This document shows positions 1 to 64,000 of a stretch of 64,000 nucleotides of DNA, in pieces. Origin of the DNA: an uncultured Eubacteriales bacterium (lineage in GTDB: Bacteria > Bacillota > Clostridia > Peptostreptococcales > Anaerovoracaceae); contig CADBJW010000014.1 in the NCBI GenBank assembly GCA_902795135.1, positions 23,749 through 87,748 of the forward strand. The letters are read 5' to 3'. The position numbers were made by a program, and so were the translations under genes. Under the pieces are notes generated by a model that was not told where the DNA came from, did not search any database, and worked only from the letters and a program-made list of their open reading frames with translations. Numbering within the stretch: position 1 is the stretch's first letter; every line of letters begins with the position of its first letter.

Positions 1-95
1 TCTACAAACTGGAATCCTTCCTGGACGGTGATATTGACGAAATCGTAGATGGTCTGATCACCAATGACCAGGCCGAAAAGATGAAGGCATTTTAA
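1..95 (+). CDS. prfA: Peptide chain release factor 1, C-terminal end (partial)
   Basis: The open frame enters from the left edge and ends at TAA 93-95. The last 31 residues read [20 protein letters not shown] and then [10 protein letters not shown], which matches the C-terminal tail of bacterial RF1 (a D-G-D-x-D-E-I-x-D-x-L-I-T run followed by DQAEK). RF1 releases the finished peptide at UAA and UAG codons. Position just ahead of tsaC agrees with the common Firmicutes order prfA-(prmC)-tsaC; prmC is absent between them here. The tail is short, so the name rests on this motif and the context. Confidence 0.75.
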
Positions 96-118
96 GAGAG
101 GCAGAAAAGCAATATAGA

Positions 119-1150
119 ATGGAAACAAAAATTTTAACAACTAGTAAAGAAGACATTGCCATTGCAGCGCGCATTATAAGAGACGGAGGGCTGGTCGCTT
201 TCCCGACGGAAACGGTCTACGGACTGGGCGCCAATGCTTTTGATGAAGATGCGGTGGCTAGAGTATACGAAGCGAAAGGGAGACCGAGTGACAATCCGAT
301 GATCGTCCACATTTCCAGAGCAAGCGACATTGGACAGCTGACCAGAATGCTCAGCCCGGAAATCGTATCTTTGATCGATAATTTCTGGCCGGGGCCTTTG
401 ACCATGGTAATCAAAAAGAGACCTGAAATTCCAAATCGAACAACGGGTGGACTGGATACTGTCGGAGTCAGAATGCCGGACAATCAGGCAGCAATCGATT
501 TGATCAACATGGCAGGCGTTCCGATTGCAGCGCCAAGTGCAAACTTAAGCGGCAGTCCAAGTCCTACCCGGGCCAAAGACGTCATTGCGGATCTGGACGG
601 ACGCGTGGATGCGATCATCGTGGGAGATGACTGCAGAGTTGGGATCGAGTCGACGGTCGTGGATCTGACCTCCGAAGTACCGACCATTCTTCGCCCGGGC
701 ATCATCACGGCGGAGAGTCTGGAAGCGGCTCTTGGTAAAAACGTTGAGTACGACAGTTCCTTAAAGGAAGCTTCCAAGCACGTTGCACTGGATCCTGCGG
801 ATGGAGTCAGCGAAAGCGATTTTCAGCCGAAGTCACCGGGCATGAAGTACAAGCATTATGCACCAAAGGCGGATATGCTGGTGGTGGAAGGTCGCAGGGA
901 AGATGTGGCGGCCGAGATCGAACGGCTTAAGGCTTTGAATGAGAGACTTGGAAATAAAGTTGGCGTCATCATGTTTGAGGAGCGGGCGTTTATTGAAGCG
1001 GCTCATGATTTCTTCGCCAGACTCAGAGATCTGGACAACGAAGGGGTCGACATGATTTTGGCCGGGGCACTGAGCGATACAGACGGCGTTGGGTTTGCTG
1101 TCATGAATCGCATGCTCAAGTCGGCAGGCTACAATATCGTCAAAGTATAA
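119..1150 (+). CDS. tsaC: L-threonylcarbamoyladenylate synthase (TsaC2/Sua5 type)
   Basis: Makes threonylcarbamoyl-AMP from threonine, bicarbonate and ATP, the first step of t6A37 modification of ANN-decoding tRNAs. The 343 residues are the long Sua5 form: a YrdC domain (about 10-205) followed by a Sua5 C-terminal domain. Visible signatures are KGRPSDNP at 53-60, SANLSG at 140-145 and the linker motif SPGMKYKHYAP at 239-249 that covers the active site in Sua5 proteins. The ATG at 119 lies 23 nt after the prfA stop and has only a weak purine-rich ribosome site. The partner genes tsaE, tsaB and tsaD are at 45671-48393. Confidence 0.95.
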   Translation: METKILTTSKEDIAIAARIIRDGGLVAFPTETVYGLGANAFDEDAVARVYEAKGRPSDNPMIVHISRASDIGQLTRMLSPEIVSLIDNFWPGPLTMVIKKRPEIPNRTTGGLDTVGVRMPDNQAAIDLINMAGVPIAAPSANLSGSPSPTRAKDVIADLDGRVDAIIVGDDCRVGIESTVVDLTSEVPTILRPGIITAESLEAALGKNVEYDSSLKEASKHVALDPADGVSESDFQPKSPGMKYKHYAPKADMLVVEGRREDVAAEIERLKALNERLGNKVGVIMFEERAFIEAAHDFFARLRDLDNEGVDMILAGALSDTDGVGFAVMNRMLKSAGYNIVKV

Positions 1151-1181
1151 GACAGCGAAAGGATTGAACGGGAGGACGGAA

Positions 1182-1619
1182 ATGATCATAGCAGTTGCGA
1201 GCGACCACGGCGGATTCGCATTAAAAGAAAAAATCAAGGCGTTTTTGAGAACAAGAGAGGATATCAAAATCGTCGATCTCGGAACCAATTCCGAAGAATC
1301 CGTAGATTATCCGATCTATGGGAAGGCATGTGGGGAAGCCGTTGCCAGCGGGAAAGCAGATAGAGGAATCGTCTGCTGCGGAACGGGAATCGGCATATCC
1401 ATCGCCGCCAATAAGGTGAAAGGGATACGCTGCGGCCTTTGCACGAGCGTAGAAATGGCGGAACTGACGCGCAAACACAATAATGCCAACATGCTGGCTC
1501 TTGGTGGCAGAACGACGGACCCGGACCTGGCGATTGAGATTACAAAAGCATGGCTGGATACGGAATTCGAGGGCGGCAGGCACAAGCGCAGAACGGACAT
1601 GCTTGATGAAATGATTTAG
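1182..1619 (+). CDS. rpiB: Ribose 5-phosphate isomerase B
   Basis: Interconverts ribose 5-phosphate and ribulose 5-phosphate; members of the family also act on allose or galactose phosphates. The 145 residues show the RpiB signatures SDHGGF at 7-12, CCGTGIGI at 65-72 with the catalytic Cys, and H99-N100 in RKHNNANML. I place the start at ATG 1182 because GGGAGGACGG ends a few bases upstream; an in-frame TTG at 1164 would add six residues without a ribosome site. It lies 31 nt after tsaC and before upp, a common Firmicutes arrangement. Confidence 0.95.
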   Translation: MIIAVASDHGGFALKEKIKAFLRTREDIKIVDLGTNSEESVDYPIYGKACGEAVASGKADRGIVCCGTGIGISIAANKVKGIRCGLCTSVEMAELTRKHNNANMLALGGRTTDPDLAIEITKAWLDTEFEGGRHKRRTDMLDEMI

Positions 1620-1666
1620 TTAATCATTGTTTTTAATATATAAGTAAAGAAGAAAGGCAGGACAAA

Positions 1667-2296
1667 ATGGGAAAGATTTATGTTTTCGATCATCCGTTGA
1701 TTCAGCACAAAGTTGCACAGATCAGAGACAAGAACACGAACACCAGAGACTTTAGACAGCTGGTTAAGGAAATTGCAATGCTGATGACTTACGAATCCAC
1801 TCGTGATCTGAAGCTGGAAGATGTTGAAATCGAAACTCCAATTTGCCCAACAACCGTAAAGATGCTCAAGGGCGAAGACGTTGCCATCGTTCCGATTCTG
1901 AGAGCTGGTCTTGGAATGGTTGACGGAGTGCTCGAAATCATACCAAATGCCAAGGTTGGACACGTTGGTCTTTACAGAGATCCTGAGACGCATGAACCGG
2001 TTGAGTATTACTGCAAGATGCCGGAAGACATCGACAAGAGAAAGATTCTGGTTACAGACCCAATGCTGGCAACCGGAGGCAGTGCAGTAGCTGCTATCGA
2101 TTTCGTAAAGCAGAGAGGCGGCAAGGACATCGTATTCCTGTGCCTGATCGCAGCGCCAGAAGGCATTAAGGTTCTGCAGGAAGCACATCCGGATGTTGAT
2201 ATTTACATTGCTGCAACAGACAGATGCCTCAACGAAAACGCTTACATCGTTCCTGGTCTCGGAGATGCAGGCGACAGAATCTTTGGCACAAAATAA
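1667..2296 (+). CDS. upp: Uracil phosphoribosyltransferase
   Basis: Pyrimidine salvage: uracil plus PRPP gives UMP and pyrophosphate. The 209-residue length is standard. The PRPP-binding loop is [10 protein letters not shown] at 131-140 and the uracil-binding C-terminus [17 protein letters not shown] covers the last 17 residues. The start ATG has AGAAAGG upstream. It is the last gene of the tsaC-rpiB-upp run; a strong hairpin terminator follows at 2311-2356. Confidence 0.97.
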
Positions 2297-2310
2297 TTAA
2301 GACTTAAAAC

Positions 2311-2356
2311 AACTCAGCACACCTGCGGGAAGCTGCAGGTGCGCTTTGAGTTTTCA
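2311..2356 (+). terminator. Hairpin terminator after upp
   Basis: AACTCA (2311-2316) pairs with TGAGTT (2347-2352), and inside it ACCTGC (2321-2326) pairs with GCAGGT (2335-2340), with one mismatch between the two arms and a short T run after the stem. It sits in the 72-nt gap between upp and tyrS and runs up to the tyrS ribosome site, so it could also attenuate tyrS. It is too short and lacks the motifs for a T-box. Confidence 0.7.
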
Positions 2357-2368
2357 TTGGAGGGAAAC

Positions 2369-3733
2369 ATGAATTGTGATCTTATACCTGATAACGTGAG
2401 TAAATTTACGAACGTATATGATGTTCTGAAGGAGCGTGGATTCATTGAGCAGTCTACCGACGAAGAAAAAGTGCGGGAGCTTTTGCAGAATGAAAAAGTA
2501 AAATTCTATATCGGATTTGACCCGACGGCAGATTGCCTGCACGTAGGTCACTTCATGCAGGTCATCATTATGATGTACATGCAGAAGTTTGGACATACAC
2601 CGGTTGTTCTCATTGGTGGCGGCACGGGTATGGTCGGCGATCCATCCGGCAGAACGGATATGCGGCAGGTTATGGATATCGAGACGATCGAGCATAACTG
2701 TGAGCAGTTCAAGAAGCTCTTTGATCAGTTCCTGGAATTTGACGAAGAGTGGAAATACGAAGGAAACGAAGGCGTCTATACACCGGGCCATGAGAACAAG
2801 GAACCGGAACCGGGCAAGGCGATTGCAGTAAACAACGCACGGTGGCTGAGACCTTTGAACTACATCGACTTCCTTCGTGAAATCGGTTCACTGTTCAACA
2901 TTAACACCATGCTTCGGGCGGAATGCTTTAAGCAGAGAATGGACCGCGAAGGCGGCCTGACCATGTTCGAACTCAACTACATGCTCATGCAGAGCTATGA
3001 CTTCATGGTTATGGCACGGGATTTTGGTGTTAAGATCCAGTTTGGCGGAAACGATCAATGGTCCAATATTATCGGCGGCGTTGATCTGACCAGAAAGAAA
3101 GTCGGCAAGGAAGTTTACGGAATGACTTTCTCGCTTCTGACCAACAGTGAAGGTAAGAAAATGGGTAAAACCCAGAAAGGCGCTCTGTGGCTCAGTCCTG
3201 AAAAAACTTCCCCGTACGAGTTCTATCAGTACTGGAGAAATGTGGGCGATGCCGATGTAAACAAGTGCCTGCGGATGCTTACCTTCCTGCCAATGGAAGA
3301 AGTGGAACGGCTGTCCGCACTTCCTGGACAGGAAATCAACAAGGCAAAGGAAGTCCTGGCTTACGAAGTCACGAAACTGGTACACGGTGAAGAAGAAGCA
3401 ACAAAAGCTCAGGAAGCTGCACGGGCTGCATTTGGCGGCGGCGGTGGCGGCATGGCGAACCTGCCGGAAGTGGAATTTGCTGCTGCGGATCTTCAGAGCA
3501 CGGACAAGGAAGGAAACGAGCTGGGCGGCCTGGGTGTCGTATCCTTCATCAAGCAGCTTGGCCTTGTTCCAAGCAACCGGGAAGGCTTTATGACCATCGA
3601 GCAGGGCGGTCTGAAAATCGACGGCGAAAAGATTACAGACAAGAAGTTCCTGATTACAGCCGACGCCTTCAAGGACGGCAAGATGCTCGTCGAAAAAGGC
3701 AAGAAAAAGAAAATCATGGTTACCCTGAAATAA
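2369..3733 (+). CDS. tyrS: Tyrosyl-tRNA synthetase
   Basis: Charges tRNA-Tyr. It is a class I synthetase of 454 residues with the HIGH-type motif HVGH at 58-61, the tyrosine and ATP pocket around GGNDQW (226-231), the KMSKS-type loop KMGKT at 264-268 and a C-terminal S4-like RNA-binding region (about 390-454). A glycine run (FGGGGGGM) lies in the linker before the S4 domain. ATG 2369 is chosen over the in-frame GTG 2339 because GGAGGG (2359-2364) precedes it. A rho-independent terminator follows directly. Confidence 0.95.
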   Translation: MNCDLIPDNVSKFTNVYDVLKERGFIEQSTDEEKVRELLQNEKVKFYIGFDPTADCLHVGHFMQVIIMMYMQKFGHTPVVLIGGGTGMVGDPSGRTDMRQVMDIETIEHNCEQFKKLFDQFLEFDEEWKYEGNEGVYTPGHENKEPEPGKAIAVNNARWLRPLNYIDFLREIGSLFNINTMLRAECFKQRMDREGGLTMFELNYMLMQSYDFMVMARDFGVKIQFGGNDQWSNIIGGVDLTRKKVGKEVYGMTFSLLTNSEGKKMGKTQKGALWLSPEKTSPYEFYQYWRNVGDADVNKCLRMLTFLPMEEVERLSALPGQEINKAKEVLAYEVTKLVHGEEEATKAQEAARAAFGGGGGGMANLPEVEFAAADLQSTDKEGNELGGLGVVSFIKQLGLVPSNREGFMTIEQGGLKIDGEKITDKKFLITADAFKDGKMLVEKGKKKKIMVTLK

Positions 3734-3745
3734 GTATTTTGCCAG

Positions 3746-3776
3746 CTGGCGGGGCACTGCCCCGCCAGTTGTTTTT
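3746..3776 (+). terminator. Rho-independent terminator of tyrS
   Basis: Perfect 9-bp stem CTGGCGGGG / CCCCGCCAG (3746-3754 and 3760-3768) with loop CACTG, followed by TTGTTTTT. Confidence 0.95.
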
Positions 3777-3914
3777 CTATCAGCCACGAATAATCCGTCA
3801 AAAACCCCACTGAAGGTATCTTTTTTCAATGCATTCCAAGACTGGAGTGGGGTGGGGTCCCCACCAAAGCCTTTGCAAATGACCGCTTGAAGTTGCCCGA
3901 AATATTGAAAACGC
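3777..3914. other. Intergenic stretch with a GC palindrome, no gene seen
   Basis: First part of the 403-nt gap between tyrS and rplM. I see no convincing reading frame. It holds GGTGGGG-T-CCCCACC at 3851-3865, a near-perfect palindrome, and a 13-nt word (CAAAGCCTTTGCA, 3865-3877) that recurs at 4000-4012 inside the rplM leader. The rplM promoter begins at 3915. Confidence 0.4.
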
Positions 3915-3943
3915 TTGACACCAAGGTGGTTCAAGTATAAAAT
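3915..3943 (+). promoter_or_regulatory. SigA-type promoter of rplM-rpsI
   Basis: Consensus -35 TTGACA (3915-3920), a 17-nt spacer and -10 TAAAAT (3938-3943), with transcription expected from about 3950. TATAAA at 3936 with a 15-nt spacer is the alternative register. Confidence 0.8.
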
Positions 3944-3949
3944 AACCTC

Positions 3950-4136
3950 GTGTCACGCACGTGGCATGGTTTTTTCGTGTGAGCAGGGAGGTCGAAGGTC
4001 AAAGCCTTTGCAGAACCCGGCAGCGAGCACGGCAGAAGTTAGTTTTGTTCGCCGAAAACGATTAGCGCAGGTCACTGATTCGAGTAGGCAGGGCCGAACA
4101 AGATCGAAAGATCCTAGTAGGTAGAAAGGAAGAGAC
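3950..4136 (+). promoter_or_regulatory. Long 5' leader of rplM-rpsI, possible ribosomal-protein leader RNA
   Basis: About 187 nt separate the predicted start point from the rplM ATG. The stretch can form several hairpins, including CACG...CGTG arms near its 5' end and a GATC-GAAA-GATC tetraloop hairpin just before the ribosome site. Firmicutes L13 operons often carry an autoregulatory leader that binds L13. The position fits, but I cannot match the consensus by eye, so the identity is inference. Confidence 0.35.
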
Positions 4137-4565
4137 ATGAGTTCATTCATCGCAAAGCCTGCAGAGGTTGAACGTAAGTGGTACGTTATCGATGCAGACG
4201 GCAAGAACCTGGGAAGAATGGCATCACAGATTGCCGCAATTCTCAGAGGAAAAAACAAGCCAACCTACACACCTCACGTTGACTGTGGAGATTACGTCAT
4301 CGTAATCAATGCAGAGAAGGTTGCTGTAACAGGCAAGAAGAGACAGGAAAAGATCTACAAGCACCACACTGGTTATCCAGGTGGTCTGAGAGAACTGACC
4401 ATGGAGCAGATGCTGGAAAAGCACCCGACAGAAGTTGTAAGACACGCTGTTAAGGGAATGATGCCAAACGGCAAGCTTGGACGGCAGATGTACAAGAAGT
4501 TAAAGGTTTACGCAGGTCCTGAGCATGAACATGCAGCTCAGAAACCGGAAGTTCTGGATATTTAG
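4137..4565 (+). CDS. rplM: 50S ribosomal protein L13
   Basis: Large-subunit protein of 142 residues, the standard length. Family signatures visible include [17 protein letters not shown] near the N-terminus, the central stretch [10 protein letters not shown], and [19 protein letters not shown] in the C-terminal third. The ribosome site AAAGGAAG precedes ATG 4137. It is the first gene of the conserved rplM-rpsI operon, with an 18-nt gap to rpsI. Confidence 0.98.
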
Positions 4566-4583
4566 TGGAAGGGAGGAATCACG

Positions 4584-4979
4584 ATGGCAAAGACACAGTA
4601 CTACGGAACAGGTAGAAGAAAATCATCCGTTGCTAGAGTTAGATTGATCCCTGGCACTGGCAATATCACAGTTAACAACAAGCCTCTCGACGATTACCTC
4701 GCACTGGATATCGTAAAGAGAGAAGTAAGAAGACCTTTTGAGATCGCAGGATGCGAAGGCAAGTTCGACGTAATCGCTACCGTTAAGGGCGGCGGCTACA
4801 CTGGACAGGCTGGAGCCCTGAGACATGGTATCTCCAGAGCTCTTTGTGAAGCAGACAGAGACGCTTTCAGAGCACCGCTGAAGGCTGCTGGATTCCTGAC
4901 TAGAGACTCCCGTATGAAGGAAAGAAAGAAGTACGGACTCAAGAAAGCAAGAAGAGCAAGCCAGTTCTCAAAACGTTAG
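4584..4979 (+). CDS. rpsI: 30S ribosomal protein S9
   Basis: Small-subunit protein of 131 residues whose basic C-terminal tail reaches the P-site tRNA. The N-terminus has [16 protein letters not shown] and the tail ends [12 protein letters not shown], the hallmark of S9. GGGAGG lies upstream of ATG 4584. It is the second gene of the rplM operon and is followed by a strong bidirectional terminator. Confidence 0.98.
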
Positions 4980-5001
4980 TATTTCAATACTGCATGAACT
5001 C

Positions 5002-5039
5002 AAAAACCCCGGTGGATTATCCATCGGGGTTCTTTGTTT
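5002..5039. terminator. Bidirectional terminator between rpsI and the M3 peptidase gene
   Basis: Stem CCCCGGTGG / CCATCGGGG (5007-5015 and 5021-5029, one G-U pair), T-rich on the plus side (TTCTTTGTTT) and with AAAAA before the stem, which gives a U tract for the minus-strand gene ending at 5077. Confidence 0.9.
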
Positions 5040-5076
5040 GCTGTGTTATGTGACGGATTGAATGTACGACTGCGAC

Positions 5077-6813
5077 CTATTGAACGGCAGGTTTGATCGT
5101 TTCAGCTATATCTTTCACAACGCCATCCTCGAAGATATTTCTTAAGCCACACTCCTTTAGGCCTTCGAGGTAGGCTTTGTCCAAATCGACCGCAGAAATC
5201 TTCATATATTTATCAACGGCCGAATTTCTGTCATCCAGGGATTCGGCCCAAATATCCAGTGCGGAAAGCGCCGAAGTAGCATAAGAAATATAGTACATCG
5301 GGCTCTCATAGGTATGAGACACCTGCACCCAGTCATAATGCGCCAGATCTTTCGAGGTGTAACCCGCATCGATCAGTCCATACTCGTCTGCCAGCTTCGC
5401 GGCCAGCGCATTCATTTCCTTGCCGCTCATATCCGGATTCGCAAACAGTTCCTGCTGAAATTCATCATACATACAGCCCGTAACGATACCCGCCAGAATG
5501 TTTGAAATCGTTTCGGACTCTACCACATCGGCACTATCCCCAAACAGCTCATCGTAATATTCCAGAAACAAAAGCTCCAGCCCCTGTGACTGGATTTCTG
5601 CAATGTCGTAAGATCCTTCGGACATCAAAAGCGAATGGTCTTTGTGATGGAATCCGGCATTAAAGTGACCGAACTCATGAATGGTAACCGAATAATCGGC
5701 CGCCTCACAATAAGGTTTGTTAAAGATATACGGGGAACCGTATTCCGGAAGATCGGTGGTAAACCCGACGTCCAGCTTTTGCGGGGAATCGTCGATGTCA
5801 TACATATGAAAGCGCCGCAAATAGTTAAAAGACGTCTTGAGCTCCGGATGGATCTGGCCGATGTATGGCGCGATGCGTTCCAGTATGGTATCGCCGGAAT
5901 CGTCATAATCAAAGATGGCCTGAACGTCCGAATGGTAGAATTTATCGCAACTCGCAACGTAAAGCGGAACGATATACTTCTTCACATCGGCATATAAAGC
6001 CGCCGCGTCATCGCTGGAATAGTCGCGGCAATAGATTTCATTGTAGGCGTAATCCGGGTAATTATCGTAGCCGTAGATATGGGCGATCTGGTTTCTGACC
6101 TTTACCAGATCCGACAAAATCTGTGTGAATTCCCGGTTGTCTTCTTTCGGATCGGAACAGTTCAATAAGAGCTTGTCGTATTTCTGAACAAGCTTCGTTT
6201 CTTTGTTATACAGCTTTTTTTCTCTGGCTGTCATGTCTTCGTAGGTAGCCAGAAATTCCTCTTCCTCGTCCGTCAATTTCTCTTTCAGAAGCGCGCCATT
6301 GGGTCCCTTTAGAATATCTCTCAGAACCTGGAAACACTCGTCGGAAATGGCCACGTTCTGGTCCGCATACTTTGCCGACAAATCAGAGATTTCTTCGTTG
6401 TTGGCGTCTTTGTAATATTTGATATCCAGCAGGGAAAGCTGGGTATTCAGCCGGTCCGTTTCCTCAAAGAGGCTGTCGAGTAGCAAAGGCAATGCGGTTT
6501 CCGTATTAAGAATCACCTTATCATCGGCTGCCTTCTTTTCATAGGGCTTGAGCTCATCCAAAATGATGTTTAAGCGAGACTCATCATAGCCGCTGTAAGC
6601 GACCCCGGCCGGCGACAGATCCGCATGGGAAACGTAAGGATAAATGCTGTCCGGATTCTTCGGATTTTTGGCATCGTCCGTCCATCGCAATCCCGAGACC
6701 TGTGCAAAAGGCCCTGCGCCCGGATCCTCGGCGGAGGAAAGGGTGAAGCAGGTAAAGACCGATATGGCAATAATTAGAATTGTCGTGATTAAGGTGGTAG
6801 ATTTCTTTTTCAT
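5077..6813 (-). CDS. Secreted M3-family zinc metallopeptidase (oligoendopeptidase-like)
   Basis: Predicted exported peptidase of 578 residues. A Lys-rich N-terminus and a hydrophobic segment (about 4-27) ending ...LSSAEDPG give a cleavable signal peptide. The zinc motif HEFGH is at about 379-383 in the context TIHEFGHFNAGFHH, and the third ligand is probably the Glu of the IAEIQSQGLELL segment about 23 residues later. Family M3 enzymes cleave short peptides, so peptide scavenging outside the membrane is likely. An upstream in-frame start at 6945 would add 44 residues that bury the signal peptide; ATG 6813 is preferred although its ribosome site is weak. It is divergent from the racemase gene. 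Confidence 0.85.
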   Translation of the reverse strand: MKKKSTTLITTILIIAISVFTCFTLSSAEDPGAGPFAQVSGLRWTDDAKNPKNPDSIYPYVSHADLSPAGVAYSGYDESRLNIILDELKPYEKKAADDKVILNTETALPLLLDSLFEETDRLNTQLSLLDIKYYKDANNEEISDLSAKYADQNVAISDECFQVLRDILKGPNGALLKEKLTDEEEEFLATYEDMTAREKKLYNKETKLVQKYDKLLLNCSDPKEDNREFTQILSDLVKVRNQIAHIYGYDNYPDYAYNEIYCRDYSSDDAAALYADVKKYIVPLYVASCDKFYHSDVQAIFDYDDSGDTILERIAPYIGQIHPELKTSFNYLRRFHMYDIDDSPQKLDVGFTTDLPEYGSPYIFNKPYCEAADYSVTIHEFGHFNAGFHHKDHSLLMSEGSYDIAEIQSQGLELLFLEYYDELFGDSADVVESETISNILAGIVTGCMYDEFQQELFANPDMSGKEMNALAAKLADEYGLIDAGYTSKDLAHYDWVQVSHTYESPMYYISYATSALSALDIWAESLDDRNSAVDKYMKISAVDLDKAYLEGLKECGLRNIFEDGVVKDIAETIKPAVQ

Positions 6814-6917
6814 TTTCGTTTCACAGTCGTCATCAATACTAGCCTTCCAATGGTTCAATAAGAATTCTACTATATTGGGAACAATAGAACAATGGCAATC
6901 TGAATCGCGCAGAAGTA

Positions 6918-6926
6918 TGATATAAT
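6918..6926 (+). promoter_or_regulatory. Extended -10 promoter of the racemase gene
   Basis: TG-A-TATAAT (6918-6926) is a consensus extended -10. No good -35 lies 17 nt upstream. Start about 6933, giving a leader of about 30 nt with GGAGGAGAGG before ATG 6964. Confidence 0.7.
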
Positions 6927-6963
6927 ACACGCAAAGCAATTTCATTCACAGGAGGAGAGGAAT

Positions 6964-8049
6964 ATGTATCCGAAATTACTGATCGACTTAAAGAAGCTTA
7001 GAGACAACATCGATGCGGTTGCTAAGATCACGAAAGAAGATGGCGGCTGTACGATGATGATTGTAACGAAATGCCTTTGCGCAAACAGGGAAGTTGCGAA
7101 AATGATCACGGAACACCCTGCCGTCGATTTTCTGGCAGACTCACGAATTGAAAACATAAAGAAATACCAGGATCTGGTTGACGCCAGCGGCAAGCAGAGC
7201 GTACTGCTCAGACTGCCGATGATGTCGGAAATTGAAGACGTGGTTCAATATGCCAACATCAGTTTCAACTCGGAAATGGCAACCATAGAAGCGCTGAATG
7301 CAGAAGCGGCAAAGCAGAACAAAACTCATAAGGTCGTTCTCATGGTGGACCTGGGCGATCTCCGCGAGGGAATCTTCTTCCGTAACGAAGAAGAAATTCT
7401 GGAAACAGCGGCAAAGATCCATGCTATGTCCAATGTAGAACTGTACGGAATGGGAACCAACCTGACCTGCTACGGCGCAATCATTCCGAAAAACGACAAT
7501 CTTTCCGTGCTTTGCGACATCGCAGGCAAAGTAGAAGAAAAACTGGGCATCAAGCTGCAGATGGTATCCGGCGGCAACTCCAGCTCCATCTATTTGGTAG
7601 GCAAAGGAGAACTTCCGGAAAAAATCAATAACCTTCGTCTTGGCGAAGCATTCCTGCTCGGAAACGACACCGCTTATGGCAGCGACCTGCCGGGAACCGT
7701 TGGGGATGCACTGCTCTGTGAAGCGCAGATTATTGAACTCAAAACCAAGCCATCCCTTCCAATCGGTGAAGTGGGCGTGGATGCTTTTGGACAAAAGCCG
7801 TTCTATGAGGACAGAGGAGAAATCAAGAGGGCGATTCTGGGAATCGGCCAGCAGGATACAGATCGGGACGGTATGACGCCGCTGGATGAGAACGTCGATG
7901 TTCTCGGCGCCAGCTCGGACCACCTGATTCTGGATGTTACGAAATCAGATAAAGCGTATCAGGTTGGCGACACGGTGAAGTTTACCTTAGAATACGGCGC
8001 TGTTCTGCGACTGGCAACCAGTGAATACGTGGCAAAAGAATTTATCTAG
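6964..8049 (+). CDS. Ornithine/alanine racemase family PLP enzyme
   Basis: Fold-type III PLP enzyme of 361 residues with an alanine-racemase N-terminal barrel. The PLP lysine is expected at K36 in MMIVTKCLCA. The overall pattern (YPKLLIDLKKLRDN at the start, VDLGDLREGIFF, MGTNLTCYGA, VSGGNSSS, LRLGEAFLLGNDTAYG) is that of the clostridial ornithine racemase (Orr) group rather than Alr. In amino-acid-fermenting clostridia Orr converts L- to D-ornithine for oxidative ornithine breakdown. None of the other ornithine pathway genes is in this window, so the substrate is inferred. Confidence 0.8.
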   Translation: MYPKLLIDLKKLRDNIDAVAKITKEDGGCTMMIVTKCLCANREVAKMITEHPAVDFLADSRIENIKKYQDLVDASGKQSVLLRLPMMSEIEDVVQYANISFNSEMATIEALNAEAAKQNKTHKVVLMVDLGDLREGIFFRNEEEILETAAKIHAMSNVELYGMGTNLTCYGAIIPKNDNLSVLCDIAGKVEEKLGIKLQMVSGGNSSSIYLVGKGELPEKINNLRLGEAFLLGNDTAYGSDLPGTVGDALLCEAQIIELKTKPSLPIGEVGVDAFGQKPFYEDRGEIKRAILGIGQQDTDRDGMTPLDENVDVLGASSDHLILDVTKSDKAYQVGDTVKFTLEYGAVLRLATSEYVAKEFI

Positions 8050-8080
8050 GCTGCAACCAAACAACTTAAAAATGCATACA

Positions 8081-8111
8081 AAAAACCGCTCCGTTTCCGG
8101 GGCGGCTTTTT
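8081..8111. terminator. Bidirectional terminator after the racemase gene
   Basis: Stem CCGCTCCG / CGGGGCGG (8086-8093 and 8098-8105, one G-U pair), loop TTTC, followed by CTTTTT; preceded by AAAAA, so it can also end transcripts of the minus-strand lipoprotein gene at 8265. Confidence 0.9.
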
Positions 8112-8264
8112 GCGTTAGATGGTTAATTTTAGAGGGAATATATATTTATGAGTTGTTGACATTATTCATTGCGCCTTTCGCTTTAGCACGCTACTATGAT
8201 AGCACATAAAATATGCCGCGTCAACCATAAAAATGCTATTTTTTTATGAAAAATCACAATTTTT

Positions 8265-8681
8265 TTATTTGGCCCGATCAAATACCAACCAAATGCCGGA
8301 ATAACCCAGTTTGATGGTATTATCATCCACGACTTTGTAGCGGAGTCTTGCGTTTTCACTGATGTTCCAGCATATCGGTGGATCAAAATCATCGCTGTTG
8401 CATTCGATGTTGATAATGCCCAGATTGCCCGTGTCATCACAGGACATTTTGCCTGCAATTCCAGGGTTGCCAGAGGCTTGATCGTACAGGCTGAAAGTTC
8501 CGTCCTCCTGAACACTGAGCGCATAAAAGCTGGTATCTGTCGTCTGATCTGTGGCGGTTTCGTGACAGGTCCACTCGCCAATAATGGCGGCTGGGGCGTT
8601 GTAAGAATCGCCGCATCCTGCAAAGGCAAGAAGCCCCAAAAGGATGAATAATATGCCGGTGATTTTTATATTTTTTAACAT
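8265..8681 (-). CDS. Small lipoprotein of unknown function
   Basis: 138 residues with a type II signal peptide: a short Lys-containing start, a hydrophobic core and the lipobox LAFAGC with Cys at about residue 23. The mature part has IGEWTCHETATDQ near its start and a C-terminal LGYSGIWLVFDRAK, a pattern often seen in small lipocalin-like extracytoplasmic proteins that begin with a GxW motif. I do not recognise a specific family. It is divergent from the DUF202 gene, with back-to-back promoters. Confidence 0.75.
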   Translation of the reverse strand: MLKNIKITGILFILLGLLAFAGCGDSYNAPAAIIGEWTCHETATDQTTDTSFYALSVQEDGTFSLYDQASGNPGIAGKMSCDDTGNLGIINIECNSDDFDPPICWNISENARLRYKVVDDNTIKLGYSGIWLVFDRAK

Positions 8682-8732
8682 TGTTTTTTTACTCCATGTA
8701 TCCCTTTATTTCCCAATACCTTTTTTCAATTG

Positions 8733-8741
8733 ATTATAACA
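8733..8741 (-). promoter_or_regulatory. Extended -10 promoter of the lipoprotein gene
   Basis: On the minus strand TG-T-TATAAT occupies 8741 down to 8733. No clear -35. The leader is about 45 nt. It lies 30 nt from the divergent plus-strand promoter. Confidence 0.5.
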
Positions 8742-8770
8742 TATTCATATGCGTATATGTTTAAAACATG

Positions 8771-8779
8771 TGATATAAT
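8771..8779 (+). promoter_or_regulatory. Extended -10 promoter of the DUF202-thrH pair
   Basis: TG-A-TATAAT at 8771-8779, same architecture as the racemase promoter. The -35 region is poor. Confidence 0.6.
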
Positions 8780-8816
8780 ACAGTTTATAATTGGTCTAAA
8801 AAGCAGGGTGATGAGC

Positions 8817-9119
8817 ATGGAAAAAAACAGAGAAACAGAATTAGCAGAAAAACGGACAGGCTTATCCGTCGAACGGACCAGCCTTGCCTTTGAACGCACC
8901 GCCCTTGCCAACTCCCAGACATTGCTGGCTTTTTCCAGAACAGCCATAGCAGTGTTCGCTGCGGGAATCGGTATGTTTGAATTTATTAACAATCAGACCA
9001 TTGTAGGTATCGGCATAGTTCTTATGGGTGTATCACCGATTATTATGATTGTCGGGATCGTGCAGTACATTAAAGTAAGGACTAAAATAAACGGACTTAA
9101 GGACGAAATGGAGGAGTAA
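8817..9119 (+). CDS. DUF202 family membrane protein (YidH-like)
   Basis: 100 residues. A charged N-terminus with the DUF202 pattern RTGLSVERTSLAFERTALAN is followed by two hydrophobic segments (about 35-53 and 60-80) and a short charged tail. Members are small inner-membrane proteins of unknown role. The start at 8817 is preferred over ATG 8811 because AGGGTG (8804-8809) is 7 nt upstream of 8817 but only 1 nt from 8811. The next gene begins 2 nt after its stop, so translation is probably coupled. Confidence 0.85.
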   Translation: MEKNRETELAEKRTGLSVERTSLAFERTALANSQTLLAFSRTAIAVFAAGIGMFEFINNQTIVGIGIVLMGVSPIIMIVGIVQYIKVRTKINGLKDEMEE

Positions 9120-9121
9120 TA

Positions 9122-9721
9122 ATGAATATCGTTTGCTTAGACATGGAAGGCGTATTGGTTCCGGAAATATGGATTACCTTTGCAGAAGTTTCCGGCATTC
9201 CTGAACTCAAGAGAACAACACGTGATGAGCCAAACTACGACAAATTGATGGAGTACAGACTGAACATCCTGAGGGAACACGGTCTTGGGCTCAAGGAAAT
9301 ACAGGAGACCATCGCGAAAATCGATCCGCTTCCTGGAGCAAAGGAATTTTTAGATCAGCTTCGGGAGATCACACAGGTAGTCATCCTGAGCGATACCTTC
9401 GAACAGTTTGCGACCCCTCTCATGAGGAAACTCGGATGGCCTACCATCATGTGCAATACCCTTGAGGTTGGCGAAGACGGAACGATTCTCAAACATAAAA
9501 TGCGCGTTGAAAAATCCAAGCTTTCAACGGTAAAAGCCCTTCAGTCCATTGGCTACGAAACCATCGCGGCAGGCGACAGCTTCAATGATCTGGCGATGAT
9601 CCAGGCAAGCAAAGCGGGCTTTCTGTTCCGAAGCACGGAACAGATCAAAAAGGATTATCCTCAGTATCCGGCTTTTGAAGAATTCGACGATCTTCTGGAA
9701 GCCATTAAGGGCGCATTATAA
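9122..9721 (+). CDS. thrH: ThrH-type phosphoserine phosphatase / homoserine phosphotransferase
   Basis: HAD-superfamily enzyme of 199 residues. The first HAD motif is the unusual DMEGVLVPEIW (residues 7-17), which separates ThrH from SerB (DFDGT). Motif II is VVILSDTF and the last motif is AAGDSFNDLAM. ThrH of Pseudomonas dephosphorylates phosphoserine and can pass the phosphate to homoserine, so serine or threonine synthesis is likely. The ribosome site GGAGG lies inside the end of the DUF202 gene. A terminator follows. Confidence 0.88.
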   Translation: MNIVCLDMEGVLVPEIWITFAEVSGIPELKRTTRDEPNYDKLMEYRLNILREHGLGLKEIQETIAKIDPLPGAKEFLDQLREITQVVILSDTFEQFATPLMRKLGWPTIMCNTLEVGEDGTILKHKMRVEKSKLSTVKALQSIGYETIAAGDSFNDLAMIQASKAGFLFRSTEQIKKDYPQYPAFEEFDDLLEAIKGAL

Positions 9722-9735
9722 GTTATACAAAAACA

Positions 9736-9768
9736 CTGGCAGCCATATTGTTATGGCTGCCGGTTTTT
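9736..9768 (+). terminator. Rho-independent terminator after thrH
   Basis: Perfect stem GGCAGCCAT / ATGGCTGCC (9738-9746 and 9753-9761), extended by C-T / G-G, then TTTTT. Confidence 0.93.
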
Positions 9769-9848
9769 ATGTTGAAAACTTAATGATTATTATGCTTAGG
9801 AATAGGGGGAAAATCGCATAAAAGGTAGAAATAGGAAATTTTTTATTG

Positions 9849-9854
9849 TATAAT
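9849..9854 (+). promoter_or_regulatory. Probable -10 of the coiled-coil membrane operon
   Basis: TATAAT at 9849-9854 preceded by TTG; no matching -35. The leader to ATG 9906 is about 45 nt. Confidence 0.5.
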
Positions 9855-9905
9855 GTACATTGTTATATATTGGGTTCGTGTAACTCGACACATGGAGAGA
9901 AAACA

Positions 9906-10616
9906 ATGACAGTAACGATGATTATTATCATAGTTGCTGGTGTCGTAATCATAGCCTTTGGTGTTCTTTGTCTGATCGCGATGATCAAGGCGCAGAAAGA
10001 AACCCGGAACGTGGCAGAAAAAATATTAGCTGTTGAGAAGAACCTTGGAGATGTTTCAAAAGCCGTTTCAGACTCGGTCAGAAACTCCAAAAAAGGAGAC
10101 GAAAGTATTATCCGGGAACTGAATCGGCAGGCAGCGAAACAGGCCGAGATTCAGGCAGAAATTGAGGCAGAGAAAAAGGCAAAAGCAAAGGCAGAAGCGG
10201 AGGCAGCGGCGAAGGCAGCAGCCGAGCGGGAAAAAGCGGAGAAAGAGGCGGCAGCCGCCGCAGCGAAAGAAGCGGCAGAAAAACAGCGTCAGACAGCCCC
10301 AGCTCCTGCAGAAGACATCATGCAACTGGAATCAGATATTGATACGGTTCAGAACATAGATCTGGATGAGATAGACATTCACGATCTGCTCGATGATTTT
10401 GAAGATATTCTTCCGGAAATCGGGGAGACCCCGAAACCGGTCCAGCATGTTCCGGACAACCTGTTGACGGCAGCCGTCAATATGGGGACCTTGTCCGAAG
10501 CAGAGATACGAAAACCTGAGATACCGGTTCCGCAGATCCAGCATGTTGATTACGACATCGGAAAGAGCGGGAAGAAATATACAGCCTCTGAATTGGAAGC
10601 GATGATTAGAGAATAA
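9906..10616 (+). CDS. Membrane-anchored coiled-coil protein, unknown function
   Basis: 236 residues. One N-terminal transmembrane helix (about 4-27, MIIIIVAGVVIIAFGVLCLI) is followed by a helical region that becomes an Ala/Glu/Lys repeat (about 75-130, many KAEAEAAAKA-like heptads), then an acidic tail with DLDEIDIHDLLDDFEDILPE. This topology leaves the coiled coil in the cytoplasm or at the membrane face. ATG 9906 has GGAGAG 6 nt upstream; an earlier in-frame ATG at 9846 lies in the promoter. It is first in a run with the zinc-ribbon coiled-coil protein (16-nt gap) and the UPF0182 protein. No family recognised. Confidence 0.75.
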   Translation: MTVTMIIIIVAGVVIIAFGVLCLIAMIKAQKETRNVAEKILAVEKNLGDVSKAVSDSVRNSKKGDESIIRELNRQAAKQAEIQAEIEAEKKAKAKAEAEAAAKAAAEREKAEKEAAAAAAKEAAEKQRQTAPAPAEDIMQLESDIDTVQNIDLDEIDIHDLLDDFEDILPEIGETPKPVQHVPDNLLTAAVNMGTLSEAEIRKPEIPVPQIQHVDYDIGKSGKKYTASELEAMIRE

Positions 10617-10632
10617 CTAAGAGGAGGAACTT

Positions 10633-13470
10633 ATGTATTGTAGAAAATGTGGAAAAATAATCGCGGATGATGCAGCATTCTGCAGCTATTGCGGGACACC
10701 AACTGCAGCAGAGCCTATGGCTCCGGATCTTCCGGAAGTAACTCCTGAGGTTCAGGGAACCGTTGAAGAAGCATCTTCAGAGCCTTTGATCGAAGCCGTC
10801 GATGCGATTTTCAAACCGGAACCGGAACCGGAACCAGAACCAGAACCGACTCCGGGAAAACTGTTTGAGGAGTTCCAGTGGAATGTCAATGACTATCCGG
10901 ACAGTAACTCCCACGAAAAGACAGAAGACATCGATTTCGACTGGAATGCAGACCCGAACGAAATCAGAGATAAATATTCAGAGCCGTTGGAGCCAGAACC
11001 AGTAGCGGTAGAACCGGTCAGTGAACCGGAACCGGCACCAGAGGACATGAGCCCGGTTGAGCGGATCAATAATTTCTATACATTCAACAGAAAGAACGAA
11101 GAGTTCCAGCAGCTTCTCAATAGGGAATACCAGAAGGTCAAGGCAGGAAATGCCATTGGCGAAGAACTGTCAACGGCAGATCAGCTGGCAGACGAAAAGT
11201 TCGATTCCAGAGAACCGGATACTTCCATGGATGCGTTCCTGAGAAGAGAAGGCGTGGACAAGCCATACGAACCGAAGCCTTTTGAATCCGACGTACTTGC
11301 CAGAATCGATGCTCAGGAAGAAGCCCGCGAAATCAGAAGACGGGAAGAAGAAGCTCGGCAGGCCGCCCTGGAACAGGCTCGCAGAGAAGCCGAAGAAAAA
11401 ATGAAGGCGGACGAGGCCCGTTTGAGAGCGGAGGAAGAAGCCCGCATCAGAGCCGAGGAAGAGGCAAGAATCAAGGCCGAAGAGGAAGCTCGCATCAGAG
11501 CCGAAGAAGAAGCCCGGATCCGGGCAGAAGAGGCGTTTAAGGAAGCCGAACGACTCAAAGAGGAAGCTCGCCTGAGAGCGGAAGAAGTAGCAAAATTCAA
11601 GGCCGAAGAAGAAGCACGTGCAAAAGCCGCAGAAGAAGCAAGACTCAAGGCCGAAGAGGAAGCCCGTCTCAGAGCGGAAGAAGAAGCCCGTATTCAGGCG
11701 GAAGAAGAAGCGCGCCGCAAAGCGGAGGAAGAAGCTCGCGCTATTGAAGAGGCAAAGGCCAGAGAAGAAGCGAGACTGAAGGCGGAAGCAGATCTTAGAG
11801 CTGCCAGGGAAGCAGAGAAGATCAGAGCCCAGAAAGAAGCCCGCATGGCGATTGAAGCCGAAGAAAAAGAACGGGCAGAACAGGAGCGAAGAAAAGCCGA
11901 AGAAGCGCGCATCAGAGCGAAGCTTGATCAGGAAAAGGAAAATATTACAAGACAGGCAGAAAGCGCTGCCGTAGAGCAGGAAGCCAGAAAGGTCCTGGAA
12001 CAGACTGCCAGAATGAGAGAAGCAGAAGCTGCTAAGATCAGAGCGGCGATCGCAGGAATTAAGGGCGAATTGGCGTCTAAGACAGTCAAGGAACCGGAAC
12101 CGGTAGCTCCAGTTGTGGAAGAACCTGTCACATTGGTGGAAGAACCAGTTGCTCCGGTTGATGAACCGGCTGTTTTGGTGGAAGAACCGACCGTTCAGGT
12201 AGAGCCGGAACCGCTGAAGCCGGCCGTGGAAGAACCGACGATTCAGCCAATGAGACCAATGAAGCCGATTGCTCCGGAACCAGCCAAGCCGTTCCATCCA
12301 GAACCGCCAATTGAGCCAGTTGTTCCAGAACCGGTTCAGTTTGCGAAGACGGTTACGGTTGACAGAAATGCTGACGAAATCAAAAAAGCCCAGCAGGCAA
12401 TGAGAGAAAGAATTGCCAGAGATAAGGCAAAAGAAGATTTCTTTGCAGAATTTGAAGATGACAAACCGACGACTGGTCGTGACACGATGCTTTTGAATGA
12501 TAGTGACATGACGAAGACCCGGTCCATCGATAAGGCTGCGATTCTTGCAGGTATGGAATCCACCAGAAAGATCTCCAGAGAAGAACTTGCAGCAGCGACG
12601 AAAATTCCAGAAGAAGATAAAGTAGAAGAAACGGTTGAGGATCTGTTAAGTCAGTTTGAGACAGCAAACAACCTTCCGGAAGAAGGAACTGCTTTTGAAG
12701 AATCGGAAGAACCGGTTGTAGAATTGATTCCTGAGGAAGAACCGATTCAGGCAGAGCCGGCTCCAGTAGAAGAACCGATCATGGAGCAGCCAGCAGAGCC
12801 AGTTATAGAGCAGCCGGAAGAACCGATTGTTGAACAGCCAGCAGAGCCAATTGTTGAACAGCCTGTAGAGCCAATTTTTGAACAGCCTGTAGAGCCAATT
12901 GTTGAACAGCCTGTAGGACTCGAACCGGAACCTGTTCAGATCGAGGAGCCTGCAATACTGGTACCGGAAGAATTGGAACCGGAAATTCCGGAAGAAGGAT
13001 TCGCAGTTAAGGAAGAACCGACAATCGTACCGGATGTTTCTGCAATCGAAGAAGACAAACCTGGTCTCGAAAACACGATGGTAGTTCCTGAAAAGGAAAT
13101 TCCAAGCGATCGTTTCGTAAGTGACTTTGACAGTTACGGAGAAGAAGAAGCAGCTCAGTTCCGCGCACAGCAGGAAGCAGCCGAAAAAGCGGCCGCGGAG
13201 GAAGAAGCTGCGCAGCAGGAAACGACGGAAGAAAGCAGCGTAGAAGAAGAAAAACCGAAAAAGGAAAAGGGTGGAGCAGGAAGAGTCATTCTGAAGATCA
13301 TCCTGATCCTTCTGATTGTGATATTCGCATTAGAATTGGCTGGAATCGGAATCAAGTTCCTGGCACCACAGAGTCAGGCAGCAGAAGTGATCGATAACCA
13401 GCTTAACAAGATTATTCATTTGATAACGGGAGAAGAGAATACACAGCCTGACGATTATTACATTGGATAG
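10633..13470 (+). CDS. Zinc-ribbon, giant coiled-coil, single-pass membrane protein
   Basis: 945 residues in a clear order. A zinc ribbon at 3-21 (C3-x2-C6-x10-C17-x2-C20) opens the protein. A Glu-Pro rich region with EPEPEPEPEP follows, then about 250 residues of EEARIRAEEEAR-type repeats (about 230-480) forming a highly charged coiled coil. Next come Glu-Pro-Val repeats including a tandem EQPVEPIV octad near 715-760, and one transmembrane helix near 883-908 with a 36-residue outside tail. No enzyme motif is visible. The layout suggests a cytoplasmic scaffold tied to the membrane, perhaps for envelope or division machinery; this is inference. GAGGAGG precedes the ATG. The UPF0182 gene starts 21 nt downstream. 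Confidence 0.85.
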   Translation: MYCRKCGKIIADDAAFCSYCGTPTAAEPMAPDLPEVTPEVQGTVEEASSEPLIEAVDAIFKPEPEPEPEPEPTPGKLFEEFQWNVNDYPDSNSHEKTEDIDFDWNADPNEIRDKYSEPLEPEPVAVEPVSEPEPAPEDMSPVERINNFYTFNRKNEEFQQLLNREYQKVKAGNAIGEELSTADQLADEKFDSREPDTSMDAFLRREGVDKPYEPKPFESDVLARIDAQEEAREIRRREEEARQAALEQARREAEEKMKADEARLRAEEEARIRAEEEARIKAEEEARIRAEEEARIRAEEAFKEAERLKEEARLRAEEVAKFKAEEEARAKAAEEARLKAEEEARLRAEEEARIQAEEEARRKAEEEARAIEEAKAREEARLKAEADLRAAREAEKIRAQKEARMAIEAEEKERAEQERRKAEEARIRAKLDQEKENITRQAESAAVEQEARKVLEQTARMREAEAAKIRAAIAGIKGELASKTVKEPEPVAPVVEEPVTLVEEPVAPVDEPAVLVEEPTVQVEPEPLKPAVEEPTIQPMRPMKPIAPEPAKPFHPEPPIEPVVPEPVQFAKTVTVDRNADEIKKAQQAMRERIARDKAKEDFFAEFEDDKPTTGRDTMLLNDSDMTKTRSIDKAAILAGMESTRKISREELAAATKIPEEDKVEETVEDLLSQFETANNLPEEGTAFEESEEPVVELIPEEEPIQAEPAPVEEPIMEQPAEPVIEQPEEPIVEQPAEPIVEQPVEPIFEQPVEPIVEQPVGLEPEPVQIEEPAILVPEELEPEIPEEGFAVKEEPTIVPDVSAIEEDKPGLENTMVVPEKEIPSDRFVSDFDSYGEEEAAQFRAQQEAAEKAAAEEEAAQQETTEESSVEEEKPKKEKGGAGRVILKIILILLIVIFALELAGIGIKFLAPQSQAAEVIDNQLNKIIHLITGEENTQPDDYYIG
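11400..11770 (+). repeat. Degenerate tandem repeat encoding charged coiled coil
   Basis: Imperfect units of 18-36 nt built on GAAGAAGCCCGC-like words that encode E-A-R-x-[RK]-A-E-E. Synonymous changes between units show selection on the protein and not on the DNA. Confidence 0.7.
12760..12920 (+). repeat. 24-bp tandem repeat in the zinc-ribbon protein gene
   Basis: Near-identical 24-nt units encode EQPVEPIV or EQPAEPIV about five times. The DNA is much more uniform than in the upstream coiled-coil repeat, so copy number may vary between strains. Confidence 0.7.
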
Positions 13471-13490
13471 GTTATTAAAGGAGGAACATT

Positions 13491-16424
13491 TTGGAGGAGA
13501 ACATTAAGAAGAAGAGAAAGCTAGGCGCAAAAGGGATCATTATTATCATCTTACTGATCATCCTGCTTTTTGTTGCGCTGATTGGATGGATTACAGATTT
13601 CCTTTGGTTCAGAGAACTGAGCTATGTTTCGGTATTCCTGACAAAACTGTTTACCCAGTTAAAGATCGGTATACCGACCTTTATAATCGTCACATTCCTG
13701 GCGTACATCTATTTGAAATTCCTGAAGCGGGGATATATCAAAAAAGTTGATTCCGATGAGGAAGTCGATCATAAGCGGCTAAACCTGATTACGTGGGGAT
13801 TGGCCGGAGCTTTTGGTGTAATAACGACTTACTTCGCAGTAACGAAACTGTGGTTCCAGACCCTGCAGTTTATCAACAGTACCGGATTTAAGATAAAAGA
13901 TCCGCTGTACAATATAGACATATCCTTCTATGTCTTCAAATTGAACTTTATCGAAGAAGTCAACGGCATTCTGATTACACTGATCGCAGCCTTTGCGATT
14001 CTTACAGTCGTCTATTATCTGATCCTGCTCACCGTTCGGACACCGAAAATCTTTGAGACGGTTGAAGAAAACATTGAAGAAGAGGAAGAAGATATCGCAT
14101 ACGACGACGACAGATATACGGGTGAAGACGACGAAGACTTCAACAGAAATCTGGGCGATGACAATAATCCGTTCAGCGAAATCAATGATATGTTTGGTAA
14201 ATTTACCAAGCAGTTCACAGGCGGCGGCCGCGGTGGATTCGGCGGATTCGGCGGAAAGAAAAAGCCGGCTCCGAAGAAGCAGCTGGACAATCAGAACTTC
14301 AGACTGATGATTCACATTGCTGAGAAGCAACTGGTGATTGTAGGCATTCTGTTCTTCCTCATGATTGGCGTGCACTTCTTCCTGAAGCAGTACGACCTGC
14401 TCTTTGGCAGCACAGGTGCTGTATTTGGAGCAGGGTTCACGGATGTTAACATCACTCTGTGGATGTACCGAATTCTCATGGGACTTTCCGTCCTGGCAGC
14501 AGTAGGATTTGCCATCGGCATTACGAAGAAAAAGTTCAAGCCGGCAATCGCCGTTCCTGCAGTGATGATCGCAATTGGTCTTTTGGGAACAGGCGCTGCA
14601 ATGCTCGTGCAGAACTTCATCGTATCGCCGGATGAAATCAACAAAGAAAGCAAGTATCTGGAAAGAAATATCGAATACACGCAGTACGCTTACGGTCTTG
14701 ACAATGTTAATATGAAGGCATTCAAGGCGACGCAGGATCTTTCCAGTGATGATATTGCGAACAACGAAGAAACGATTTCCAATATCAGAATCAATGACTA
14801 TGACCCTGCGAAGACGTTCTATAACCAGACACAGAGTATCAGACAGTACTACACATTTAATGACGTAGATGTTGACCGTTATACCATTGACGGCGACTAT
14901 ACGCAGACCTTCCTCTCACCGAGAGAAATCGATGAGGAGAAGATCAGTGGAACCTGGCTGAACCGACACCTGAAGTACACCCATGGTTACGGCGCAACTC
15001 TGTCCAGAGTAGACAAAATCACTGCTAGTGGACAGCCAGACATGCTGATCGACAGCATTCCTCCGGAATCATCCGTCGATGTGAAGATCACCGATCCTGA
15101 AATCTATTTCGGAGAAATGACGAACGATTACGTACTGGTAAATACATCCGAAGATGAATTTGACTATCCGGATGGAAATAACAACAAGTACTGCCAGTAC
15201 GATGGCAAAGCCGGAATCAAGATGAATCTGCTTACGAGACTGATGTTCTCCGTAAGAGAAAAATCTCTCAAGATGCTCGTATCAGGAAACATCAAGGGTG
15301 ACTCCAAGATCCTGATCAACAGAAACATTGAGCACAGAGTAAAGGAAATCATGCCATATCTGGATTACGATGAAGATCCATATATGACGACGGTGGATGG
15401 CAAGCTCTACTGGATCGTGGACGCTTACACGGCTACGAACCGGTATCCGTACTCTGAACCATACAATGAAGAAACGGATGTTAACTACGTAAGAAACTCC
15501 ATTAAGGTCGTTATCGACGCATATACTGGAGAAACGAATTACTACATCGTAGATAAGAACGATCCGATTGCTAAGACCTTCCAGAAGATCTATCCAAAGC
15601 TCTTTAAGGACTTTGAAGAGATGCCGGAAGGAATCCGGGCACACATCAGATATCCGGGAACACTGCTTAACATTCAGGCTGAAATCTATCAGAGATATCA
15701 CATGAACGACGTCAAAGTATTCTACCAAAACGAAGACTTGTGGCAGATCGCCAGTGAAATCTATGGCACTGAAGAAAAGCAGATGACACCGAACTACTAC
15801 ATCATGAAGCTGCCAGGCGAAAAGAGTGCAGAATTCGTTAACTCGATTCCGTTCACTCCGAAGGACAAGAAGAACCTGATGGGTCTGCTGGTAGCAAGAA
15901 ATGATGGCAACGATTACGGCAAGTTGGTATTGTATCAGATGCCGAAGAGCAAGATCGTTTATGGTCCGATGCAGGTAGAAGCACAAATCGACCAGAATAC
16001 AGAGATTTCGAAAGAATTCTCACTTTGGAACTCATCCGGGTCCAAGTACAGCAGAGGAAACCTCTTCATCATTCCAATCGAGGATTCACTGCTCTATGTT
16101 GAACCGGTATATCTGGAAGCAACGAACTCCAGTATTCCGGAAGTCAAGAGAGTTATCGTCGTTTACAATGATGAAATTGCTTACGAGTCAACTCTTGCCG
16201 CAGCATTGAATTCCCTCTTCGGTGAAGGCAGTGCACATGAAAGCAAGGCTTCAACGGACGCTGACAAGGATAAGGCAGGAAAGACGCTCAGTAAGACAGA
16301 ACTTATCGAGAAGTGTCAGGAAGCTTACGATGCAGCGCAGGATTCACTCAAAGACGGCAACTGGGAACAGTACGGCAAGCACATGGATGAGTTGGAGAAG
16401 TATCTCAATCAATTAACTGATTAA
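13491..16424 (+). CDS. UPF0182 family membrane protein
   Basis: 977 residues, typical for UPF0182. About seven hydrophobic segments lie in the first 380 residues, interrupted by a cytoplasmic acidic loop (about 190-250, with EEEEEDIAYDDD and a Gly-rich patch). A large hydrophilic extracytoplasmic domain fills the rest, ending in a helical tail that is common in this family. The role is unknown. Translation starts at TTG 13491, supported by AAGGAGG (13478-13484) 6 nt upstream. It is the third gene of the operon with the two coiled-coil proteins. The C-terminal tail LIEKCQEAYDAAQDSLKDG resembles the helical tail of other UPF0182 proteins. Confidence 0.93.
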   Translation: MEENIKKKRKLGAKGIIIIILLIILLFVALIGWITDFLWFRELSYVSVFLTKLFTQLKIGIPTFIIVTFLAYIYLKFLKRGYIKKVDSDEEVDHKRLNLITWGLAGAFGVITTYFAVTKLWFQTLQFINSTGFKIKDPLYNIDISFYVFKLNFIEEVNGILITLIAAFAILTVVYYLILLTVRTPKIFETVEENIEEEEEDIAYDDDRYTGEDDEDFNRNLGDDNNPFSEINDMFGKFTKQFTGGGRGGFGGFGGKKKPAPKKQLDNQNFRLMIHIAEKQLVIVGILFFLMIGVHFFLKQYDLLFGSTGAVFGAGFTDVNITLWMYRILMGLSVLAAVGFAIGITKKKFKPAIAVPAVMIAIGLLGTGAAMLVQNFIVSPDEINKESKYLERNIEYTQYAYGLDNVNMKAFKATQDLSSDDIANNEETISNIRINDYDPAKTFYNQTQSIRQYYTFNDVDVDRYTIDGDYTQTFLSPREIDEEKISGTWLNRHLKYTHGYGATLSRVDKITASGQPDMLIDSIPPESSVDVKITDPEIYFGEMTNDYVLVNTSEDEFDYPDGNNNKYCQYDGKAGIKMNLLTRLMFSVREKSLKMLVSGNIKGDSKILINRNIEHRVKEIMPYLDYDEDPYMTTVDGKLYWIVDAYTATNRYPYSEPYNEETDVNYVRNSIKVVIDAYTGETNYYIVDKNDPIAKTFQKIYPKLFKDFEEMPEGIRAHIRYPGTLLNIQAEIYQRYHMNDVKVFYQNEDLWQIASEIYGTEEKQMTPNYYIMKLPGEKSAEFVNSIPFTPKDKKNLMGLLVARNDGNDYGKLVLYQMPKSKIVYGPMQVEAQIDQNTEISKEFSLWNSSGSKYSRGNLFIIPIEDSLLYVEPVYLEATNSSIPEVKRVIVVYNDEIAYESTLAAALNSLFGEGSAHESKASTDADKDKAGKTLSKTELIEKCQEAYDAAQDSLKDGNWEQYGKHMDELEKYLNQLTD

Positions 16425-16463
16425 TGACACAAGACCAAAAAAACGGTCAATGTGAGAAAAATC

Positions 16464-16507
16464 CGGAACATTCCCAATTTTGACAGTTGACAAGAGGGAA
16501 TGTTCCG
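16464..16507 (+). promoter_or_regulatory. 12-bp perfect inverted repeat ahead of the glutamine synthetase gene
   Basis: CGGAACATTCCC (16464-16475) and GGGAATGTTCCG (16496-16507) are exact inverted copies with a 20-nt loop, followed by TGCTTTT and then the ribosome site AGGAG. It may be the terminator of the UPF0182 gene, an attenuator of the next gene, or a protein operator. The T run is short for a strong terminator. Confidence 0.6.
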
Positions 16508-16528
16508 TGCTTTTAGGAGACAATTAGT

Positions 16529-18445
16529 ATGCTCAATTACGAACTGGATAAAATGCTATATACGCTCCCCGCAGATCGGCACAGGCCGGATGAAATCAAA
16601 CGGGCATTAACGGCCCATCCGGAAGTCAAGTTTGTTTCGGTAGTAGGGATCGATGTCGGCGGACATGATACGGACGAGAAAATCCCGGTTGAGGAGTTTT
16701 TGAAAGATATTGACCATTTTCTCAAGTGCGGTGTTCAGACCGATGGGTCCAGCGTTGTGCTCCCTCGCATTGCGAATTTGAACAACGCGAAAGTGGACAT
16801 CATTCCGGATACGACCGTGAACTGGTTTGTGGATCACAATTTTAATTATCCGGACCCAGCAACGGGGCTACCGGTCGGGACCCTTCGGATTCCATCTTCC
16901 CTCGTCCATAACGACGATGAGAGAGTCGGATCCAGAGTCATCCTTAGAGATGCCATTTATAACTTCAAGAACGACCTGATGAAGCTTTTGCAGAACAACC
17001 CTTATGTCTTTGAATATATCGATGCGGATAGCGTCGATGACATTGAGGAAATCTGTGTTACAGCTGCGACGGAGCTTGAGTTTTGGGTCAGAACGCCGGA
17101 TGATGATGCGGATCGGGAACAGTTGTCAACGGCGCAGCTGCTCAAAGAACAGTACTGGAAGAGAACAACCGGACCTGTAAGAACGGCTCTCGAGGAAGTG
17201 CTGCTGGTTTTGCAGAAGTACGGGTTCGAGATGGAGATGGGTCACAAGGAAGTTGGCGGAGTCAAGGCGAAACTTGGTAATTCCGGCAATTACGACCACG
17301 TTATGGAACAGTTGGAAATCGACTGGAAATATTCTACGCCGGTACAGGCGGCAGACAACGAGAACCAGATCAAATATGTCGTCCGTGATATTTTCAGAAC
17401 CTACGGACTGGATGTGTCCTTCCTGGCAAAGCCGATTGATGGTGTTGCCGGAAGCGGTGAGCATACCCACATGGGGGTGGCGGCCCGATTAAAAGATGGC
17501 AGGATGATCAATCTGTTTTCACCGCTGGAAGTTGACAAGCAGTTCTTGAGTCCAATTGGTTTTGGGGCGCTCATGGGGCTTTTGAAGAATTATGACGTTA
17601 TCAATCCGTTTGTAAGTTCTACAACGGATTCCTTAAGCCGGCTGCAGCCTGGTTTTGAGGCGCCGGTTTGTATCGTTACCTCTTTGGGACATGATGCATG
17701 CAAGCCGTCGCGAAACCGGACCGTACTGGTGGGGCTGGTTCGAGAAGTCGACAATCCGATGGCAACGAGATTTGAACTTCGGTCACCAAATCCAAAGAGC
17801 AATACGTATTTGGTTCTGGCAGCATCATACATGGCCATGTTGGATGGCATAAAGGAAGCTTTGGAGCACGGGAAAACGCCGGAAGAGCTGGAAAAATCCG
17901 TTTCAAAGGATTACGGCGAAGAAGATTTTTATCTGGACGCCAACCGGATTTACCGGTCAGAAAAGGACGTGTTCGACGAATACACACAGGAAGAGCGTGA
18001 CAAATATTTCGGTGAAGTGCCAAGGACCGTTTGGGAAAACCTGCAGGCCTTTGAGAAATATCCGGAAAAACTCAATATCTTTAAGCGCGACGATGTCATG
18101 ACGGAAGCCGCGCTGGAATCCTACCGGGAGGCCGTTCTTGAGCAGTGGTCTACAGAACTTCGCAGCCGAACGGTGCCGGAAACCATGTCCGCTTTGAGAA
18201 GGTGCCGCCGCAAGCATACGGATGAAGAGAGTGTGGATTACGACCGGCATTACTGGGGCAAAGTCCTCCGGCTCAGAAATGAGCTTGGCAAGAATTCCCT
18301 CGACGAGACGTGTGTTTTGGCGCAGATTATTGAGGCCCTCGAGAGCAAGGATTATGCAAAGGCTTCGGATCTGCAGATTGAAATGCAGGAAAAATTTAGT
18401 GAACTTGTTAAATTGTATTCGATATATAGAAAGAATCTGTTTTGA
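16529..18445 (+). CDS. Glutamine synthetase family protein with C-terminal extension
   Basis: 638 residues, much longer than GlnA I (about 440-470). GS signatures appear in diverged form: GVAGSGEHTHMGVA corresponds to the Mg/glutamate-binding GSGMHVH region, and NRTVLVGLVREVDNPMATR with FELRSPNPKSNTY corresponds to the ATP-binding and Arg/Glu end of the active site. About 150 extra helical residues follow (ALRRCRRKHTDEESVDYDRH and beyond). It probably condenses ammonia with glutamate or a related substrate, but the spacing is unlike GSI, so a different acceptor cannot be excluded. AGGAG precedes ATG 16529. serS starts 12 nt downstream. Confidence 0.8.
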   Translation: MLNYELDKMLYTLPADRHRPDEIKRALTAHPEVKFVSVVGIDVGGHDTDEKIPVEEFLKDIDHFLKCGVQTDGSSVVLPRIANLNNAKVDIIPDTTVNWFVDHNFNYPDPATGLPVGTLRIPSSLVHNDDERVGSRVILRDAIYNFKNDLMKLLQNNPYVFEYIDADSVDDIEEICVTAATELEFWVRTPDDDADREQLSTAQLLKEQYWKRTTGPVRTALEEVLLVLQKYGFEMEMGHKEVGGVKAKLGNSGNYDHVMEQLEIDWKYSTPVQAADNENQIKYVVRDIFRTYGLDVSFLAKPIDGVAGSGEHTHMGVAARLKDGRMINLFSPLEVDKQFLSPIGFGALMGLLKNYDVINPFVSSTTDSLSRLQPGFEAPVCIVTSLGHDACKPSRNRTVLVGLVREVDNPMATRFELRSPNPKSNTYLVLAASYMAMLDGIKEALEHGKTPEELEKSVSKDYGEEDFYLDANRIYRSEKDVFDEYTQEERDKYFGEVPRTVWENLQAFEKYPEKLNIFKRDDVMTEAALESYREAVLEQWSTELRSRTVPETMSALRRCRRKHTDEESVDYDRHYWGKVLRLRNELGKNSLDETCVLAQIIEALESKDYAKASDLQIEMQEKFSELVKLYSIYRKNLF

Positions 18446-19741
<1,296 letters not shown>

Positions 19742-19775
19742 ATTCTTCAGTTATTGAGGAAGAGAGAGAATTTTT

Positions 19776-20801
19776 ATGATAAAAGCAATCAAAAAACACA
19801 TGAAAGTTGTTACCGCAATTCTTTCAGCATTAGTGCTTTTTGTTGGTGCAGCGGTTATATATACGGAATTAACAAGGCCATATGCCGTTTTTGCTGATGG
19901 AACGAAGGTAACAGATCCTTACATGATTACCGCCGGCGGAGAAGAACTGTTTTTGGTAAAGGACCAGGAGACAGCAGAAGATGTCATTACGGAAGTCATG
20001 GACAGTTATACGCCTGAAGGTACGCAGGTAAATTCCATCACCATCGATAAGAAAATCGAAGTATTACCGAAGAAGCTCGAAAAGTCCGAAGAACCAGAGA
20101 AGGTATTGACCCAGGAAGAGGCGGTCAAGACGATTTTAGACAGCAATCAGACTGATGATCCGATGTTCGCTGTAACAATTACGGCTGATACGGGTACCCT
20201 CAAAGACGTAAAACCGGGTGTCACCTATCAGGAAGACGACAGTGAATTTATTGGAAACGAAAGTGTTGCCCGTGAAGGGGAAGCTGGAAGCCAGCTGGTT
20301 ACAGAAGAAAAAATCAGCGTCAACGGCAACATGATCACGTCCGAAGAAGTTGACAAAACGCTGATCGAAAAGGGCCTCGACAAGCTGATCAATCGGGGAA
20401 CGAAATCCCGTCCGGCAGACACCGTATTCCAGGATTATTCCGGATCACTGATGGGAAGCGGTGACGGAGAAACCGTCGTTAACTATGCGAAGAATTTCCT
20501 CGGCAACCCTTACCGTTGGGGCGGAACAAGCCTTACCAACGGATGCGACTGTTCCGGCTTCATCTATGCCCTGTACAATCATTTCGGAGTAGGCGTTCCG
20601 AGAATGGGCATCTACAAGGTCGGCAAGGGCGTTTGCCTTGCTGAAGCAAAGGCCGGAGATGTTGTTTACTACCCAGGTCACTATGCAATGTACATGGGTG
20701 ATGGCAAAATCATTCACGCCTACAACTCTAGGGTCGGCATTGTAGTCAGCAATGTACATGCCCCTGGAACGATCCTCTCCATCCGAAGAATGATCGACTA
20801 G
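19776..20801 (+). CDS. Secreted NlpC/P60 peptidoglycan endopeptidase
   Basis: 341 residues. An N-terminal membrane or signal segment (about 10-30) is followed by an extracellular region resembling the DUF348/G5 arrangement of cell-wall hydrolases, including VTEEKISVNGNMITSEEV before the catalytic part. The C-terminal NlpC/P60 domain (about 225-341) shows the catalytic Cys in NGCDCSGFIYALY and the His in PGHYAMYMGDGKIIHAY. Such enzymes cut stem peptides of peptidoglycan. It has its own promoter and terminator, so it is a single-gene unit. Confidence 0.9.
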   Translation: MIKAIKKHMKVVTAILSALVLFVGAAVIYTELTRPYAVFADGTKVTDPYMITAGGEELFLVKDQETAEDVITEVMDSYTPEGTQVNSITIDKKIEVLPKKLEKSEEPEKVLTQEEAVKTILDSNQTDDPMFAVTITADTGTLKDVKPGVTYQEDDSEFIGNESVAREGEAGSQLVTEEKISVNGNMITSEEVDKTLIEKGLDKLINRGTKSRPADTVFQDYSGSLMGSGDGETVVNYAKNFLGNPYRWGGTSLTNGCDCSGFIYALYNHFGVGVPRMGIYKVGKGVCLAEAKAGDVVYYPGHYAMYMGDGKIIHAYNSRVGIVVSNVHAPGTILSIRRMID

Positions 20802-20854
20802 CCCGCAATCGGAACAATAGTAGGCTGAAATAGTAAAATCAATAAGACAAACCC

Positions 20855-20890
20855 AAACCTCCATGCAGAGTGCTGTATGGAGGTTTTTTG
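20855..20890 (+). terminator. Rho-independent terminator of the NlpC/P60 gene
   Basis: AAACCTCCAT (20855-20864) pairs with ATGGAGGTTT (20877-20886) and continues into TTTTTT. Confidence 0.92.
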
Positions 20891-20915
20891 GACAAATATT
20901 CGCTGAATCGACCGG

Positions 20916-22247
20916 TTAAATGAGCCCGCAGTCCTTCGCTTCCTGCTCCAGTTGGTCGCGAAAGTCAGGATGGGCCAGACCAATCATTGCACGTACCCGG
21001 TCGGACATATTCAAAACCTTCAGATTGACGCAGCCGTATTCCGTCGCTACGTATTGCACTTCGCTGCGCGGTGTTGTCACCGGTGTCCCCGGGGCAAACT
21101 GCAGTGAAATCTTGCTTTGCCGTTTTCCGTGTTTCATAAAGGAGGAGGACAGGGCGATGATCGATTTGCCGCCTTTGGACCACTGGGCCCCTTTCACGAA
21201 ATCCAGCTGCCCACCAACGGCACTCTGCTGATTGTATCCGATGGCATCGGCAACGACTTCCCCATAGAGGTTTACGGCCATGGCAGAATTGATGGAAATC
21301 ATAGCGTTGTTTTTCGCGATGTTTCGCGCATCATTGACAAAGGGGAACGGCGCCCCATAGATTTCAGGGTTGTGGTCCATGAAATCATACATTTCCTGCG
21401 TCCCGGCGGAGAAGGAAAAAACGCTCTTTCCATCCATAAAACCTTTGCGCGTATTATTAACATTGCCGTTCTTCATGAGCATCATCATTGGCTGACTGAA
21501 GAGCTCTGAGAAAATGCCAAGATCGTTCTTCGCTTTCAGGTCGTAACCGATTGCAGTCGACATTTTGCCAAGGCCCAACTGGAGGGTTGCGCCGTCCGGA
21601 ACTTCTGCAACCACGATTTCGGAGATTTTTCGCGAAATGTCATCGATTTCATCAGGCAAAAGCTCCGGCGCGTTTTTGTCCGTATGGACGATGCCGGTTA
21701 CTTTTGGATGATCACCATGGATCAGATTGTCCTGTCCAAATACGTAAGGGCTTCCGGTGTTGCTTTCCAGGAGAACGTCGCGCTTTGTCTCTTCCGCGAC
21801 GTATATATTATTGCAAATGCCAGCCGAACCGAAGCTGTAATAGCCTTCGGAGTCAGGGCGTGAAACCTGAAGAAAGCTGACATCCGGCCTGCCGATTTCT
21901 TTCATCCACAGATCGATCTGGCTAAGGTGAAACGACGTGTATTCGAAGGCCATGTTATGCTTTCTGTGGGCACCACGTTCCCCCGCGCCGAGAAAAAACG
22001 TATCGAAGATAAAAGGGTTTCCCTTTTGACCGGCGGGAATGTCCTCCGGCCAGTCGCTGTCAAACATTTTGCACGGCGAAATGGACATGGCACACAGCAA
22101 CGTGACATGTTCCAGTTCGTCTTTTCGGTCATATAAAGCATCCAGCAGCTCATAGGCAAAGCTGCTGCTGGTTCCAATATATACGCGGTCACCCGACCGT
22201 ACCTTTTGGACCGCCTCGGCAGCGGTCATATTCTTACGTTCCGTCAT
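20916..22247 (-). CDS. Acetyl-CoA hydrolase/transferase family CoA-transferase
   Basis: 443 residues of the cat1/4-hydroxybutyrate CoA-transferase type, which move CoA between acyl-CoA and a free carboxylate through a glutamyl-CoA intermediate. Seen are the N-terminal AVQKVRSGDRVYIGTSSS, LGLGKMSTAIG, the probable catalytic Glu in GIFSELFS, and GGQLDFVKGA with the glycine-rich CoA site. It is the third gene of a minus-strand operon with the desulfurase-like and His-rich proteins (50-nt gap). Since the operon is divergent from an aldehyde oxidoreductase, it may activate the acid made by that enzyme; that link is inference. AGGAAGGA precedes ATG 22247. Confidence 0.85.
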   Translation of the reverse strand: MTERKNMTAAEAVQKVRSGDRVYIGTSSSFAYELLDALYDRKDELEHVTLLCAMSISPCKMFDSDWPEDIPAGQKGNPFIFDTFFLGAGERGAHRKHNMAFEYTSFHLSQIDLWMKEIGRPDVSFLQVSRPDSEGYYSFGSAGICNNIYVAEETKRDVLLESNTGSPYVFGQDNLIHGDHPKVTGIVHTDKNAPELLPDEIDDISRKISEIVVAEVPDGATLQLGLGKMSTAIGYDLKAKNDLGIFSELFSQPMMMLMKNGNVNNTRKGFMDGKSVFSFSAGTQEMYDFMDHNPEIYGAPFPFVNDARNIAKNNAMISINSAMAVNLYGEVVADAIGYNQQSAVGGQLDFVKGAQWSKGGKSIIALSSSFMKHGKRQSKISLQFAPGTPVTTPRSEVQYVATEYGCVNLKVLNMSDRVRAMIGLAHPDFRDQLEQEAKDCGLI

Positions 22248-22276
22248 GATTCAAGAATCCTTCCTGATTTATATTC

Positions 22277-22308
22277 CTATCATTCTCCCCATTTCTATCA
22301 TTCTCCCC
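22277..22308 (-). repeat. 17-nt tandem duplication at the end of the His-rich protein gene
   Basis: CTATCATTCTCCCCA occurs at 22277-22291 and again at 22294-22308. The second copy contains the stop codon of the minus-strand gene (complement of 22298-22300). Confidence 0.6.
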
Positions 22309-23125
22309 AGAAGAAAGAAAGCAGCGTGTCGTGAAGATCCTGCAGGTTTTGCTTCTTCACGTTCTCATCAAAGAGCGCTTCCTGTGCGGCGGCCTCCTCA
22401 GGACTCCGCGTCGTTTCACGAACGTGGGGAGCTTCATCGTGGGAGTGGTTATCGGAATGGACATGGGCTAAGTGCAAGTTCGATTTGCCCATACCATATA
22501 CGAGTTCCAAAATATGAACGGCTTCAAAGCCGCGTTTCTTTAGCGTGTTGCGCAGATCCATACTGCTGGTCAGGAACGGGATGCGGGACACATCGGACGA
22601 TGGGATATCGCTGTTAGACGATGCATCGTAGAGGACGACACCCATCATATCGGCCAGTTCACGGATCGAAGCCTCGAAGCCATATTCTTCCGGCTCCGAA
22701 AGCCGATACAATTCGCGGTTGCAACCGCCGCTGACACCACGGGAAATGAGCTCCTCATAGATGGATACCGTCGGGATTTCACCAAGACTTCCCCGAAAGA
22801 ATTTTCGGTCCTCCGGAGATGTGAGAATCACCGTCGGTTTGCCCAAACTGCGCCACCGCGTCAGAAGCCTTTGCTGGTATTTGCGGTTCAGGAGAGGATC
22901 CGAGCCGTAGCCCTTGTAGAGAAGCATCCCCGTGTCAGGATGCTGGTGCAGTAAGGAATCGTACATCAAAACCACCAGTTCCGGTTCGGACTGGGCCAGT
23001 GCGATTCCAGGGTAAAGAGCAAAAGAACACTGCTCAAAAGGTGCCCCTGTTTTTTGATCAATAGGGGCACGAACGATTGTATAAGATTCGGTTTGAAAAT
23101 GCGGATTGTTGTTGGTCTGGCTCAT
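22298..23125 (-). CDS. Unrecognised protein with His-rich tail, coupled to a cysteine-desulfurase-like gene
   Basis: 275 residues, no transmembrane segment or signal peptide. I do not recognise the family. The middle has an alpha/beta look (ELVVLMYDSLL, GKPTVILTSPEDRKF, GVVLYDASSNSD, FEAVHILELVYGMG). A His/Asp cluster HLAHVHSDNHSHDEAPH at about 225-241 is a likely metal-binding stretch, and Cys residues are few. ATG 23125 sits 1 nt after the stop of the upstream PLP enzyme gene with its ribosome site inside that gene, so the two are translationally coupled. Context suggests a role with the PLP enzyme, perhaps in sulfur, selenium or metal handling for the nearby molybdenum hydroxylase. Confidence 0.75.
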   Translation of the reverse strand: MSQTNNNPHFQTESYTIVRAPIDQKTGAPFEQCSFALYPGIALAQSEPELVVLMYDSLLHQHPDTGMLLYKGYGSDPLLNRKYQQRLLTRWRSLGKPTVILTSPEDRKFFRGSLGEIPTVSIYEELISRGVSGGCNRELYRLSEPEEYGFEASIRELADMMGVVLYDASSNSDIPSSDVSRIPFLTSSMDLRNTLKKRGFEAVHILELVYGMGKSNLHLAHVHSDNHSHDEAPHVRETTRSPEEAAAQEALFDENVKKQNLQDLHDTLLSFFWGE

Positions 23126-23126
23126 A

Positions 23127-24266
23127 TTACTCTCCCTCTGCGATTTCCCGAATTGCCTTGAGGAATTCGTCGATTTCATCCAATGATGTAAACAGTCCCG
23201 GACTAACGCGTACGGTTCCGCCCAAATCAAAGGTGCCAAGCATACGATGGGTATCCGGCGCACATTGAAGACCGGAGCGTACAGAAATGTCATAGTAGGT
23301 TTCCAGGATCATGGCCACATCGGCACAGTCCATACCATCAATATTAAAGGAAACCGCCGCCGCACGAGGTGCAGACAGAGGACCGTATATCGTAACACCA
23401 GGAATCTCGCAAAGGCCATCGATGAGAACCTGAAGCGTTTTTTGTTCTTCGTGATAAATGTTGTTCACGGAGCGCTCCAGAATGTAGTGGACGCCCGCGC
23501 AAAGGCCAGAAATTCCAACGGTATTCTGTGTTCCAGCTTCGTAATAATACGGGAGCTGCTCCGGCTGCAGGCGCACTTCAGAGAATACGCCCGTGCCGCC
23601 CGAACGAATCGGTCGTGGGGAAACCGTTTCGGATACGTATAACGCACCGGTGCCCGTTGGTCCAAGGAGGGATTTGTGCCCTGGGAATGCCAGCAAGTCG
23701 ATATTCATTTTGACAACATCGATCGGAATGGCTCCCGCTGACTGGGAGGCATCCACCATAAAAGGAACCTTGTGCTCACGGCAGATCGTGCCGATTTCCT
23801 CGATTGGGTTCAGGGTTCCTGTAACGTTGGACGCGTGTGTCATAATGACCAGCTTCGTTTCCGGGCAAAAGGCCTCGCGAACCGCATCAAGATTAGCACC
23901 GGTAACGGGATCAGTCGGAACCTTTGTGACGCGGACTCCGGCATCCTCCAGGTAGGCAAGTGGTCTGGTAACCGCATTGTGTTCCATGTTGCTGGTAATG
24001 ACGTGATCACCCGGTTGGAGCATGCCCTGCAGGCCCAGATTAATGGCATCTGTTGCATTCAGGGCAAATACGATTCTGTTTGGGTCTGAAATATGAAAAA
24101 GCTGCGCTAATGCCGCCCGTGTTTCTATAATATTGGTTGCAGCTGCGCGGGCTTTTTCGGAATTCGATCTGCCCGGGTTGCCGCCCATTCGAATGGATTC
24201 TGAAACCGTATCATAGACGGCTTCTGGTTTTGGCCATGAGGTGGCCGCATTATCAAGATAAACCAT
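23127..24266 (-). CDS. Cysteine desulfurase family PLP enzyme (class V aminotransferase)
   Basis: About 379 residues of fold-type I. The start MVYLDNAATSWPKPEAVYDT, EHN near 95-97, the PLP lysine in FPGHKSLLGPTGTGALYV (about 198) and the catalytic Cys in SVRSGLQCAPDTHRM (about 335) are all present. It is closest to the short subfamily found beside selenium-dependent molybdenum hydroxylase genes in Enterococcus and clostridia (family knowledge, from memory). Likely role: release of sulfur or selenium from cysteine or selenocysteine for the cofactor. ATG 24266 has AAAGGAG 9 nt upstream; ATG 24272 is only 3 nt from it. First gene of a three-gene operon. Confidence 0.85.
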   Translation of the reverse strand: MVYLDNAATSWPKPEAVYDTVSESIRMGGNPGRSNSEKARAAATNIIETRAALAQLFHISDPNRIVFALNATDAINLGLQGMLQPGDHVITSNMEHNAVTRPLAYLEDAGVRVTKVPTDPVTGANLDAVREAFCPETKLVIMTHASNVTGTLNPIEEIGTICREHKVPFMVDASQSAGAIPIDVVKMNIDLLAFPGHKSLLGPTGTGALYVSETVSPRPIRSGGTGVFSEVRLQPEQLPYYYEAGTQNTVGISGLCAGVHYILERSVNNIYHEEQKTLQVLIDGLCEIPGVTIYGPLSAPRAAAVSFNIDGMDCADVAMILETYYDISVRSGLQCAPDTHRMLGTFDLGGTVRVSPGLFTSLDEIDEFLKAIREIAEGE

Positions 24267-24294
24267 GTTCATTAACTCCTTTGCTTGCTTTTAC

Positions 24295-24303
24295 AGTATA
24301 CCA
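24295..24303 (-). promoter_or_regulatory. Extended -10 promoter of the desulfurase operon
   Basis: On the minus strand TG-G-TATACT spans 24303 down to 24295; the -35 is weak. The leader is about 20-25 nt to the ribosome site. Confidence 0.55.
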
Positions 24304-24539
24304 TATCGTGGAGAAATCGGATGTATTAATTTGCTTTATAAATGACACTTTTGTATTGAATAATCCGTGGATTTGAACCGAAACATCGCACGATAAGTGC
24401 GGGTTTAACAGCAAATTTGTAATTGACGATACCACTGCAAACTGATAGAATTTTTGTGTATATACACCGATACTTTTAGGTCATATTTTTGAATCAATTT
24501 AAGTCACTAATTAAGTCTGTAGTTCAAATGGAGGCAATT
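24304..24539. promoter_or_regulatory. Divergent control region with a perfect 12-bp palindrome
   Basis: Between the desulfurase operon and the first molybdenum hydroxylase gene. GTGTATATACAC at 24456-24467 is a perfect palindrome placed about 75 nt before the hydroxylase ATG, where an operator would be expected. No consensus -35/-10 pair stands out for the hydroxylase gene. Confidence 0.45.
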
Positions 24540-27416
24540 ATGAATTTAAAGAAAATGACTCTCAAAATTAATGGCGCCGACAGGATGTTTATCTGCAATC
24601 CAGAAAAGGACACACTGGCAGATGTAATCCGTCGACTGGGCCTGACGGGAACGAAAGTTGGATGCGGCACAGGCGTTTGCGGTGCGTGCTCCGTCATTTT
24701 AGATGGCAAAGTTGTTCGTTCCTGTACGAGAAAAATTGCGAAAGTCGAAGAGTACAGCGAAATCACAACCATTGAAGGGATCGGACAGCCGAATTTCCTG
24801 CATCCTATACAGGTTGCGTTCATGCATCATGGCGCAGTTCAGTGCGGATTCTGCATCCCTGGATTCATCGTTTCAACATATCAGCTTTTGAAAGAAAATC
24901 CTGACCCGACAAGAGAAGAAGTACGTGACTGGTTCACGAAACATAGAAATATCTGCAGATGTACTGGTTATAAGCAGATCGTTGATTCCGTAATGCTGGC
25001 AGCCAAGTGCCTGCGCGGTGAAATCACAGTGGACGATCTTAAGATTCCGGAAGCTCCTGCAGGCGAACAGTACGGCAAGCCTCTCCTGCGTCCTTGCAAC
25101 CTGGCAAGAGTATGCGGCGTAGAAGATTATGGCGACGACATCGAGCTGAAGATGCCTTCCGGCACACTGCACGCTGTTATGGTTCAGCCGAGAGTTACAT
25201 TCCACGCTAAGATCAAGAGCATCGACACCAGCGAAGCTGAGAAAATGCCTGGCGTATATAAGATCGTTACAGCCAAGGACGTTAAGGCAGTCGGATGCGA
25301 CAACCGCGTTGCCTTCTTCCCGTTCACACCGAGAACACTGGCAACTGAGAAATCACACTTTGTTATAGCAGAAGACAAAATCATGAACTATGGTGACTGC
25401 ATTGCCGTTGCGGTTGCTGATACGAAAGATCACGCGAGAGAAGCGGCAGCTAAGGTTACCTTCGAATATGAACAGCTTCCTGAATACAGAAATTATCTGG
25501 ACGCTGTTAAACCGGACGCAATCCGCATCCACGACGATCACCCGAACATGTGGAGTATGCAGCCAACGCTCAAAGGCGCCGGTCACGAAACGGATAAGCT
25601 CTTTGACGATGCTCCTTATGTAGTAGAAGGCAGCTTCTACTCACAGAGAGAACCACACGCACAGATCGAATCCGATACGATTCAAGCGTACTTCGACGCA
25701 GACGGAATGCTTTGCGTACACTGTAAGGCCATGGCAATCGGCGCTCACCTGACGGACGTTGCAGAAGCAACCGGACTTCCACAGGAAAAGATTCGTATCA
25801 TTGCGAACCCTACCGGCGCGTCCTTCGGATGGTCAACCTTTGGTCAGTCATTCGCACTGGCAGCAGAAGTCTGCATGGCGTGCGACAACATGCCGGTTGC
25901 AGTATCCATGACGTATCAGGAACACATTGCTTACACAGGTAAGAGAGCACCTTCATTCTCGAACGCTAAGCTGGCATGCGATAAGGACGGCAAGATCATC
26001 GCCGCTGAATGGGACTTCGGTCTTGACCACGGTTCCTACAACGAACTGGGCGATGACCTGACATGGAGACCTGCCAGATTTACATTCTTCCCATACAACG
26101 TTCCAAACGTTAAGGGCCTGGCAAGAGTTGCTACTTCAAACCACAACTACGGCACCGCATACAGAGGATACGGTTCACCGCAGTCCTATACCTGCTCCGA
26201 AGCAATGATGGATATGATGGCTGAGAAGATCGGCATGGATCCATTTGATATTCGATACATCAACATTGCCAGAGAAGGAGATCTGAACGTCAACAGCAAG
26301 CCGTTCAGAGAATACCCGATGGAAGGCATGATGGATAAACTGAAGCCAATGTATGAAGATGCAAAAGCAGAAGTGGCTGCATGGAACAAGGATCACGAAG
26401 ACGTCAAGAAGGGCGTTGGTATCGCATGGGGCGGCTACAACGTAACCGAAGGCGCAGCAGACCAGTGTACGCTGGGTATCGAGTTGGCACCAGGCGGCAA
26501 ATTCATCAAGTATGATACATGGCAGGATGTAGGCCAGGGCGGTGACGTTGGTTCACTGATCGTTACGCTGGAAGCTCTGAAGGAATTCGGCGTTACGGCA
26601 GATGACATTATCCTTCGTCAGAACGACAGTATCTACGGCGTAGACTCCGGTTCATCCGCATCCTCCCGTCAGCACTACATGAACAGTAAGGCACTGGTTA
26701 TGGCCGTTGATAAACTGAAGAACGCAATGCGTAAGGAAGACGGTACATACAGAACTTACGAAGAAATGGTTGCAGAAGGCATTCCACTCAGATACGATGC
26801 ACAGTACACGAACTCCGATGACGAAACATTGTCCGACCTGAATCCGGATACTGGCGTTGGTGAACCAACTCCTGCATTCACATATTCCCTGTACATGGCA
26901 ATCGTTTCCGTTGACATGAAGACAGGCGTTACGACGGTAGATAAGATCGTTGGCATCGATGACGTAGGCGTAATCGGTAACCCGGTTTGTCTGGATGGAC
27001 AGGCTTACAGCGGTATCGCTCACTCCATCGGCTATGCTCTGTGGGAAGACTATGATGATGTCAAGAAGCAGAACAACCTGTACGGCATGGGCATCGCATC
27101 CGCGAACATGCTGCCAGATGACATCGAGCTGATTCACATGTGCACACCGAGAGACACGAACCCGTTCGGTTCCTCCGGCGGATCGGAAGCATTCCAGTCC
27201 GGTGACCATATGGCAGTTATCAATGCGATTAATAACGCAACAGGCGTCAGAATCCATGAACTGCCTGCAAGACCTGAAAAGGTCAAGGCCGGAATCGAAG
27301 CACTCGCGAAGGGTGAACCGAATCCGAACGTTCCTGAGAAATACTTCCTCGGATCAGACTTCCAGGAAGAAATGGAAAACATTCGTAAGAACCCTTGCAT
27401 TACAGACGAGGAATAA
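24540..27416 (+). CDS. Mop-type molybdenum hydroxylase (aldehyde oxidoreductase), paralogue 1
   Basis: 958 residues in one chain, arranged like Desulfovibrio Mop. A plant-type 2Fe-2S domain (C42, C47, C50, C62) is followed by a second 2Fe-2S domain (C102, C105, C139, C141 in CGFC...CRC). Then comes the a/b hammerhead region (about 190-320) and the large molybdopterin-binding part. There is no FAD domain, so the electron acceptor is probably a ferredoxin or flavodoxin. The conserved active-site Glu is E883 in FGSSGGSEAF. Family members oxidise aldehydes or hydroxylate heterocycles with water; the substrate is unknown here. GGAGG precedes ATG 24540, and the leader GGAGGCAATTATGAATTT is almost identical to that of paralogue 2. 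Confidence 0.92.
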   Translation: MNLKKMTLKINGADRMFICNPEKDTLADVIRRLGLTGTKVGCGTGVCGACSVILDGKVVRSCTRKIAKVEEYSEITTIEGIGQPNFLHPIQVAFMHHGAVQCGFCIPGFIVSTYQLLKENPDPTREEVRDWFTKHRNICRCTGYKQIVDSVMLAAKCLRGEITVDDLKIPEAPAGEQYGKPLLRPCNLARVCGVEDYGDDIELKMPSGTLHAVMVQPRVTFHAKIKSIDTSEAEKMPGVYKIVTAKDVKAVGCDNRVAFFPFTPRTLATEKSHFVIAEDKIMNYGDCIAVAVADTKDHAREAAAKVTFEYEQLPEYRNYLDAVKPDAIRIHDDHPNMWSMQPTLKGAGHETDKLFDDAPYVVEGSFYSQREPHAQIESDTIQAYFDADGMLCVHCKAMAIGAHLTDVAEATGLPQEKIRIIANPTGASFGWSTFGQSFALAAEVCMACDNMPVAVSMTYQEHIAYTGKRAPSFSNAKLACDKDGKIIAAEWDFGLDHGSYNELGDDLTWRPARFTFFPYNVPNVKGLARVATSNHNYGTAYRGYGSPQSYTCSEAMMDMMAEKIGMDPFDIRYINIAREGDLNVNSKPFREYPMEGMMDKLKPMYEDAKAEVAAWNKDHEDVKKGVGIAWGGYNVTEGAADQCTLGIELAPGGKFIKYDTWQDVGQGGDVGSLIVTLEALKEFGVTADDIILRQNDSIYGVDSGSSASSRQHYMNSKALVMAVDKLKNAMRKEDGTYRTYEEMVAEGIPLRYDAQYTNSDDETLSDLNPDTGVGEPTPAFTYSLYMAIVSVDMKTGVTTVDKIVGIDDVGVIGNPVCLDGQAYSGIAHSIGYALWEDYDDVKKQNNLYGMGIASANMLPDDIELIHMCTPRDTNPFGSSGGSEAFQSGDHMAVINAINNATGVRIHELPARPEKVKAGIEALAKGEPNPNVPEKYFLGSDFQEEMENIRKNPCITDEE

Positions 27417-27431
27417 ACGAATCGCATCTAT

Positions 27432-27468
27432 AAGGCAGGGAATCCAATATTCCCTGCCTTTGCATTTT
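27432..27468 (+). terminator. Terminator after hydroxylase paralogue 1
   Basis: Perfect 12-bp stem AAGGCAGGGAAT / ATTCCCTGCCTT (27432-27443 and 27449-27460), followed by TGCATTTT. Confidence 0.85.
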
Positions 27469-27496
27469 ATATTGTTAAGCGATGGAAAGGTAAGTT

Positions 27497-28513
27497 ATGC
27501 AGGTAGGAAGATACCACAGACAAGAGATATTTTATGCGATTGGCAAAGAAGGGCAGCAAAAGCTCCAGCAGTCGCGTGTGTGCGTCATCGGTATCGGGGC
27601 GTTGGGTGCTTCGGTGGCCAACATGCTCGCACAGGCGGGAGTTGGATACCTTCGGCTGATTGACCGCGATATCGTGGAGCTCACCAATCTCCAGCGGCAG
27701 GCTCTTTTTACAGAAGCGGATGTGGAGCAGCAGCTCCCAAAGGCTGAAGCGGCTCGTATGCATATATCTCAGATGAATTCGGAAATTGAGATCGAGGCGA
27801 AAATCGTCGATGTCAATCCATATAACATTGAAAAACTGATCACGGATGTAGATGTTGTTGTCGATGGACTTGACAATCTGGAGACAAGATATTTACTCAA
27901 CGAAGCGTGTGACAAGCACAAAATCCGTTACGTTTACGGCGGTGTCGTTGGAAGCGGCGGCATGTGCATGAATGTATTGCCAGGTGAAGGACCGTGTCTG
28001 GAATGCCTGCTGGGGCCTTTGCCAGAAGAGGGGAGTTACGATACCTGTGACACGGTTGGCGTCATCAGTCCGATTACCAACATAGTAGCGTCTTATGAAG
28101 CGGCAGAAACCATGAAGCTTTTGCTGGATTCTGAGTCCGTATGCAGACAGGCGATTTCTCTGGATGCGTGGGACAGCTATACAGAATTCTTTGACGTGGA
28201 TAAGGATCCGGAGTGTCCGGTCTGTGGGAAACACCAATACACTCGGCTCGAACATAGACAAAAGAACTATACTGCTTCTCTTTGCGGACACGATGCGTAT
28301 CAGGTTACCCCGGAAGATGACGGGGCCTTTGATTATGACGCCGTCGTAGAGAGACTCAGGCAGTCAGGAGAGGTGAAGCAGAATAAGTTCTTTACGATTT
28401 TCAAAAATGAAGAAGCGGATTTCAAGCTTTTTCCGGATGGACGTGCTATAATCAATAAAGTGGCAGACGGAGATACTGCCCGTGAGATATTTGCGAAATA
28501 CATCGATCAGTAA
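27497..28513 (+). CDS. ThiF/MoeB-family E1-like adenylyltransferase
   Basis: 338 residues. It activates the C-terminal glycine of a ubiquitin-like sulfur carrier with ATP. Seen are the nucleotide loop VIGIGALGASVANML (30-44), NLQRQALF (64-71), the zinc pairs C167/C170 (CLEC) and C240/C243 (CPVC), and a Cys at 184 in YDTCDTVGVISP, the position of the ThiF catalytic Cys. The last 80 residues (LCGHDAYQV, then FKLFPDGRAIINKV) are typical of the Firmicutes form. The MoaD-like gene follows 33 nt later, making an E1/carrier pair. Position behind the molybdenum hydroxylase favours molybdopterin or cofactor sulfuration over thiamine. Confidence 0.9.
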   Translation: MQVGRYHRQEIFYAIGKEGQQKLQQSRVCVIGIGALGASVANMLAQAGVGYLRLIDRDIVELTNLQRQALFTEADVEQQLPKAEAARMHISQMNSEIEIEAKIVDVNPYNIEKLITDVDVVVDGLDNLETRYLLNEACDKHKIRYVYGGVVGSGGMCMNVLPGEGPCLECLLGPLPEEGSYDTCDTVGVISPITNIVASYEAAETMKLLLDSESVCRQAISLDAWDSYTEFFDVDKDPECPVCGKHQYTRLEHRQKNYTASLCGHDAYQVTPEDDGAFDYDAVVERLRQSGEVKQNKFFTIFKNEEADFKLFPDGRAIINKVADGDTAREIFAKYIDQ

Positions 28514-28546
28514 AGACTAATCAGATGCAGGCAATGGAGAAGAGAT

Positions 28547-28789
28547 ATGATTAAAATCAAAATTTTATTTAATGGTCCGGTCAGACAACTCAATGGATGG
28601 AAAAATGTGGCCAATATTGAACTTCCGGATGGCGCGACGGGCTATGACCTTTGCGACTATTTTAATATCGTGCCGAAGAAGACCAGACTTTATGGGTTCC
28701 TGATTCGTGACGGTAAGAAGATTCCGGAGGAAACCGTCCTCAACGACGGAGACACCATCAAAGTCAACGGCAAGACGTCCGGGGGTTGA
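28547..28789 (+). CDS. MoaD/ThiS-like sulfur carrier protein
   Basis: 80 residues with a beta-grasp pattern. The C-terminus ends TSGG directly before the stop codon, the free Gly-Gly needed for adenylation and thiocarboxylate formation. Hydrophobic spacing (IKIKILFNGPVRQLNG, LPDGATGYDLCDYF, LNDGDTIKVNG) agrees with MoaD more than ThiS. It pairs with the E1-like protein encoded upstream. As MoaD it would give sulfur to molybdopterin synthase; a dedicated carrier for the hydroxylase system is also possible. GGAGAAGAG precedes the ATG. Confidence 0.88.
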   Translation: MIKIKILFNGPVRQLNGWKNVANIELPDGATGYDLCDYFNIVPKKTRLYGFLIRDGKKIPEETVLNDGDTIKVNGKTSGG

Positions 28790-28794
28790 GGGAG

Positions 28795-28945
28795 ACCTAA
28801 CCCGGCGAGGGACGAGCCGATGGTAGGTCCCCCGTCAGGAGTGCAGCGCTTTAGCGCGTGGCACTCTACGGCGAGAGAGTTGATTGCATAGCGCGTGGCA
28901 CTCCACGGCGATGTGCCTGACTGCGTGATGCGCAGTTCCCGGCGA
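28795..28945. repeat. Array of GC-rich hairpin units ending in CGGCGA
   Basis: In the 379-nt gap after the MoaD-like gene, the octamer [CT][AC]CGGCGA ends four units at 28801-28808 (CCCGGCGA), 28867-28874, 28904-28911 and 28938-28945. Two units share AGCGCGTGGCACTC[TC]ACGGCGA. Several can fold: GAGTGC-x-GCGCTTTAGCGC-x-GCACTC in the second and ACTGCG-TGATG-CGCAGT in the fourth. No reading frame of note crosses it. Function unknown. Confidence 0.55.
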
Positions 28946-28955
28946 AATGTTATCT

Positions 28956-28989
28956 AGCCCATCTCAGTTTTCTGCTGAGGTGGGCTTTT
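28956..28989 (+). terminator. Terminator after the ThiF-MoaD pair
   Basis: 12-bp stem AGCCCATCTCAG / CTGAGGTGGGCT (28956-28967 and 28975-28986, one T-G pair), then TTTTG. Confidence 0.9.
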
Positions 28990-29004
28990 GTAATTTAAGG
29001 GTGC

Positions 29005-29033
29005 TTGATTTTTTTGCTACATTAATGTATATT
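29005..29033 (+). promoter_or_regulatory. SigA promoter of the giant surface-protein locus
   Basis: TTGATT (29005-29010), a 17-nt spacer, TATATT (29028-29033). The leader of about 130 nt contains CGAGT-CA-ACTCG and a C-rich/G-rich arm (CCCGAG...CTTCGGGG) that could mask the ribosome site GGGGGGAGG at 29154-29162. Confidence 0.7.
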
Positions 29034-29168
29034 AAGATAAGAAGAAGTTTGAAAATTCTGTAGAGTGTTTGTCAGACTATTAAATAAGAGTTGTATAGGG
29101 CGATTTGTTTTAGCCTGATTTTTTTGACTTCCGCCCGAGTCAACTCGTCTTCGGGGGGAGGTTTTATA

Positions 29169-31031
29169 ATGTATTTGTTTGACAAAAAGAAGTGCAGGGC
29201 ATTCTTGGCACTTCTGCTTTCAGTGGCGATCATTTTCACATTCACACCGACGATAACATTTGCCAACGGGGTGGATGGAGATGACCTGAACAGTGGGGTT
29301 GTTTCAGGAGAGCAAAGCGATACCGAAACGGAATCCCCGGCCACCACTGAAAACGACCAAGTAGGTGAAGGAGAAACCCAGAACAATAACAGAGGGCTAA
29401 CTGTTGAGAGTGTAACCCTCAGCAAAGAAACAGCCACAATTGCTTTGGGAAAGACCTCGACACCTACGGCAACGGTGCTGCCGGAAGAGGCAGCCGCTGA
29501 AGCTGCAGTAACATGGGCATCCAGCGATGACTCCATTGCCTCAGTTGATCAGAACGGTAAAATAACCGGATTAAAGGCAGGCACTGCAGAGATTACAGCA
29601 ACGGCAGGCGGCATTACGTCGCAGCCTTGTGTGGTTACCGTAAAACCAAATTTCAAGGTAACGAAGACGCCAATAGCTGTAAATGTCGGTTCTAATGAAT
29701 GGGCAAACGGAATTACGGCCACGCTAAGCATTCAGGAGGAAAACGGGGGCACATACAGAGTCCTCGGTCCTGATGCGGAGGATGCTGCAAAGTACGAGAT
29801 GAGATGGTCCGCAATTACCGGTACGAACGCAGAGTATATGGGGTATGCGGAGTCAATGGATCCAAGCAAAGATCTAGCGGCTTCACTCGTGTTCAAGAAC
29901 GCTCCTACTGCGAATAAAACCATTTCCATAAGCGGTTACGTATATTATGCGGGAACCGATTCTAAAGCGAGTGCATTTCTATCACAGTCTATCGCAATCA
30001 AACTGGGAAACACGGCAGCGGTTACAGTAAATGGAACAACCACAGAATACGGAAGTATAAACGATGCGTTAGCAGCGGCACTTCAGGCGGATAAAGCCAC
30101 CATAAAGCTCCTGCAAAACGCACCGTTGAATGGTGATTTTGCTGTTGCAGAAGGCAAAGAGATAACCCTTGATCTTAATGGAAAGACATTAACCAAAGCC
30201 ATGTCGTCAATTACTGTAAACGGTGGGGCGCTGACGGTTACCGATTCCAGTGATGGCAAAGACGGGAAAATCACCGGAACCGTTGTTCCGCTTTATATAA
30301 GCGGCGGCACGTTAACGGTTGATGGTGCGGCTATCTCGGCTGATAACACATATGCCATTTATTCTAAAGAAGAAGCGGATGCAACGGTTAATATCGAAGG
30401 CGGAGCCATTGTTACGAGCGCTGAAAAGAGCGCAGTAGTAGCACTTGGCAAAAATACCGTGAATATGGAAAACTGCACCATCACAGGTGCAGCAGACGCT
30501 CTTGCAAACAATGGGTCCTATTCAGGAACCACCACATTTAATATTGGTGAGGGAGCGAAACTGACTGGTACTGATTCTGCGTCAGTTGCGGTATATCTTC
30601 CTGGTCCAAACGTGACAACCGTTTCCGATGGAGCGGAAATAACCGGCGCAACCGGCATATATCAGAAGGTCGGTACATTAAATATTACGGGCGGAACGAT
30701 TAAAGGAACCGGTGCAAAAGCCGACTATACCTATTCAGGTAGCGGATGCAATGCTACCGGTGACGCAGTGGTGATTGATAACTGCGGATATCCTGGCGGA
30801 ACACCGCAACCAACCATTTCAGGTGGAACATTCATAAGCGCAAACGCTTCGCCGATCGGAAGTTACGCATACCCTGCGGAGGGGGAAGACGCAAAAGAGC
30901 CTGTGAATGGATTTGTATCCGGAGGAGCTTACAACAGATGGATTCACATGTGCAAAAAACGCAGATGGCACCTATTCAGTGGAAGAAGCCCTGAAGCCGA
31001 TCCAGTACTATTACACATGGAACGTTCCTAG
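29169..31031 (+). CDS. Surface protein, N-terminal fragment of a frame-broken gene
   Basis: 620 residues. A signal peptide (MYLFDKKKCRAFLALLLSVA onward, cleavage near FANG) leads to a Big2 Ig-like domain (about 75-155: LSKETATIALGKTSTPTATV, then VTWASSDDSIASVDQNGKIT). Right-handed beta-helix type repeats follow (GGxLTVxxxxI, GGTIKGTGAK). The frame is lost just after VSGGAYNR, ending in an unrelated basic tail of about 30 residues (WIHMCKKRRWHLFS...). The natural continuation is in the +1 frame from about 30940 (DGFTCAKNADGTYSVEEA). The break lies at the end of a 102-bp repeat. ATG 29169 has a strong GGGGGGAGG site. Adhesin or glycan-binding role is inferred. Confidence 0.75.
   Translation: MYLFDKKKCRAFLALLLSVAIIFTFTPTITFANGVDGDDLNSGVVSGEQSDTETESPATTENDQVGEGETQNNNRGLTVESVTLSKETATIALGKTSTPTATVLPEEAAAEAAVTWASSDDSIASVDQNGKITGLKAGTAEITATAGGITSQPCVVTVKPNFKVTKTPIAVNVGSNEWANGITATLSIQEENGGTYRVLGPDAEDAAKYEMRWSAITGTNAEYMGYAESMDPSKDLAASLVFKNAPTANKTISISGYVYYAGTDSKASAFLSQSIAIKLGNTAAVTVNGTTTEYGSINDALAAALQADKATIKLLQNAPLNGDFAVAEGKEITLDLNGKTLTKAMSSITVNGGALTVTDSSDGKDGKITGTVVPLYISGGTLTVDGAAISADNTYAIYSKEEADATVNIEGGAIVTSAEKSAVVALGKNTVNMENCTITGAADALANNGSYSGTTTFNIGEGAKLTGTDSASVAVYLPGPNVTTVSDGAEITGATGIYQKVGTLNITGGTIKGTGAKADYTYSGSGCNATGDAVVIDNCGYPGGTPQPTISGGTFISANASPIGSYAYPAEGEDAKEPVNGFVSGGAYNRWIHMCKKRRWHLFSGRSPEADPVLLHMERS
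30837..30938 (+). repeat. 102-bp exact direct repeat, copy 1
   Basis: Identical to 32119-32220 over all 102 bases, although the flanks encoding the same protein motifs differ at many synonymous sites. The reading frame changes right after it. Confidence 0.9.
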
Positions 31032-32256
31032 TGTGTTTTATTTCGCGGATGAAGATCCTGTGCCTGCCAGAACGACACAGGGTGTGATCCCGAAGATTAA
31101 ACGTGAGGGTGAAAGTTCCTACCACGCTCCGGAGGACTTCGTAGAGATAAGCTGGAAGGTCACGGATTCTGATGCATCAAGCGTCGAAGCGGAAGCATCG
31201 TCGATCGCGACCGTGGATGAGAATGGACTGGTGACCTTTACGAAGCCGGGTTCCGTAAAGGTCTGGCTCACGATGACAGATTCCGCAGGGACAAAGTCCG
31301 CCAGCAAGAGTGCCAGCTACAAGATCGCCCCGGCATATATTGAGAGAGATGGGGAAAGAGTTGCGTATGCGACCCTCCTTGCGGCCTTCAATGCTGCGCA
31401 GGACGGCGAGACGATCGTACTCGGCAGCGACTATACAGCAAAGAACATCGGCAAAATGACGATGAATAAGGACGCTTCTGTGACCATCGATCTGAATGGG
31501 CATAAGGTCGCGATGAATCAGGACTACGCTGCTAACGCTTACGGTGCGTTCTTTACGGTCAAAAAAGGCACACTGACGATCAAAGACAGTGCCGGAGGCG
31601 GCAGTGTCGAAGCAGCCGGAACAAACTGCAGAGCATTTCATTTGGATGGCACGGGCAATGCTGAGGCATCGGATGCCAAACTGGTCATAGACAAAGGAGT
31701 ATCCGTGTCCTCGTCGAAGGATTGCTGTGTGACCATAGTCGGAAAGGCGACGCTGGAGACGGAAGGAGATCTCAGCTCATCGGCTGACTTCGCAATAGCC
31801 GGTAACGGAAGCGAAGGAAACGGCGGATATGTCATCAACGTAAAGGATGGAAGCATAACCGGCGAGGAGATCGCCATCTACCACCCGAATGACGGAACAC
31901 TGACGATCAGCGGTGGAACCGTAACAGGCAATACCGCGATCTACCAGAAGGCCGGCAGCCTGAACATCACAGGCGGCACGGTCACGGGTAATGGAGAGAA
32001 GAAAGAATATACATACAATGGCAACGGTGCCAATGCGACAGGCGACGCAATCGTCATTGACAACTGTGGCTACCCGGGAGGTGTTCCGGCACCTGCGATC
32101 ACAGGCGGCACGATTAATAGCGCAAACGCTTCGCCGATCGGAAGTTACGCATACCCTGCGGAGGGGGAAGACGCAAAAGAGCCTGTGAATGGATTTGTAT
32201 CCGGAGGAGCTTACAACAGAACGCAGATGGCTTATACGAGATTCTCAGAGCCATGA
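30907..32256 (+). CDS. Surface protein, middle fragment of a frame-broken gene
   Basis: The open frame runs 449 codons from ATG 30907, but this ATG lies inside the preceding fragment's frame with no good ribosome site, so it is unlikely to be a real start. True coding in this frame begins near 30940 with DGFTCAKNADGTYSVEEAL. It continues with an Ig-like stretch (EISWKVTDSDASSVEAEASS, ATVDENGLVTFTKPGSVKVW) and beta-helix repeats closely resembling those of the first fragment (NATGDAIVIDNCGYPGG in both). It again ends after VSGGAYNR, directly behind the second copy of the 102-bp repeat. No signal peptide of its own. Confidence 0.55.
   Translation: MDLYPEELTTDGFTCAKNADGTYSVEEALKPIQYYYTWNVPSVFYFADEDPVPARTTQGVIPKIKREGESSYHAPEDFVEISWKVTDSDASSVEAEASSIATVDENGLVTFTKPGSVKVWLTMTDSAGTKSASKSASYKIAPAYIERDGERVAYATLLAAFNAAQDGETIVLGSDYTAKNIGKMTMNKDASVTIDLNGHKVAMNQDYAANAYGAFFTVKKGTLTIKDSAGGGSVEAAGTNCRAFHLDGTGNAEASDAKLVIDKGVSVSSSKDCCVTIVGKATLETEGDLSSSADFAIAGNGSEGNGGYVINVKDGSITGEEIAIYHPNDGTLTISGGTVTGNTAIYQKAGSLNITGGTVTGNGEKKEYTYNGNGANATGDAIVIDNCGYPGGVPAPAITGGTINSANASPIGSYAYPAEGEDAKEPVNGFVSGGAYNRTQMAYTRFSEP
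32119..32220 (+). repeat. 102-bp exact direct repeat, copy 2
   Basis: Second copy, 1282 nt downstream of the first. After it, AACGCAGATGGC resumes as after copy 1, but with 20 nt missing between the repeat and that word, which changes the frame once more. Confidence 0.9.
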
Positions 32257-35200
32257 AACTGAATCCGGAAAGCCTGGAACTGTACATCAATGACCTGGGA
32301 AGGATCCAGGTAGAGAACGCCATCGACGGCTACTACTATTACTGGAAATATGAAGGGAAGGCCATCGGATCCGGAGGATTTAACGGCGCGACCGGAGAAG
32401 GCCGTCCATACGGAAAGGCAGCCGGAGAAGGCACAGCCACGATGACGGTCTATACCGATAATACGAAGACCGAGCAGGTCGGACAGCCACTGGTCTGCAA
32501 CGTCACGGTCAAGGACGTCTCGGCAAGAGTCGACGGCACCGAATACACCGTGGCAGACTTCCAGAACGCAGTTGCGGCAGCGGTCAGCAGCGGCAAGGTG
32601 CTGGAAGTTTACACAGACAACGGAAGAGTCACCCTGACAGAAGGACAGACCCTGAAGGTGAAGGCAGCCGATAACCGCGGCAAGGGCAAGGTGACCGTAT
32701 CGGCCCCTGCGGCAACGGCCACATCCATGTACGTCATAGAGAAGACGACAGATGCGGATACAGGAATCACGACCTATACCTGCGAAGATAAAGGAACGCC
32801 GAACGTGGAATACACGGCAGCGGACGGAACGAAGAGCTACTCTGCGAAGCTGACGATGGACAAGGCAGGGACCTACAAACTGCTGAACAGCTTCGAAAGC
32901 ACCAGGACCAATGTAACCGCACAAGATGTGGTACTGGATCTGAACGGAAAGACCGTCACATTTGATACCGGGGACACTTATCCTGCGATCATGGTGGGGA
33001 CAACGACCAAGACCGGCGGACTGACGATCAAAGACAGCAGTGAAGACGGGACCGGAGCCATCGTGAACGGCGGAGGCATCGGCGTCTGGCCGGCTTACCG
33101 GAGCAGCAAATTGACGGTGGAAGGCGGAAGCATCACAGCGAAGGTCAGCGCGATCTACACGAGCAACGGATGCACGGCCCAGATCACAGGCGGGACCTTC
33201 AAGGTCAGCGGCGAGGACAAGAACTTCGTCCTGAACTGCAAGGACGACAACAAGGAAACGATCACCGTAAGCGGCGGGACCTTCTACGGATTCGATCCGG
33301 CGGACAACGCGGCAGACGGTGAACACACCAATTACCTGGCAGAAGGCTATGTTGTTAAGACCGGACAGGACGGTAGCGAAACAACCTATACAGTCGTTGA
33401 TGCATTGCAGGCTGCAAAGGAAGAAGCATTAGCAGAACTGAACGAAGTAGATGCCGATTCCTACGTTGAGTCCCAACAGTACAAAGTATATAAACTGGTA
33501 GAAAACGCAAAGAAGAATGTTGAGGCGGCAAAATCGGTTGATGAAGTAAATGAAATCATGGAAGCATTCAGAACCGATCTTGCGAAATTTAAAACACTCG
33601 ACCAGGCGAAAGAAGACGCCATAGCGACACTGGAAGGCTATAAAGATGCCGCCGATTACAGAGACGCAGAAAAGACGGCTCTCGCGGAAGCAATCGAAGC
33701 CGGCACAAGCGCAATCAATAACGCAACCACCAAGGAAGCAGTAGAAGAAGCCCTTGCAGCAGCAAAGGCGCAGATTGACGAACTGAAAACCGCCGCCCAG
33801 TACGAAGCCGAAGAGGCTGAGGCAGCCGCGAATGCCACAGCAGAGGCGCTTGCAAAAGCCAAGTCCGATGCTCTGACCGAGCTGAACAGCTATAAAGACC
33901 CGGCCGACTACAGAGACGCAGAGAAGACGGCGCTGAGAGCGCTTAAGTCCGAGGCGCGGGAAGCCATCAACGCAGCAACCACACCGGACGAAGTTGCAGC
34001 AGCGCTGGCAGCGGCGAAGGACGAAATGGATGGGCTGAAGACAGCGGCCCAGTATGAGGAAGAAGAAGCCACGGCTGCTTCTCAGGCCCTCGCAAAGGCC
34101 AAGACAGATGCCATAACAGCACTGGAAGGCTATAAAGACGCCGCCGACTACAGAGACGCAGAAAAGACGGCTCTTGCAGAAGCAATCGAAGCCGGCACGA
34201 GCGCGATCAATAACGCAACCACCAAGGAAGCAGTAGAAGAAGCCCTTGCAGCAGCAAAGGCGCAGATCGACGAACTGAAGACCGCCGCCCAGTACGAAGC
34301 CGAAGAGGCTGAGGCAGCCGCGAATGCCACAGCAGAGGCACTTGCAAAAGCCAAGTCCGATGCGCTGACCGAACTGAACAGCTATAAGGATCCGGCGGAT
34401 TACAGAGACTTAGAGAAGACAGCTATTAGAGCAATCAAGGCAGAAACACGGGAAGCTATCAACGCGGCAACCACACCGGATGAAGTTGCAGCAGCGCTGG
34501 CAGCGGCGAAGGACGAACTGGATGAGCTGAAGACAGCCGCCCAGTATGAAGCCGAAGAGGCTGAAGAGGCTGCAACAGCGGCGGCACAAGCACTTGAAAA
34601 TGCAAAAGCAGACGCACTTGATGCGCTGAACAACATCAATCCTGCAGACTATCGCGATACTGCCCGTGAAGGACAGACTGAGACAGATAAAGCTCAGGTA
34701 GAGAACATTATAGACAGTGCAAAGGCAGCAATAGCGTCAGCCACGACGCCAGAACAAGTTGCGCAGATACTTGATGAGGCAGCTACAAGTCTCCAGCAAA
34801 TTCCTACGAACCAGGATCTCACTGAAAAAGAAGAGAAGGAGTTGAAGGATGCCAAGGACGCTGCAATTGCGGCCATAAAGGAAATCATGGACGACGCAGC
34901 GGATAAGATTTCAGATGCTGATAAGAGTGCAGCGGAAAATGCGGCTATGAGCGCGAAACTTGATGCACTCACAGCGACAACGCCAGCAGACGCAGCAGCA
35001 GCAGCGCAGCAGTTGACTGATTTAGTTAATGGGATGATACAGGCGCAGGAAGCAGCCGAGAATGCTTTGGCAACTGCAAAGACAGACGCAGCCGCTGCAT
35101 TGGACGAGTACATCAGTGACGAAAATCTTGCTAAATACAGAGATTCAGAGAAGCAGGCCATCAAAGACGCGGTTGAGGAAGCAAAAGCAGCGATTTCTGC

Positions 35201-36017
35201 AGCGACGACGCCTGAAGAGGTCAATCAGATTCTCTCAAATGCGAAGTCAGCAGTTGGCGCTGTAAAGACGGATGCGCAGCTTACGCAGGAAGAGGCGGCA
35301 ACAAAACCGACGAAACCTGCTACAACGAAGCCAACAACAGCAACGACGCCGAAGAAGACAAGCAGTACGACTGCAAAGAAGACCAGGTCTGCTGCAGCAG
35401 CGGAAAAAGCCATCACAGGCATGAAGACCGATGGAGATCCACCGGGAGCCACATTTGCGAAGCTTCAGCTGAAATCGACGAAGCAGACAAAAACTTCCAT
35501 CGCACTCAAATGGATTTCCGTAAAAGGTGCGAAACAGTACATCGTCTATGGAAATGCCTGCGGGAATGCAAACAAACCGAAACAGCTTGCGAAGACAACG
35601 GGAACAGCAAAAACATTCTCAGCAGTTGCCGGTAAGAAGCTCAAGAAGGGCACGTACTACAAGTTCGTAGTCGTTGCACTCGATGCAAAGGGAAATGTCG
35701 TATCCGTTTCAAAACTGATTCACGTAGCGACAACGGGCGGCAAAGTCGGCAACCACAAGAAGGTCAAAGTAAAGAAATCGGTTACCAAGAAGGCCAAGAA
35801 GCTTAAAGTAGGCAAGACCCTGAAACTGAAAGCGAAGGCCGTAAAGAAAAAGAAGAAGGTCAAGAAACACGCCAAGGTAAGATACGAATCGACGAACACG
35901 AAAATCGCGGCCGTTACTTCCGGCGGCAAAGTTACTGCAAAGAAACGAGGCACCTGTTACATATATGCTTATGCGCAGAACGGTGTATTCAAGAGGATCA
36001 AGATAGTAGTCAAATAA
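32253..36017 (+). CDS. Surface protein, C-terminal fragment with helical tandem repeats
   Basis: 1254 residues from ATG 32253, which has no ribosome site; the same frame is open upstream as NADGLYEILRAMKLNPESLE, so it is the tail of the broken gene. Order: an Ig-like segment (1-90), beta-helix repeats (about 90-375), alanine-rich three-helix repeats of about 80 residues (about 375-1005, each with YKDxADYRD and NATTxExVxxALAAAK), and a Thr/Pro/Lys linker. A fibronectin-III-like domain (about 1065-1155) and a Lys-rich Big2-like end (RYESTNTKIAAVTSGGKVT) close the protein. No LPxTG motif or anchor helix; the basic end may bind wall polymers. An elongated adhesin is inferred. Confidence 0.7.
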   Translation: MKLNPESLELYINDLGRIQVENAIDGYYYYWKYEGKAIGSGGFNGATGEGRPYGKAAGEGTATMTVYTDNTKTEQVGQPLVCNVTVKDVSARVDGTEYTVADFQNAVAAAVSSGKVLEVYTDNGRVTLTEGQTLKVKAADNRGKGKVTVSAPAATATSMYVIEKTTDADTGITTYTCEDKGTPNVEYTAADGTKSYSAKLTMDKAGTYKLLNSFESTRTNVTAQDVVLDLNGKTVTFDTGDTYPAIMVGTTTKTGGLTIKDSSEDGTGAIVNGGGIGVWPAYRSSKLTVEGGSITAKVSAIYTSNGCTAQITGGTFKVSGEDKNFVLNCKDDNKETITVSGGTFYGFDPADNAADGEHTNYLAEGYVVKTGQDGSETTYTVVDALQAAKEEALAELNEVDADSYVESQQYKVYKLVENAKKNVEAAKSVDEVNEIMEAFRTDLAKFKTLDQAKEDAIATLEGYKDAADYRDAEKTALAEAIEAGTSAINNATTKEAVEEALAAAKAQIDELKTAAQYEAEEAEAAANATAEALAKAKSDALTELNSYKDPADYRDAEKTALRALKSEAREAINAATTPDEVAAALAAAKDEMDGLKTAAQYEEEEATAASQALAKAKTDAITALEGYKDAADYRDAEKTALAEAIEAGTSAINNATTKEAVEEALAAAKAQIDELKTAAQYEAEEAEAAANATAEALAKAKSDALTELNSYKDPADYRDLEKTAIRAIKAETREAINAATTPDEVAAALAAAKDELDELKTAAQYEAEEAEEAATAAAQALENAKADALDALNNINPADYRDTAREGQTETDKAQVENIIDSAKAAIASATTPEQVAQILDEAATSLQQIPTNQDLTEKEEKELKDAKDAAIAAIKEIMDDAADKISDADKSAAENAAMSAKLDALTATTPADAAAAAQQLTDLVNGMIQAQEAAENALATAKTDAAAALDEYISDENLAKYRDSEKQAIKDAVEEAKAAISAATTPEEVNQILSNAKSAVGAVKTDAQLTQEEAATKPTKPATTKPTTATTPKKTSSTTAKKTRSAAAAEKAITGMKTDGDPPGATFAKLQLKSTKQTKTSIALKWISVKGAKQYIVYGNACGNANKPKQLAKTTGTAKTFSAVAGKKLKKGTYYKFVVVALDAKGNVVSVSKLIHVATTGGKVGNHKKVKVKKSVTKKAKKLKVGKTLKLKAKAVKKKKKVKKHAKVRYESTNTKIAAVTSGGKVTAKKRGTCYIYAYAQNGVFKRIKIVVK
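33628..34605 (+). repeat. 492-bp tandem duplication in the surface-protein gene
   Basis: Two successive copies (from 33628 and from 34120) each encode one A-type and one B-type three-helix unit. They are nearly identical at the DNA level, including ACTGGAAGGCTATAAAGA at both ends of the period. Further diverged units follow to about 35250. Confidence 0.85.
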
Positions 36018-36040
36018 AGTAACGAAAGACCGGCATTCGT

Positions 36041-36075
36041 AAAAAAGCTGCCGCATTAATGCGGCAGCTTTCTTA
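36041..36075. terminator. Bidirectional terminator between the surface gene and hydroxylase paralogue 2
   Basis: 13-bp perfect stem AAAGCTGCCGCAT / ATGCGGCAGCTTT (36044-36056 and 36059-36071), A-rich before and T-rich after, so it serves both converging genes. Confidence 0.93.
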
Positions 36076-36101
36076 TAGCTTTATTTAGGTCATCCGACAA
36101 A

Positions 36102-39100
36102 TTATTTTCTGATCTTATCTCTGTAGTTGAGATACTGATCGTCCTGACCTGGCTTCCAGCGTACGCCTGCTTCACCGAGTTCACCGAATTCGATGTCTTC
36201 CGGCTTTGTAGGGTTCATTGGATTTTCCTTGATGTGCTTAACAGCATCATACAGTTCGGATCCGAGGAAGTACTTCTCAGGCTTGTTCGGATTTGGTTCG
36301 CCCTTAGCCTTTGCTTCGATACCAGCCTTGATCTTATCTGGTGTTGCAGGCAGTTCATAGATACGAACGCCAACAGCGTTGTTGATCGCATTGATAACTG
36401 CCATGTGATCGGAGGACTGGAATGCTTCGGAAGCACCGGAGGAACCAAATGGACCACGAGGGTCTTCTCCGTCAACGTGGATGTAGTTGAAGTCAGGAGC
36501 ATCCGGGATATCGTTCGCATAGAGGATACCAGCCTTAACCATGTTCCAATCCTTTTCAGGATTTTCATAGTTTTCTGTGAGGGCGAATCCGATTGCGTGT
36601 GACATACCACCGTAGATCTGGCCTTCAACAGCCTGAATGTTACCAGGTTTACCAATCCATTCTACGCAAGTCATGCCAGTACACTTGGTCTTACCGGTTG
36701 CAACTTCAACGTCAACGGTAGCCAGGAACAATGCATAAGTGTAGGTGTAAGTCGGGTTACCTGATCCATCGTTTGGATCCAGATCGTAGAAGTAGTTGTA
36801 TTCATCGATCGTAGCCCAGTCACCCTGATATCTTGTTGGCAGACCTTCTGCTACCATTTCATCGTATGTTCTGTAAGAACCATCTTCTTTTCTCATGGCG
36901 TCAGCCAGGTTCTTAGCAGCAACGATCGTAGCCTTACCATTCGCATAGTGTGATCTGGAACCAGCGGATTCACCAGTGTTTGGACAATACTTGGAGTCAT
37001 CCTGGATCAGCTTGATGTCATTCGGAGTTACTTCTGGGAAGTAAGGCTTCAGAGCTTCCAGAGTACAGATGAGTGAACCCTGGTCACCGCCCTGGCCCTG
37101 ATCCTGCCAAGTGTCGTACTTTCTGAATGTTCCATCTGGCATCAGCTCGATAGCAACGTGGGATTCGTCGATTGCGCCAAGGCCAACGTTGTAGCCGCCC
37201 CATGCGATACCAACGCCCTTCTTGATATCTTCGTGATCTTTGTTCCAAGCTTCCACTTCAGCCTTCTTTTCATCGTAGATTGGCTTCAGTTTATCCATCA
37301 TCTCTTCCATTGGATAGTGGAGGTAAGGAAGCTGGTTGATGTTTGTATCTTCCGGAGTTCTAGCGATGTTCTTATATCTCAGCTCGAATGGATCGATTCC
37401 AGCTTCTTCTGCCAGCATGTCTACCAGTGCTTCGGAGCAAGTGTAAGTCTGTGGAGCACCATAGCCTCTGTATGCAGTTGTCCATGAATGGTTCGTAACA
37501 GCAGCTCTGTTCATACCTACTACATTTGGCATGTAGTATGGATAGAACATAAATCTGGATGTCTTAGTCAGCTTGTCATCACCGAAGTCAGTGTAGCAAC
37601 CTGCATCAAGACCAACTTCATATTCGCCAGCAACGAACTTGCCGTCTGCATCACAGGCCATTCTGCCGTTCCAGTAGGACGGTGAACGCTTACCGGTAAC
37701 TGCCATGAACTGCTTGTAATCCATGGACAGTGAGCAAGGCATCTTAGTAACCATCGTTGCGTATGCGCAGAGAGTCCAGTTATGTGCATTCATTGCCCAA
37801 CCGAAGGATCCGCCAGTAGGGTTTTCGATGAGACGAAGCTTATCCGCTTCGATTCCGAGGGCGTTTGCCATTTCGTCTCTATCCCAGTAGAGTGTCATGG
37901 TCTTGCAGTGTACGCAGAGGTTGTCATCTTCATCGTAATATGTCTGAGCTACGTCGCCTTCGATGGACATGTGAGGTTCTCTGGATGAATAGAAGGAACC
38001 TTCAACGGAGTATGCCGCATTTTCGATCAGTTCAGGAACATGCTCGTCATCGCCCTTCAGAACAGGCATGTTCGTGTAAACGTTCTTGCCATAAGTGTCA
38101 GGGAACCAGTCGTAGATCTTCTCAGCGTCAGGTTTAACGGCATCCAGATAATTCATGTATGCAGGCAGTTCTTCGATGTCGACTTTTACCTTGTCGACTG
38201 CAGCCTTTGCATGATCTCTGGTGTCAGCAACGACCAGTGCAACAACGTCGCCATACCATACGATTTCGTCTTCAGCCAGTACGTGGTGGTTTTCCTGCAG
38301 CTCGATGGTTCTTTCGGAGAATCCAAAGGCCATGAAGTAGTTGTTGCAGCCAATTTCCTTGATGTCCTTAGCAGTGATGACTTTCACTACGCCAGGCATT
38401 GCTTCTGCTTCTGCAACATCGATGTTCTTGATCTTTGCATGGCTGGTGATTCTTGGCATTACCATTTCGACCTTCAGAGTCTCAGCTGGCATGTGCAGTT
38501 CTACGTCATCACCGTAGTCGCATACACCGCATGCCTTAGGCAGAGCGTTCGGTCTTTCGAGAGGTTTGCCATAGAAGTTGCCGATATCCTTGGACCAGTC
38601 ATAGCGGAAGTCTTCAACAGTCTTCTCGCCTCTGAGTACTTCAGCAGCCGCCATTACAGCATCCACGATCTGCTTGTATCCAGTACATCTGCAGATGTTT
38701 CTATGCTTCGTGAACCAGTCTCTGACTTCTTCTCTTGTAGGACTTGGATTTTCCTGCAGGAGCTGGTATGCAGAAACGATGAATCCAGGAACACAGAAAC
38801 CGCACTGTACGGCGCCGCATGCAACCCAAAGTGACTGAAGCGGATGAGGATAGTTGACACTACCGATACCTTCAATTGTAGTCACCTTACTGTACTCTTC
38901 GACTTTGGCGATTTTTCTTGTACAGGAACGGATTACCTTACCATCGAGGATGACGGAGCAGGCTCCGCAGACGCCATAGCCGCAACCGATTTTCGTGCCT
39001 GTCAGGCCGAGACGGCGAAGTACGTCGGCAAGCGTGTCCTTCTCAGGATCACAGATGAACATACGGTCGGCACCGTTGATGTTCAGAGTCATTTTTTTCA

Positions 39101-39107
39101 AATTCAT
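36102..39107 (-). CDS. Mop-type molybdenum hydroxylase (aldehyde oxidoreductase), paralogue 2
   Basis: 1001 residues with the same plan as paralogue 1: C42, C47, C50, C62 for the first 2Fe-2S cluster, C102, C105, C139, C141 for the second, then hammerhead and molybdopterin domains, no FAD domain. The end of the active site reads FGSSGASEAF. It is about 40 residues longer at the C-terminus (GELGEAGVRWKPGQDDQYLN). Its N-terminal 80 residues are nearly the same as in paralogue 1, and the domain pocket segments differ more, which suggests the same maturation and partner but different substrates. ATG 39107 carries the same GGAGGCAATT ribosome site. Confidence 0.92.
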   Translation of the reverse strand: MNLKKMTLNINGADRMFICDPEKDTLADVLRRLGLTGTKIGCGYGVCGACSVILDGKVIRSCTRKIAKVEEYSKVTTIEGIGSVNYPHPLQSLWVACGAVQCGFCVPGFIVSAYQLLQENPSPTREEVRDWFTKHRNICRCTGYKQIVDAVMAAAEVLRGEKTVEDFRYDWSKDIGNFYGKPLERPNALPKACGVCDYGDDVELHMPAETLKVEMVMPRITSHAKIKNIDVAEAEAMPGVVKVITAKDIKEIGCNNYFMAFGFSERTIELQENHHVLAEDEIVWYGDVVALVVADTRDHAKAAVDKVKVDIEELPAYMNYLDAVKPDAEKIYDWFPDTYGKNVYTNMPVLKGDDEHVPELIENAAYSVEGSFYSSREPHMSIEGDVAQTYYDEDDNLCVHCKTMTLYWDRDEMANALGIEADKLRLIENPTGGSFGWAMNAHNWTLCAYATMVTKMPCSLSMDYKQFMAVTGKRSPSYWNGRMACDADGKFVAGEYEVGLDAGCYTDFGDDKLTKTSRFMFYPYYMPNVVGMNRAAVTNHSWTTAYRGYGAPQTYTCSEALVDMLAEEAGIDPFELRYKNIARTPEDTNINQLPYLHYPMEEMMDKLKPIYDEKKAEVEAWNKDHEDIKKGVGIAWGGYNVGLGAIDESHVAIELMPDGTFRKYDTWQDQGQGGDQGSLICTLEALKPYFPEVTPNDIKLIQDDSKYCPNTGESAGSRSHYANGKATIVAAKNLADAMRKEDGSYRTYDEMVAEGLPTRYQGDWATIDEYNYFYDLDPNDGSGNPTYTYTYALFLATVDVEVATGKTKCTGMTCVEWIGKPGNIQAVEGQIYGGMSHAIGFALTENYENPEKDWNMVKAGILYANDIPDAPDFNYIHVDGEDPRGPFGSSGASEAFQSSDHMAVINAINNAVGVRIYELPATPDKIKAGIEAKAKGEPNPNKPEKYFLGSELYDAVKHIKENPMNPTKPEDIEFGELGEAGVRWKPGQDDQYLNYRDKIRK

Positions 39108-39329
39108 AATTGCCTCCGTTTGAATATTAACTTATAACTTTTGTTAGTAAACACATAAATATATGTATTATTATTTTACCGAAGAAAAGTAAAATGTGTC
39201 AAGGACAAGGGAACAAAGTATCATTATTAAGACAACACTTTCGTATTTGCGAAGGCCTTTGCAAAGGCTATGAGGAGGGTAAAGAAATCGTAATCAAAAT
39301 CAAGGAACAATGATTCGGGAGAAGACACG
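39108..39329. other. Upstream region of hydroxylase paralogue 2
   Basis: AT-rich region of the 308-nt gap between paralogue 2 and the secreted-protein pair. It holds ACACATAAATATATGT (39151-39166), an imperfect palindrome facing the minus-strand gene, and a GCCTTTGCAAAGGC palindrome near 39253. I see no gene and no clear consensus promoter. Confidence 0.35.
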
Positions 39330-39373
39330 TTGAAACACAAAACAGCGGGAGCGAATCCGGTCGCTGCCCGCTG
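39330..39373 (-). terminator. Terminator of the secreted-protein pair
   Basis: Read on the minus strand: CAGCGGG ... CCCGCTG outer stem (39373-39367 with 39349-39343), inner AGCGA / TCGCT, then TTTTGTGTTT. Confidence 0.8.
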
Positions 39374-39415
39374 CCTTGGCTGCCTTGATACGACAACCAA
39401 TTATGAGGAATGATC

Positions 39416-40039
39416 CTATTCACCCAAACCGGAGTACTTGATTTTTCCAAGATAGTATGTTCCTTTTGGTGTCTTCAGGAAGTCCTGAACGTGTCCCTTT
39501 TTTATCCTGTGAACCATTTTATACCCGGCTTTGTTACTTGTCTTAGAGACCATGATTACTTTAGCCTTTGTCTTTTTCTTTGATTTCCCGTTCAGCTTCA
39601 TCACGCGTTTTTTGTTTGCGTCAAAATCTTCATAGTAGATTTTACTGCCTTTGATAACGTAGGTATCGGCCTCGGCCAGACATTTCTTATTCTTTCCAGA
39701 TGTTTTAACACGCCAAAGCTTTACAGATGACCCGTTTGAAACATTTAGAAAATAAATGTAGCTGCCCTTTTTCTTCAATGCAAACAAATGGCCGTCTTCA
39801 TAGTAAACCTCATCGTCATTGTAGCGATATATGAGTTTGCTGCTTTTGAGCTTCCCCTTCTTGACTTTGACCTTGTAAATTCCCTTGGCCCCAACGCAGT
39901 ATACAGTGCTGCCGGTTTTATATACTTGGTCATAAACGATAGACTTAGCCTTCGATGCTGCAAAGGCTGAGGTCGGCATAAATGCGATGGCAACAGCCAA
40001 GGCGAGTACGCAGCTGACGAGTTTCTTTTTTATATTCAT
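39416..40039 (-). CDS. Small secreted protein of unknown function, copy A
   Basis: 207 residues with a clear signal peptide (MNIKKKLVSCVLALAVAIAF, cleaved after SAFA). The mature part is Lys/Tyr/Gly-rich with short beta repeats such as VYKTGSTVYCVGAKGIYKV, KGSYIYFLNV and KGSKIYYEDF. This is the pattern of DUF5050-like or propeller-like repeats in clostridial secreted proteins. It ends with DFLKTPKGTYYLGKIKYSG. The neighbour at 40058 is a diverged tandem copy (same first mature residues ASKAK and the same C-terminal LKTPKGTYYLGxxK). Role unknown. GGGGGGAG precedes the ATG. Confidence 0.8.
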   Translation of the reverse strand: MNIKKKLVSCVLALAVAIAFMPTSAFAASKAKSIVYDQVYKTGSTVYCVGAKGIYKVKVKKGKLKSSKLIYRYNDDEVYYEDGHLFALKKKGSYIYFLNVSNGSSVKLWRVKTSGKNKKCLAEADTYVIKGSKIYYEDFDANKKRVMKLNGKSKKKTKAKVIMVSKTSNKAGYKMVHRIKKGHVQDFLKTPKGTYYLGKIKYSGLGE

Positions 40040-40057
40040 ATTCTCCCCCCCTATTAA

Positions 40058-40694
40058 TTAATCCCAGCCATCGATTTTTACCCGGCCGAGATAGTAGGTT
40101 CCTTTTGGAGTTTTTAGGTAGTCCTTCGCATATCCATTGTGTTCTTTTATGATCACGGAATATTTGGAAGTATTGCTTCGCTTGCTGGTCATGGACACTC
40201 TGGTTGAGGTTTTCTTATTCGATTTTCCGTTGAGCTTCATGACACGGTATGTAGCGATTTCGTCACCATAATCCGTTTCATAAGTATATACGTAATAGAT
40301 CTTCTTCCCCTTTATTGCGAATTCATCCGAATTGGTGTTTACCAAAAGCTTAAACCCTTTTCCGGAAGTTTTCTTGCGGCAAATGCTCCATAACATGCCT
40401 TCACTCCCGACAACGTAATAGAGATATTTCCCCTTTTTCTTCATACCGTAAATGTAACTGTCGGGACCCATTGGGTGACCGGTGTAGTGGAACATCTTTA
40501 CTTTTTTGACTTTGCCTTTTTTGACCGTCACCTTGTAGATGCCTTTTGCACCAGCTGCATAAACCGTTTTACCGGTTTTATACACCTGATAATAACTGGT
40601 CATCTTAGCCTTGGACGCTGCAAAAGCCGAGGTCGGCATGAACGAGATCGCAACGACCAAAAACAAGGAGACAACTCAAGATTTTCTTCTTCAT
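40058..40694 (-). pseudogene. Small secreted protein, copy B, frameshifted in the signal peptide
   Basis: Tandem paralogue of the gene at 39416. A good ribosome site (GGAGGG) precedes ATG 40694, which starts MKKKILSCLL, but the frame then runs into VFGRCDLVHADLG. The rest of the signal peptide and the whole mature protein (VVAISFMPTSAFAASKAK ...) are open in the frame one base further on, to 40058. Removing one base at about 40667 restores MKKKILSCLLFLVVAISFMP. The mature part is otherwise intact (about 185 residues), so the change is recent, a sequencing error, or a phase-variable state. A TTG at 40666 could start the downstream frame but without a charged signal-peptide start. Confidence 0.65.
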
Positions 40695-40795
40695 ATGTAG
40701 CCCTCCACTTGTTTAGTAAATAAGATATCATCACAGCTTAAGTATACCAAAGATGAGAACCGCAAGGAAGCAGTGGTGTAATACTGAACGTTTTT

Positions 40796-40825
40796 TTGTA
40801 ACGATTAGCGAAAGAATGATATAAT
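40796..40825 (+). promoter_or_regulatory. Promoter of the methyltransferase-xdhC operon
   Basis: TTGTAA (40796-40801), an 18-nt spacer, then TG-A-TATAAT (-10 at 40820-40825). Start about 40832; AAAGGAG lies before ATG 40864. Confidence 0.75.
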
Positions 40826-40863
40826 GTCAACGTTAGCGAATACATGGAACAAAAGGAGAGAAC

Positions 40864-41559
40864 ATGGCAATACAACGACCAGGTGGATTTGATATAACGG
40901 AACGGGGCCTGAAACTGGCGAGTTTCAAGAAAGGCAGCAAGATTCTGGACATCGGATGCGGCGGTGGAGATACCGTCAATTACTTGAACGAAAAGGGCTA
41001 TAAGGCGGAAGGCATCGAGATCAATCTCGTCAAAATCAGCGAAGCCAAAGAGCAATTTCCGGACATCGATGTCAAATTCGGGGACGGCGGATTCCTGGAT
41101 GACTACTTGTCCTTTACCTTTGATGGAATCATCATGGAGTGCTCCCTGAATGGGATCGTACAGCCGGACGAAGCGCTCCACGAAGCCTACTGCGTTATGA
41201 AAAAGGGCGGCCGTCTGATTATTTCAGACTTCTACGAAAAGGATCCCGAACCGAATCAGCTCAAGGCAGTTGCCATCGAAGCAGCCCGCAGGGCCAGACT
41301 GCCTCGAAATGAGGGGGATTGCGAGGAAGGCACACCGGAGCATTTTGTGGATTTCCGGTTTGGCGGAGCATTCTACAAAGAGCCCCTCATCAAACAGTTA
41401 GAAGAGGAAATCGGATTCCGTGTGATGAAGTTCGAAGATTATTCGGACAAGCTGGGAGACGGGTTCGAAGCTTTTGCACCAACCCTTGACAAACAGGCAG
41501 GCGGCAAAAGCAGAGACATCGGCTATTTCCTGCTGGTCGCTCAGAAACCGTTGAAGTAA
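40864..41559 (+). CDS. Class I SAM-dependent methyltransferase of the Mo-hydroxylase cluster type
   Basis: 231 residues. The SAM-binding motif ILDIGCGGGDTVNYL is at 33-47, with the acidic second motif AEGIEINLVKI and TFDGIIMECSLNGI as motif IV. The start PGGFDITERGLKLASF and the ECSLN motif match a methyltransferase group that I recall as a regular neighbour of Mop-type aldehyde oxidoreductases in Desulfovibrio and clostridia (named after DVU_1556). The target of methylation is unknown. The xdhC gene starts 11 nt later, so the two are co-transcribed. Confidence 0.8.
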   Translation: MAIQRPGGFDITERGLKLASFKKGSKILDIGCGGGDTVNYLNEKGYKAEGIEINLVKISEAKEQFPDIDVKFGDGGFLDDYLSFTFDGIIMECSLNGIVQPDEALHEAYCVMKKGGRLIISDFYEKDPEPNQLKAVAIEAARRARLPRNEGDCEEGTPEHFVDFRFGGAFYKEPLIKQLEEEIGFRVMKFEDYSDKLGDGFEAFAPTLDKQAGGKSRDIGYFLLVAQKPLK

Positions 41560-41570
41560 AGGAGGAACAA

Positions 41571-42440
41571 ATGGCACAGCCAGTATCGTATATCGCGAGA
41601 AAATTTATTGAAGAAAACATCGACTTCGCCATCGCGAAAGTCATCGAAACCAAAGGCTCCGCTCCGAGAAAACGGGGCGCAGCTATGATTATGACCCCGG
41701 AAGGAAACTTCTACGGGACCGTTGGCGGCGGCCTTTTGGAAGCCAGAACCCAGGAGCTCTGCAAGAAGGTCATGGAGACCAAGGAAGGACTCACTTACGA
41801 ATTTATTCTGGATGAACAGCAGCAGGGTGAGAACGCGTTGGCTATGGGATGCGGCGGCGATGCCACCATTCAGGTCGACTACATCGAAGCGGCAAACCCG
41901 GGAAACTTTGTGGAAGAATTCAGGCTGAAGAGCGACGCGTACATCTTTGGCGGCGGCCATGTGGCATACGCCCTGGAGCCTTTGCTTCGGCATGTGGATT
42001 TCACCACGACGGTCATCGACGACCGGGAAGATTACGCCAATGCGCAGCGCTACCCAAAGGCAGAGCGAGCCATCGTCTGCAGCGATTTCGATCATTGCTT
42101 TGATGAAATCGAAACCGATGAGGATAGCTACATTGTCATCGTGACGAGAGGACATCGCGGTGATCTGCAGGTGCTCCGGCAGGCGCTCCGCAGACCAAAC
42201 GCTTACATTGGCATGATCGGCAGCAAGCGAAAAAATAAGCTTTTGTTTGATGAGCTTCTGCAAGAGGGCGTGACGCAGGAAGAACTGGATCGCGTGCATG
42301 CTCCCATTGGGCTGGAAATCAAGTCGGAAACACCGGAAGAAATCGGCATCAGCATTACAGCGGAAATGATCCAGATCCGGGCCGAAAAAGCAGAGCGTGA
42401 AATGCGGTTTCGGGAAGTGGCTGACATCCACGCGGACTAA
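41571..42440 (+). CDS. xdhC: XdhC/CoxI family molybdenum cofactor maturation protein
   Basis: 289 residues. XdhC binds molybdenum cofactor, protects it and hands it over sulfurated to xanthine-dehydrogenase-type enzymes. The N-terminal part has KGSAPRKRGAAMIM and GTVGGGLLEA, then AMGCGGDATIQVDYIE with the conserved Cys-Gly-Gly. The C-terminal Rossmann half contains AYIFGGGHVAYAL (about 124-136), VIDDREDYAN and IGMIGSKRKN. This is the key link between this operon and the two hydroxylases in the window. AAAGGAGG precedes the ATG and the next gene starts 12 nt after its stop. Confidence 0.93.
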   Translation: MAQPVSYIARKFIEENIDFAIAKVIETKGSAPRKRGAAMIMTPEGNFYGTVGGGLLEARTQELCKKVMETKEGLTYEFILDEQQQGENALAMGCGGDATIQVDYIEAANPGNFVEEFRLKSDAYIFGGGHVAYALEPLLRHVDFTTTVIDDREDYANAQRYPKAERAIVCSDFDHCFDEIETDEDSYIVIVTRGHRGDLQVLRQALRRPNAYIGMIGSKRKNKLLFDELLQEGVTQEELDRVHAPIGLEIKSETPEEIGISITAEMIQIRAEKAEREMRFREVADIHAD

Positions 42441-42452
42441 GAGGATATAGGC

Positions 42453-43814
42453 ATGAGAATAGGGTATCAGAGAGAATCAATCGATCAATATAAAAACTAT
42501 ACAGCGGTGATTTTGGCGGCGGGACTGTCTTCAAGAATGAAAGACTTCAAGCCGCTTCTGGCCGTGGATGGGCGCACGGCCCTCGAAGGACTGATTGAGG
42601 CGGCAAAAGGCGCCGGAATCGGGAGCATCATCGTGGTGACGGGTCATGAACGTCTGCAGATAGAGGAGGTTCTTCGCAAAGCCGATGTGACGGAAGCATA
42701 CAATGCAGACTATAAAGACGGCATGTTTACGTCGATTCGTACGGGTCTTGCAAAAGCATTGGAATTAGACGCTCCATCCGGGAGCATGAAGGGCGTGCTC
42801 TTGATGCCGGTGGATTGTCCACTCATCAGCATTCAGGTGCTCCGAAGGATCATGGATGCAGCGGGAAACAATTTCGCCGTGCCGACCTACGAAGGGAAAA
42901 AAGGACATCCGCTGTTCATTCCAAAGGAACTGATGGAGGACATTCTTGCCCATGACGGAGAGGGCGGACTGAAGGCCGTTACGGACCGTTATTGGGACCG
43001 GATGGATCGCGTACCAGTCAATGAAGAAGGCTGCATTATGGACATGGACACGCCGGAAGGATATGCGGAAATCGTGAAGTTCGTGGAGAATGGGTTTACC
43101 AGAACAAAACTGTCTGTTGCTGCGGCAAGGCGCCGGTTTATTCTGGTGCGTCATGGACAGACGCGACAGCATGACGAGTCTATGTTCATCGGCCAGTACG
43201 ATGTTCCGCTCAGCGATGAAGGGCGGCAGCAAATGAAGCAGGCCGGTGAAGAAATCAGTACGTGCATGCAGGACCATTATGTCGGTGATGTCCGGCGGGA
43301 TGTGTTTGGGAACGCCCTGGAAAAAGACATGCCGGACTGGAGCAATACCGTCTATTGCAGTGATCTGATCAGGGCCTCCGAATCCGGGGAAATCCTGGCA
43401 AAGGTCTTAGAAGAGACAGGCGCCATGGTGGAAGATTTCGAGAACGGCGTTTTCCCGACAGGCGTTGAAGTAAAACCACTGGAAGGGTTGCGGGAACTGA
43501 ATCTGGGTGAATGGGACGGCAAACCGGTCCGTGAAATCAAAGAACGTTTTCCGGAAGAATATGAGCGACGAGGCAAGGATCTATTCGTGTTCAAGACCGG
43601 GAATCATTCCGAAAACTTTTATGATATGCAGTACCGCGTTATGAAGTGCTTGCGGGAAATCCTCTCAAAAGACGATGGCAAAAACATTGTCATCGTTGCA
43701 CACAGCGGAACGATCCGGGCACTGGCAAATAATTTGAAAGGCCTTCGTGTCAACGATTCATGGGAGCCCGTGGAGAAGGGTCAGTATATCGAAATCGAGG
43801 TCGAACCTCGTTAG
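42453..43814 (+). CDS. MobA-like nucleotidyltransferase fused to a histidine phosphatase
   Basis: 453 residues in two domains. Residues about 15-215 form a MobA/YgfJ-type NTP transferase (VILAAGLSSRMKDFKPLLAV, LMPVDCPLIS, GKKGHPLFIPKEL, DMDTPEGY), the kind that attaches CMP or GMP to molybdopterin. Residues about 225-453 form a histidine phosphatase (ILVRHGQTRQHD with the catalytic RHG, later IVIVAHSGTIRAL). The fusion suggests that a phosphate is removed from a cofactor precursor or by-product during cofactor maturation. The third gene of the operon with the methyltransferase and XdhC. It converges on mnmM with only 10 nt between stops and no visible terminator. Confidence 0.88.
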   Translation: MRIGYQRESIDQYKNYTAVILAAGLSSRMKDFKPLLAVDGRTALEGLIEAAKGAGIGSIIVVTGHERLQIEEVLRKADVTEAYNADYKDGMFTSIRTGLAKALELDAPSGSMKGVLLMPVDCPLISIQVLRRIMDAAGNNFAVPTYEGKKGHPLFIPKELMEDILAHDGEGGLKAVTDRYWDRMDRVPVNEEGCIMDMDTPEGYAEIVKFVENGFTRTKLSVAAARRRFILVRHGQTRQHDESMFIGQYDVPLSDEGRQQMKQAGEEISTCMQDHYVGDVRRDVFGNALEKDMPDWSNTVYCSDLIRASESGEILAKVLEETGAMVEDFENGVFPTGVEVKPLEGLRELNLGEWDGKPVREIKERFPEEYERRGKDLFVFKTGNHSENFYDMQYRVMKCLREILSKDDGKNIVIVAHSGTIRALANNLKGLRVNDSWEPVEKGQYIEIEVEPR

Positions 43815-43824
43815 AAGATGAACG

Positions 43825-44499
43825 TTATCGCTTGCGGGTGATCAGCAGGATCTCCGGCGGATCATTCTGCTGGTTCAGCATATTGATATAAGAAACGTGA
43901 TACGTACGTGCGTCAAGCTCTTTTGCAAAGTCCAAAAGAGCTTGTTTTTCTTTTTTGCCTGCCGGATGGCCGCTGTACATGGTGATGCAGACCAGTCCGT
44001 CCCGCATGAGAAGTTCCAAAGCGCTGCGAACCGCAGCCAGGGTCGACCCGGCATCTGTCGTGACGGTTTTGTCACCGCCCGGAAGATAACCGAGATTGAA
44101 CACGACAAGACAAACGTCCTGCTGAAATCGCGCAGCGAGGCTTTTGATATTTTCATGAGACGTCTGTGCCAATAAGATGGGCGCAGAATCGGCAGCAGGG
44201 ACGGAATCATTCTGCCACTCAGAAGATAGCACCTGCGGGTGCCAGCCGTTTTCGATGAGCAGGGCGCAGGTGTTCTCAATGGACACCTCTTGAAGGTCGA
44301 TTCCCAGAATCCTGCAGCCTGAGGATGTCTCACTGGAAGACCCCTTGGAAGAGCCGGATACGCATAAAGCAGATTCAGCCAGACGCAGGGTATCGTGACC
44401 GTTGCCGCAGGTAGCGTCGATGATCAGACAGCCCGGCTGGATATATTGTACCACGATGCTCATCGCCAGTTCGGTTGTGCTTTGGATTAGATTCTTCAT
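43825..44499 (-). CDS. mnmM: tRNA (mnm5s2U34)-methyltransferase (YtqB/MnmM family)
   Basis: 224 residues, class I methyltransferase. CLIIDATCGNGHDTLRLA is the SAM-binding motif and VFNLGYLPGGDKTVTT is the signature of the YtqB family, recently assigned as MnmM, which completes mnm5U at the wobble position in Gram-positives. A Ser-rich insert (GSSKGSSSETSSG) lies after the first motif. The predicted promoter ends 6 nt before ATG 44499, so the mRNA should have no leader and there is no ribosome site. Confidence 0.85.
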   Translation of the reverse strand: MKNLIQSTTELAMSIVVQYIQPGCLIIDATCGNGHDTLRLAESALCVSGSSKGSSSETSSGCRILGIDLQEVSIENTCALLIENGWHPQVLSSEWQNDSVPAADSAPILLAQTSHENIKSLAARFQQDVCLVVFNLGYLPGGDKTVTTDAGSTLAAVRSALELLMRDGLVCITMYSGHPAGKKEKQALLDFAKELDARTYHVSYINMLNQQNDPPEILLITRKR

Positions 44500-44505
44500 A
44501 GTCCG

Positions 44506-44514
44506 ATTATATCA
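44506..44514 (-). promoter_or_regulatory. Extended -10 promoter of mnmM, predicting a leaderless mRNA
   Basis: Minus strand TG-A-TATAAT (44514 down to 44506) followed by CGGACT and the start codon. The expected first transcribed base is the A of ATG 44499. The -35 region is not recognisable. Confidence 0.65.
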
Positions 44515-44607
44515 TATGAAGTCCCGGTTCGCTGTAAATCCGCCAAAGCTGGCAACTTGACACGGTCCCCGGAGGTTGCAAATATTGACTAAATCAAAGG
44601 TTGTGGA

Positions 44608-44636
44608 TTGACAGAACAAGAGAAGAGGTCTATAAT
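44608..44636 (+). promoter_or_regulatory. Consensus SigA promoter of the FMN riboswitch-ribU unit
   Basis: TTGACA (44608-44613), exactly 17 nt, TATAAT (44631-44636). Start near 44643, about 20 nt before the riboswitch. Confidence 0.92.
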
Positions 44637-44660
44637 CTGCCATGTAGACAATTGAATCTG

Positions 44661-44793
44661 TTTCGGGGCGAGGTGGAAGTCCTCACCGGCGGTGATGAGT
44701 GAAACGCATGATGCGTGGAAGCTATGAGTCCGCGAGCTTTGGCCGAAAGGGTGTGAATCCCTTACCGACGGTTACAGTCCGGATGGAAGAAAC
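44661..44793 (+). ncRNA. FMN riboswitch (RFN element)
   Basis: The conserved blocks are in order: CGGGGCGAGGTGGAAGTCC, then CACCGGCGGTGAT, then GAGTCCGCGAGC, then GGTGTGAATCCCTTACCGAC with GGTTACAGTCCGGATGG and AAGA. It binds FMN and turns off riboflavin uptake or synthesis genes. Here it stands before ribU with a terminator between, so FMN should cause premature termination. Confidence 0.95.
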
Positions 44794-44841
44794 AAGAATG
44801 CATGAACACGTTTTTTATGGTGTTTATATTCTATGTATTTG

Positions 44842-44872
44842 CCCTGAGAGTTTTCTCAGGATTTTTTATTTA
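44842..44872 (+). terminator. Expression-platform terminator of the FMN riboswitch
   Basis: Stem CCTGAG / CTCAGG (44843-44848 and 44855-44860), then ATTTTTTATTT. It lies about 50 nt after the aptamer and 70 nt before ribU. Confidence 0.85.
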
Positions 44873-44939
44873 GAGACAGATTCCTTACACAAATTATTTA
44901 CAACATACGAAATGAATTTGGAGAAAGGAAAAAAGAAAC

Positions 44940-45500
44940 ATGACAAACCAAACCGTTGAAAGACCAAGAATCACAACCGTTAGACTGGCCAAGATGGGCA
45001 TGCTCGTAGCAATTTCCATCGTATTGGTAGCCCTCGTTCACTTCCCGATCTTCCCAGCAGTAGCATTTCTGGAATACGATCCGGCAGACATTCCGATCCT
45101 CATCGGAACCTTTGCCTTCGGACCAGTCGCAGGCGTTCTGCTGACCATCGTGACCGCGGTGATCCAGGGAACTACTGTAAGCGCCGCCAGCGGTGTTTAC
45201 GGCATCCTGATGCACATCATCGCAACCAGTGCACTGGTTATTACTGCGGGGCTCATTTACAAATACAACAAGACTCGCAAAGGCGCCATCATTGCAGTGC
45301 TGTGCGGAATCGTCGCAATGACGGTCGTCATGATCGGAGCCAACATGGTCATTACACCGATCTTCATGGGCGTACCGGCCAGTGTCGTATGGAGCCTGAT
45401 GCCATTTATCGCAGGATTCAATGCGATCAAAGCGGGCATCAACGGCCTCGTTACCTTCTTAGTTTACAAAAGAATTTCCGGGTTCCTTCATAAGCAGTAA
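44940..45500 (+). CDS. ribU: Riboflavin transporter, ECF S component
   Basis: 186 residues with about five or six transmembrane helices starting near residue 16. It is the substrate-binding S component that works with a shared ECF energising module not found in this window. The N-terminal pattern VRLAKMGMLVAISIVLVAL, FLEYDPADIPILIGTFAFGP and TTVSAASGVYGILMHIIAT is that of RibU. Control by the FMN riboswitch supports riboflavin as the substrate. GGAGAAAGG lies before the ATG. Confidence 0.95.
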   Translation: MTNQTVERPRITTVRLAKMGMLVAISIVLVALVHFPIFPAVAFLEYDPADIPILIGTFAFGPVAGVLLTIVTAVIQGTTVSAASGVYGILMHIIATSALVITAGLIYKYNKTRKGAIIAVLCGIVAMTVVMIGANMVITPIFMGVPASVVWSLMPFIAGFNAIKAGINGLVTFLVYKRISGFLHKQ

Positions 45501-45541
45501 TTGCACGGAACGCGAACAAATCATACCAGTTTTTCTCAAGG

Positions 45542-45584
45542 GGCTGTTACGTCAGAACGGAGCTGATGAAGCAGCCTCTTTTTT
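45542..45584 (+). terminator. Terminator of ribU
   Basis: GGCTG (45542-45546) pairs with CAGCC (45572-45576), with GTCAG / CTGA pairing inside, followed by TCTTTTTT. Confidence 0.85.
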
Positions 45585-45632
45585 ATGTCTAGAACCGTCC
45601 CTATTGACACATCTCTCTGTGCCTTTGGTTGT

Positions 45633-45661
45633 TTGAGTGCGGCCTGTATCTATGGTATACT
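45633..45661 (+). promoter_or_regulatory. Promoter of tsaE-tsaB-rimI/tsaD, predicting a near-leaderless mRNA
   Basis: TTGAGT (45633-45638), a 17-nt spacer and TG-G-TATACT (-10 at 45656-45661). The start codon of tsaE follows 9 nt after the -10, so the leader should be about 0-3 nt, and no ribosome site is present. Confidence 0.75.
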
Positions 45662-45670
45662 TAATAAGTT

Positions 45671-46129
45671 ATGGAAAGAAGCAAAATCAACATTCAAAAC
45701 GAAATAGAAACGAAGAAATTCGGCATGAGGCTGGCGGATTCTGCAAAAGCTGGCGACGTCATCGCATTGATCGGTGATCTGGGAACCGGCAAGACGACCC
45801 TTACGAAATACATTGCAGAAGGATTGGGCATTACGGAGACCATCACAAGCCCGACTTTTAACATCGTCAAAGAGTACCGGAGCGGTCGTCTCCCCCTCTT
45901 CCATTTTGATGTTTACCGGATCAGCGATCCAGACGAAATGTTTGAGATCGGCTATGAGGAATACTTTTACGGCGACGGGGTCTGCGTGGTAGAGTGGGCG
46001 GACATCATCGAAGACCTGCTTCCAGAAGATGCTATGATCATCCGCATCAGCCGCGGGGCCGGCGAAGAAGAACGCGTATACGATATTACAGATAACAGAG
46101 GATCAGCAAATGTACATACTGGCAATTGA
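45671..46129 (+). CDS. tsaE: tRNA t6A biosynthesis ATPase TsaE
   Basis: 152 residues. It hydrolyses ATP to reset the TsaB-TsaD complex in t6A37 synthesis. The Walker A GDLGTGKTTLTKYIAEGLG is at 35-53, SPTFNIVKEY follows, then FHFDVYRI and VVEWADIIEDLLPED, all standard. The N-terminus at ATG 45671 has the family's normal length, so the lack of a ribosome site is not explained by a wrong start. It overlaps tsaB by 20 nt. Confidence 0.95.
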   Translation: MERSKINIQNEIETKKFGMRLADSAKAGDVIALIGDLGTGKTTLTKYIAEGLGITETITSPTFNIVKEYRSGRLPLFHFDVYRISDPDEMFEIGYEEYFYGDGVCVVEWADIIEDLLPEDAMIIRISRGAGEEERVYDITDNRGSANVHTGN

Positions 46130-46886
46130 AACGACAGGGGCATTCGCGTCGGTTGCGCTGGCGAATGCGGAATGGAAAAACAGCAAGGTTACGTCCTTCG
46201 AAATATTAGGTCACATCGACGGCAATGACAAGTTCTCGCACTTGCAAAATCTGACGCCGCAGATCCAGCAGATTTTGGAGGAAAGTGGATTGTCAATAGG
46301 CGATGTTTCAGTCATTGCAGTGTCTCACGGGCCCGGATCTTTTACAGGCATCCGTATCGGCGTATCGACAGCCAGAGCGCTGTCACAGGTTTTGAACATC
46401 CCTTGCGCAGCGGTTTCCAGTCTGGAAGCAATGGCTTTGAGACAGTTTTGGGACGGCGATCGAGAAGAGAGCCGGGACGTCTCGGAGGAATCCGTGGTCT
46501 GTCCGATCATTGACGCCAGACGCAGCCAGGTCTACGGAGGCGGGTTCAAAGCGGCAGAAGAAGTCATACCGTGCGGTCCGTACACCGTGGAGGAATTTAT
46601 GGACGCCATCCTCGCGAAAGGAATCACCGAGGTTCTGTTCATGGGCGACGGAATCGATAAATATCAGAGCCTGATCGAAGACCTCCACAGGGACAAGCAG
46701 ATGGAAAGCTGTAACATCCGCTATGCCGATGCGCCGGTTCGCTACCAGGATGCGGACACCGTGGCTTATTTAGGCGCAAAAGCCGCGGCCGCAGGCAAGC
46801 TCTGCGGATTTGAGCAACTGAAACCGAATTATATGAGAATGGCGGAGGCCGAAAGAAAGTTAAAGGAAAAGCAAAAAAATGGCTGA
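46110..46886 (+). CDS. tsaB: tRNA t6A biosynthesis scaffold TsaB
   Basis: 258 residues of the ASKHA fold. The start [17 protein letters not shown] and [20 protein letters not shown] are the family signatures. TsaB dimerises with TsaD and is required for its activity but is not itself catalytic. A short insert near residue 112 ([17 protein letters not shown]) is extra. It overlaps both neighbours: 20 nt with tsaE and 8 nt with the rimI-tsaD gene. Confidence 0.95.
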
Positions 46887-48393
46887 TGTAGTGATAAGGC
46901 AGGCGACCATTGAGGACGCCGAACAGATTTTTGAAATCGAAAACATGTGCTTTCCAGACCCCTGGAGTCTGGAGTCCATCGAATATGAATTTGAGGAAAA
47001 CCCGAGAGCCTTTTACGTTGTGGCCGAGCATAGCGGCGAAGTAGTCGGCTATGCAGGCCTTTGGTGGATCGAAGACGAAGGGCACATTACGAACGTGGCA
47101 GTAAAACCAGGGTACCGGAACCGGAGAATTGGGGAAGGCATCATCGATGTGCTTTTGGATTACACGATTCACGAAGGAATTCGGCACCACACCCTGGAAG
47201 TGCGCAGAAGCAATGAACCGGCAATCAATCTTTATGAGAAATTCGGGTTCCAGGTAGAAGGCGTTCGCAAAGGCTACTATCAGCACAATGGAGAAGATGC
47301 GCTGATTATGTGGCGCCACGCCAGCGACGAAGAAATAGCGGAGGCAATTAGAATGATGGAAGATCGTTTTACGATCCTGGCAATTGAATCAAGTTGTGAC
47401 GAAACAGCAGCAGCCGTCGTTCGCGGAGGGAGGACGGTTCTTTCCAATGTCATTTCCTCGCAGATCGACATCCACAAGGCATATGGGGGTGTCGTTCCGG
47501 AAATCGCATCCAGACACCACCTTGATAATATCAACCACGTGGTGCGGCAGGCTCTCGAAGAGGCCGGGCAGGCGGCAGGATCCGAAGAACCGATGACCAT
47601 GGACGACATCGACGCGATTGCCGTGACCTATGGCCCGGGTCTGGTGGGAGCGCTTTTGATCGGACTTGCGACAGCAAAGGCCTACGCGCTGGCAACGGGA
47701 AAGCCGCTCATTGGCGTGCATCATATTCAGGGACACATATCAGCAAATTATATTGAACATCCGGACCTTGAGCCGCCATTTATGGCCCTGATCGTTTCCG
47801 GTGGTCATACAAATATCGTGGAAGTGACCGACTATAACGAGTGCCATGTTCTGGGAGGAACCAGAGACGATGCAGCCGGAGAAGCCTACGACAAGGTCGC
47901 CAGGGTGTTGGGCCTGGGATATCCAGGCGGTCCGCTGATTGACCGCATTGCCAAAGAAGGCAACCCGGACGCGGTGGAATTCAAGCGCGTTTTTCTGGAA
48001 AAAGACAGTATGGACTTTAGTTTCAGCGGCATTAAAACCGGTGTGCTGAACTATGTGAATTCGGAGAAGCAAGCGGGAAGAGAGATCCACGTGGCAGATG
48101 TGGCCGCGAGCTTTCAGCAGGCGGTTTTGGACGTCATCGTGAAAAAGACCGTCGATGCAGCCCGCAAGATGAACAAAGACAAGATCGTCATGGCAGGCGG
48201 CGTTTCGGCAAACAGCCACTTACGTGAAATGATGGAATCAGAGTGCAAAAAGCACGGCATCAAATTGTACTACCCGTCACCGATCCTTTGCACGGATAAT
48301 GCGGCGATGATTGGCTGTGCGGCACATTATAAGTATAGGGCCGGCGGGAGTGATGATCTGACGCTGGACGCGATTCCGGGGCTTCCGCTTTAG
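46879..48393 (+). CDS. RimI acetyltransferase fused to TsaD threonylcarbamoyltransferase
   Basis: 504 residues. Residues 1-150 are a GNAT N-acetyltransferase of the RimI type ([18 protein letters not shown], then [18 protein letters not shown] as the acetyl-CoA loop, and [19 protein letters not shown]). It acetylates the N-terminus of ribosomal protein S18. Residues about 163-504 are TsaD ([15 protein letters not shown], metal-binding HHIQGH, and [12 protein letters not shown] near the end), which transfers the carbamoyl-threonine to A37 of tRNA. In many genomes rimI lies between tsaB and tsaD, so this is a fusion of adjacent genes. A well-spaced internal ribosome site at 47340-47344 could also yield free TsaD. 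Confidence 0.93.
47340..47358 (+). promoter_or_regulatory. Internal ribosome binding site and start for TsaD alone
   Basis: GGAGG (47340-47344), 8 nt, then ATG 47353 (and ATG 47356), in frame with the fusion. Translation from 47353 would give [18 protein letters not shown], the normal start of a free-standing TsaD of 346 residues. Confidence 0.5.
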
Positions 48394-48442
48394 GGCTTTT
48401 GAAGCGGGATCAGACAGGAAACAGAAAAGGAGCACGTGAGTT

Positions 48443-48553
48443 ATGAAAAACTTTTTCAGCAACCCAAAGAGAGCGATTTTTATTATTGTATTGATTCTCG
48501 TCTGCGTTGTGTTCGGGATTTCCGGAGCGATGTTTGCGATATCAATGAAATAA
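48443..48553 (+). CDS. 36-residue single-pass membrane peptide
   Basis: MKNFFSNPKRAIFIIVLILV then CVVFGISGAMFAISMK. A positively charged start and one hydrophobic helix (about 12-31). AAAGGAG (48426-48432) lies 10 nt before ATG 48443. It occupies most of the 172-nt gap between tsaD and the ABC-F gene and ends 12 nt before the latter. Family and role unknown; the codon pattern and ribosome site make it likely to be translated. Confidence 0.6.
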   Translation: MKNFFSNPKRAIFIIVLILVCVVFGISGAMFAISMK

Positions 48554-48565
48554 AACGAGTAAGAC

Positions 48566-50527
48566 ATGATTGTAATATCAGCAAAGGATTTGACAAAAGC
48601 ATATGGCACGGATGTTATTTTGGACAAAGTGTCATTTCATATAAACAAGGGCGACCGGGTCGGCATTATCGGCATTAATGGAGCTGGTAAAACGACCCTT
48701 CTTAAAATGCTGACCGGCGAGCTGCCTTATGAAGAAGGCGATGCTTACATTTCAGGGGATCTCCAGATCGGCTACCTGAAACAGGATGCAGGGTTCCATT
48801 CGGAGAAGACCGTCATAGAGGAAGTCAACGCGGTCTTTGAACACTTCCCGGAAATGGAAGAGAAGATGGCGGAGCTTTTGCAAAAGACCGAGGAACTGAC
48901 CCAAAAGGGGACGGCAGAAGCCATGCTCGAAGGGCAGAAACTCATTGATGAGTACGACGCCATTCACGAACGATATAATTACATGGGTGGTTATTCGTAT
49001 CAGAGCGAGATCAAGGGCGTTTTGAGCAGCATGGCTTTTGGGGAAGAAATGTACGACAAGAAGATCCGGACACTGAGCGGCGGGGAGAAGACCCGACTCG
49101 CATTGGCCGTGCTCCTGCTTAGGAAACCGGACATTCTGTTTTTGGACGAGCCGACGAACCACTTGGATATCGGAACGCTGAAATGGTTGGAGCAGTATCT
49201 CAAAAGCTATCGCGGCACGATCGTCATCGTCTCCCACGATCGATATTTTCTGGATGAAACGGTGACCAGAATCTTTGAAGTCGAACAGAAAAAACTGCAT
49301 ATTTATGAAGGAAACTACAGCTTTTATGCGGCAGAGCGAAGAAAACGCCGTGAAGCGGAACTGAGAAAATATGAGAAGCAGCACAAAGAAATCGAGCGGC
49401 AGGAGGAAATGATTCGCAGATTCAAACAGCGAGGCACCGAAAAGCTCGCAAAACGTGCCGCATCCAGAGAAAAACGTCTGGCGGCCATGGCACCTGTTGA
49501 CCGACCGGATGGCGAACACGGCAAGATGAAACTGACCTTCCACCAGAATTTTCAGAGCGGAAAGGATGTCCTCTTCGCGGAGGGCTTAAGCAAAAGTTTC
49601 GGCTATGGACGCAGCCGCGTCGAGCTGTTTACGGGCGTTGATCTGGACATCAAACGGGGAGAGCGTGTATGTATTGTCGGTGATAACGGAACGGGCAAGA
49701 CAACATTGCTCCGCCTGCTGATGGGGGATCTGACCGCTGGGGCCGGGTACATCCGAATCGGCCACAATGTTCAGTTCGGGTATTACGACCAGGGGCAGCT
49801 CCTTTTGAATCCGGAAAACGATGTGATCGGAGAACTGCAGGACGCCTATCATCTGTACTCCGAGGGAGAACTGCGGAATATATTGGGAAGATTCCTGTTC
49901 CGGGGTGAGGATGTGTTCCTTAAGGTAGGAGATCTCAGCGGCGGCGAGAAAGCCAGACTAGCGCTTTTGAAGCTTATGCTGTCGGGTGCGAATACGCTGG
50001 TTTTGGACGAACCGACCAACCACCTGGATATCGAATCCAAGGAAGTCTTTGAAGAGGCTCTGCTGGAGTTTCCGGGGACCTGTATTATCGTCTCTCATGA
50101 CCGGTATTTCCTGAACCGGATTCCGACACGAATCATGGAGCTGACCGGAGAGGGGCTTGTCAATTATCTGGGCAAGTACGACTACTATGTTGAGAAAAAG
50201 CAGCAGATGATACAGTCTGGCAAGCAGTATCTGGAGGAAATGGCGCGCAAGAATAAGGAGGCAGCCGGCGTTCCTCTGTCCTCTGCGGAAAAGCGCAGAA
50301 TCCAGAAGGAGGAAGAAGCCAGACAGCGGAGAATCGAAAGAAAGAAAGAAGCTCTGGAAGCGAGCATTTCCAAGCTCGAAGAGGAGATCGCCCAGATTGA
50401 AGAACAGCTGCAGGATCCGGCTATCATGACGGACCATGTGAAACTTGCAGAATTGAGTAATCAGCTGTCTGAGCGGCGCTTAGAACTGGACAAAAACTAC
50501 GAAGAATGGCTTGAACAGATAGAATAG
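48566..50527 (+). CDS. ABC-F family ATP-binding protein (YdiF/Uup-like)
   Basis: 653 residues with two ABC domains and no membrane part. First domain: Walker A GINGAGKTTLLKML (about 33-46), signature LSGGEKTRLALAVLL, Walker B DILFLDEPTNHLDI. Second: GDNGTGKTTLLRLL, LSGGEKARLALLKLML, VLDEPTNHLD. A charged linker joins them and a coiled-coil C-terminal domain of about 90 residues ends the protein. ABC-F proteins act on the ribosome E site; this form resembles the housekeeping YdiF group more than known resistance factors, but resistance cannot be excluded. Confidence 0.92.
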   Translation: MIVISAKDLTKAYGTDVILDKVSFHINKGDRVGIIGINGAGKTTLLKMLTGELPYEEGDAYISGDLQIGYLKQDAGFHSEKTVIEEVNAVFEHFPEMEEKMAELLQKTEELTQKGTAEAMLEGQKLIDEYDAIHERYNYMGGYSYQSEIKGVLSSMAFGEEMYDKKIRTLSGGEKTRLALAVLLLRKPDILFLDEPTNHLDIGTLKWLEQYLKSYRGTIVIVSHDRYFLDETVTRIFEVEQKKLHIYEGNYSFYAAERRKRREAELRKYEKQHKEIERQEEMIRRFKQRGTEKLAKRAASREKRLAAMAPVDRPDGEHGKMKLTFHQNFQSGKDVLFAEGLSKSFGYGRSRVELFTGVDLDIKRGERVCIVGDNGTGKTTLLRLLMGDLTAGAGYIRIGHNVQFGYYDQGQLLLNPENDVIGELQDAYHLYSEGELRNILGRFLFRGEDVFLKVGDLSGGEKARLALLKLMLSGANTLVLDEPTNHLDIESKEVFEEALLEFPGTCIIVSHDRYFLNRIPTRIMELTGEGLVNYLGKYDYYVEKKQQMIQSGKQYLEEMARKNKEAAGVPLSSAEKRRIQKEEEARQRRIERKKEALEASISKLEEEIAQIEEQLQDPAIMTDHVKLAELSNQLSERRLELDKNYEEWLEQIE

Positions 50528-50539
50528 GTTTTGTATAAT
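50511..50539 (+). promoter_or_regulatory. SigA promoter of acpP-rex
   Basis: TTGAAC (50511-50516), 17 nt, TATAAT (50534-50539). The -35 is in the last codons of the ABC-F gene. GCAGGAGG lies before ATG 50564. Confidence 0.8.
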
Positions 50540-50563
50540 GATTGCGATTGCAGGAGGTATAAA

Positions 50564-50791
50564 ATGGTATTAGAAACAGTGAAAAAATTGATTGTTGAAC
50601 AACTTGAGGTTTCCGAAGATGATATAAATTTAGACACAGATCTGATTACAGATCTTGAAGCGGATTCTCTTGATGCGGTAGAGGTCATTATGGCAATCGA
50701 AGACGAATTTGACATCAACATCCCAGACGAATCTGCAGAAAAAATGAGAACGGTAAATGATATTGTAAAGTATATTGAAACGAGGGTCTGA
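50564..50791 (+). CDS. acpP: Acyl carrier protein
   Basis: 75 residues, acidic. The phosphopantetheine serine is in DLEADSLDAVEVIMAIEDEF (DSL at about 35-37). It carries acyl chains in fatty acid synthesis, but no fab genes are adjacent, so it could be a specialised carrier. ATG 50564 is set by AGGAGG; an upstream in-frame ATG at 50531 overlaps the promoter. It is followed by rex with a 4-nt gap. Confidence 0.92.
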   Translation: MVLETVKKLIVEQLEVSEDDINLDTDLITDLEADSLDAVEVIMAIEDEFDINIPDESAEKMRTVNDIVKYIETRV

Positions 50792-50795
50792 ACCA

Positions 50796-51449
50796 ATGAA
50801 AAAACAGGCGAAAATCTCAAATGCAGTAATCAAGCGGTTACCAAGATACAGAAGATATTTGAATGAACTCCGCAAGAAAGGAGTAGACAAAATATCTTCC
50901 AATGAATTCAGCAGCCTGATCGGGTATACAGCATCACAGATCCGGCAGGATTTGAACAACTTTGGCGGATTTGGACAGCAGGGGTATGGCTATAGTGTCG
51001 AGGGATTGTACAAAGAGATCAGTGCGATTTTGGGGTTGGATAAGAACTACAAAATGGTCGTTGTCGGTGCAGGAAATCTGGGGCAAGCCATTGCAAATTA
51101 CACATACTATTACAAGACAGGATTTATTGTGAAGGGGATCTTTGAGGTCGACCCGAAACTGATTGGAATGAAAATCAACGATGTGGAAATCATGGATTAC
51201 GAGAACATTGTTGAGTTTGTGGAAGATAACGAAATCGATATCGGAATCATATGTACGACGAAGAATGTAGCTCAGGAAGTAGCGGACAAACTCTGCTTCG
51301 CCGGAGTCAAAGGCCTTTGGAATTTCGCGCCGGTTGATATCGAGACACCGTCTCATGTAGCCATTGAGAACGTGCATATCAGCGACAGCTTGCATTCTCT
51401 GGCCTATCACATGAGCAAGAATGCAGAAGATAAACAGACGAAAAAGTAA
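50796..51449 (+). CDS. rex: Redox-sensing transcriptional repressor Rex
   Basis: 217 residues. An N-terminal winged helix (KISNAVIKRLPRYRRYLNEL, then SSNEFSSLIGYTASQIRQDL) is followed by a Rossmann NADH-binding domain (VVVGAGNLGQAIANYTYY) and a C-terminal swapped helix. Rex senses the NADH/NAD+ ratio and represses fermentation and respiration genes. ATG 50796 follows the acpP stop; a TTG at 50775 inside acpP is the only alternative. Confidence 0.95.
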   Translation: MKKQAKISNAVIKRLPRYRRYLNELRKKGVDKISSNEFSSLIGYTASQIRQDLNNFGGFGQQGYGYSVEGLYKEISAILGLDKNYKMVVVGAGNLGQAIANYTYYYKTGFIVKGIFEVDPKLIGMKINDVEIMDYENIVEFVEDNEIDIGIICTTKNVAQEVADKLCFAGVKGLWNFAPVDIETPSHVAIENVHISDSLHSLAYHMSKNAEDKQTKK

Positions 51450-51474
51450 GCAGGAAAAGTAAATACAAAAAGTA

Positions 51475-51516
51475 AATAACCGTTTCTGAGAAGAAACGGT
51501 TATTGATTATCGTATT
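51475..51516. terminator. Terminator between rex and the ferredoxin gene
   Basis: 13-bp stem AATAACCGTTTCT / AGAAACGGTTATT (51475-51487 and 51492-51504) between converging genes; the T run is weak on the plus side (TGATTATCGTATTTT). Confidence 0.75.
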
Positions 51517-51540
51517 TTAATTCTGTTTATTGAAGGAAGA

Positions 51541-51711
51541 TTAACCTTCTTTTGGTGCATCTACAGGACAAGCTCCTGCGCATGCTCCACAATCGATGCA
51601 CTTGTCAGCGTCGATTGAATACTTTTCATCACCAGCAGTGATAGCTTCTACAGGGCATTCTTCAATGCAAGCTCCACAAGCGATGCAGGAATCGTCGATT
51701 ACATAAGCCAT
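51541..51711 (-). CDS. 2[4Fe-4S] ferredoxin
   Basis: 56 residues. Two classic clusters are formed by CIACGACIEECP and CIDCGACAGACP (C-x2-C-x2-C-x3-C-P twice). It is a clostridial-type low-potential electron carrier and a plausible electron acceptor for the FAD-less molybdenum hydroxylases, though that is inference. AAGGAGG lies 7 nt before ATG 51711. It is monocistronic, convergent with rex. Confidence 0.95.
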   Translation of the reverse strand: MAYVIDDSCIACGACIEECPVEAITAGDEKYSIDADKCIDCGACAGACPVDAPKEG

Positions 51712-51781
51712 TGTGATACCTCCTTATAAAAATTCATAAAACGTCAAGAGAATTATAACAAATAACAGAGGGTAATTCAAT

Positions 51782-52597
51782 ATGAAAGTTTATTGTCTCG
51801 TAGGGAAGAGCGGAACCGGCAAGAGTTTTCAGGCAATCAATCTGTGCCGGCAAATGAATATCGAAAGCATTATCGATGATGGACTTTTTATCTGTCACAA
51901 TAAGGTCATGGCGGGAATCTCTGCCAAACGGCAGAAGACGCAGTTTGCAGCTGTCAAGACGGCGTTGTTCGATCAGGACTGGCATGCAGAGGAAGTCATC
52001 CGCACCATCAAAAAAGAAAACCCGGCATCCATATTGGTGCTGGGAACGTCCGATAAAATGGTCGAAAAAATTCGCGTCAGACTGCAGCTGGAACCGCCGA
52101 TCGAAACCATATATATTGAGGACATTACAACGGAAGAGGAACGGGAAATCGCCTACAAACAAAGGCACGATATGGGGAAACATGTCATTCCTGCACCGAC
52201 CTTTCAGCTGCGAAAACAGTTTTCCGGATATTTCATGTCGCCCATGAAGATGCTCAAGGAATTCGGACCGAAAAAGGTCGTTTATGAGAAATCGGTGGTT
52301 CGTCCCTCCTTTAGTTATCTGGGGAAATATCATATTTCCGAAAAGGTCATGAGCGATATTGTGGAATGCATCAAGAACGAACTGGGGACGGTATATGATG
52401 TGGATAAGGTGCTGGTTTCACAGAACCGGGACGGTGCTGAGGAGGCCATCGATATTTATGTGATCGCAGACTTGAATTATGGAGAAGGGGTCATTGGAAA
52501 CGCCCGTGTATTCCAGCAAAATATTGCGGATAAGATCGAACTTATGACCGCATTCAATGTCAACAAAGTGGATTTGGAAATCAAAGATGTAGTGTAA
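51782..52597 (+). CDS. P-loop ATPase with an Asp23/Gls24-like C-terminal domain
   Basis: 271 residues. The Walker A motif GKSGTGKSFQAINL is at 8-21, right at the N-terminus, followed by IIDDGLFI and ILVLGTSDK, so the first 170 residues look like a small P-loop NTPase. The last 85 residues (ISEKVMSDIVECIKNELGTV onward, with IDIYVIADLNYGE and VNKVDLEIKDVV) follow the pattern of Asp23/Gls24 alkaline-stress and cell-envelope proteins. No membrane segment. It lies upstream of groES but has its own unit. The combination suggests an ATP-dependent envelope stress role; function unknown. Confidence 0.75.
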   Translation: MKVYCLVGKSGTGKSFQAINLCRQMNIESIIDDGLFICHNKVMAGISAKRQKTQFAAVKTALFDQDWHAEEVIRTIKKENPASILVLGTSDKMVEKIRVRLQLEPPIETIYIEDITTEEEREIAYKQRHDMGKHVIPAPTFQLRKQFSGYFMSPMKMLKEFGPKKVVYEKSVVRPSFSYLGKYHISEKVMSDIVECIKNELGTVYDVDKVLVSQNRDGAEEAIDIYVIADLNYGEGVIGNARVFQQNIADKIELMTAFNVNKVDLEIKDVV

Positions 52598-52629
52598 GTA
52601 AAACGCCACAACAAATCGGAGAAAAACTG

Positions 52630-52658
52630 TTGACAAAAGGCAGGAATAGAGGTAAATT
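52630..52658 (+). promoter_or_regulatory. SigA promoter of groES-groEL
   Basis: TTGACA (52630-52635), 17 nt, TAAATT (52653-52658), immediately upstream of the CIRCE element. Confidence 0.85.
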
Positions 52659-52662
52659 ATAG

Positions 52663-52689
52663 TTGGCACTCGATGAGGGCGAGTGCTAA
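52663..52689 (+). promoter_or_regulatory. CIRCE operator (HrcA binding site)
   Basis: TTGGCACTC-N9-GAGTGCTAA at 52663-52689, one mismatch from the consensus TTAGCACTC-N9-GAGTGCTAA. It overlaps the expected start point, so HrcA should repress groESL until heat shock. Confidence 0.97.
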
Positions 52690-52765
52690 CAAAGAGATTG
52701 CAGGATTAGAGGATAAGCATATTTCGGGGTATCAGCCCGTTAAAAAAATTAAAGGAGATGACACA

Positions 52766-54699
<1,934 letters not shown>

Positions 54700-54749
54700 G
54701 CTCATACGCGGCATGAACCATTGATCGTATAACAAAACAAAATAAAAAT

Positions 54750-54796
54750 CCCGGTGGATTGGCTCGGAGGACTCCAGTCAGTGCACCGGGTTTTTT
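54750..54796 (+). terminator. Terminator of groESL
   Basis: CCCGGTG (54750-54756) pairs with CACCGGG (54784-54790), with a 27-nt structured loop, followed by TTTTTT. Confidence 0.85.
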
Positions 54797-54806
54797 CATG
54801 CGGCGT

Positions 54807-55730
54807 TTATGAGGATAGGGAACCCTCTTCTGCTTTTGGAACATCGCTGATCTGGACGAGAAGCAATGCAATGAACATGATCACGCAGCCGGTAATCTCC
54901 CGGCCGCTCATGACTTCGTGCAGGAACAGGGCCCCGCTGAGCACGGCAAAGACAGACTCAAAGCTCATGATGATGGTTGCGATCACAGGTGGCGCATCCT
55001 TTTGGCCGAGGACTTCCAGCGTGTAAGCGGCGCCGATTTCCAGGATTCCGGTATACAAAATCGGAATGCGGCAGTCGAGAATCGAATCGAAGGTGACCGT
55101 TTCAAAAATCAACGCGCAGATGCCGGACAGAAACGCTGCGATGGCAAACTGAATGAGCAGCATTTTTAACGGATTGACGTGATTTGCGTAACGGTCGATC
55201 AATATGATTTGCGCTGCAGAGAAAACGGAACTGCAAAGGACCAGACCGTCTCCAAGTTCAATGTGTAGGAACTCTCCGGCAGAGCCGGTCATACAGAGCA
55301 GATAGAGTCCGACGAGAGCGACGAAAATGCAAAGCCACGTCAGCCGGCGGATTTTTCTTCGCAAAAAGAGCATCATAATGGGGACCACCGCCACATACAT
55401 GGCGGAAATAAAGCCAGCCTTTCCGGCCGTGGTGTAGACAAGGCCGATCTGCTGCAGAGAACTGAGACCGAAATTGGTAAACCCGGTCAGGATACCGGCC
55501 GTAAGCAGCGTCTTATTGCGGAAGGGCATGGTCTCGATGCCTTTGCGAAGGGAATATTTGTCGTACAGATAAATAAAAGGCAGCAGCACGATGGAGCCGA
55601 TGGCAAAACGCAGCAAAGTAAAGGTCATAGGACCGATGTATTCCATACCGGTTTTTTGGAAAACAAATGACACTCCCCAAATGAGAGCGGCCAGAAATAA
55701 TAATGCTTCACCTTTTAACTGCTTTTTCAT
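54807..55730 (-). CDS. DMT/EamA family transporter
   Basis: 307 residues with ten predicted transmembrane helices in two EamA repeats (first repeat opens LLFLAALIWGVSFVFQKTGM, second opens DGLVLCSSVFSAAQIILIDR). Members export amino acids or other small metabolites; the substrate cannot be told from sequence. The start at 55730 (MKKQLKGEA) is chosen over 55763 for its GAAGGTG site and the usual N-terminus. It converges on groEL. Confidence 0.9.
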   Translation of the reverse strand: MKKQLKGEALLFLAALIWGVSFVFQKTGMEYIGPMTFTLLRFAIGSIVLLPFIYLYDKYSLRKGIETMPFRNKTLLTAGILTGFTNFGLSSLQQIGLVYTTAGKAGFISAMYVAVVPIMMLFLRRKIRRLTWLCIFVALVGLYLLCMTGSAGEFLHIELGDGLVLCSSVFSAAQIILIDRYANHVNPLKMLLIQFAIAAFLSGICALIFETVTFDSILDCRIPILYTGILEIGAAYTLEVLGQKDAPPVIATIIMSFESVFAVLSGALFLHEVMSGREITGCVIMFIALLLVQISDVPKAEEGSLSS

Positions 55731-55845
55731 AACACACCTTCGGTCATAGTTTCGCACACCCACGTGGCTCTGTCAATGTGTCGAAAAGAACCGTCCCCAT
55801 GGACACAAAAAATTGTGGTATGATGGTATCTGGAGGTTTGAAACG

Positions 55846-56367
55846 ATGAAGGGATACACACATATTTATACGGGAAACGGGAAAGGCAAGACAACGGCTG
55901 CCGTCGGACTCGCGGTACGCGCCGTTGGAGCCGGCATGAAAGTATATATCGGCGAATTCATCAAGGAAATGGAATACGGTGAAGTAAAGGTTTTTCGCCA
56001 GCGGTTTCCGGAAATCACGGTGGAACTGTTCGGCACGGAGGACGGGTGCATCATCGATCGAAAGGCCTCGGAGGACGATATTCAGGCTGCGAAAGCGGGT
56101 CTGTCACGGGCGAAAGAAGCCATGCGGAGCGGTCAATATGATCTGGTGATCCTGGACGAGCTGACGATCCCCATTTCATTAGGGCTTTTGAGCGAAGAGG
56201 ACGTCATCAAGGTCATCGAACAAAAGCCGGAAAGCACAGAGTTGGTCATCACCGGCCGGTACGCCCCAAAAGCACTGATCGATGCGGCAGATCTGGTCAG
56301 CGAAGTAGGCGAAGTGAAACACTATTATCAGCAGGGCGTCTTATCCCGCGAGGGAATCGATCGTTAA
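55846..56367 (+). CDS. cobO: Cob(I)yrinic acid a,c-diamide adenosyltransferase (CobO/BtuR family)
   Basis: 173 residues. The P-loop is GNGKGKTTAAVGLAVRA near the N-terminus, with VILDELTIPISLGLL and ELVITGRYAPKALIDAADLV later, the CobO signatures. It transfers the adenosyl group of ATP to cob(I)alamin or its precursors, giving adenosyl-B12. ATG 55846 follows GGAGG (55832-55836). A B12-reactivation-type protein at 62660 also points to B12-dependent metabolism. Confidence 0.92.
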   Translation: MKGYTHIYTGNGKGKTTAAVGLAVRAVGAGMKVYIGEFIKEMEYGEVKVFRQRFPEITVELFGTEDGCIIDRKASEDDIQAAKAGLSRAKEAMRSGQYDLVILDELTIPISLGLLSEEDVIKVIEQKPESTELVITGRYAPKALIDAADLVSEVGEVKHYYQQGVLSREGIDR

Positions 56368-56394
56368 TTCTAAGCAGAGAGAATCGTTCAAATT

Positions 56395-57606
56395 ATGCAG
56401 ACAGAAGGAATCAAACAGAAGTATTTAAGAAAAGCAGGCCTGATTGCGCTGGTCACCGTTCTCGGTATGACACCGCCCCTTTCTACAGATATGTACATGC
56501 CGTCTCTTCCGAAGATGGCGGAATATTTTCATGCGGCGCCGGTGCTGGTCAATATGACCATGGTAGCCTTTTTTATATCCATGTCAGTGGGCATGTTGGT
56601 GTTTGGACCCTTAAGTGACCGAAGCGGCAGGAAAAAAATCCTGATTCTGTCACTGCTGCTTTATGTTTGCGCCAGCTTTTGCTGCGCCATCACCATGAGC
56701 ATCTACTTCCTGATTCTGATGCGTATCGTTCAGGGACTGGGCGCGGGCGGCATGGTGTCTCTTTCCATTGCGATCATCAAAGACTGTTTTGACGGGCAGG
56801 CGAGAGCTACAGCCCTTGCCGCGGTGCAAAGCATGTCTGTCATCGCGCCAATCGCGGCGCCTGTAATCGGCGCCCTCATTATACAGGTTTCGACCTGGCG
56901 GACCGTGTTTTTTGTTTTGGCGGCCATTGCAGCCGTCAGTCTCATTGCCACTTTCTTTTTCGAAGAATCGATCCATGAGGACGAAGTGAATAATGGCAGT
57001 ATATTAGATTCCGTAAAGCGTCTGACGGTAGTCGGACGGAACATCAACTTTTCGGCATTTCTCGTATCCGTATCCTTTTTCTCGGCACCTTTTATGGCGT
57101 ATCTGGCGGTGGCGTCATATGTCTATGAAGACTACTTCGGCCTGCAGCCGACGACCTTCAGCATCTTTTTTGCCATCAACGCCTTAAGTTCCATTCTGGG
57201 GCCAATCGTATACATGAAGATCAACAGCAGACTCTCTGCGAAGAAAACCATGTGGGGTCTGATCATCATCGGGTTTGCAGCGGCTTGTGCAATGATCTTA
57301 GTCGGAAGCATGTCACCGGTTGTATTTCTCGCTACGATGATCCCATTCAGTGTGGTAAACAGCTACATTCGGCCCTACTCGACCAACATTCTTCTCGATC
57401 AGATCGAGGGAGACACCGGTTCCGCGTCGGCCCTTCTTAATTTCATGCATACGCTGCTGGGCAGCATCGGCATGTTCATCGGCTCTCTGCCATGGAGTTC
57501 CTACATTCACGGAATCAGCATCACCATGATCATGTTTCTCGCTTTGGCGGCCCTTTCGTGGATCTACGTCATCCGATCCCCAAAGATCCATATGCGAAAT
57601 CTGTAA
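56395..57606 (+). CDS. MFS drug-resistance transporter, Bcr/CflA family
   Basis: 403 residues with twelve transmembrane helices. The Bcr/CflA start is visible (LSTDMYMPSLPKMAEYF), and the cytoplasmic loop GPLSDRSGRKKILILSLLLY is the MFS signature, followed by RIVQGLGAGG. Such proteins export drugs, sulfonamides or cysteine derivatives by proton antiport. It follows cobO by 27 nt and may share its transcript. Substrate unknown. Confidence 0.92.
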   Translation: MQTEGIKQKYLRKAGLIALVTVLGMTPPLSTDMYMPSLPKMAEYFHAAPVLVNMTMVAFFISMSVGMLVFGPLSDRSGRKKILILSLLLYVCASFCCAITMSIYFLILMRIVQGLGAGGMVSLSIAIIKDCFDGQARATALAAVQSMSVIAPIAAPVIGALIIQVSTWRTVFFVLAAIAAVSLIATFFFEESIHEDEVNNGSILDSVKRLTVVGRNINFSAFLVSVSFFSAPFMAYLAVASYVYEDYFGLQPTTFSIFFAINALSSILGPIVYMKINSRLSAKKTMWGLIIIGFAAACAMILVGSMSPVVFLATMIPFSVVNSYIRPYSTNILLDQIEGDTGSASALLNFMHTLLGSIGMFIGSLPWSSYIHGISITMIMFLALAALSWIYVIRSPKIHMRNL

Positions 57607-57659
57607 CCATCCGGCGAGTGAAATAAAGAATTCGCGGGCGGAAGACATTCACTTAGCCA

Positions 57660-57688
57660 TTGACAAATACCCTACGGGGGTATACTAT
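57660..57688 (+). promoter_or_regulatory. Promoter and CsoR operator of csoR-copA
   Basis: TTGACA (57660-57665) with -10 TACTAT (57683-57688, 17-nt spacer) or TATACT (57681-57686, 15 nt). Between them lies ATACCC-TACGG-GGGTAT (57667-57683), a typical CsoR pseudo-palindrome, so CsoR bound there would block polymerase and autoregulate the operon. Confidence 0.85.
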
Positions 57689-57711
57689 TTAAGGGAAACA
57701 GGAGGATCAAT

Positions 57712-58041
57712 ATGGCAGATCATGAAATACAAAACCCATGTGCGCACTGCGCGCATCATGAAGGAAGAACGAAGGAACGTTCCGATAAAGAATTCCGAAG
57801 CCTTATGAACCGCCTCAAAAGGATCGAAGGACAGATCCGGGGCATTGAAGGAATGCTTGAGAAAGACGCGTACTGTCCGGACATTCTGATACAGGTGTCG
57901 TCGGTCACAAGTGCGCTGAACAGTTTCAACAAAGAACTTCTGGCGAGTCACGTCAGAACGTGTGTGGCAAACGATATTCGGGAAGGCAATGACGAGACCA
58001 TCGATGAACTGGTGGAAGTACTAAAGAAACTGATGAAATAA
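57712..58041 (+). CDS. csoR: Copper-sensing repressor CsoR
   Basis: 109 residues, all-helical DUF156 family. The Cu(I) ligands are the Cys in KDAYCPDILIQ and the His-Cys in LASHVRTCV; RLKRIEGQIRGIEGMLEKD is the family signature. The N-terminal tail is His/Cys-rich (CAHCAHHEGR), an unusual addition that may also bind metal. Cu(I) binding releases the operator at 57667-57683. Its stop overlaps the copA start by one base (TAATG). Confidence 0.93.
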   Translation: MADHEIQNPCAHCAHHEGRTKERSDKEFRSLMNRLKRIEGQIRGIEGMLEKDAYCPDILIQVSSVTSALNSFNKELLASHVRTCVANDIREGNDETIDELVEVLKKLMK

Positions 58042-60626
58042 TGGAAAAATACACGGTTACAGGAATGAGCTGCGCGGCCTGTCAGGCTCGAGTGGAAAAG
58101 GCCGTATCCAAAGTACCGGGAGTAAACAGCTGCTCGGTAAGCCTTTTGACCAACTCCATGGGCGTTGAGGGAACGGCGTCCCCGGAGGACATCATCCAAG
58201 CGGTCCAAAACGCCGGATATGGCGTGCAGAAACAAATGAATCAAAACACCCAAAGAACAGGATCATCGGCCCAGGCCAGACTGGAGGAGCAAAAGACGGC
58301 CCTCGAAGATACGGAAACGCCGAAGCTAAAACGACGTCTCATCGCGTCCGTATGCATTTTGATTCTGCTCATGTACGGCTCCATGGGACATATGATGTGG
58401 GACCTGCCGCTGCCAGGCTTTTTTGATGGAAACCATATTGCCATGGGAATTCTGCAGATGATACTGGCAGCCATCATCATGATGATCAACGGCCGGTTCT
58501 TCTCCAGTGGGTTCAAGAGCCTGTTGCATTTGGCACCGAACATGGACACGCTGGTTGCCATGGGATCCATGACTTCCTTTGTGTGGAGTGTGGTTGTCCT
58601 CTTCAAGATGACCGGGGACCAGCTGGCAGGAAACGGAGATGCGGTCGCGGCAGACATGCACAATTTTTACTTCGAGTCGGCGGCCATGATCGTGACACTG
58701 ATCACGATCGGCAAAATGCTGGAAGCCATGTCCAAAGGCAAAACCACGGATGCCCTCAAAGGGCTCATGAAGATGGCGCCCCAAAGGGCGGTGATTGAGG
58801 GACCGGATGGAAGGGAGCAGGAAATTCCCATCGAACAGCTGGCCGTCGGGGATGTGTTTATCGTCCGCCCCGGAGACAGCATTCCGGTCGATGGAGAGAT
58901 TCTGGAAGGCTTTACGGCGGTCAATGAAGCGGCACTTACGGGAGAGAGTATCCCGGTGGACAAAGGCCCTGGCAGCCGCGTGTCCGCAGCCACCATCAAT
59001 ACTTCCGGATTTATTAAAGCAAAAGCAACGCGAGTCGGCGAAGACACGACCCTCTCGCAGATTATACAAATGGTCAGCGATGCAGCTGCAACAAAAGCAC
59101 CAATCGCGAAAATCGCAGACCGGGTGTCCGGCATTTTTGTTCCGGCAGTCATCGGTATCGCGGCCTGTGTGATTCTCATCTGGCTGCTGGTTGGTGCTCA
59201 TGTGGGGTACGCTTTGGCCCGGGGCATTTCCGTACTGGTCATCAGCTGTCCTTGTGCCCTTGGACTGGCAACGCCGGTTGCCATCATGGTTGGAAACGGC
59301 ATGGGAGCGAGAAAGGGCATCCTCTTTAAGACCGCAGCGTCTCTGGAAGCAGCGGGGAGGACGGAAATCATCGCCCTGGATAAGACGGGAACGATTACAA
59401 AGGGAACGCCGGTGGTCACCGATCTGATCCCGGCGGATGAAACGACGGAAGCAGAGCTTTTGCATTATGCAGCCTCTCTGGAGGCAAAAAGCGAGCACCC
59501 GATTGCAAAGGCCATTCTAGACGCTGCAAAGGATCAGGCATGCGGGACGGACGAAGTGCAGAGCTTTCGGGCGCTGCCCGGCAGCGGTCTGGAAGGGAGT
59601 ATTGACGGTAAGAAACTGTTAGGCGGAAGCATGCAGTATGTGTCCGGACAGAGGGACTTGCCGGAGGCTATGATCAGAACCAGTGAAACGCTGGCCGGAC
59701 AGGGAAAGACGCCGATGGTATTTCTGCTGGAAGACCGGATTCTGGGTATCATCGCTGTTGCGGATACGATCAAAGAAGACAGCCCGCAGGCGATCCGGCA
59801 GCTGCAGAATATGGGACTCCATGTGGTGATGCTGACAGGAGATAACGAGCTTGCCGCAAAGGCCATCGGAGAAGAAGCCGGCGTGGACGAGGTCATTGCA
59901 GGCGTTTTGCCATCCGGAAAAGAGAAGGTGATTCGAGACCTGCAAAAGCGCGGTAAGGTTGCCATGGCAGGAGACGGCATCAATGATGCACCGGCTCTCA
60001 CGCGCGCCGATACGGGAATCGCAATCGGCGCCGGTGCGGATGTGGCCGTTGACGCAGCAGATGTGGTTCTTATGAACAACACTCTCTTAGACGCCGCCGC
60101 AGCCATTCGTCTGAGCAGGGCAACTCTGAGAAACATCCATGAAAATCTGTTCTGGGCATTCTTTTATAACATCTTGCTGATTCCGCTTGCCGCAGGAGCC
60201 TACGTCCATCTTATGGGCGGCTGGTCCATGAACCCCATGCTGGGAGCTGCAGCCATGAGCCTTTCCAGCTTTTGCGTCTGCATGAATGCGCTCCGGCTGA
60301 ATCTGTTTGATATACATAGCACGAAAAAAGACAAGCCTTTGCGAAAGAAAAGGCTCGATTACGACAAACAAGAAGGATATGACAAAGAAGGACATGACAA
60401 GAAGGAGGACAAAATCATGAAAAAAACAGTTAATATTGAAGGTATGATGTGCCCGCACTGCGAGGCGACAGTGAAGAAAGCCCTGGAGGCGCTGGACGGC
60501 GTTAGTGAAGCGGTCGTCAGTCATGAAGCCGGTACGGCAGTGTTGGACATGACCGCCGATGTAGACGATGCGGTTCTGACAAAGGCCGTTGAAGAAAAGG
60601 ATTACAAAGTTCTGTCCGTGGACTAG
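58041..60626 (+). CDS. copA: Copper-exporting P1B ATPase CopA with fused C-terminal CopZ domain
   Basis: 861 residues. An N-terminal heavy-metal domain (GMSCAACQARV) is followed by eight transmembrane helices, the metal-binding CPC in VISCPCALGLATPV, phosphorylation site DKTGTITKG, SEHPIA, and GDGINDAPALTRAD. It pumps Cu(I) out of the cell. After the last helices a Lys/Asp-rich linker leads to a second heavy-metal domain (residues about 793-861, GMMCPHCEATVKKALEAL) that has the exact size and start of free CopZ. An internal ribosome site precedes that part, so CopZ may also be made separately. The DMT gene converges 9 nt downstream. Confidence 0.95.
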   Translation: MEKYTVTGMSCAACQARVEKAVSKVPGVNSCSVSLLTNSMGVEGTASPEDIIQAVQNAGYGVQKQMNQNTQRTGSSAQARLEEQKTALEDTETPKLKRRLIASVCILILLMYGSMGHMMWDLPLPGFFDGNHIAMGILQMILAAIIMMINGRFFSSGFKSLLHLAPNMDTLVAMGSMTSFVWSVVVLFKMTGDQLAGNGDAVAADMHNFYFESAAMIVTLITIGKMLEAMSKGKTTDALKGLMKMAPQRAVIEGPDGREQEIPIEQLAVGDVFIVRPGDSIPVDGEILEGFTAVNEAALTGESIPVDKGPGSRVSAATINTSGFIKAKATRVGEDTTLSQIIQMVSDAAATKAPIAKIADRVSGIFVPAVIGIAACVILIWLLVGAHVGYALARGISVLVISCPCALGLATPVAIMVGNGMGARKGILFKTAASLEAAGRTEIIALDKTGTITKGTPVVTDLIPADETTEAELLHYAASLEAKSEHPIAKAILDAAKDQACGTDEVQSFRALPGSGLEGSIDGKKLLGGSMQYVSGQRDLPEAMIRTSETLAGQGKTPMVFLLEDRILGIIAVADTIKEDSPQAIRQLQNMGLHVVMLTGDNELAAKAIGEEAGVDEVIAGVLPSGKEKVIRDLQKRGKVAMAGDGINDAPALTRADTGIAIGAGADVAVDAADVVLMNNTLLDAAAAIRLSRATLRNIHENLFWAFFYNILLIPLAAGAYVHLMGGWSMNPMLGAAAMSLSSFCVCMNALRLNLFDIHSTKKDKPLRKKRLDYDKQEGYDKEGHDKKEDKIMKKTVNIEGMMCPHCEATVKKALEALDGVSEAVVSHEAGTAVLDMTADVDDAVLTKAVEEKDYKVLSVD
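60402..60419 (+). promoter_or_regulatory. Internal ribosome binding site and start for CopZ
   Basis: AAGGAGG (60402-60408), 8 nt, ATG 60417, in frame with copA. Translation from here gives a 69-residue CopZ-like chaperone (MKKTVNIEGMMCPHC start) ending at the same stop, 60626. Confidence 0.65.
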
Positions 60627-60635
60627 GCTTTTGGA

Positions 60636-61544
60636 TCAGGACTGTGGACTGAGCCGGTCCAGATAATCCTTTTCGCGGATGACAAAGAATCCGGATACGA
60701 TGACGATAAATCCGCCAATGTACTGGAGTAAAATCAAATCCTGATGAAGCAGAATCAATCCGAAAAAGGCAGACGTGACCGGCAGGAAGTTGGAGTAGAC
60801 GGCGCAGATGGTTGAACCGAGCCGTTCCAGACCGGTAACTTCAATGATGAAGCAAACGCCTTCGCTAATGAGACCTAAATACAATAACTCCAGGAGAATC
60901 TGCGGCGGAAGCTGGGAAATGGTATGCCATTTTGGGGCCGCAAGTGGCGTGGTCATGCACCATGCGAGAGAAGCCTGGTAGAGGGCCACGGTAATGGAAC
61001 CATATTTTTCGGTGGTGCTTTCGGTGAGGAACAGATAACCGAGCCAGGCCAGTAGGGCAACGACGCACATGAGATATCCCTTTGCCTTGCCGCCCGCCAG
61101 ATCACCCAGATCCGTTCCGATGGTAAGGGCGATGCCGATGACTCCCAGAATCATAAGCAACAAAAGCTTGATGCTCAGGCGTCTATGGAATAATAGCTTT
61201 TCCACGAGAATCGTTCCAATTGGCAGGAATCCATAGATGACGGTAATGTTTGCGATCGGCACGGTGTCGAGGGCCACGTATTCGCTGTACAGATAGACGA
61301 TATGACCAAGAAAGGTGGAGCCGATGATAAAAGGCAGATCCTTTAAGTCAGGCAGCCTGAATCCAGTCATTTTTTTGGCGACGAATGCAATCAAAAGGGC
61401 ACCAAAAAAGTATTTCACGTTCATCAAAAGCAGCGTGTCTACATGATCCAAAGCATCTTTTGCAATGGACCACTCCATGCCCCAAACGGTGACGAGAAAC
61501 ACCATCAAGATATGATATTTGAATTGACTGATGCGGGAATCCAC
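60636..61544 (-). CDS. DMT/EamA family transporter, second gene
   Basis: 302 residues, ten predicted helices in two EamA repeats (HILMVFLVTVWGMEWSIAKD at the start; YLMCVVALLAWLGYLFLTES at the second). Translation starts at GTG 61544, supported by AGGAGG 6 nt upstream. It is divergent from the AraC-type regulator with a palindrome between, so the regulator probably controls it. Substrate unknown. Confidence 0.88.
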   Translation of the reverse strand: MDSRISQFKYHILMVFLVTVWGMEWSIAKDALDHVDTLLLMNVKYFFGALLIAFVAKKMTGFRLPDLKDLPFIIGSTFLGHIVYLYSEYVALDTVPIANITVIYGFLPIGTILVEKLLFHRRLSIKLLLLMILGVIGIALTIGTDLGDLAGGKAKGYLMCVVALLAWLGYLFLTESTTEKYGSITVALYQASLAWCMTTPLAAPKWHTISQLPPQILLELLYLGLISEGVCFIIEVTGLERLGSTICAVYSNFLPVTSAFFGLILLHQDLILLQYIGGFIVIVSGFFVIREKDYLDRLSPQS

Positions 61545-61570
61545 CTATAACCTCCTATGATTGACATCAA

Positions 61571-61585
61571 CTATTATGATAATAG
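61571..61585. promoter_or_regulatory. Palindromic site between the DMT and AraC genes
   Basis: CTATTA-TGA-TAATAG is a perfect inverted repeat in the 100-nt divergent region, next to TTGACA at 61561-61566. A likely operator of the AraC-family regulator. Confidence 0.5.
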
Positions 61586-61644
61586 GGAGTGAATATCAAA
61601 AGGCACTTGTTTTTTAGGGCTCATGGGGGTATATTTGATATACT

Positions 61645-62637
61645 ATGAGACAATATATTAACAAAATAGGGTTTAAATCAGCGGCACGGGTTCGCGCAAA
61701 AGCAGAAACGATCATCAATCAGCCCTTTCATGTGCACGATGAAGAAATCGAAATCATATGTGTGATAAAGGGAAACGTTGTCATTATGGATTCTGCCGCC
61801 GTGCACCATCTCAAGGAAGGCTGTGTCCATGTGTTTAACCGGACGGAGGCCCATAAAATCACAGCAGAGCAAATGGACTCTGCCGGGGATGCAGATGACA
61901 ATATCGTGCTGACGATCCATATTGATCATACCCACTATACGCGCTGGTTCGACCGTCTTGGCAGGTTGTTTTTTGTCTGCGATACGGCAGATGAGAATGA
62001 GATTTTCTCTTCTGAGATGAAGAGCGTCCGCTTCTATCTGGCGAAAATCGCCTGGGAATATTTCACGGAGTGCAGGGCCTTTGCACTGGAGACGGCTACA
62101 AAGCAACTGATCGAACTGCTCATCGATGAGTTCCAGAATTACATTTATGGCATGGACGGTAAGCGGATCGCCAATATCGTTCGGCTGCAGGCGACCAATC
62201 AGGAATTGACGGCCTGGGGCCATCCGAAGAATTATGATCGAACCTATCGGATTGTCGATTATATCGAGGCGCATTTCAGAGAAAAATTGCAGTTAAAGGA
62301 CATCGCCAGATCCGAAAACGTCAGTGAGGCACACTTGTCACGTAATTTCAAGGAGAATCTGGGCATGAGTTTTTCACAGTTTCTTTCTCTGACGCGGTGC
62401 ACCCATGCGGCGAGATTGATTTCATCAACGGACCAGACCGTCGATCAAATTGCGGAATCCTCAGGGTTTTCCGCTAGAAAGGATTTGGCGAAACAATTCC
62501 GGAAATGGTATCAGATGACCCCGTCGGAATATCGTAGAGAAATCATAAGGGACATGAATGGTCCGGCGGCAATTTCCCGCCCGGTGGAATTCCAGCGGAT
62601 CAAAGGTCAAATGCATTTATATTTGGATGAGTATTAA
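61645..62637 (+). CDS. AraC family transcriptional regulator
   Basis: 330 residues. The N-terminal half is a cupin-type ligand domain (HVHDEEIEIICVIKGNVVIM, then KEGCVHVFNRTEAHKI); the last 100 residues hold the two helix-turn-helices (KLQLKDIARSENVSEAHLSR and DQTVDQIAESSGFSARKDLA with KWYQMTPSEYRRE). It probably senses a small molecule and controls the divergent DMT transporter. The ATG at 61645 lacks a well-placed ribosome site, and a TATACT directly touches it, so the start point is uncertain; no better in-frame start is visible. Confidence 0.88.
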   Translation: MRQYINKIGFKSAARVRAKAETIINQPFHVHDEEIEIICVIKGNVVIMDSAAVHHLKEGCVHVFNRTEAHKITAEQMDSAGDADDNIVLTIHIDHTHYTRWFDRLGRLFFVCDTADENEIFSSEMKSVRFYLAKIAWEYFTECRAFALETATKQLIELLIDEFQNYIYGMDGKRIANIVRLQATNQELTAWGHPKNYDRTYRIVDYIEAHFREKLQLKDIARSENVSEAHLSRNFKENLGMSFSQFLSLTRCTHAARLISSTDQTVDQIAESSGFSARKDLAKQFRKWYQMTPSEYRREIIRDMNGPAAISRPVEFQRIKGQMHLYLDEY

Positions 62638-62659
62638 ATTTGAATGAGTCTTAAAAATC

Positions 62660-63334
62660 ATGGAAATCAAGCTACCGAAAACAATCGACCGGAAGCCTTG
62701 GCTCAGGTATATGATGGGCAAAGGCGAGCCCGATGACCAGCTCAAAGAAAAAATGGATGAGGCGGAGAAGCTTTTGCTTGAAGCGGCTCAGCCGCGGGGA
62801 ATCTATCGCATCCTGGGTAAAGAGGACGTTGCGATGGAGGGGTTTTCGATTGTCAAACACCTAGAAGGCTGTGATCAGGTGGCAGTACTTGCCGTGACCA
62901 TTGGAAGCGGAGTCGATCATCTGGTCCGCATCTATGAGCTAAAGAACATGGCCATGGCAATGATTCTAAATGCCGGGGCATCGGTGTTGGCGGAACAGAC
63001 CGCCGATGAAGCGGAACAAGCCATGATCCGTGAAATTCGTGAGAAATACGGGCAAAAGGAAGATTGGAAGGAACGGGACGTATTCTTTACGCCGCGTTTT
63101 AGTCCGGGGTACGGCGATTACCCTTTACAGTACCAGAACGATATTCTGCATTACGTAGATGCTGCCAGGAAGATCGGCATTACGCTGACCCCTGGCAACA
63201 TGATGGTTCCGGTAAAATCCATCACCGGGCTTGTTGGCATCGCAGACCACCCAGTAAAAGGCAGGCTTGCCACCTGCAGTGAGTGCGTGTTAAGAAGCAA
63301 GTGCACGCTCTGGAGCCAGGGCGAACATTGCTGA
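62660..63334 (+). CDS. Free-standing MetH activation-domain protein
   Basis: 224 residues resembling the C-terminal SAM-binding activation domain of B12-dependent methionine synthase. RFSPGYGDYPLQYQNDI is the family motif, and LAVTIGSGVDHLVRIY and KSITGLVGIADHP fit the fold. It ends with a Cys-rich tail (CSECVLRSKCTLWSQGEHC) that may hold a cluster or metal. In clostridia such proteins accompany split or short MetH enzymes and reactivate cob(II)alamin. No metH-type gene is in the window. It starts 23 nt after the AraC gene, possibly co-transcribed. Confidence 0.85.
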   Translation: MEIKLPKTIDRKPWLRYMMGKGEPDDQLKEKMDEAEKLLLEAAQPRGIYRILGKEDVAMEGFSIVKHLEGCDQVAVLAVTIGSGVDHLVRIYELKNMAMAMILNAGASVLAEQTADEAEQAMIREIREKYGQKEDWKERDVFFTPRFSPGYGDYPLQYQNDILHYVDAARKIGITLTPGNMMVPVKSITGLVGIADHPVKGRLATCSECVLRSKCTLWSQGEHC

Positions 63335-63374
63335 TGGGCAGCGCCAAATCAGGCCTCTCCATCAGACCTCTCCA

Positions 63375-63683
63375 TTAGGCATCTTCTTGGGGCCAGTACA
63401 CGCAGTAACAAGGGTAGACCTCTCCCAGATATACCCAAACCGTATCTCCCATTTCGAGTTTTTCTTTCTTATCTTCAAAATAGAGATCCGGGATAATTAG
63501 CTTAAGACTGGTTCTTTTTTTTCCTTTCAGAATGACCCCTTCCTTGACCGGGTTTGCCCTGAATTCTTCCAGCTTCCGTCTGAAATCAACGACTCCGGTT
63601 TCCTTTCCGAAGTATTCTGCAAACTCGTTAACATCTGCATAGATCACGTTTTCCGGATCCTTAAACCAAGCGAATCTCATCAT
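63375..63683 (-). CDS. Small protein of unknown function behind a structured leader
   Basis: 102 residues, no signal peptide or membrane helix. It starts MMRFAWFKDPENVIYADVNE, has a basic middle (VILKGKKRTSLKLIIPDLYF) and ends LGEVYPCYCVYWPQEDA with two Cys. I do not recognise the family. ATG 63683 is chosen because AAAGGA lies 8 nt upstream; an in-frame start at 63758 would run through the leader. The gene is expressed from a promoter about 165 nt upstream through a folded leader RNA. Confidence 0.65.
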   Translation of the reverse strand: MMRFAWFKDPENVIYADVNEFAEYFGKETGVVDFRRKLEEFRANPVKEGVILKGKKRTSLKLIIPDLYFEDKKEKLEMGDTVWVYLGEVYPCYCVYWPQEDA

Positions 63684-63699
63684 AATTATATTCCTTTCC

Positions 63700-63735
63700 C
63701 TGTGCGGCTTTTTTTGACCACAAAAAAAGACACAG
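63700..63735 (-). promoter_or_regulatory. Hairpin with U7/A7 arms just before the ribosome site
   Basis: Minus strand: CTGTG-x-CTTTTTTT (63735-63722) pairs with AAAAAAAG-x-CACAG (63715-63700 region). It lies between the structured leader and the ribosome site and may act as an expression platform or terminator. Confidence 0.45.
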
Positions 63736-63759
63736 TCACACCTCAGAAGACCTTGCACT

Positions 63760-63848
63760 TACGAAACGAATCCGACCCGACTTATCTCAAAGAGCTTCAC
63801 GGTTGCTGAGACACAGTGCCGGCTTTCCGGCTTCCGATCTGTTTCGTA
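63760..63848 (-). ncRNA. Candidate structured leader RNA (possible riboswitch) of the small unknown gene
   Basis: Minus strand, 89 nt starting at the predicted transcription start. TACGAAAC (63848-63841) pairs with GTTTCGTA (63767-63760) as a closing stem. Inside are GCCGG-AAAG-CCGGC and GTCTCA...TGAGAT with a 17-nt loop containing GCAACCGTGAAG, then AAGTCGGGTCGG. Some words recall cobalamin riboswitches (GGAAGCCGG, GCAACCGTGA, AAGTC), but the conserved GTGAAAATCC loop is missing, so I cannot assign a known class. Confidence 0.5.
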
Positions 63849-63855
63849 CAGCATA

Positions 63856-63884
63856 ATGTTACCGTTCCGTCTGAAGAATGTCAA
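63856..63884 (-). promoter_or_regulatory. Promoter of the structured leader
   Basis: Minus strand TTGACA (63884-63879), 17-nt spacer, TAACAT (63861-63856). The expected start, about 63849, is exactly at the 5' edge of the closing stem. Confidence 0.65.
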
Positions 63885-63911
63885 GACAGAGCAGGCAGGA
63901 TAGGATATAAT
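63883..63911 (+). promoter_or_regulatory. Promoter of the HAD gene, predicting a leaderless mRNA
   Basis: AAGACA (63883-63888), 17 nt, TATAAT (63906-63911), then AAAGCC and ATG 63918. The expected first base is the A of the ATG; no ribosome site is seen. Its -35 overlaps the -35 of the minus-strand promoter. Confidence 0.6.
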
Positions 63912-63917
63912 AAAGCC

Positions 63918-64000
63918 ATGGATTACAGCGTTATTTTTGACATGGATGGGGTCATCTTTGATACAGAGAGAATGTATTTGGAGTGCTGCGTTCCCGCCGC
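63918..64000 (+). CDS. HAD-family hydrolase, N-terminal end (partial)
   Basis: Runs off the right edge. The visible start MDYSVIFDMDGVIFDTERMY contains the HAD motif I DxDGVxxDTE typical of beta-phosphoglucomutase or phosphoglycolate phosphatase-like enzymes. The specific activity cannot be told from 27 residues. Confidence 0.85.
   Translation, partial: MDYSVIFDMDGVIFDTERMYLECCVPA

Follow-up and report, generated by a model that had tools for sequence, protein, structure and literature searches.

The gut bacterium from which this 64,000-nucleotide stretch of DNA (the window) derives is predicted to make two molybdenum aldehyde-oxidising enzymes, Mop1 and Mop2, and to carry its own cofactor-building genes for them. 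On sequence criteria, the gene set is a divergent relative of the DVU_1551-1559 cassette, so named by NCBIfam after D. vulgaris, with the usual helper genes not found and predicted sulfur-delivery genes placed next to the enzymes. It is probably a compact variant of a Mop maturation cassette in which two old Mop paralogues are served by the pathway outlined below. What the data show directly is which genes are present, their synteny, their co-occurrence with Mop, and the lack of a TrsS match in the window's own genome and in 11 relatives of the same layout; the mechanism of the set is partly inferred.

Gene content of the Mop region

The genes of the region, with the evidence for each, are as follows:

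20916-22247, minus strand: divergent CoA-transferase of the butyryl-CoA:acetate type (AcetylCoA_hyd_C, 183 bits)
22298-23125, minus strand: P22k, a predicted HdrB-like (CCG-type) module that stands alone and lacks cluster cysteines (reading frame; NF045663, 41 bits; hhalign)
23127-24272, minus strand: cysteine desulfurase of the TIGR01977 subfamily (423 bits, cut-off 377)
24540-27416, plus strand: Mop1, FAD-less molybdenum hydroxylase (Pfam domains; NF045668; start and ribosome site)
27497-28513, plus strand: E1, MoeB/ThiF-type adenylyltransferase (ThiF, 234 bits)
28547-28789, plus strand: MoaD-like protein with a GG C-terminus (GG end; itself unmatched in Pfam and NCBIfam)
29091-36017, plus strand: inserted surface-protein genes, outside the Mop system (Big_2 in two of three genes)
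36102-39107, minus strand: Mop2, FAD-less molybdenum hydroxylase (Pfam domains; NF045668; PDB 1dgj, 764 bits)
40864-41559, plus strand: methyltransferase related to DVU_1556 (NF045667, 126 bits, cut-off 155)
41571-42440, plus strand: XdhC-type maturation factor (NF045664, 314 bits, cut-off 350; XdhC_C and XdhC_CoxI)
42453-43814, plus strand: fusion of a MobA/MocA-like nucleotidyltransferase and a histidine phosphatase (NTP_transf_3, 117 bits; His_Phos_1, 124 bits)

The sequence-only reading had described two FAD-less hydroxylases with near-identical N-termini and ribosome sites, a cysteine-desulfurase-like protein nearby, an E1/MoaD pair, and an operon of methyltransferase, XdhC and MobA-phosphatase fusion, and all of these calls are borne out by the family scores and domains above, by the terminal GG of the MoaD-like protein, by the gaps of 11 bp (methyltransferase to XdhC) and 12 bp (XdhC to fusion) within the operon, and by the hydroxylase features described next.

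Mop1 and Mop2 each carry Fer2, Fer2_2, Ald_Xan_dh_C, MoCoBD_1 and MoCoBD_2 on one chain and lack an FAD domain (Pfam), and they were the only hydroxylases found when the whole genome was searched with PF02738. Both [2Fe-2S] cysteine motifs are present in each protein, as is a glutamate, located by alignment in Mop2 and by reading of the sequence in Mop1, that we take to be the active-site residue. Against NF045668 they score 1098.2 (Mop1) and 1092.8 bits (Mop2), both below the curated cut-off of 1100, so that neither is filed as an equivalog of that family. Like the aldehyde oxidoreductases of D. gigas and D. desulfuricans (PDB 1sij/1vlb and 1dgj), they are single-chain, FAD-less hydroxylases, and the alignment of Mop2 to 1dgj spans residues 6-927, taking in both [2Fe-2S] motifs and the glutamate; the window differs in having two paralogues and a C-terminal extension.

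The paralogues are 90% identical over residues 1-80, 76% over 81-160 and 54% over the remainder, and share the start context ttcaaa-y-ggaggcaatt-ATG-aattt. A common electron acceptor in the lineage lacking the flavoprotein was considered as the cause of the similar N-termini and rejected, since over residues 1-80 the paralogues of one genome have a mean identity of 0.86 in E1-type genomes (n = 12), and flavoprotein-type pairs (n = 7) reach 0.82, which points to ordinary conservation of the [2Fe-2S] domain. Nor was there a clear signal of gene conversion: over residues 1-82 the nucleotide identity of the paralogues inside the window is 0.78, against a mean of 0.75 between the window's Mop1 and the Mop2 of other genomes.

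The fusion protein carries the motifs LAAGLSSRM, RHGQT and AHSG, and matches NF045665 at 199 bits (cut-off 315) over model positions 1-213 of 359. Four nucleotidyltransferases of the family pass that cut-off (L015-L018), and these consist of an NTP transferase, an HD and a histidine phosphatase domain, whereas the window fusion has no HD domain. An apparent replacement of the phosphatase by HD in such proteins came from a scan limited to the matched 358 aa of L015, and was dropped once the whole L015-L018 frames were seen to have both domains. By Pfam, the phosphatase fusion is present in the window protein and 12 others, and the RHG motif of the phosphatase half occurs in 33 of 38 ORFs, some of which are duplicates, their contig being listed under two locus names. 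A literature search for MocA/histidine-phosphatase fusions returned nothing relevant.

P22k and the CoA-transferase

The start codon of P22k lies one base past the stop codon of the desulfurase gene, and the protein has a conserved GGC and a His-rich stretch. In hhalign it matches the dicluster flavoprotein with a probability of 100% (E 6.4e-43) but retains none of the 10 cluster cysteines, and it is predicted to be a cysteine-stripped, stand-alone form of the HdrB-like module of that flavoprotein. A PDB profile search gave a single match (E 0.72), and an AlphaFold2 model built from a two-row alignment was discarded (pLDDT 41). The cysteine-stripped module raises the question of how electrons leave the Mops without the usual flavoprotein. 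Neither P22k nor the identity of the adjacent CoA-transferase had been mentioned in the sequence-only reading. The CoA-transferase scores 281 bits against TIGR03948, under the cut-off of 675, and its gene adjoins P22k in 5 of the 10 E1-type genomes in which that neighbour is visible.

Co-occurrence with Mop and synteny

Co-occurrence was scored in 60 genomes of the family, 20 with Mop and 40 without. The methyltransferase and Mop were found together in 17 genomes, Mop alone in 3, the methyltransferase alone in 1 and neither in 39 (p 5e-11), and the sole methyltransferase genome without a Mop call (G024) contains a piece of Mop where a contig ends. The fusion was counted in the 23 genomes whose nucleotidyltransferase matches score best: the two-domain form occurs in 14 (13 with Mop), a three-domain form in 4 (1 with Mop), and in the other 5 (G012, G014, G022, G028, G050) the motif was absent, cut by a contig end or unread. 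XdhC in the window's domain layout is accompanied by Mop in 12 of 13 genomes; G031 lacks Mop yet carries both XdhC and the fusion. Homologues of the three maturation proteins are thus found mainly in Mop genomes (17/18, 13/14 and 12/13 genomes, respectively), so that the refuting observation named in the sequence-only reading, their occurrence mostly in Mop-less genomes, was not made. The p-values given here and below overstate the case, as the genomes share ancestry and the score cut-offs were chosen after seeing gaps.

The desulfurase and E1/MoaD are tied to Mop through synteny in the genus, where the order is CoA-transferase, P22k and desulfurase (NifS), then Mop1, E1 and MoaD, then Mop2. 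Window-type E1 is confined to Mop genomes (5 of 5 among the 60 genomes; p 0.003, or 0.009 with the window's own genome left out). In G020 the genes for MoeA, MoaA, MoaC, MOSC, MoCF, E1, MoaD and Mop2 run in the same direction. Together with the co-occurrence, this synteny and gene run support the earlier proposal that the genes form one functional set.

The E1 has a GxGALG motif and two CxxC motifs, and its closest solved relatives are ThiF and MoeB. The GG C-terminus is present in every one of the 12 genus genomes in which the MoaD-like protein was observed, and distant homologues (L061:11862-12101 and L094:4316-4561) are weak ThiS matches. The hallmarks of a MoeB/MoaD pair, namely the GG end and the ATP and CxxC motifs of the E1, are therefore present. 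The role of MoaD in molybdopterin synthase requires MoaE, to which weak matches were found in 10 of 80 genomes and none in the window's own genome at E<=1e-5. E1 proteins of this family serve several thio-products, and ThiF is the nearest solved structure, so the pair and the desulfurase might instead serve tRNA thiolation or thiamine as a sulfur relay unconnected with Mop, placed here by chance. This is unlikely, given the confinement of window-type E1 to Mop genomes, the synteny in 12 genus genomes, the placement of E1/MoaD inside the G020 cofactor gene run, and its position beside a tungsten-type aldehyde:ferredoxin oxidoreductase (AOR) in G017. As Iyer et al. 2006 (PMC1779556) describe, dedicated MoaD/MoeB genes adjoin the tungsten AOR; in the window, too, a Mo/W enzyme is accompanied by an E1 and a MoaD-like gene of its own, but the partner is a xanthine-oxidase-family Mop. 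No AOR was detected among the window genes scanned, and in relatives AOR lies near parts of the set (e.g., G017, G070 and L094).

Comparison with the DVU_1551-1559 cassette

The cassette comprises the NCBIfam families NF045668, NF045667, NF045664, NF045665, NF045646 (TrsS), NF045666, NF045669 and NF045663. The window Mop, methyltransferase, XdhC and nucleotidyltransferase match its families, each under the cut-off, and the window set adds E1, MoaD and the desulfurase but has no TrsS match, no DVU_1553 or DVU_1555 in the window and no full-length dicluster flavoprotein. The radical SAM protein TrsS has no match in the window's own genome at E<=1e-40. In the genus it was found in 0 of 12 genomes of the E1/MoaD layout versus 5 of 6 of the flavoprotein layout (p 7e-4), and among the 20 Mop genomes of the family, window-type E1 is present in 3 of 3 without TrsS versus 2 of 17 with it (p 0.009; 0.035 with the own genome left out). 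NF045663 (NAD(P)/dicluster flavoprotein) likewise gave no full-length match in the own genome, where the best match reaches 132.8 bits (cut-off 530) and covers model positions 18-201 of 759; of the 20 Mop genomes, 18 hold the family in complete or partial form. No phmmer match to the DVU_1553 CoA ligase or the DVU_1555 protein was found within the window.

With genome completeness at 91%, each absence taken singly may be an assembly gap, and, as the same core families are present, this could be an ordinary cassette whose TrsS and flavoprotein genes sit in the unassembled 9%. We consider that very improbable: TrsS is unmatched in all 12 same-layout genus genomes, the interval between methyltransferase and XdhC, which in many relatives holds DVU_1553 and/or DVU_1555, is 11 bp in the window, and a flavoprotein gene adjoins neither Mop1 nor Mop2.

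The contrasting counts (0/12 vs. 5/6 in the genus; 3/3 vs. 2/17 in Mop genomes) are the support for a more speculative and rather unlikely possibility, that TrsS/DVU_1553/DVU_1555 and NifS/E1/MoaD are alternative routes for the same Mop cofactor step, sulfur (or selenium) delivery, swapped in the window's lineage. If so, P22k, with its cluster cysteines lost, would be a new sulfur or metal carrier. Three genomes outside the genus (G001, G017 and G030) hold E1 together with TrsS and/or the flavoprotein, so the two sets are not mutually exclusive everywhere. In the open-access literature searched, TrsS appeared as a table entry only and nothing was found on its DVU_155x companions, nor was a printed function found for the set of TrsS, DVU_1553 (adenylate-forming ligase) and DVU_1555 (cysteine-rich protein). 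The persistence of the hydroxylases, methyltransferase, XdhC and nucleotidyltransferase in a lineage where TrsS was not found and sulfur-relay genes lie in the cluster hints at the roles of the missing genes and offers a natural comparison for testing them.

Selenium

The desulfurase carries the motif RSGLQCAPDTH and belongs to the EF2568 subfamily, which neighbours selD, MobA-like and XdhC genes in E. faecalis (PMC2432076). A link of the desulfurase and hydroxylases to selenium had been suggested, with a search for selD as a check, and the genome does have selD, with an in-frame TGA. A selenium-dependent molybdenum hydroxylase system, in which the desulfurase and SelD would supply a selenido ligand to Mop, nevertheless seems highly unlikely, and the earlier link is not supported. 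In the 60 genomes selD is independent of Mop (both in 6, Mop only in 14, selD only in 13, neither in 27; p 1), being present in 6/20 genomes with Mop and 13/40 without; a different TIGR01977 desulfurase, beside selD in L085, scores higher for SclA (356 vs. 319 bits); and the Mops score 361 and 359 bits against a Se-XDH cut-off of 830. As in the E. faecalis EF2563-EF2572 region described there (PMC2432076), a class V aminotransferase (desulfurase) and MobA-related, XdhC and hydroxylase genes share one neighbourhood; in the window, selD is unlinked, lying on another contig beside its own desulfurase.

Proposed pathway

In the pathway we favour, that of a compact Mop maturation cassette whose catalytic motifs are intact, the desulfurase would extract sulfur from cysteine, and E1 would adenylate the MoaD-like protein at its GG end, leading to a thiocarboxylate from which molybdopterin would gain its dithiolene sulfurs, as in the role of MoeB/MoaD. 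CMP would be added by the nucleotidyltransferase part of the fusion, giving the cytosine dinucleotide cofactor. XdhC may receive the terminal sulfur of the Mo centre from the desulfurase or the same relay, and would insert the cofactor; the methyltransferase and phosphatase half are assigned to further putative maturation steps. In R. capsulatus the desulfurase NifS4 sulfurates the XdhC-bound cofactor (PMC2997495); in the window, too, the enzyme is accompanied by XdhC and a cysteine desulfurase, but the cofactor expected is the cytosine dinucleotide. Mature Mop1 and Mop2 would each convert a different aldehyde (or related substrate) to an acid, passing electrons to a carrier such as ferredoxin or flavodoxin rather than to the dicluster NAD(P) flavoprotein that adjoins Mop in relatives, and the CoA-transferase encoded alongside may then activate the resulting acid.

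The surface-protein insertion

It had also been proposed that insertion of the surface locus split one pathway into several transcripts. The insertion stands: the surface genes between MoaD and Mop2 are absent in 10 of 12 E1-type genomes, and the interval, 7.3 kb in the window, does not exceed 0.55 kb in nine of the 12 genomes of this layout. The split does not, because Mop1-E1-MoaD and Mop2 are convergent and flank the locus, so no operon or transcript was divided, and the arrangement in several transcripts is common to the relatives.

Two hydroxylases and their neighbourhood

The window covers positions 23749-87748 of contig C14 in the source genome (G000; 2.08 Mb in 39 contigs, completeness 91%), which was found by genome search to encode only two PF02738 proteins, Mop1 and Mop2, which lie in the following neighbourhood:

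20916-22247, minus strand: CoA-transferase
22298-23125, minus: P22k, an HdrB-like module
23127-24272, minus: cysteine desulfurase (TIGR01977, NifS-type)
24540-27416, plus: Mop1
27497-28513, plus: E1, a MoeB/ThiF-type adenylyltransferase
28547-28789, plus: MoaD-like protein
29091-36017, plus: surface genes
36102-39107, minus: Mop2
39416-40666, minus: two small, mutually related genes, one with a DUF5050 match
40864-43814, plus: methyltransferase, XdhC and NTP-transferase/phosphatase fusion
43825-44499, minus: MnmM

Both hydroxylases have the D. gigas-type order of domains, lack the FAD domain, and fall 2 (Mop1) and 7 bits (Mop2) short of the NF045668 cut-off; the D. desulfuricans aldehyde oxidoreductase can be aligned to residues 6-927 of Mop2. 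Their near-identical N-termini reflect conservation of the [2Fe-2S] domain. In a tree built by a quick method (61 Mop rows, 60 different), they fall in separate clades that each include other genera, and the duplication therefore predates the genus. At G047:C2:111158-115601 (L047), a full Mop near the NF045668 model has a partial extra copy directly upstream, and one matched piece of this partial copy has an in-frame TGA.

Co-occurrence with Mop across the family

The family survey covered 60 genomes, one per listed genus and including the source genome, and Mop (matches >700 bits) was present in 20. The methyltransferase (at least 120 bits; next-best score 95) was found in 18 genomes, 17 of them with Mop; the 18th, G024, carries a fragment of Mop where a contig ends. 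TrsS, part of the DVU_1551-1559 maturation cassette, also occurs in 18, the same set minus the source genome and plus G001. Of the 23 genomes that matched the nucleotidyltransferase best (at least 163 bits), 14 have the two-domain nucleotidyltransferase-histidine phosphatase form seen in the window, and 13 of these carry Mop. XdhC matching in two pieces, as it does in the window, occurs in 13 genomes (12 with Mop), and window-type E1 (>300 bits; next-best score 164) in five, all with Mop. Thresholds were set after the score gaps had been seen, and the genomes counted share ancestry. These figures bear out the proposal, made from sequence alone, that the genes form one functional set; it is real and coherent.

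The Mop-less exception is G031 for both the fusion and XdhC. Nothing in G031 matches NF045668, and its XdhC and phosphatase fusion (L064; G031:C154) are possibly leftovers, or may serve another client enzyme. XdhC matched in one piece was seen in three genomes, one with Mop. Four family members (L015-L018) passed the DVU_1551 model cut-off with a three-domain form (NTP transferase, HD, histidine phosphatase), and three of their genomes lack Mop, the one with it being G035. Other variants include DUF5714 as a third domain on the nucleotidyltransferase/phosphatase fusion (L051:2794-4794), and a LysR-type HTH in the phosphatase's place (L063:7446-8372, L113:10337-11263, L031:1393-2421). At 6367-9627 of L046 (G000:C12:38000-48341), the source genome has a second XdhC-like gene, in which the order of the two matched model parts is reversed; a NifS-type desulfurase and MnmA come next.

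The suggested selenium link did not hold: selD passed its cut-off in 19 family genomes, made up of 6 of the 20 Mop carriers and 13 of the 40 genomes lacking Mop. Elsewhere in the source genome (L085, G000:C3:20000-36000; 4870-7248), selD with an in-frame TGA adjoins another TIGR01977 desulfurase, which also matches selenocysteine lyase SclA, below the SclA cut-off.

E1, the MoaD-like protein and the desulfurase

All three proteins have intact motifs on sequence reading. A role in Mo/W cofactor metabolism is supported by gene neighbourhoods in two relatives. In G020, from another genus, a co-directional series of genes encodes MoeA, MoaA, MoaC, MOSC and MoCF proteins, E1, a MoaD-like protein with a GG end, and Mop2. 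In G017 the neighbours of the desulfurase and E1 are a ferredoxin, an AOR of the tungsten type and a ThiS-like protein (weak match). Iyer et al. (PMC1779556) described MoaD/MoeB genes adjoining AOR, whereas the partner enzyme in the window is a xanthine-family Mop.

Possible alternative maturation sets

Relatives such as L051 have the full cassette: TrsS, the DVU_1553 ligase, the DVU_1555 protein, the methyltransferase, XdhC, the fusion and Mop, plus an NAD(P)/dicluster flavoprotein of 775 aa whose end is HdrB-like. No TrsS was found in the source genome (E<=1e-40; 91% complete), and the flavoprotein model gave nothing above 133 bits there, the best match covering the NAD(P)-binding part. This is the most interesting point of the system, and was absent from the sequence-only reading.

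Within the genus, Mop matches occur in 40 of 49 genomes (E<=1e-50) and TrsS in 14. Layouts were read from 20 stretches of 18 genomes, and G107 (L123), which shows neither layout, was left out of the comparison; the other 30 genomes, nine with TrsS, lie outside the classification. E1 adjoins Mop in 12 genomes (the window's included), with no TrsS match in any, whereas the flavoprotein adjoins Mop in six, five with TrsS (Fisher test, 7e-4); the exception, G083, is 86% complete. Across the family, G001 and G017 have both the TrsS and E1 sets and G030 both flavoprotein and E1, so there is no strict exclusion.

P22k starts one base past the desulfurase stop codon. Profile comparison matches it to the flavoprotein's HdrB-like part, with 224 aligned columns, a probability of 100% and E 6.4e-43. 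Ten flavoprotein cysteines, probable cluster ligands judging from the family, are kept in 13/13 aligned sequences, and none is present in the nine aligned P22k copies from E1-type genomes (those with E1 beside Mop); the P22k copies in L118, L100 and L053 retain five, six and one. A GGC cysteine is conserved in all 12 aligned P22k copies, and a His-rich stretch comes after it. Since L118 has both genes, P22k is a separate module and not simply the remnant of a lost flavoprotein gene; as a guess, it is a candidate sulfur or metal carrier.

Insertion of surface genes

The giant surface locus had been thought to be an insertion that split the pathway into several transcripts. It is an insertion: in 9 of the 12 E1-type genomes only 62-550 bp lie between MoaD and Mop2, and in one (L112) the methyltransferase sits between them. 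Surface genes hold the pair 7.3 kb apart in the window and 17 kb apart in G071. The genes flanking the locus are convergent, so nothing was split by the insertion. The methyltransferase operon directly follows Mop2 in L108 and L088; in other genomes it lies at a different place or beyond the stretch retrieved. The E1-Mop2 interval of G071 (L110/L111) holds a GGDEF gene and three ~1400-aa genes, two of which are weakly similar to the window's surface gene, and represents a second insertion into the same interval.

Two further proteins were noted in the window. TsaD at 46879-48393 is fused to an N-terminal GNAT acetyltransferase and neighbours TsaE, along with another, partial match to TsaD, and a 638-aa protein (16529-18445) with a glutamine synthetase catalytic domain is encoded next to a seryl-tRNA synthetase gene.
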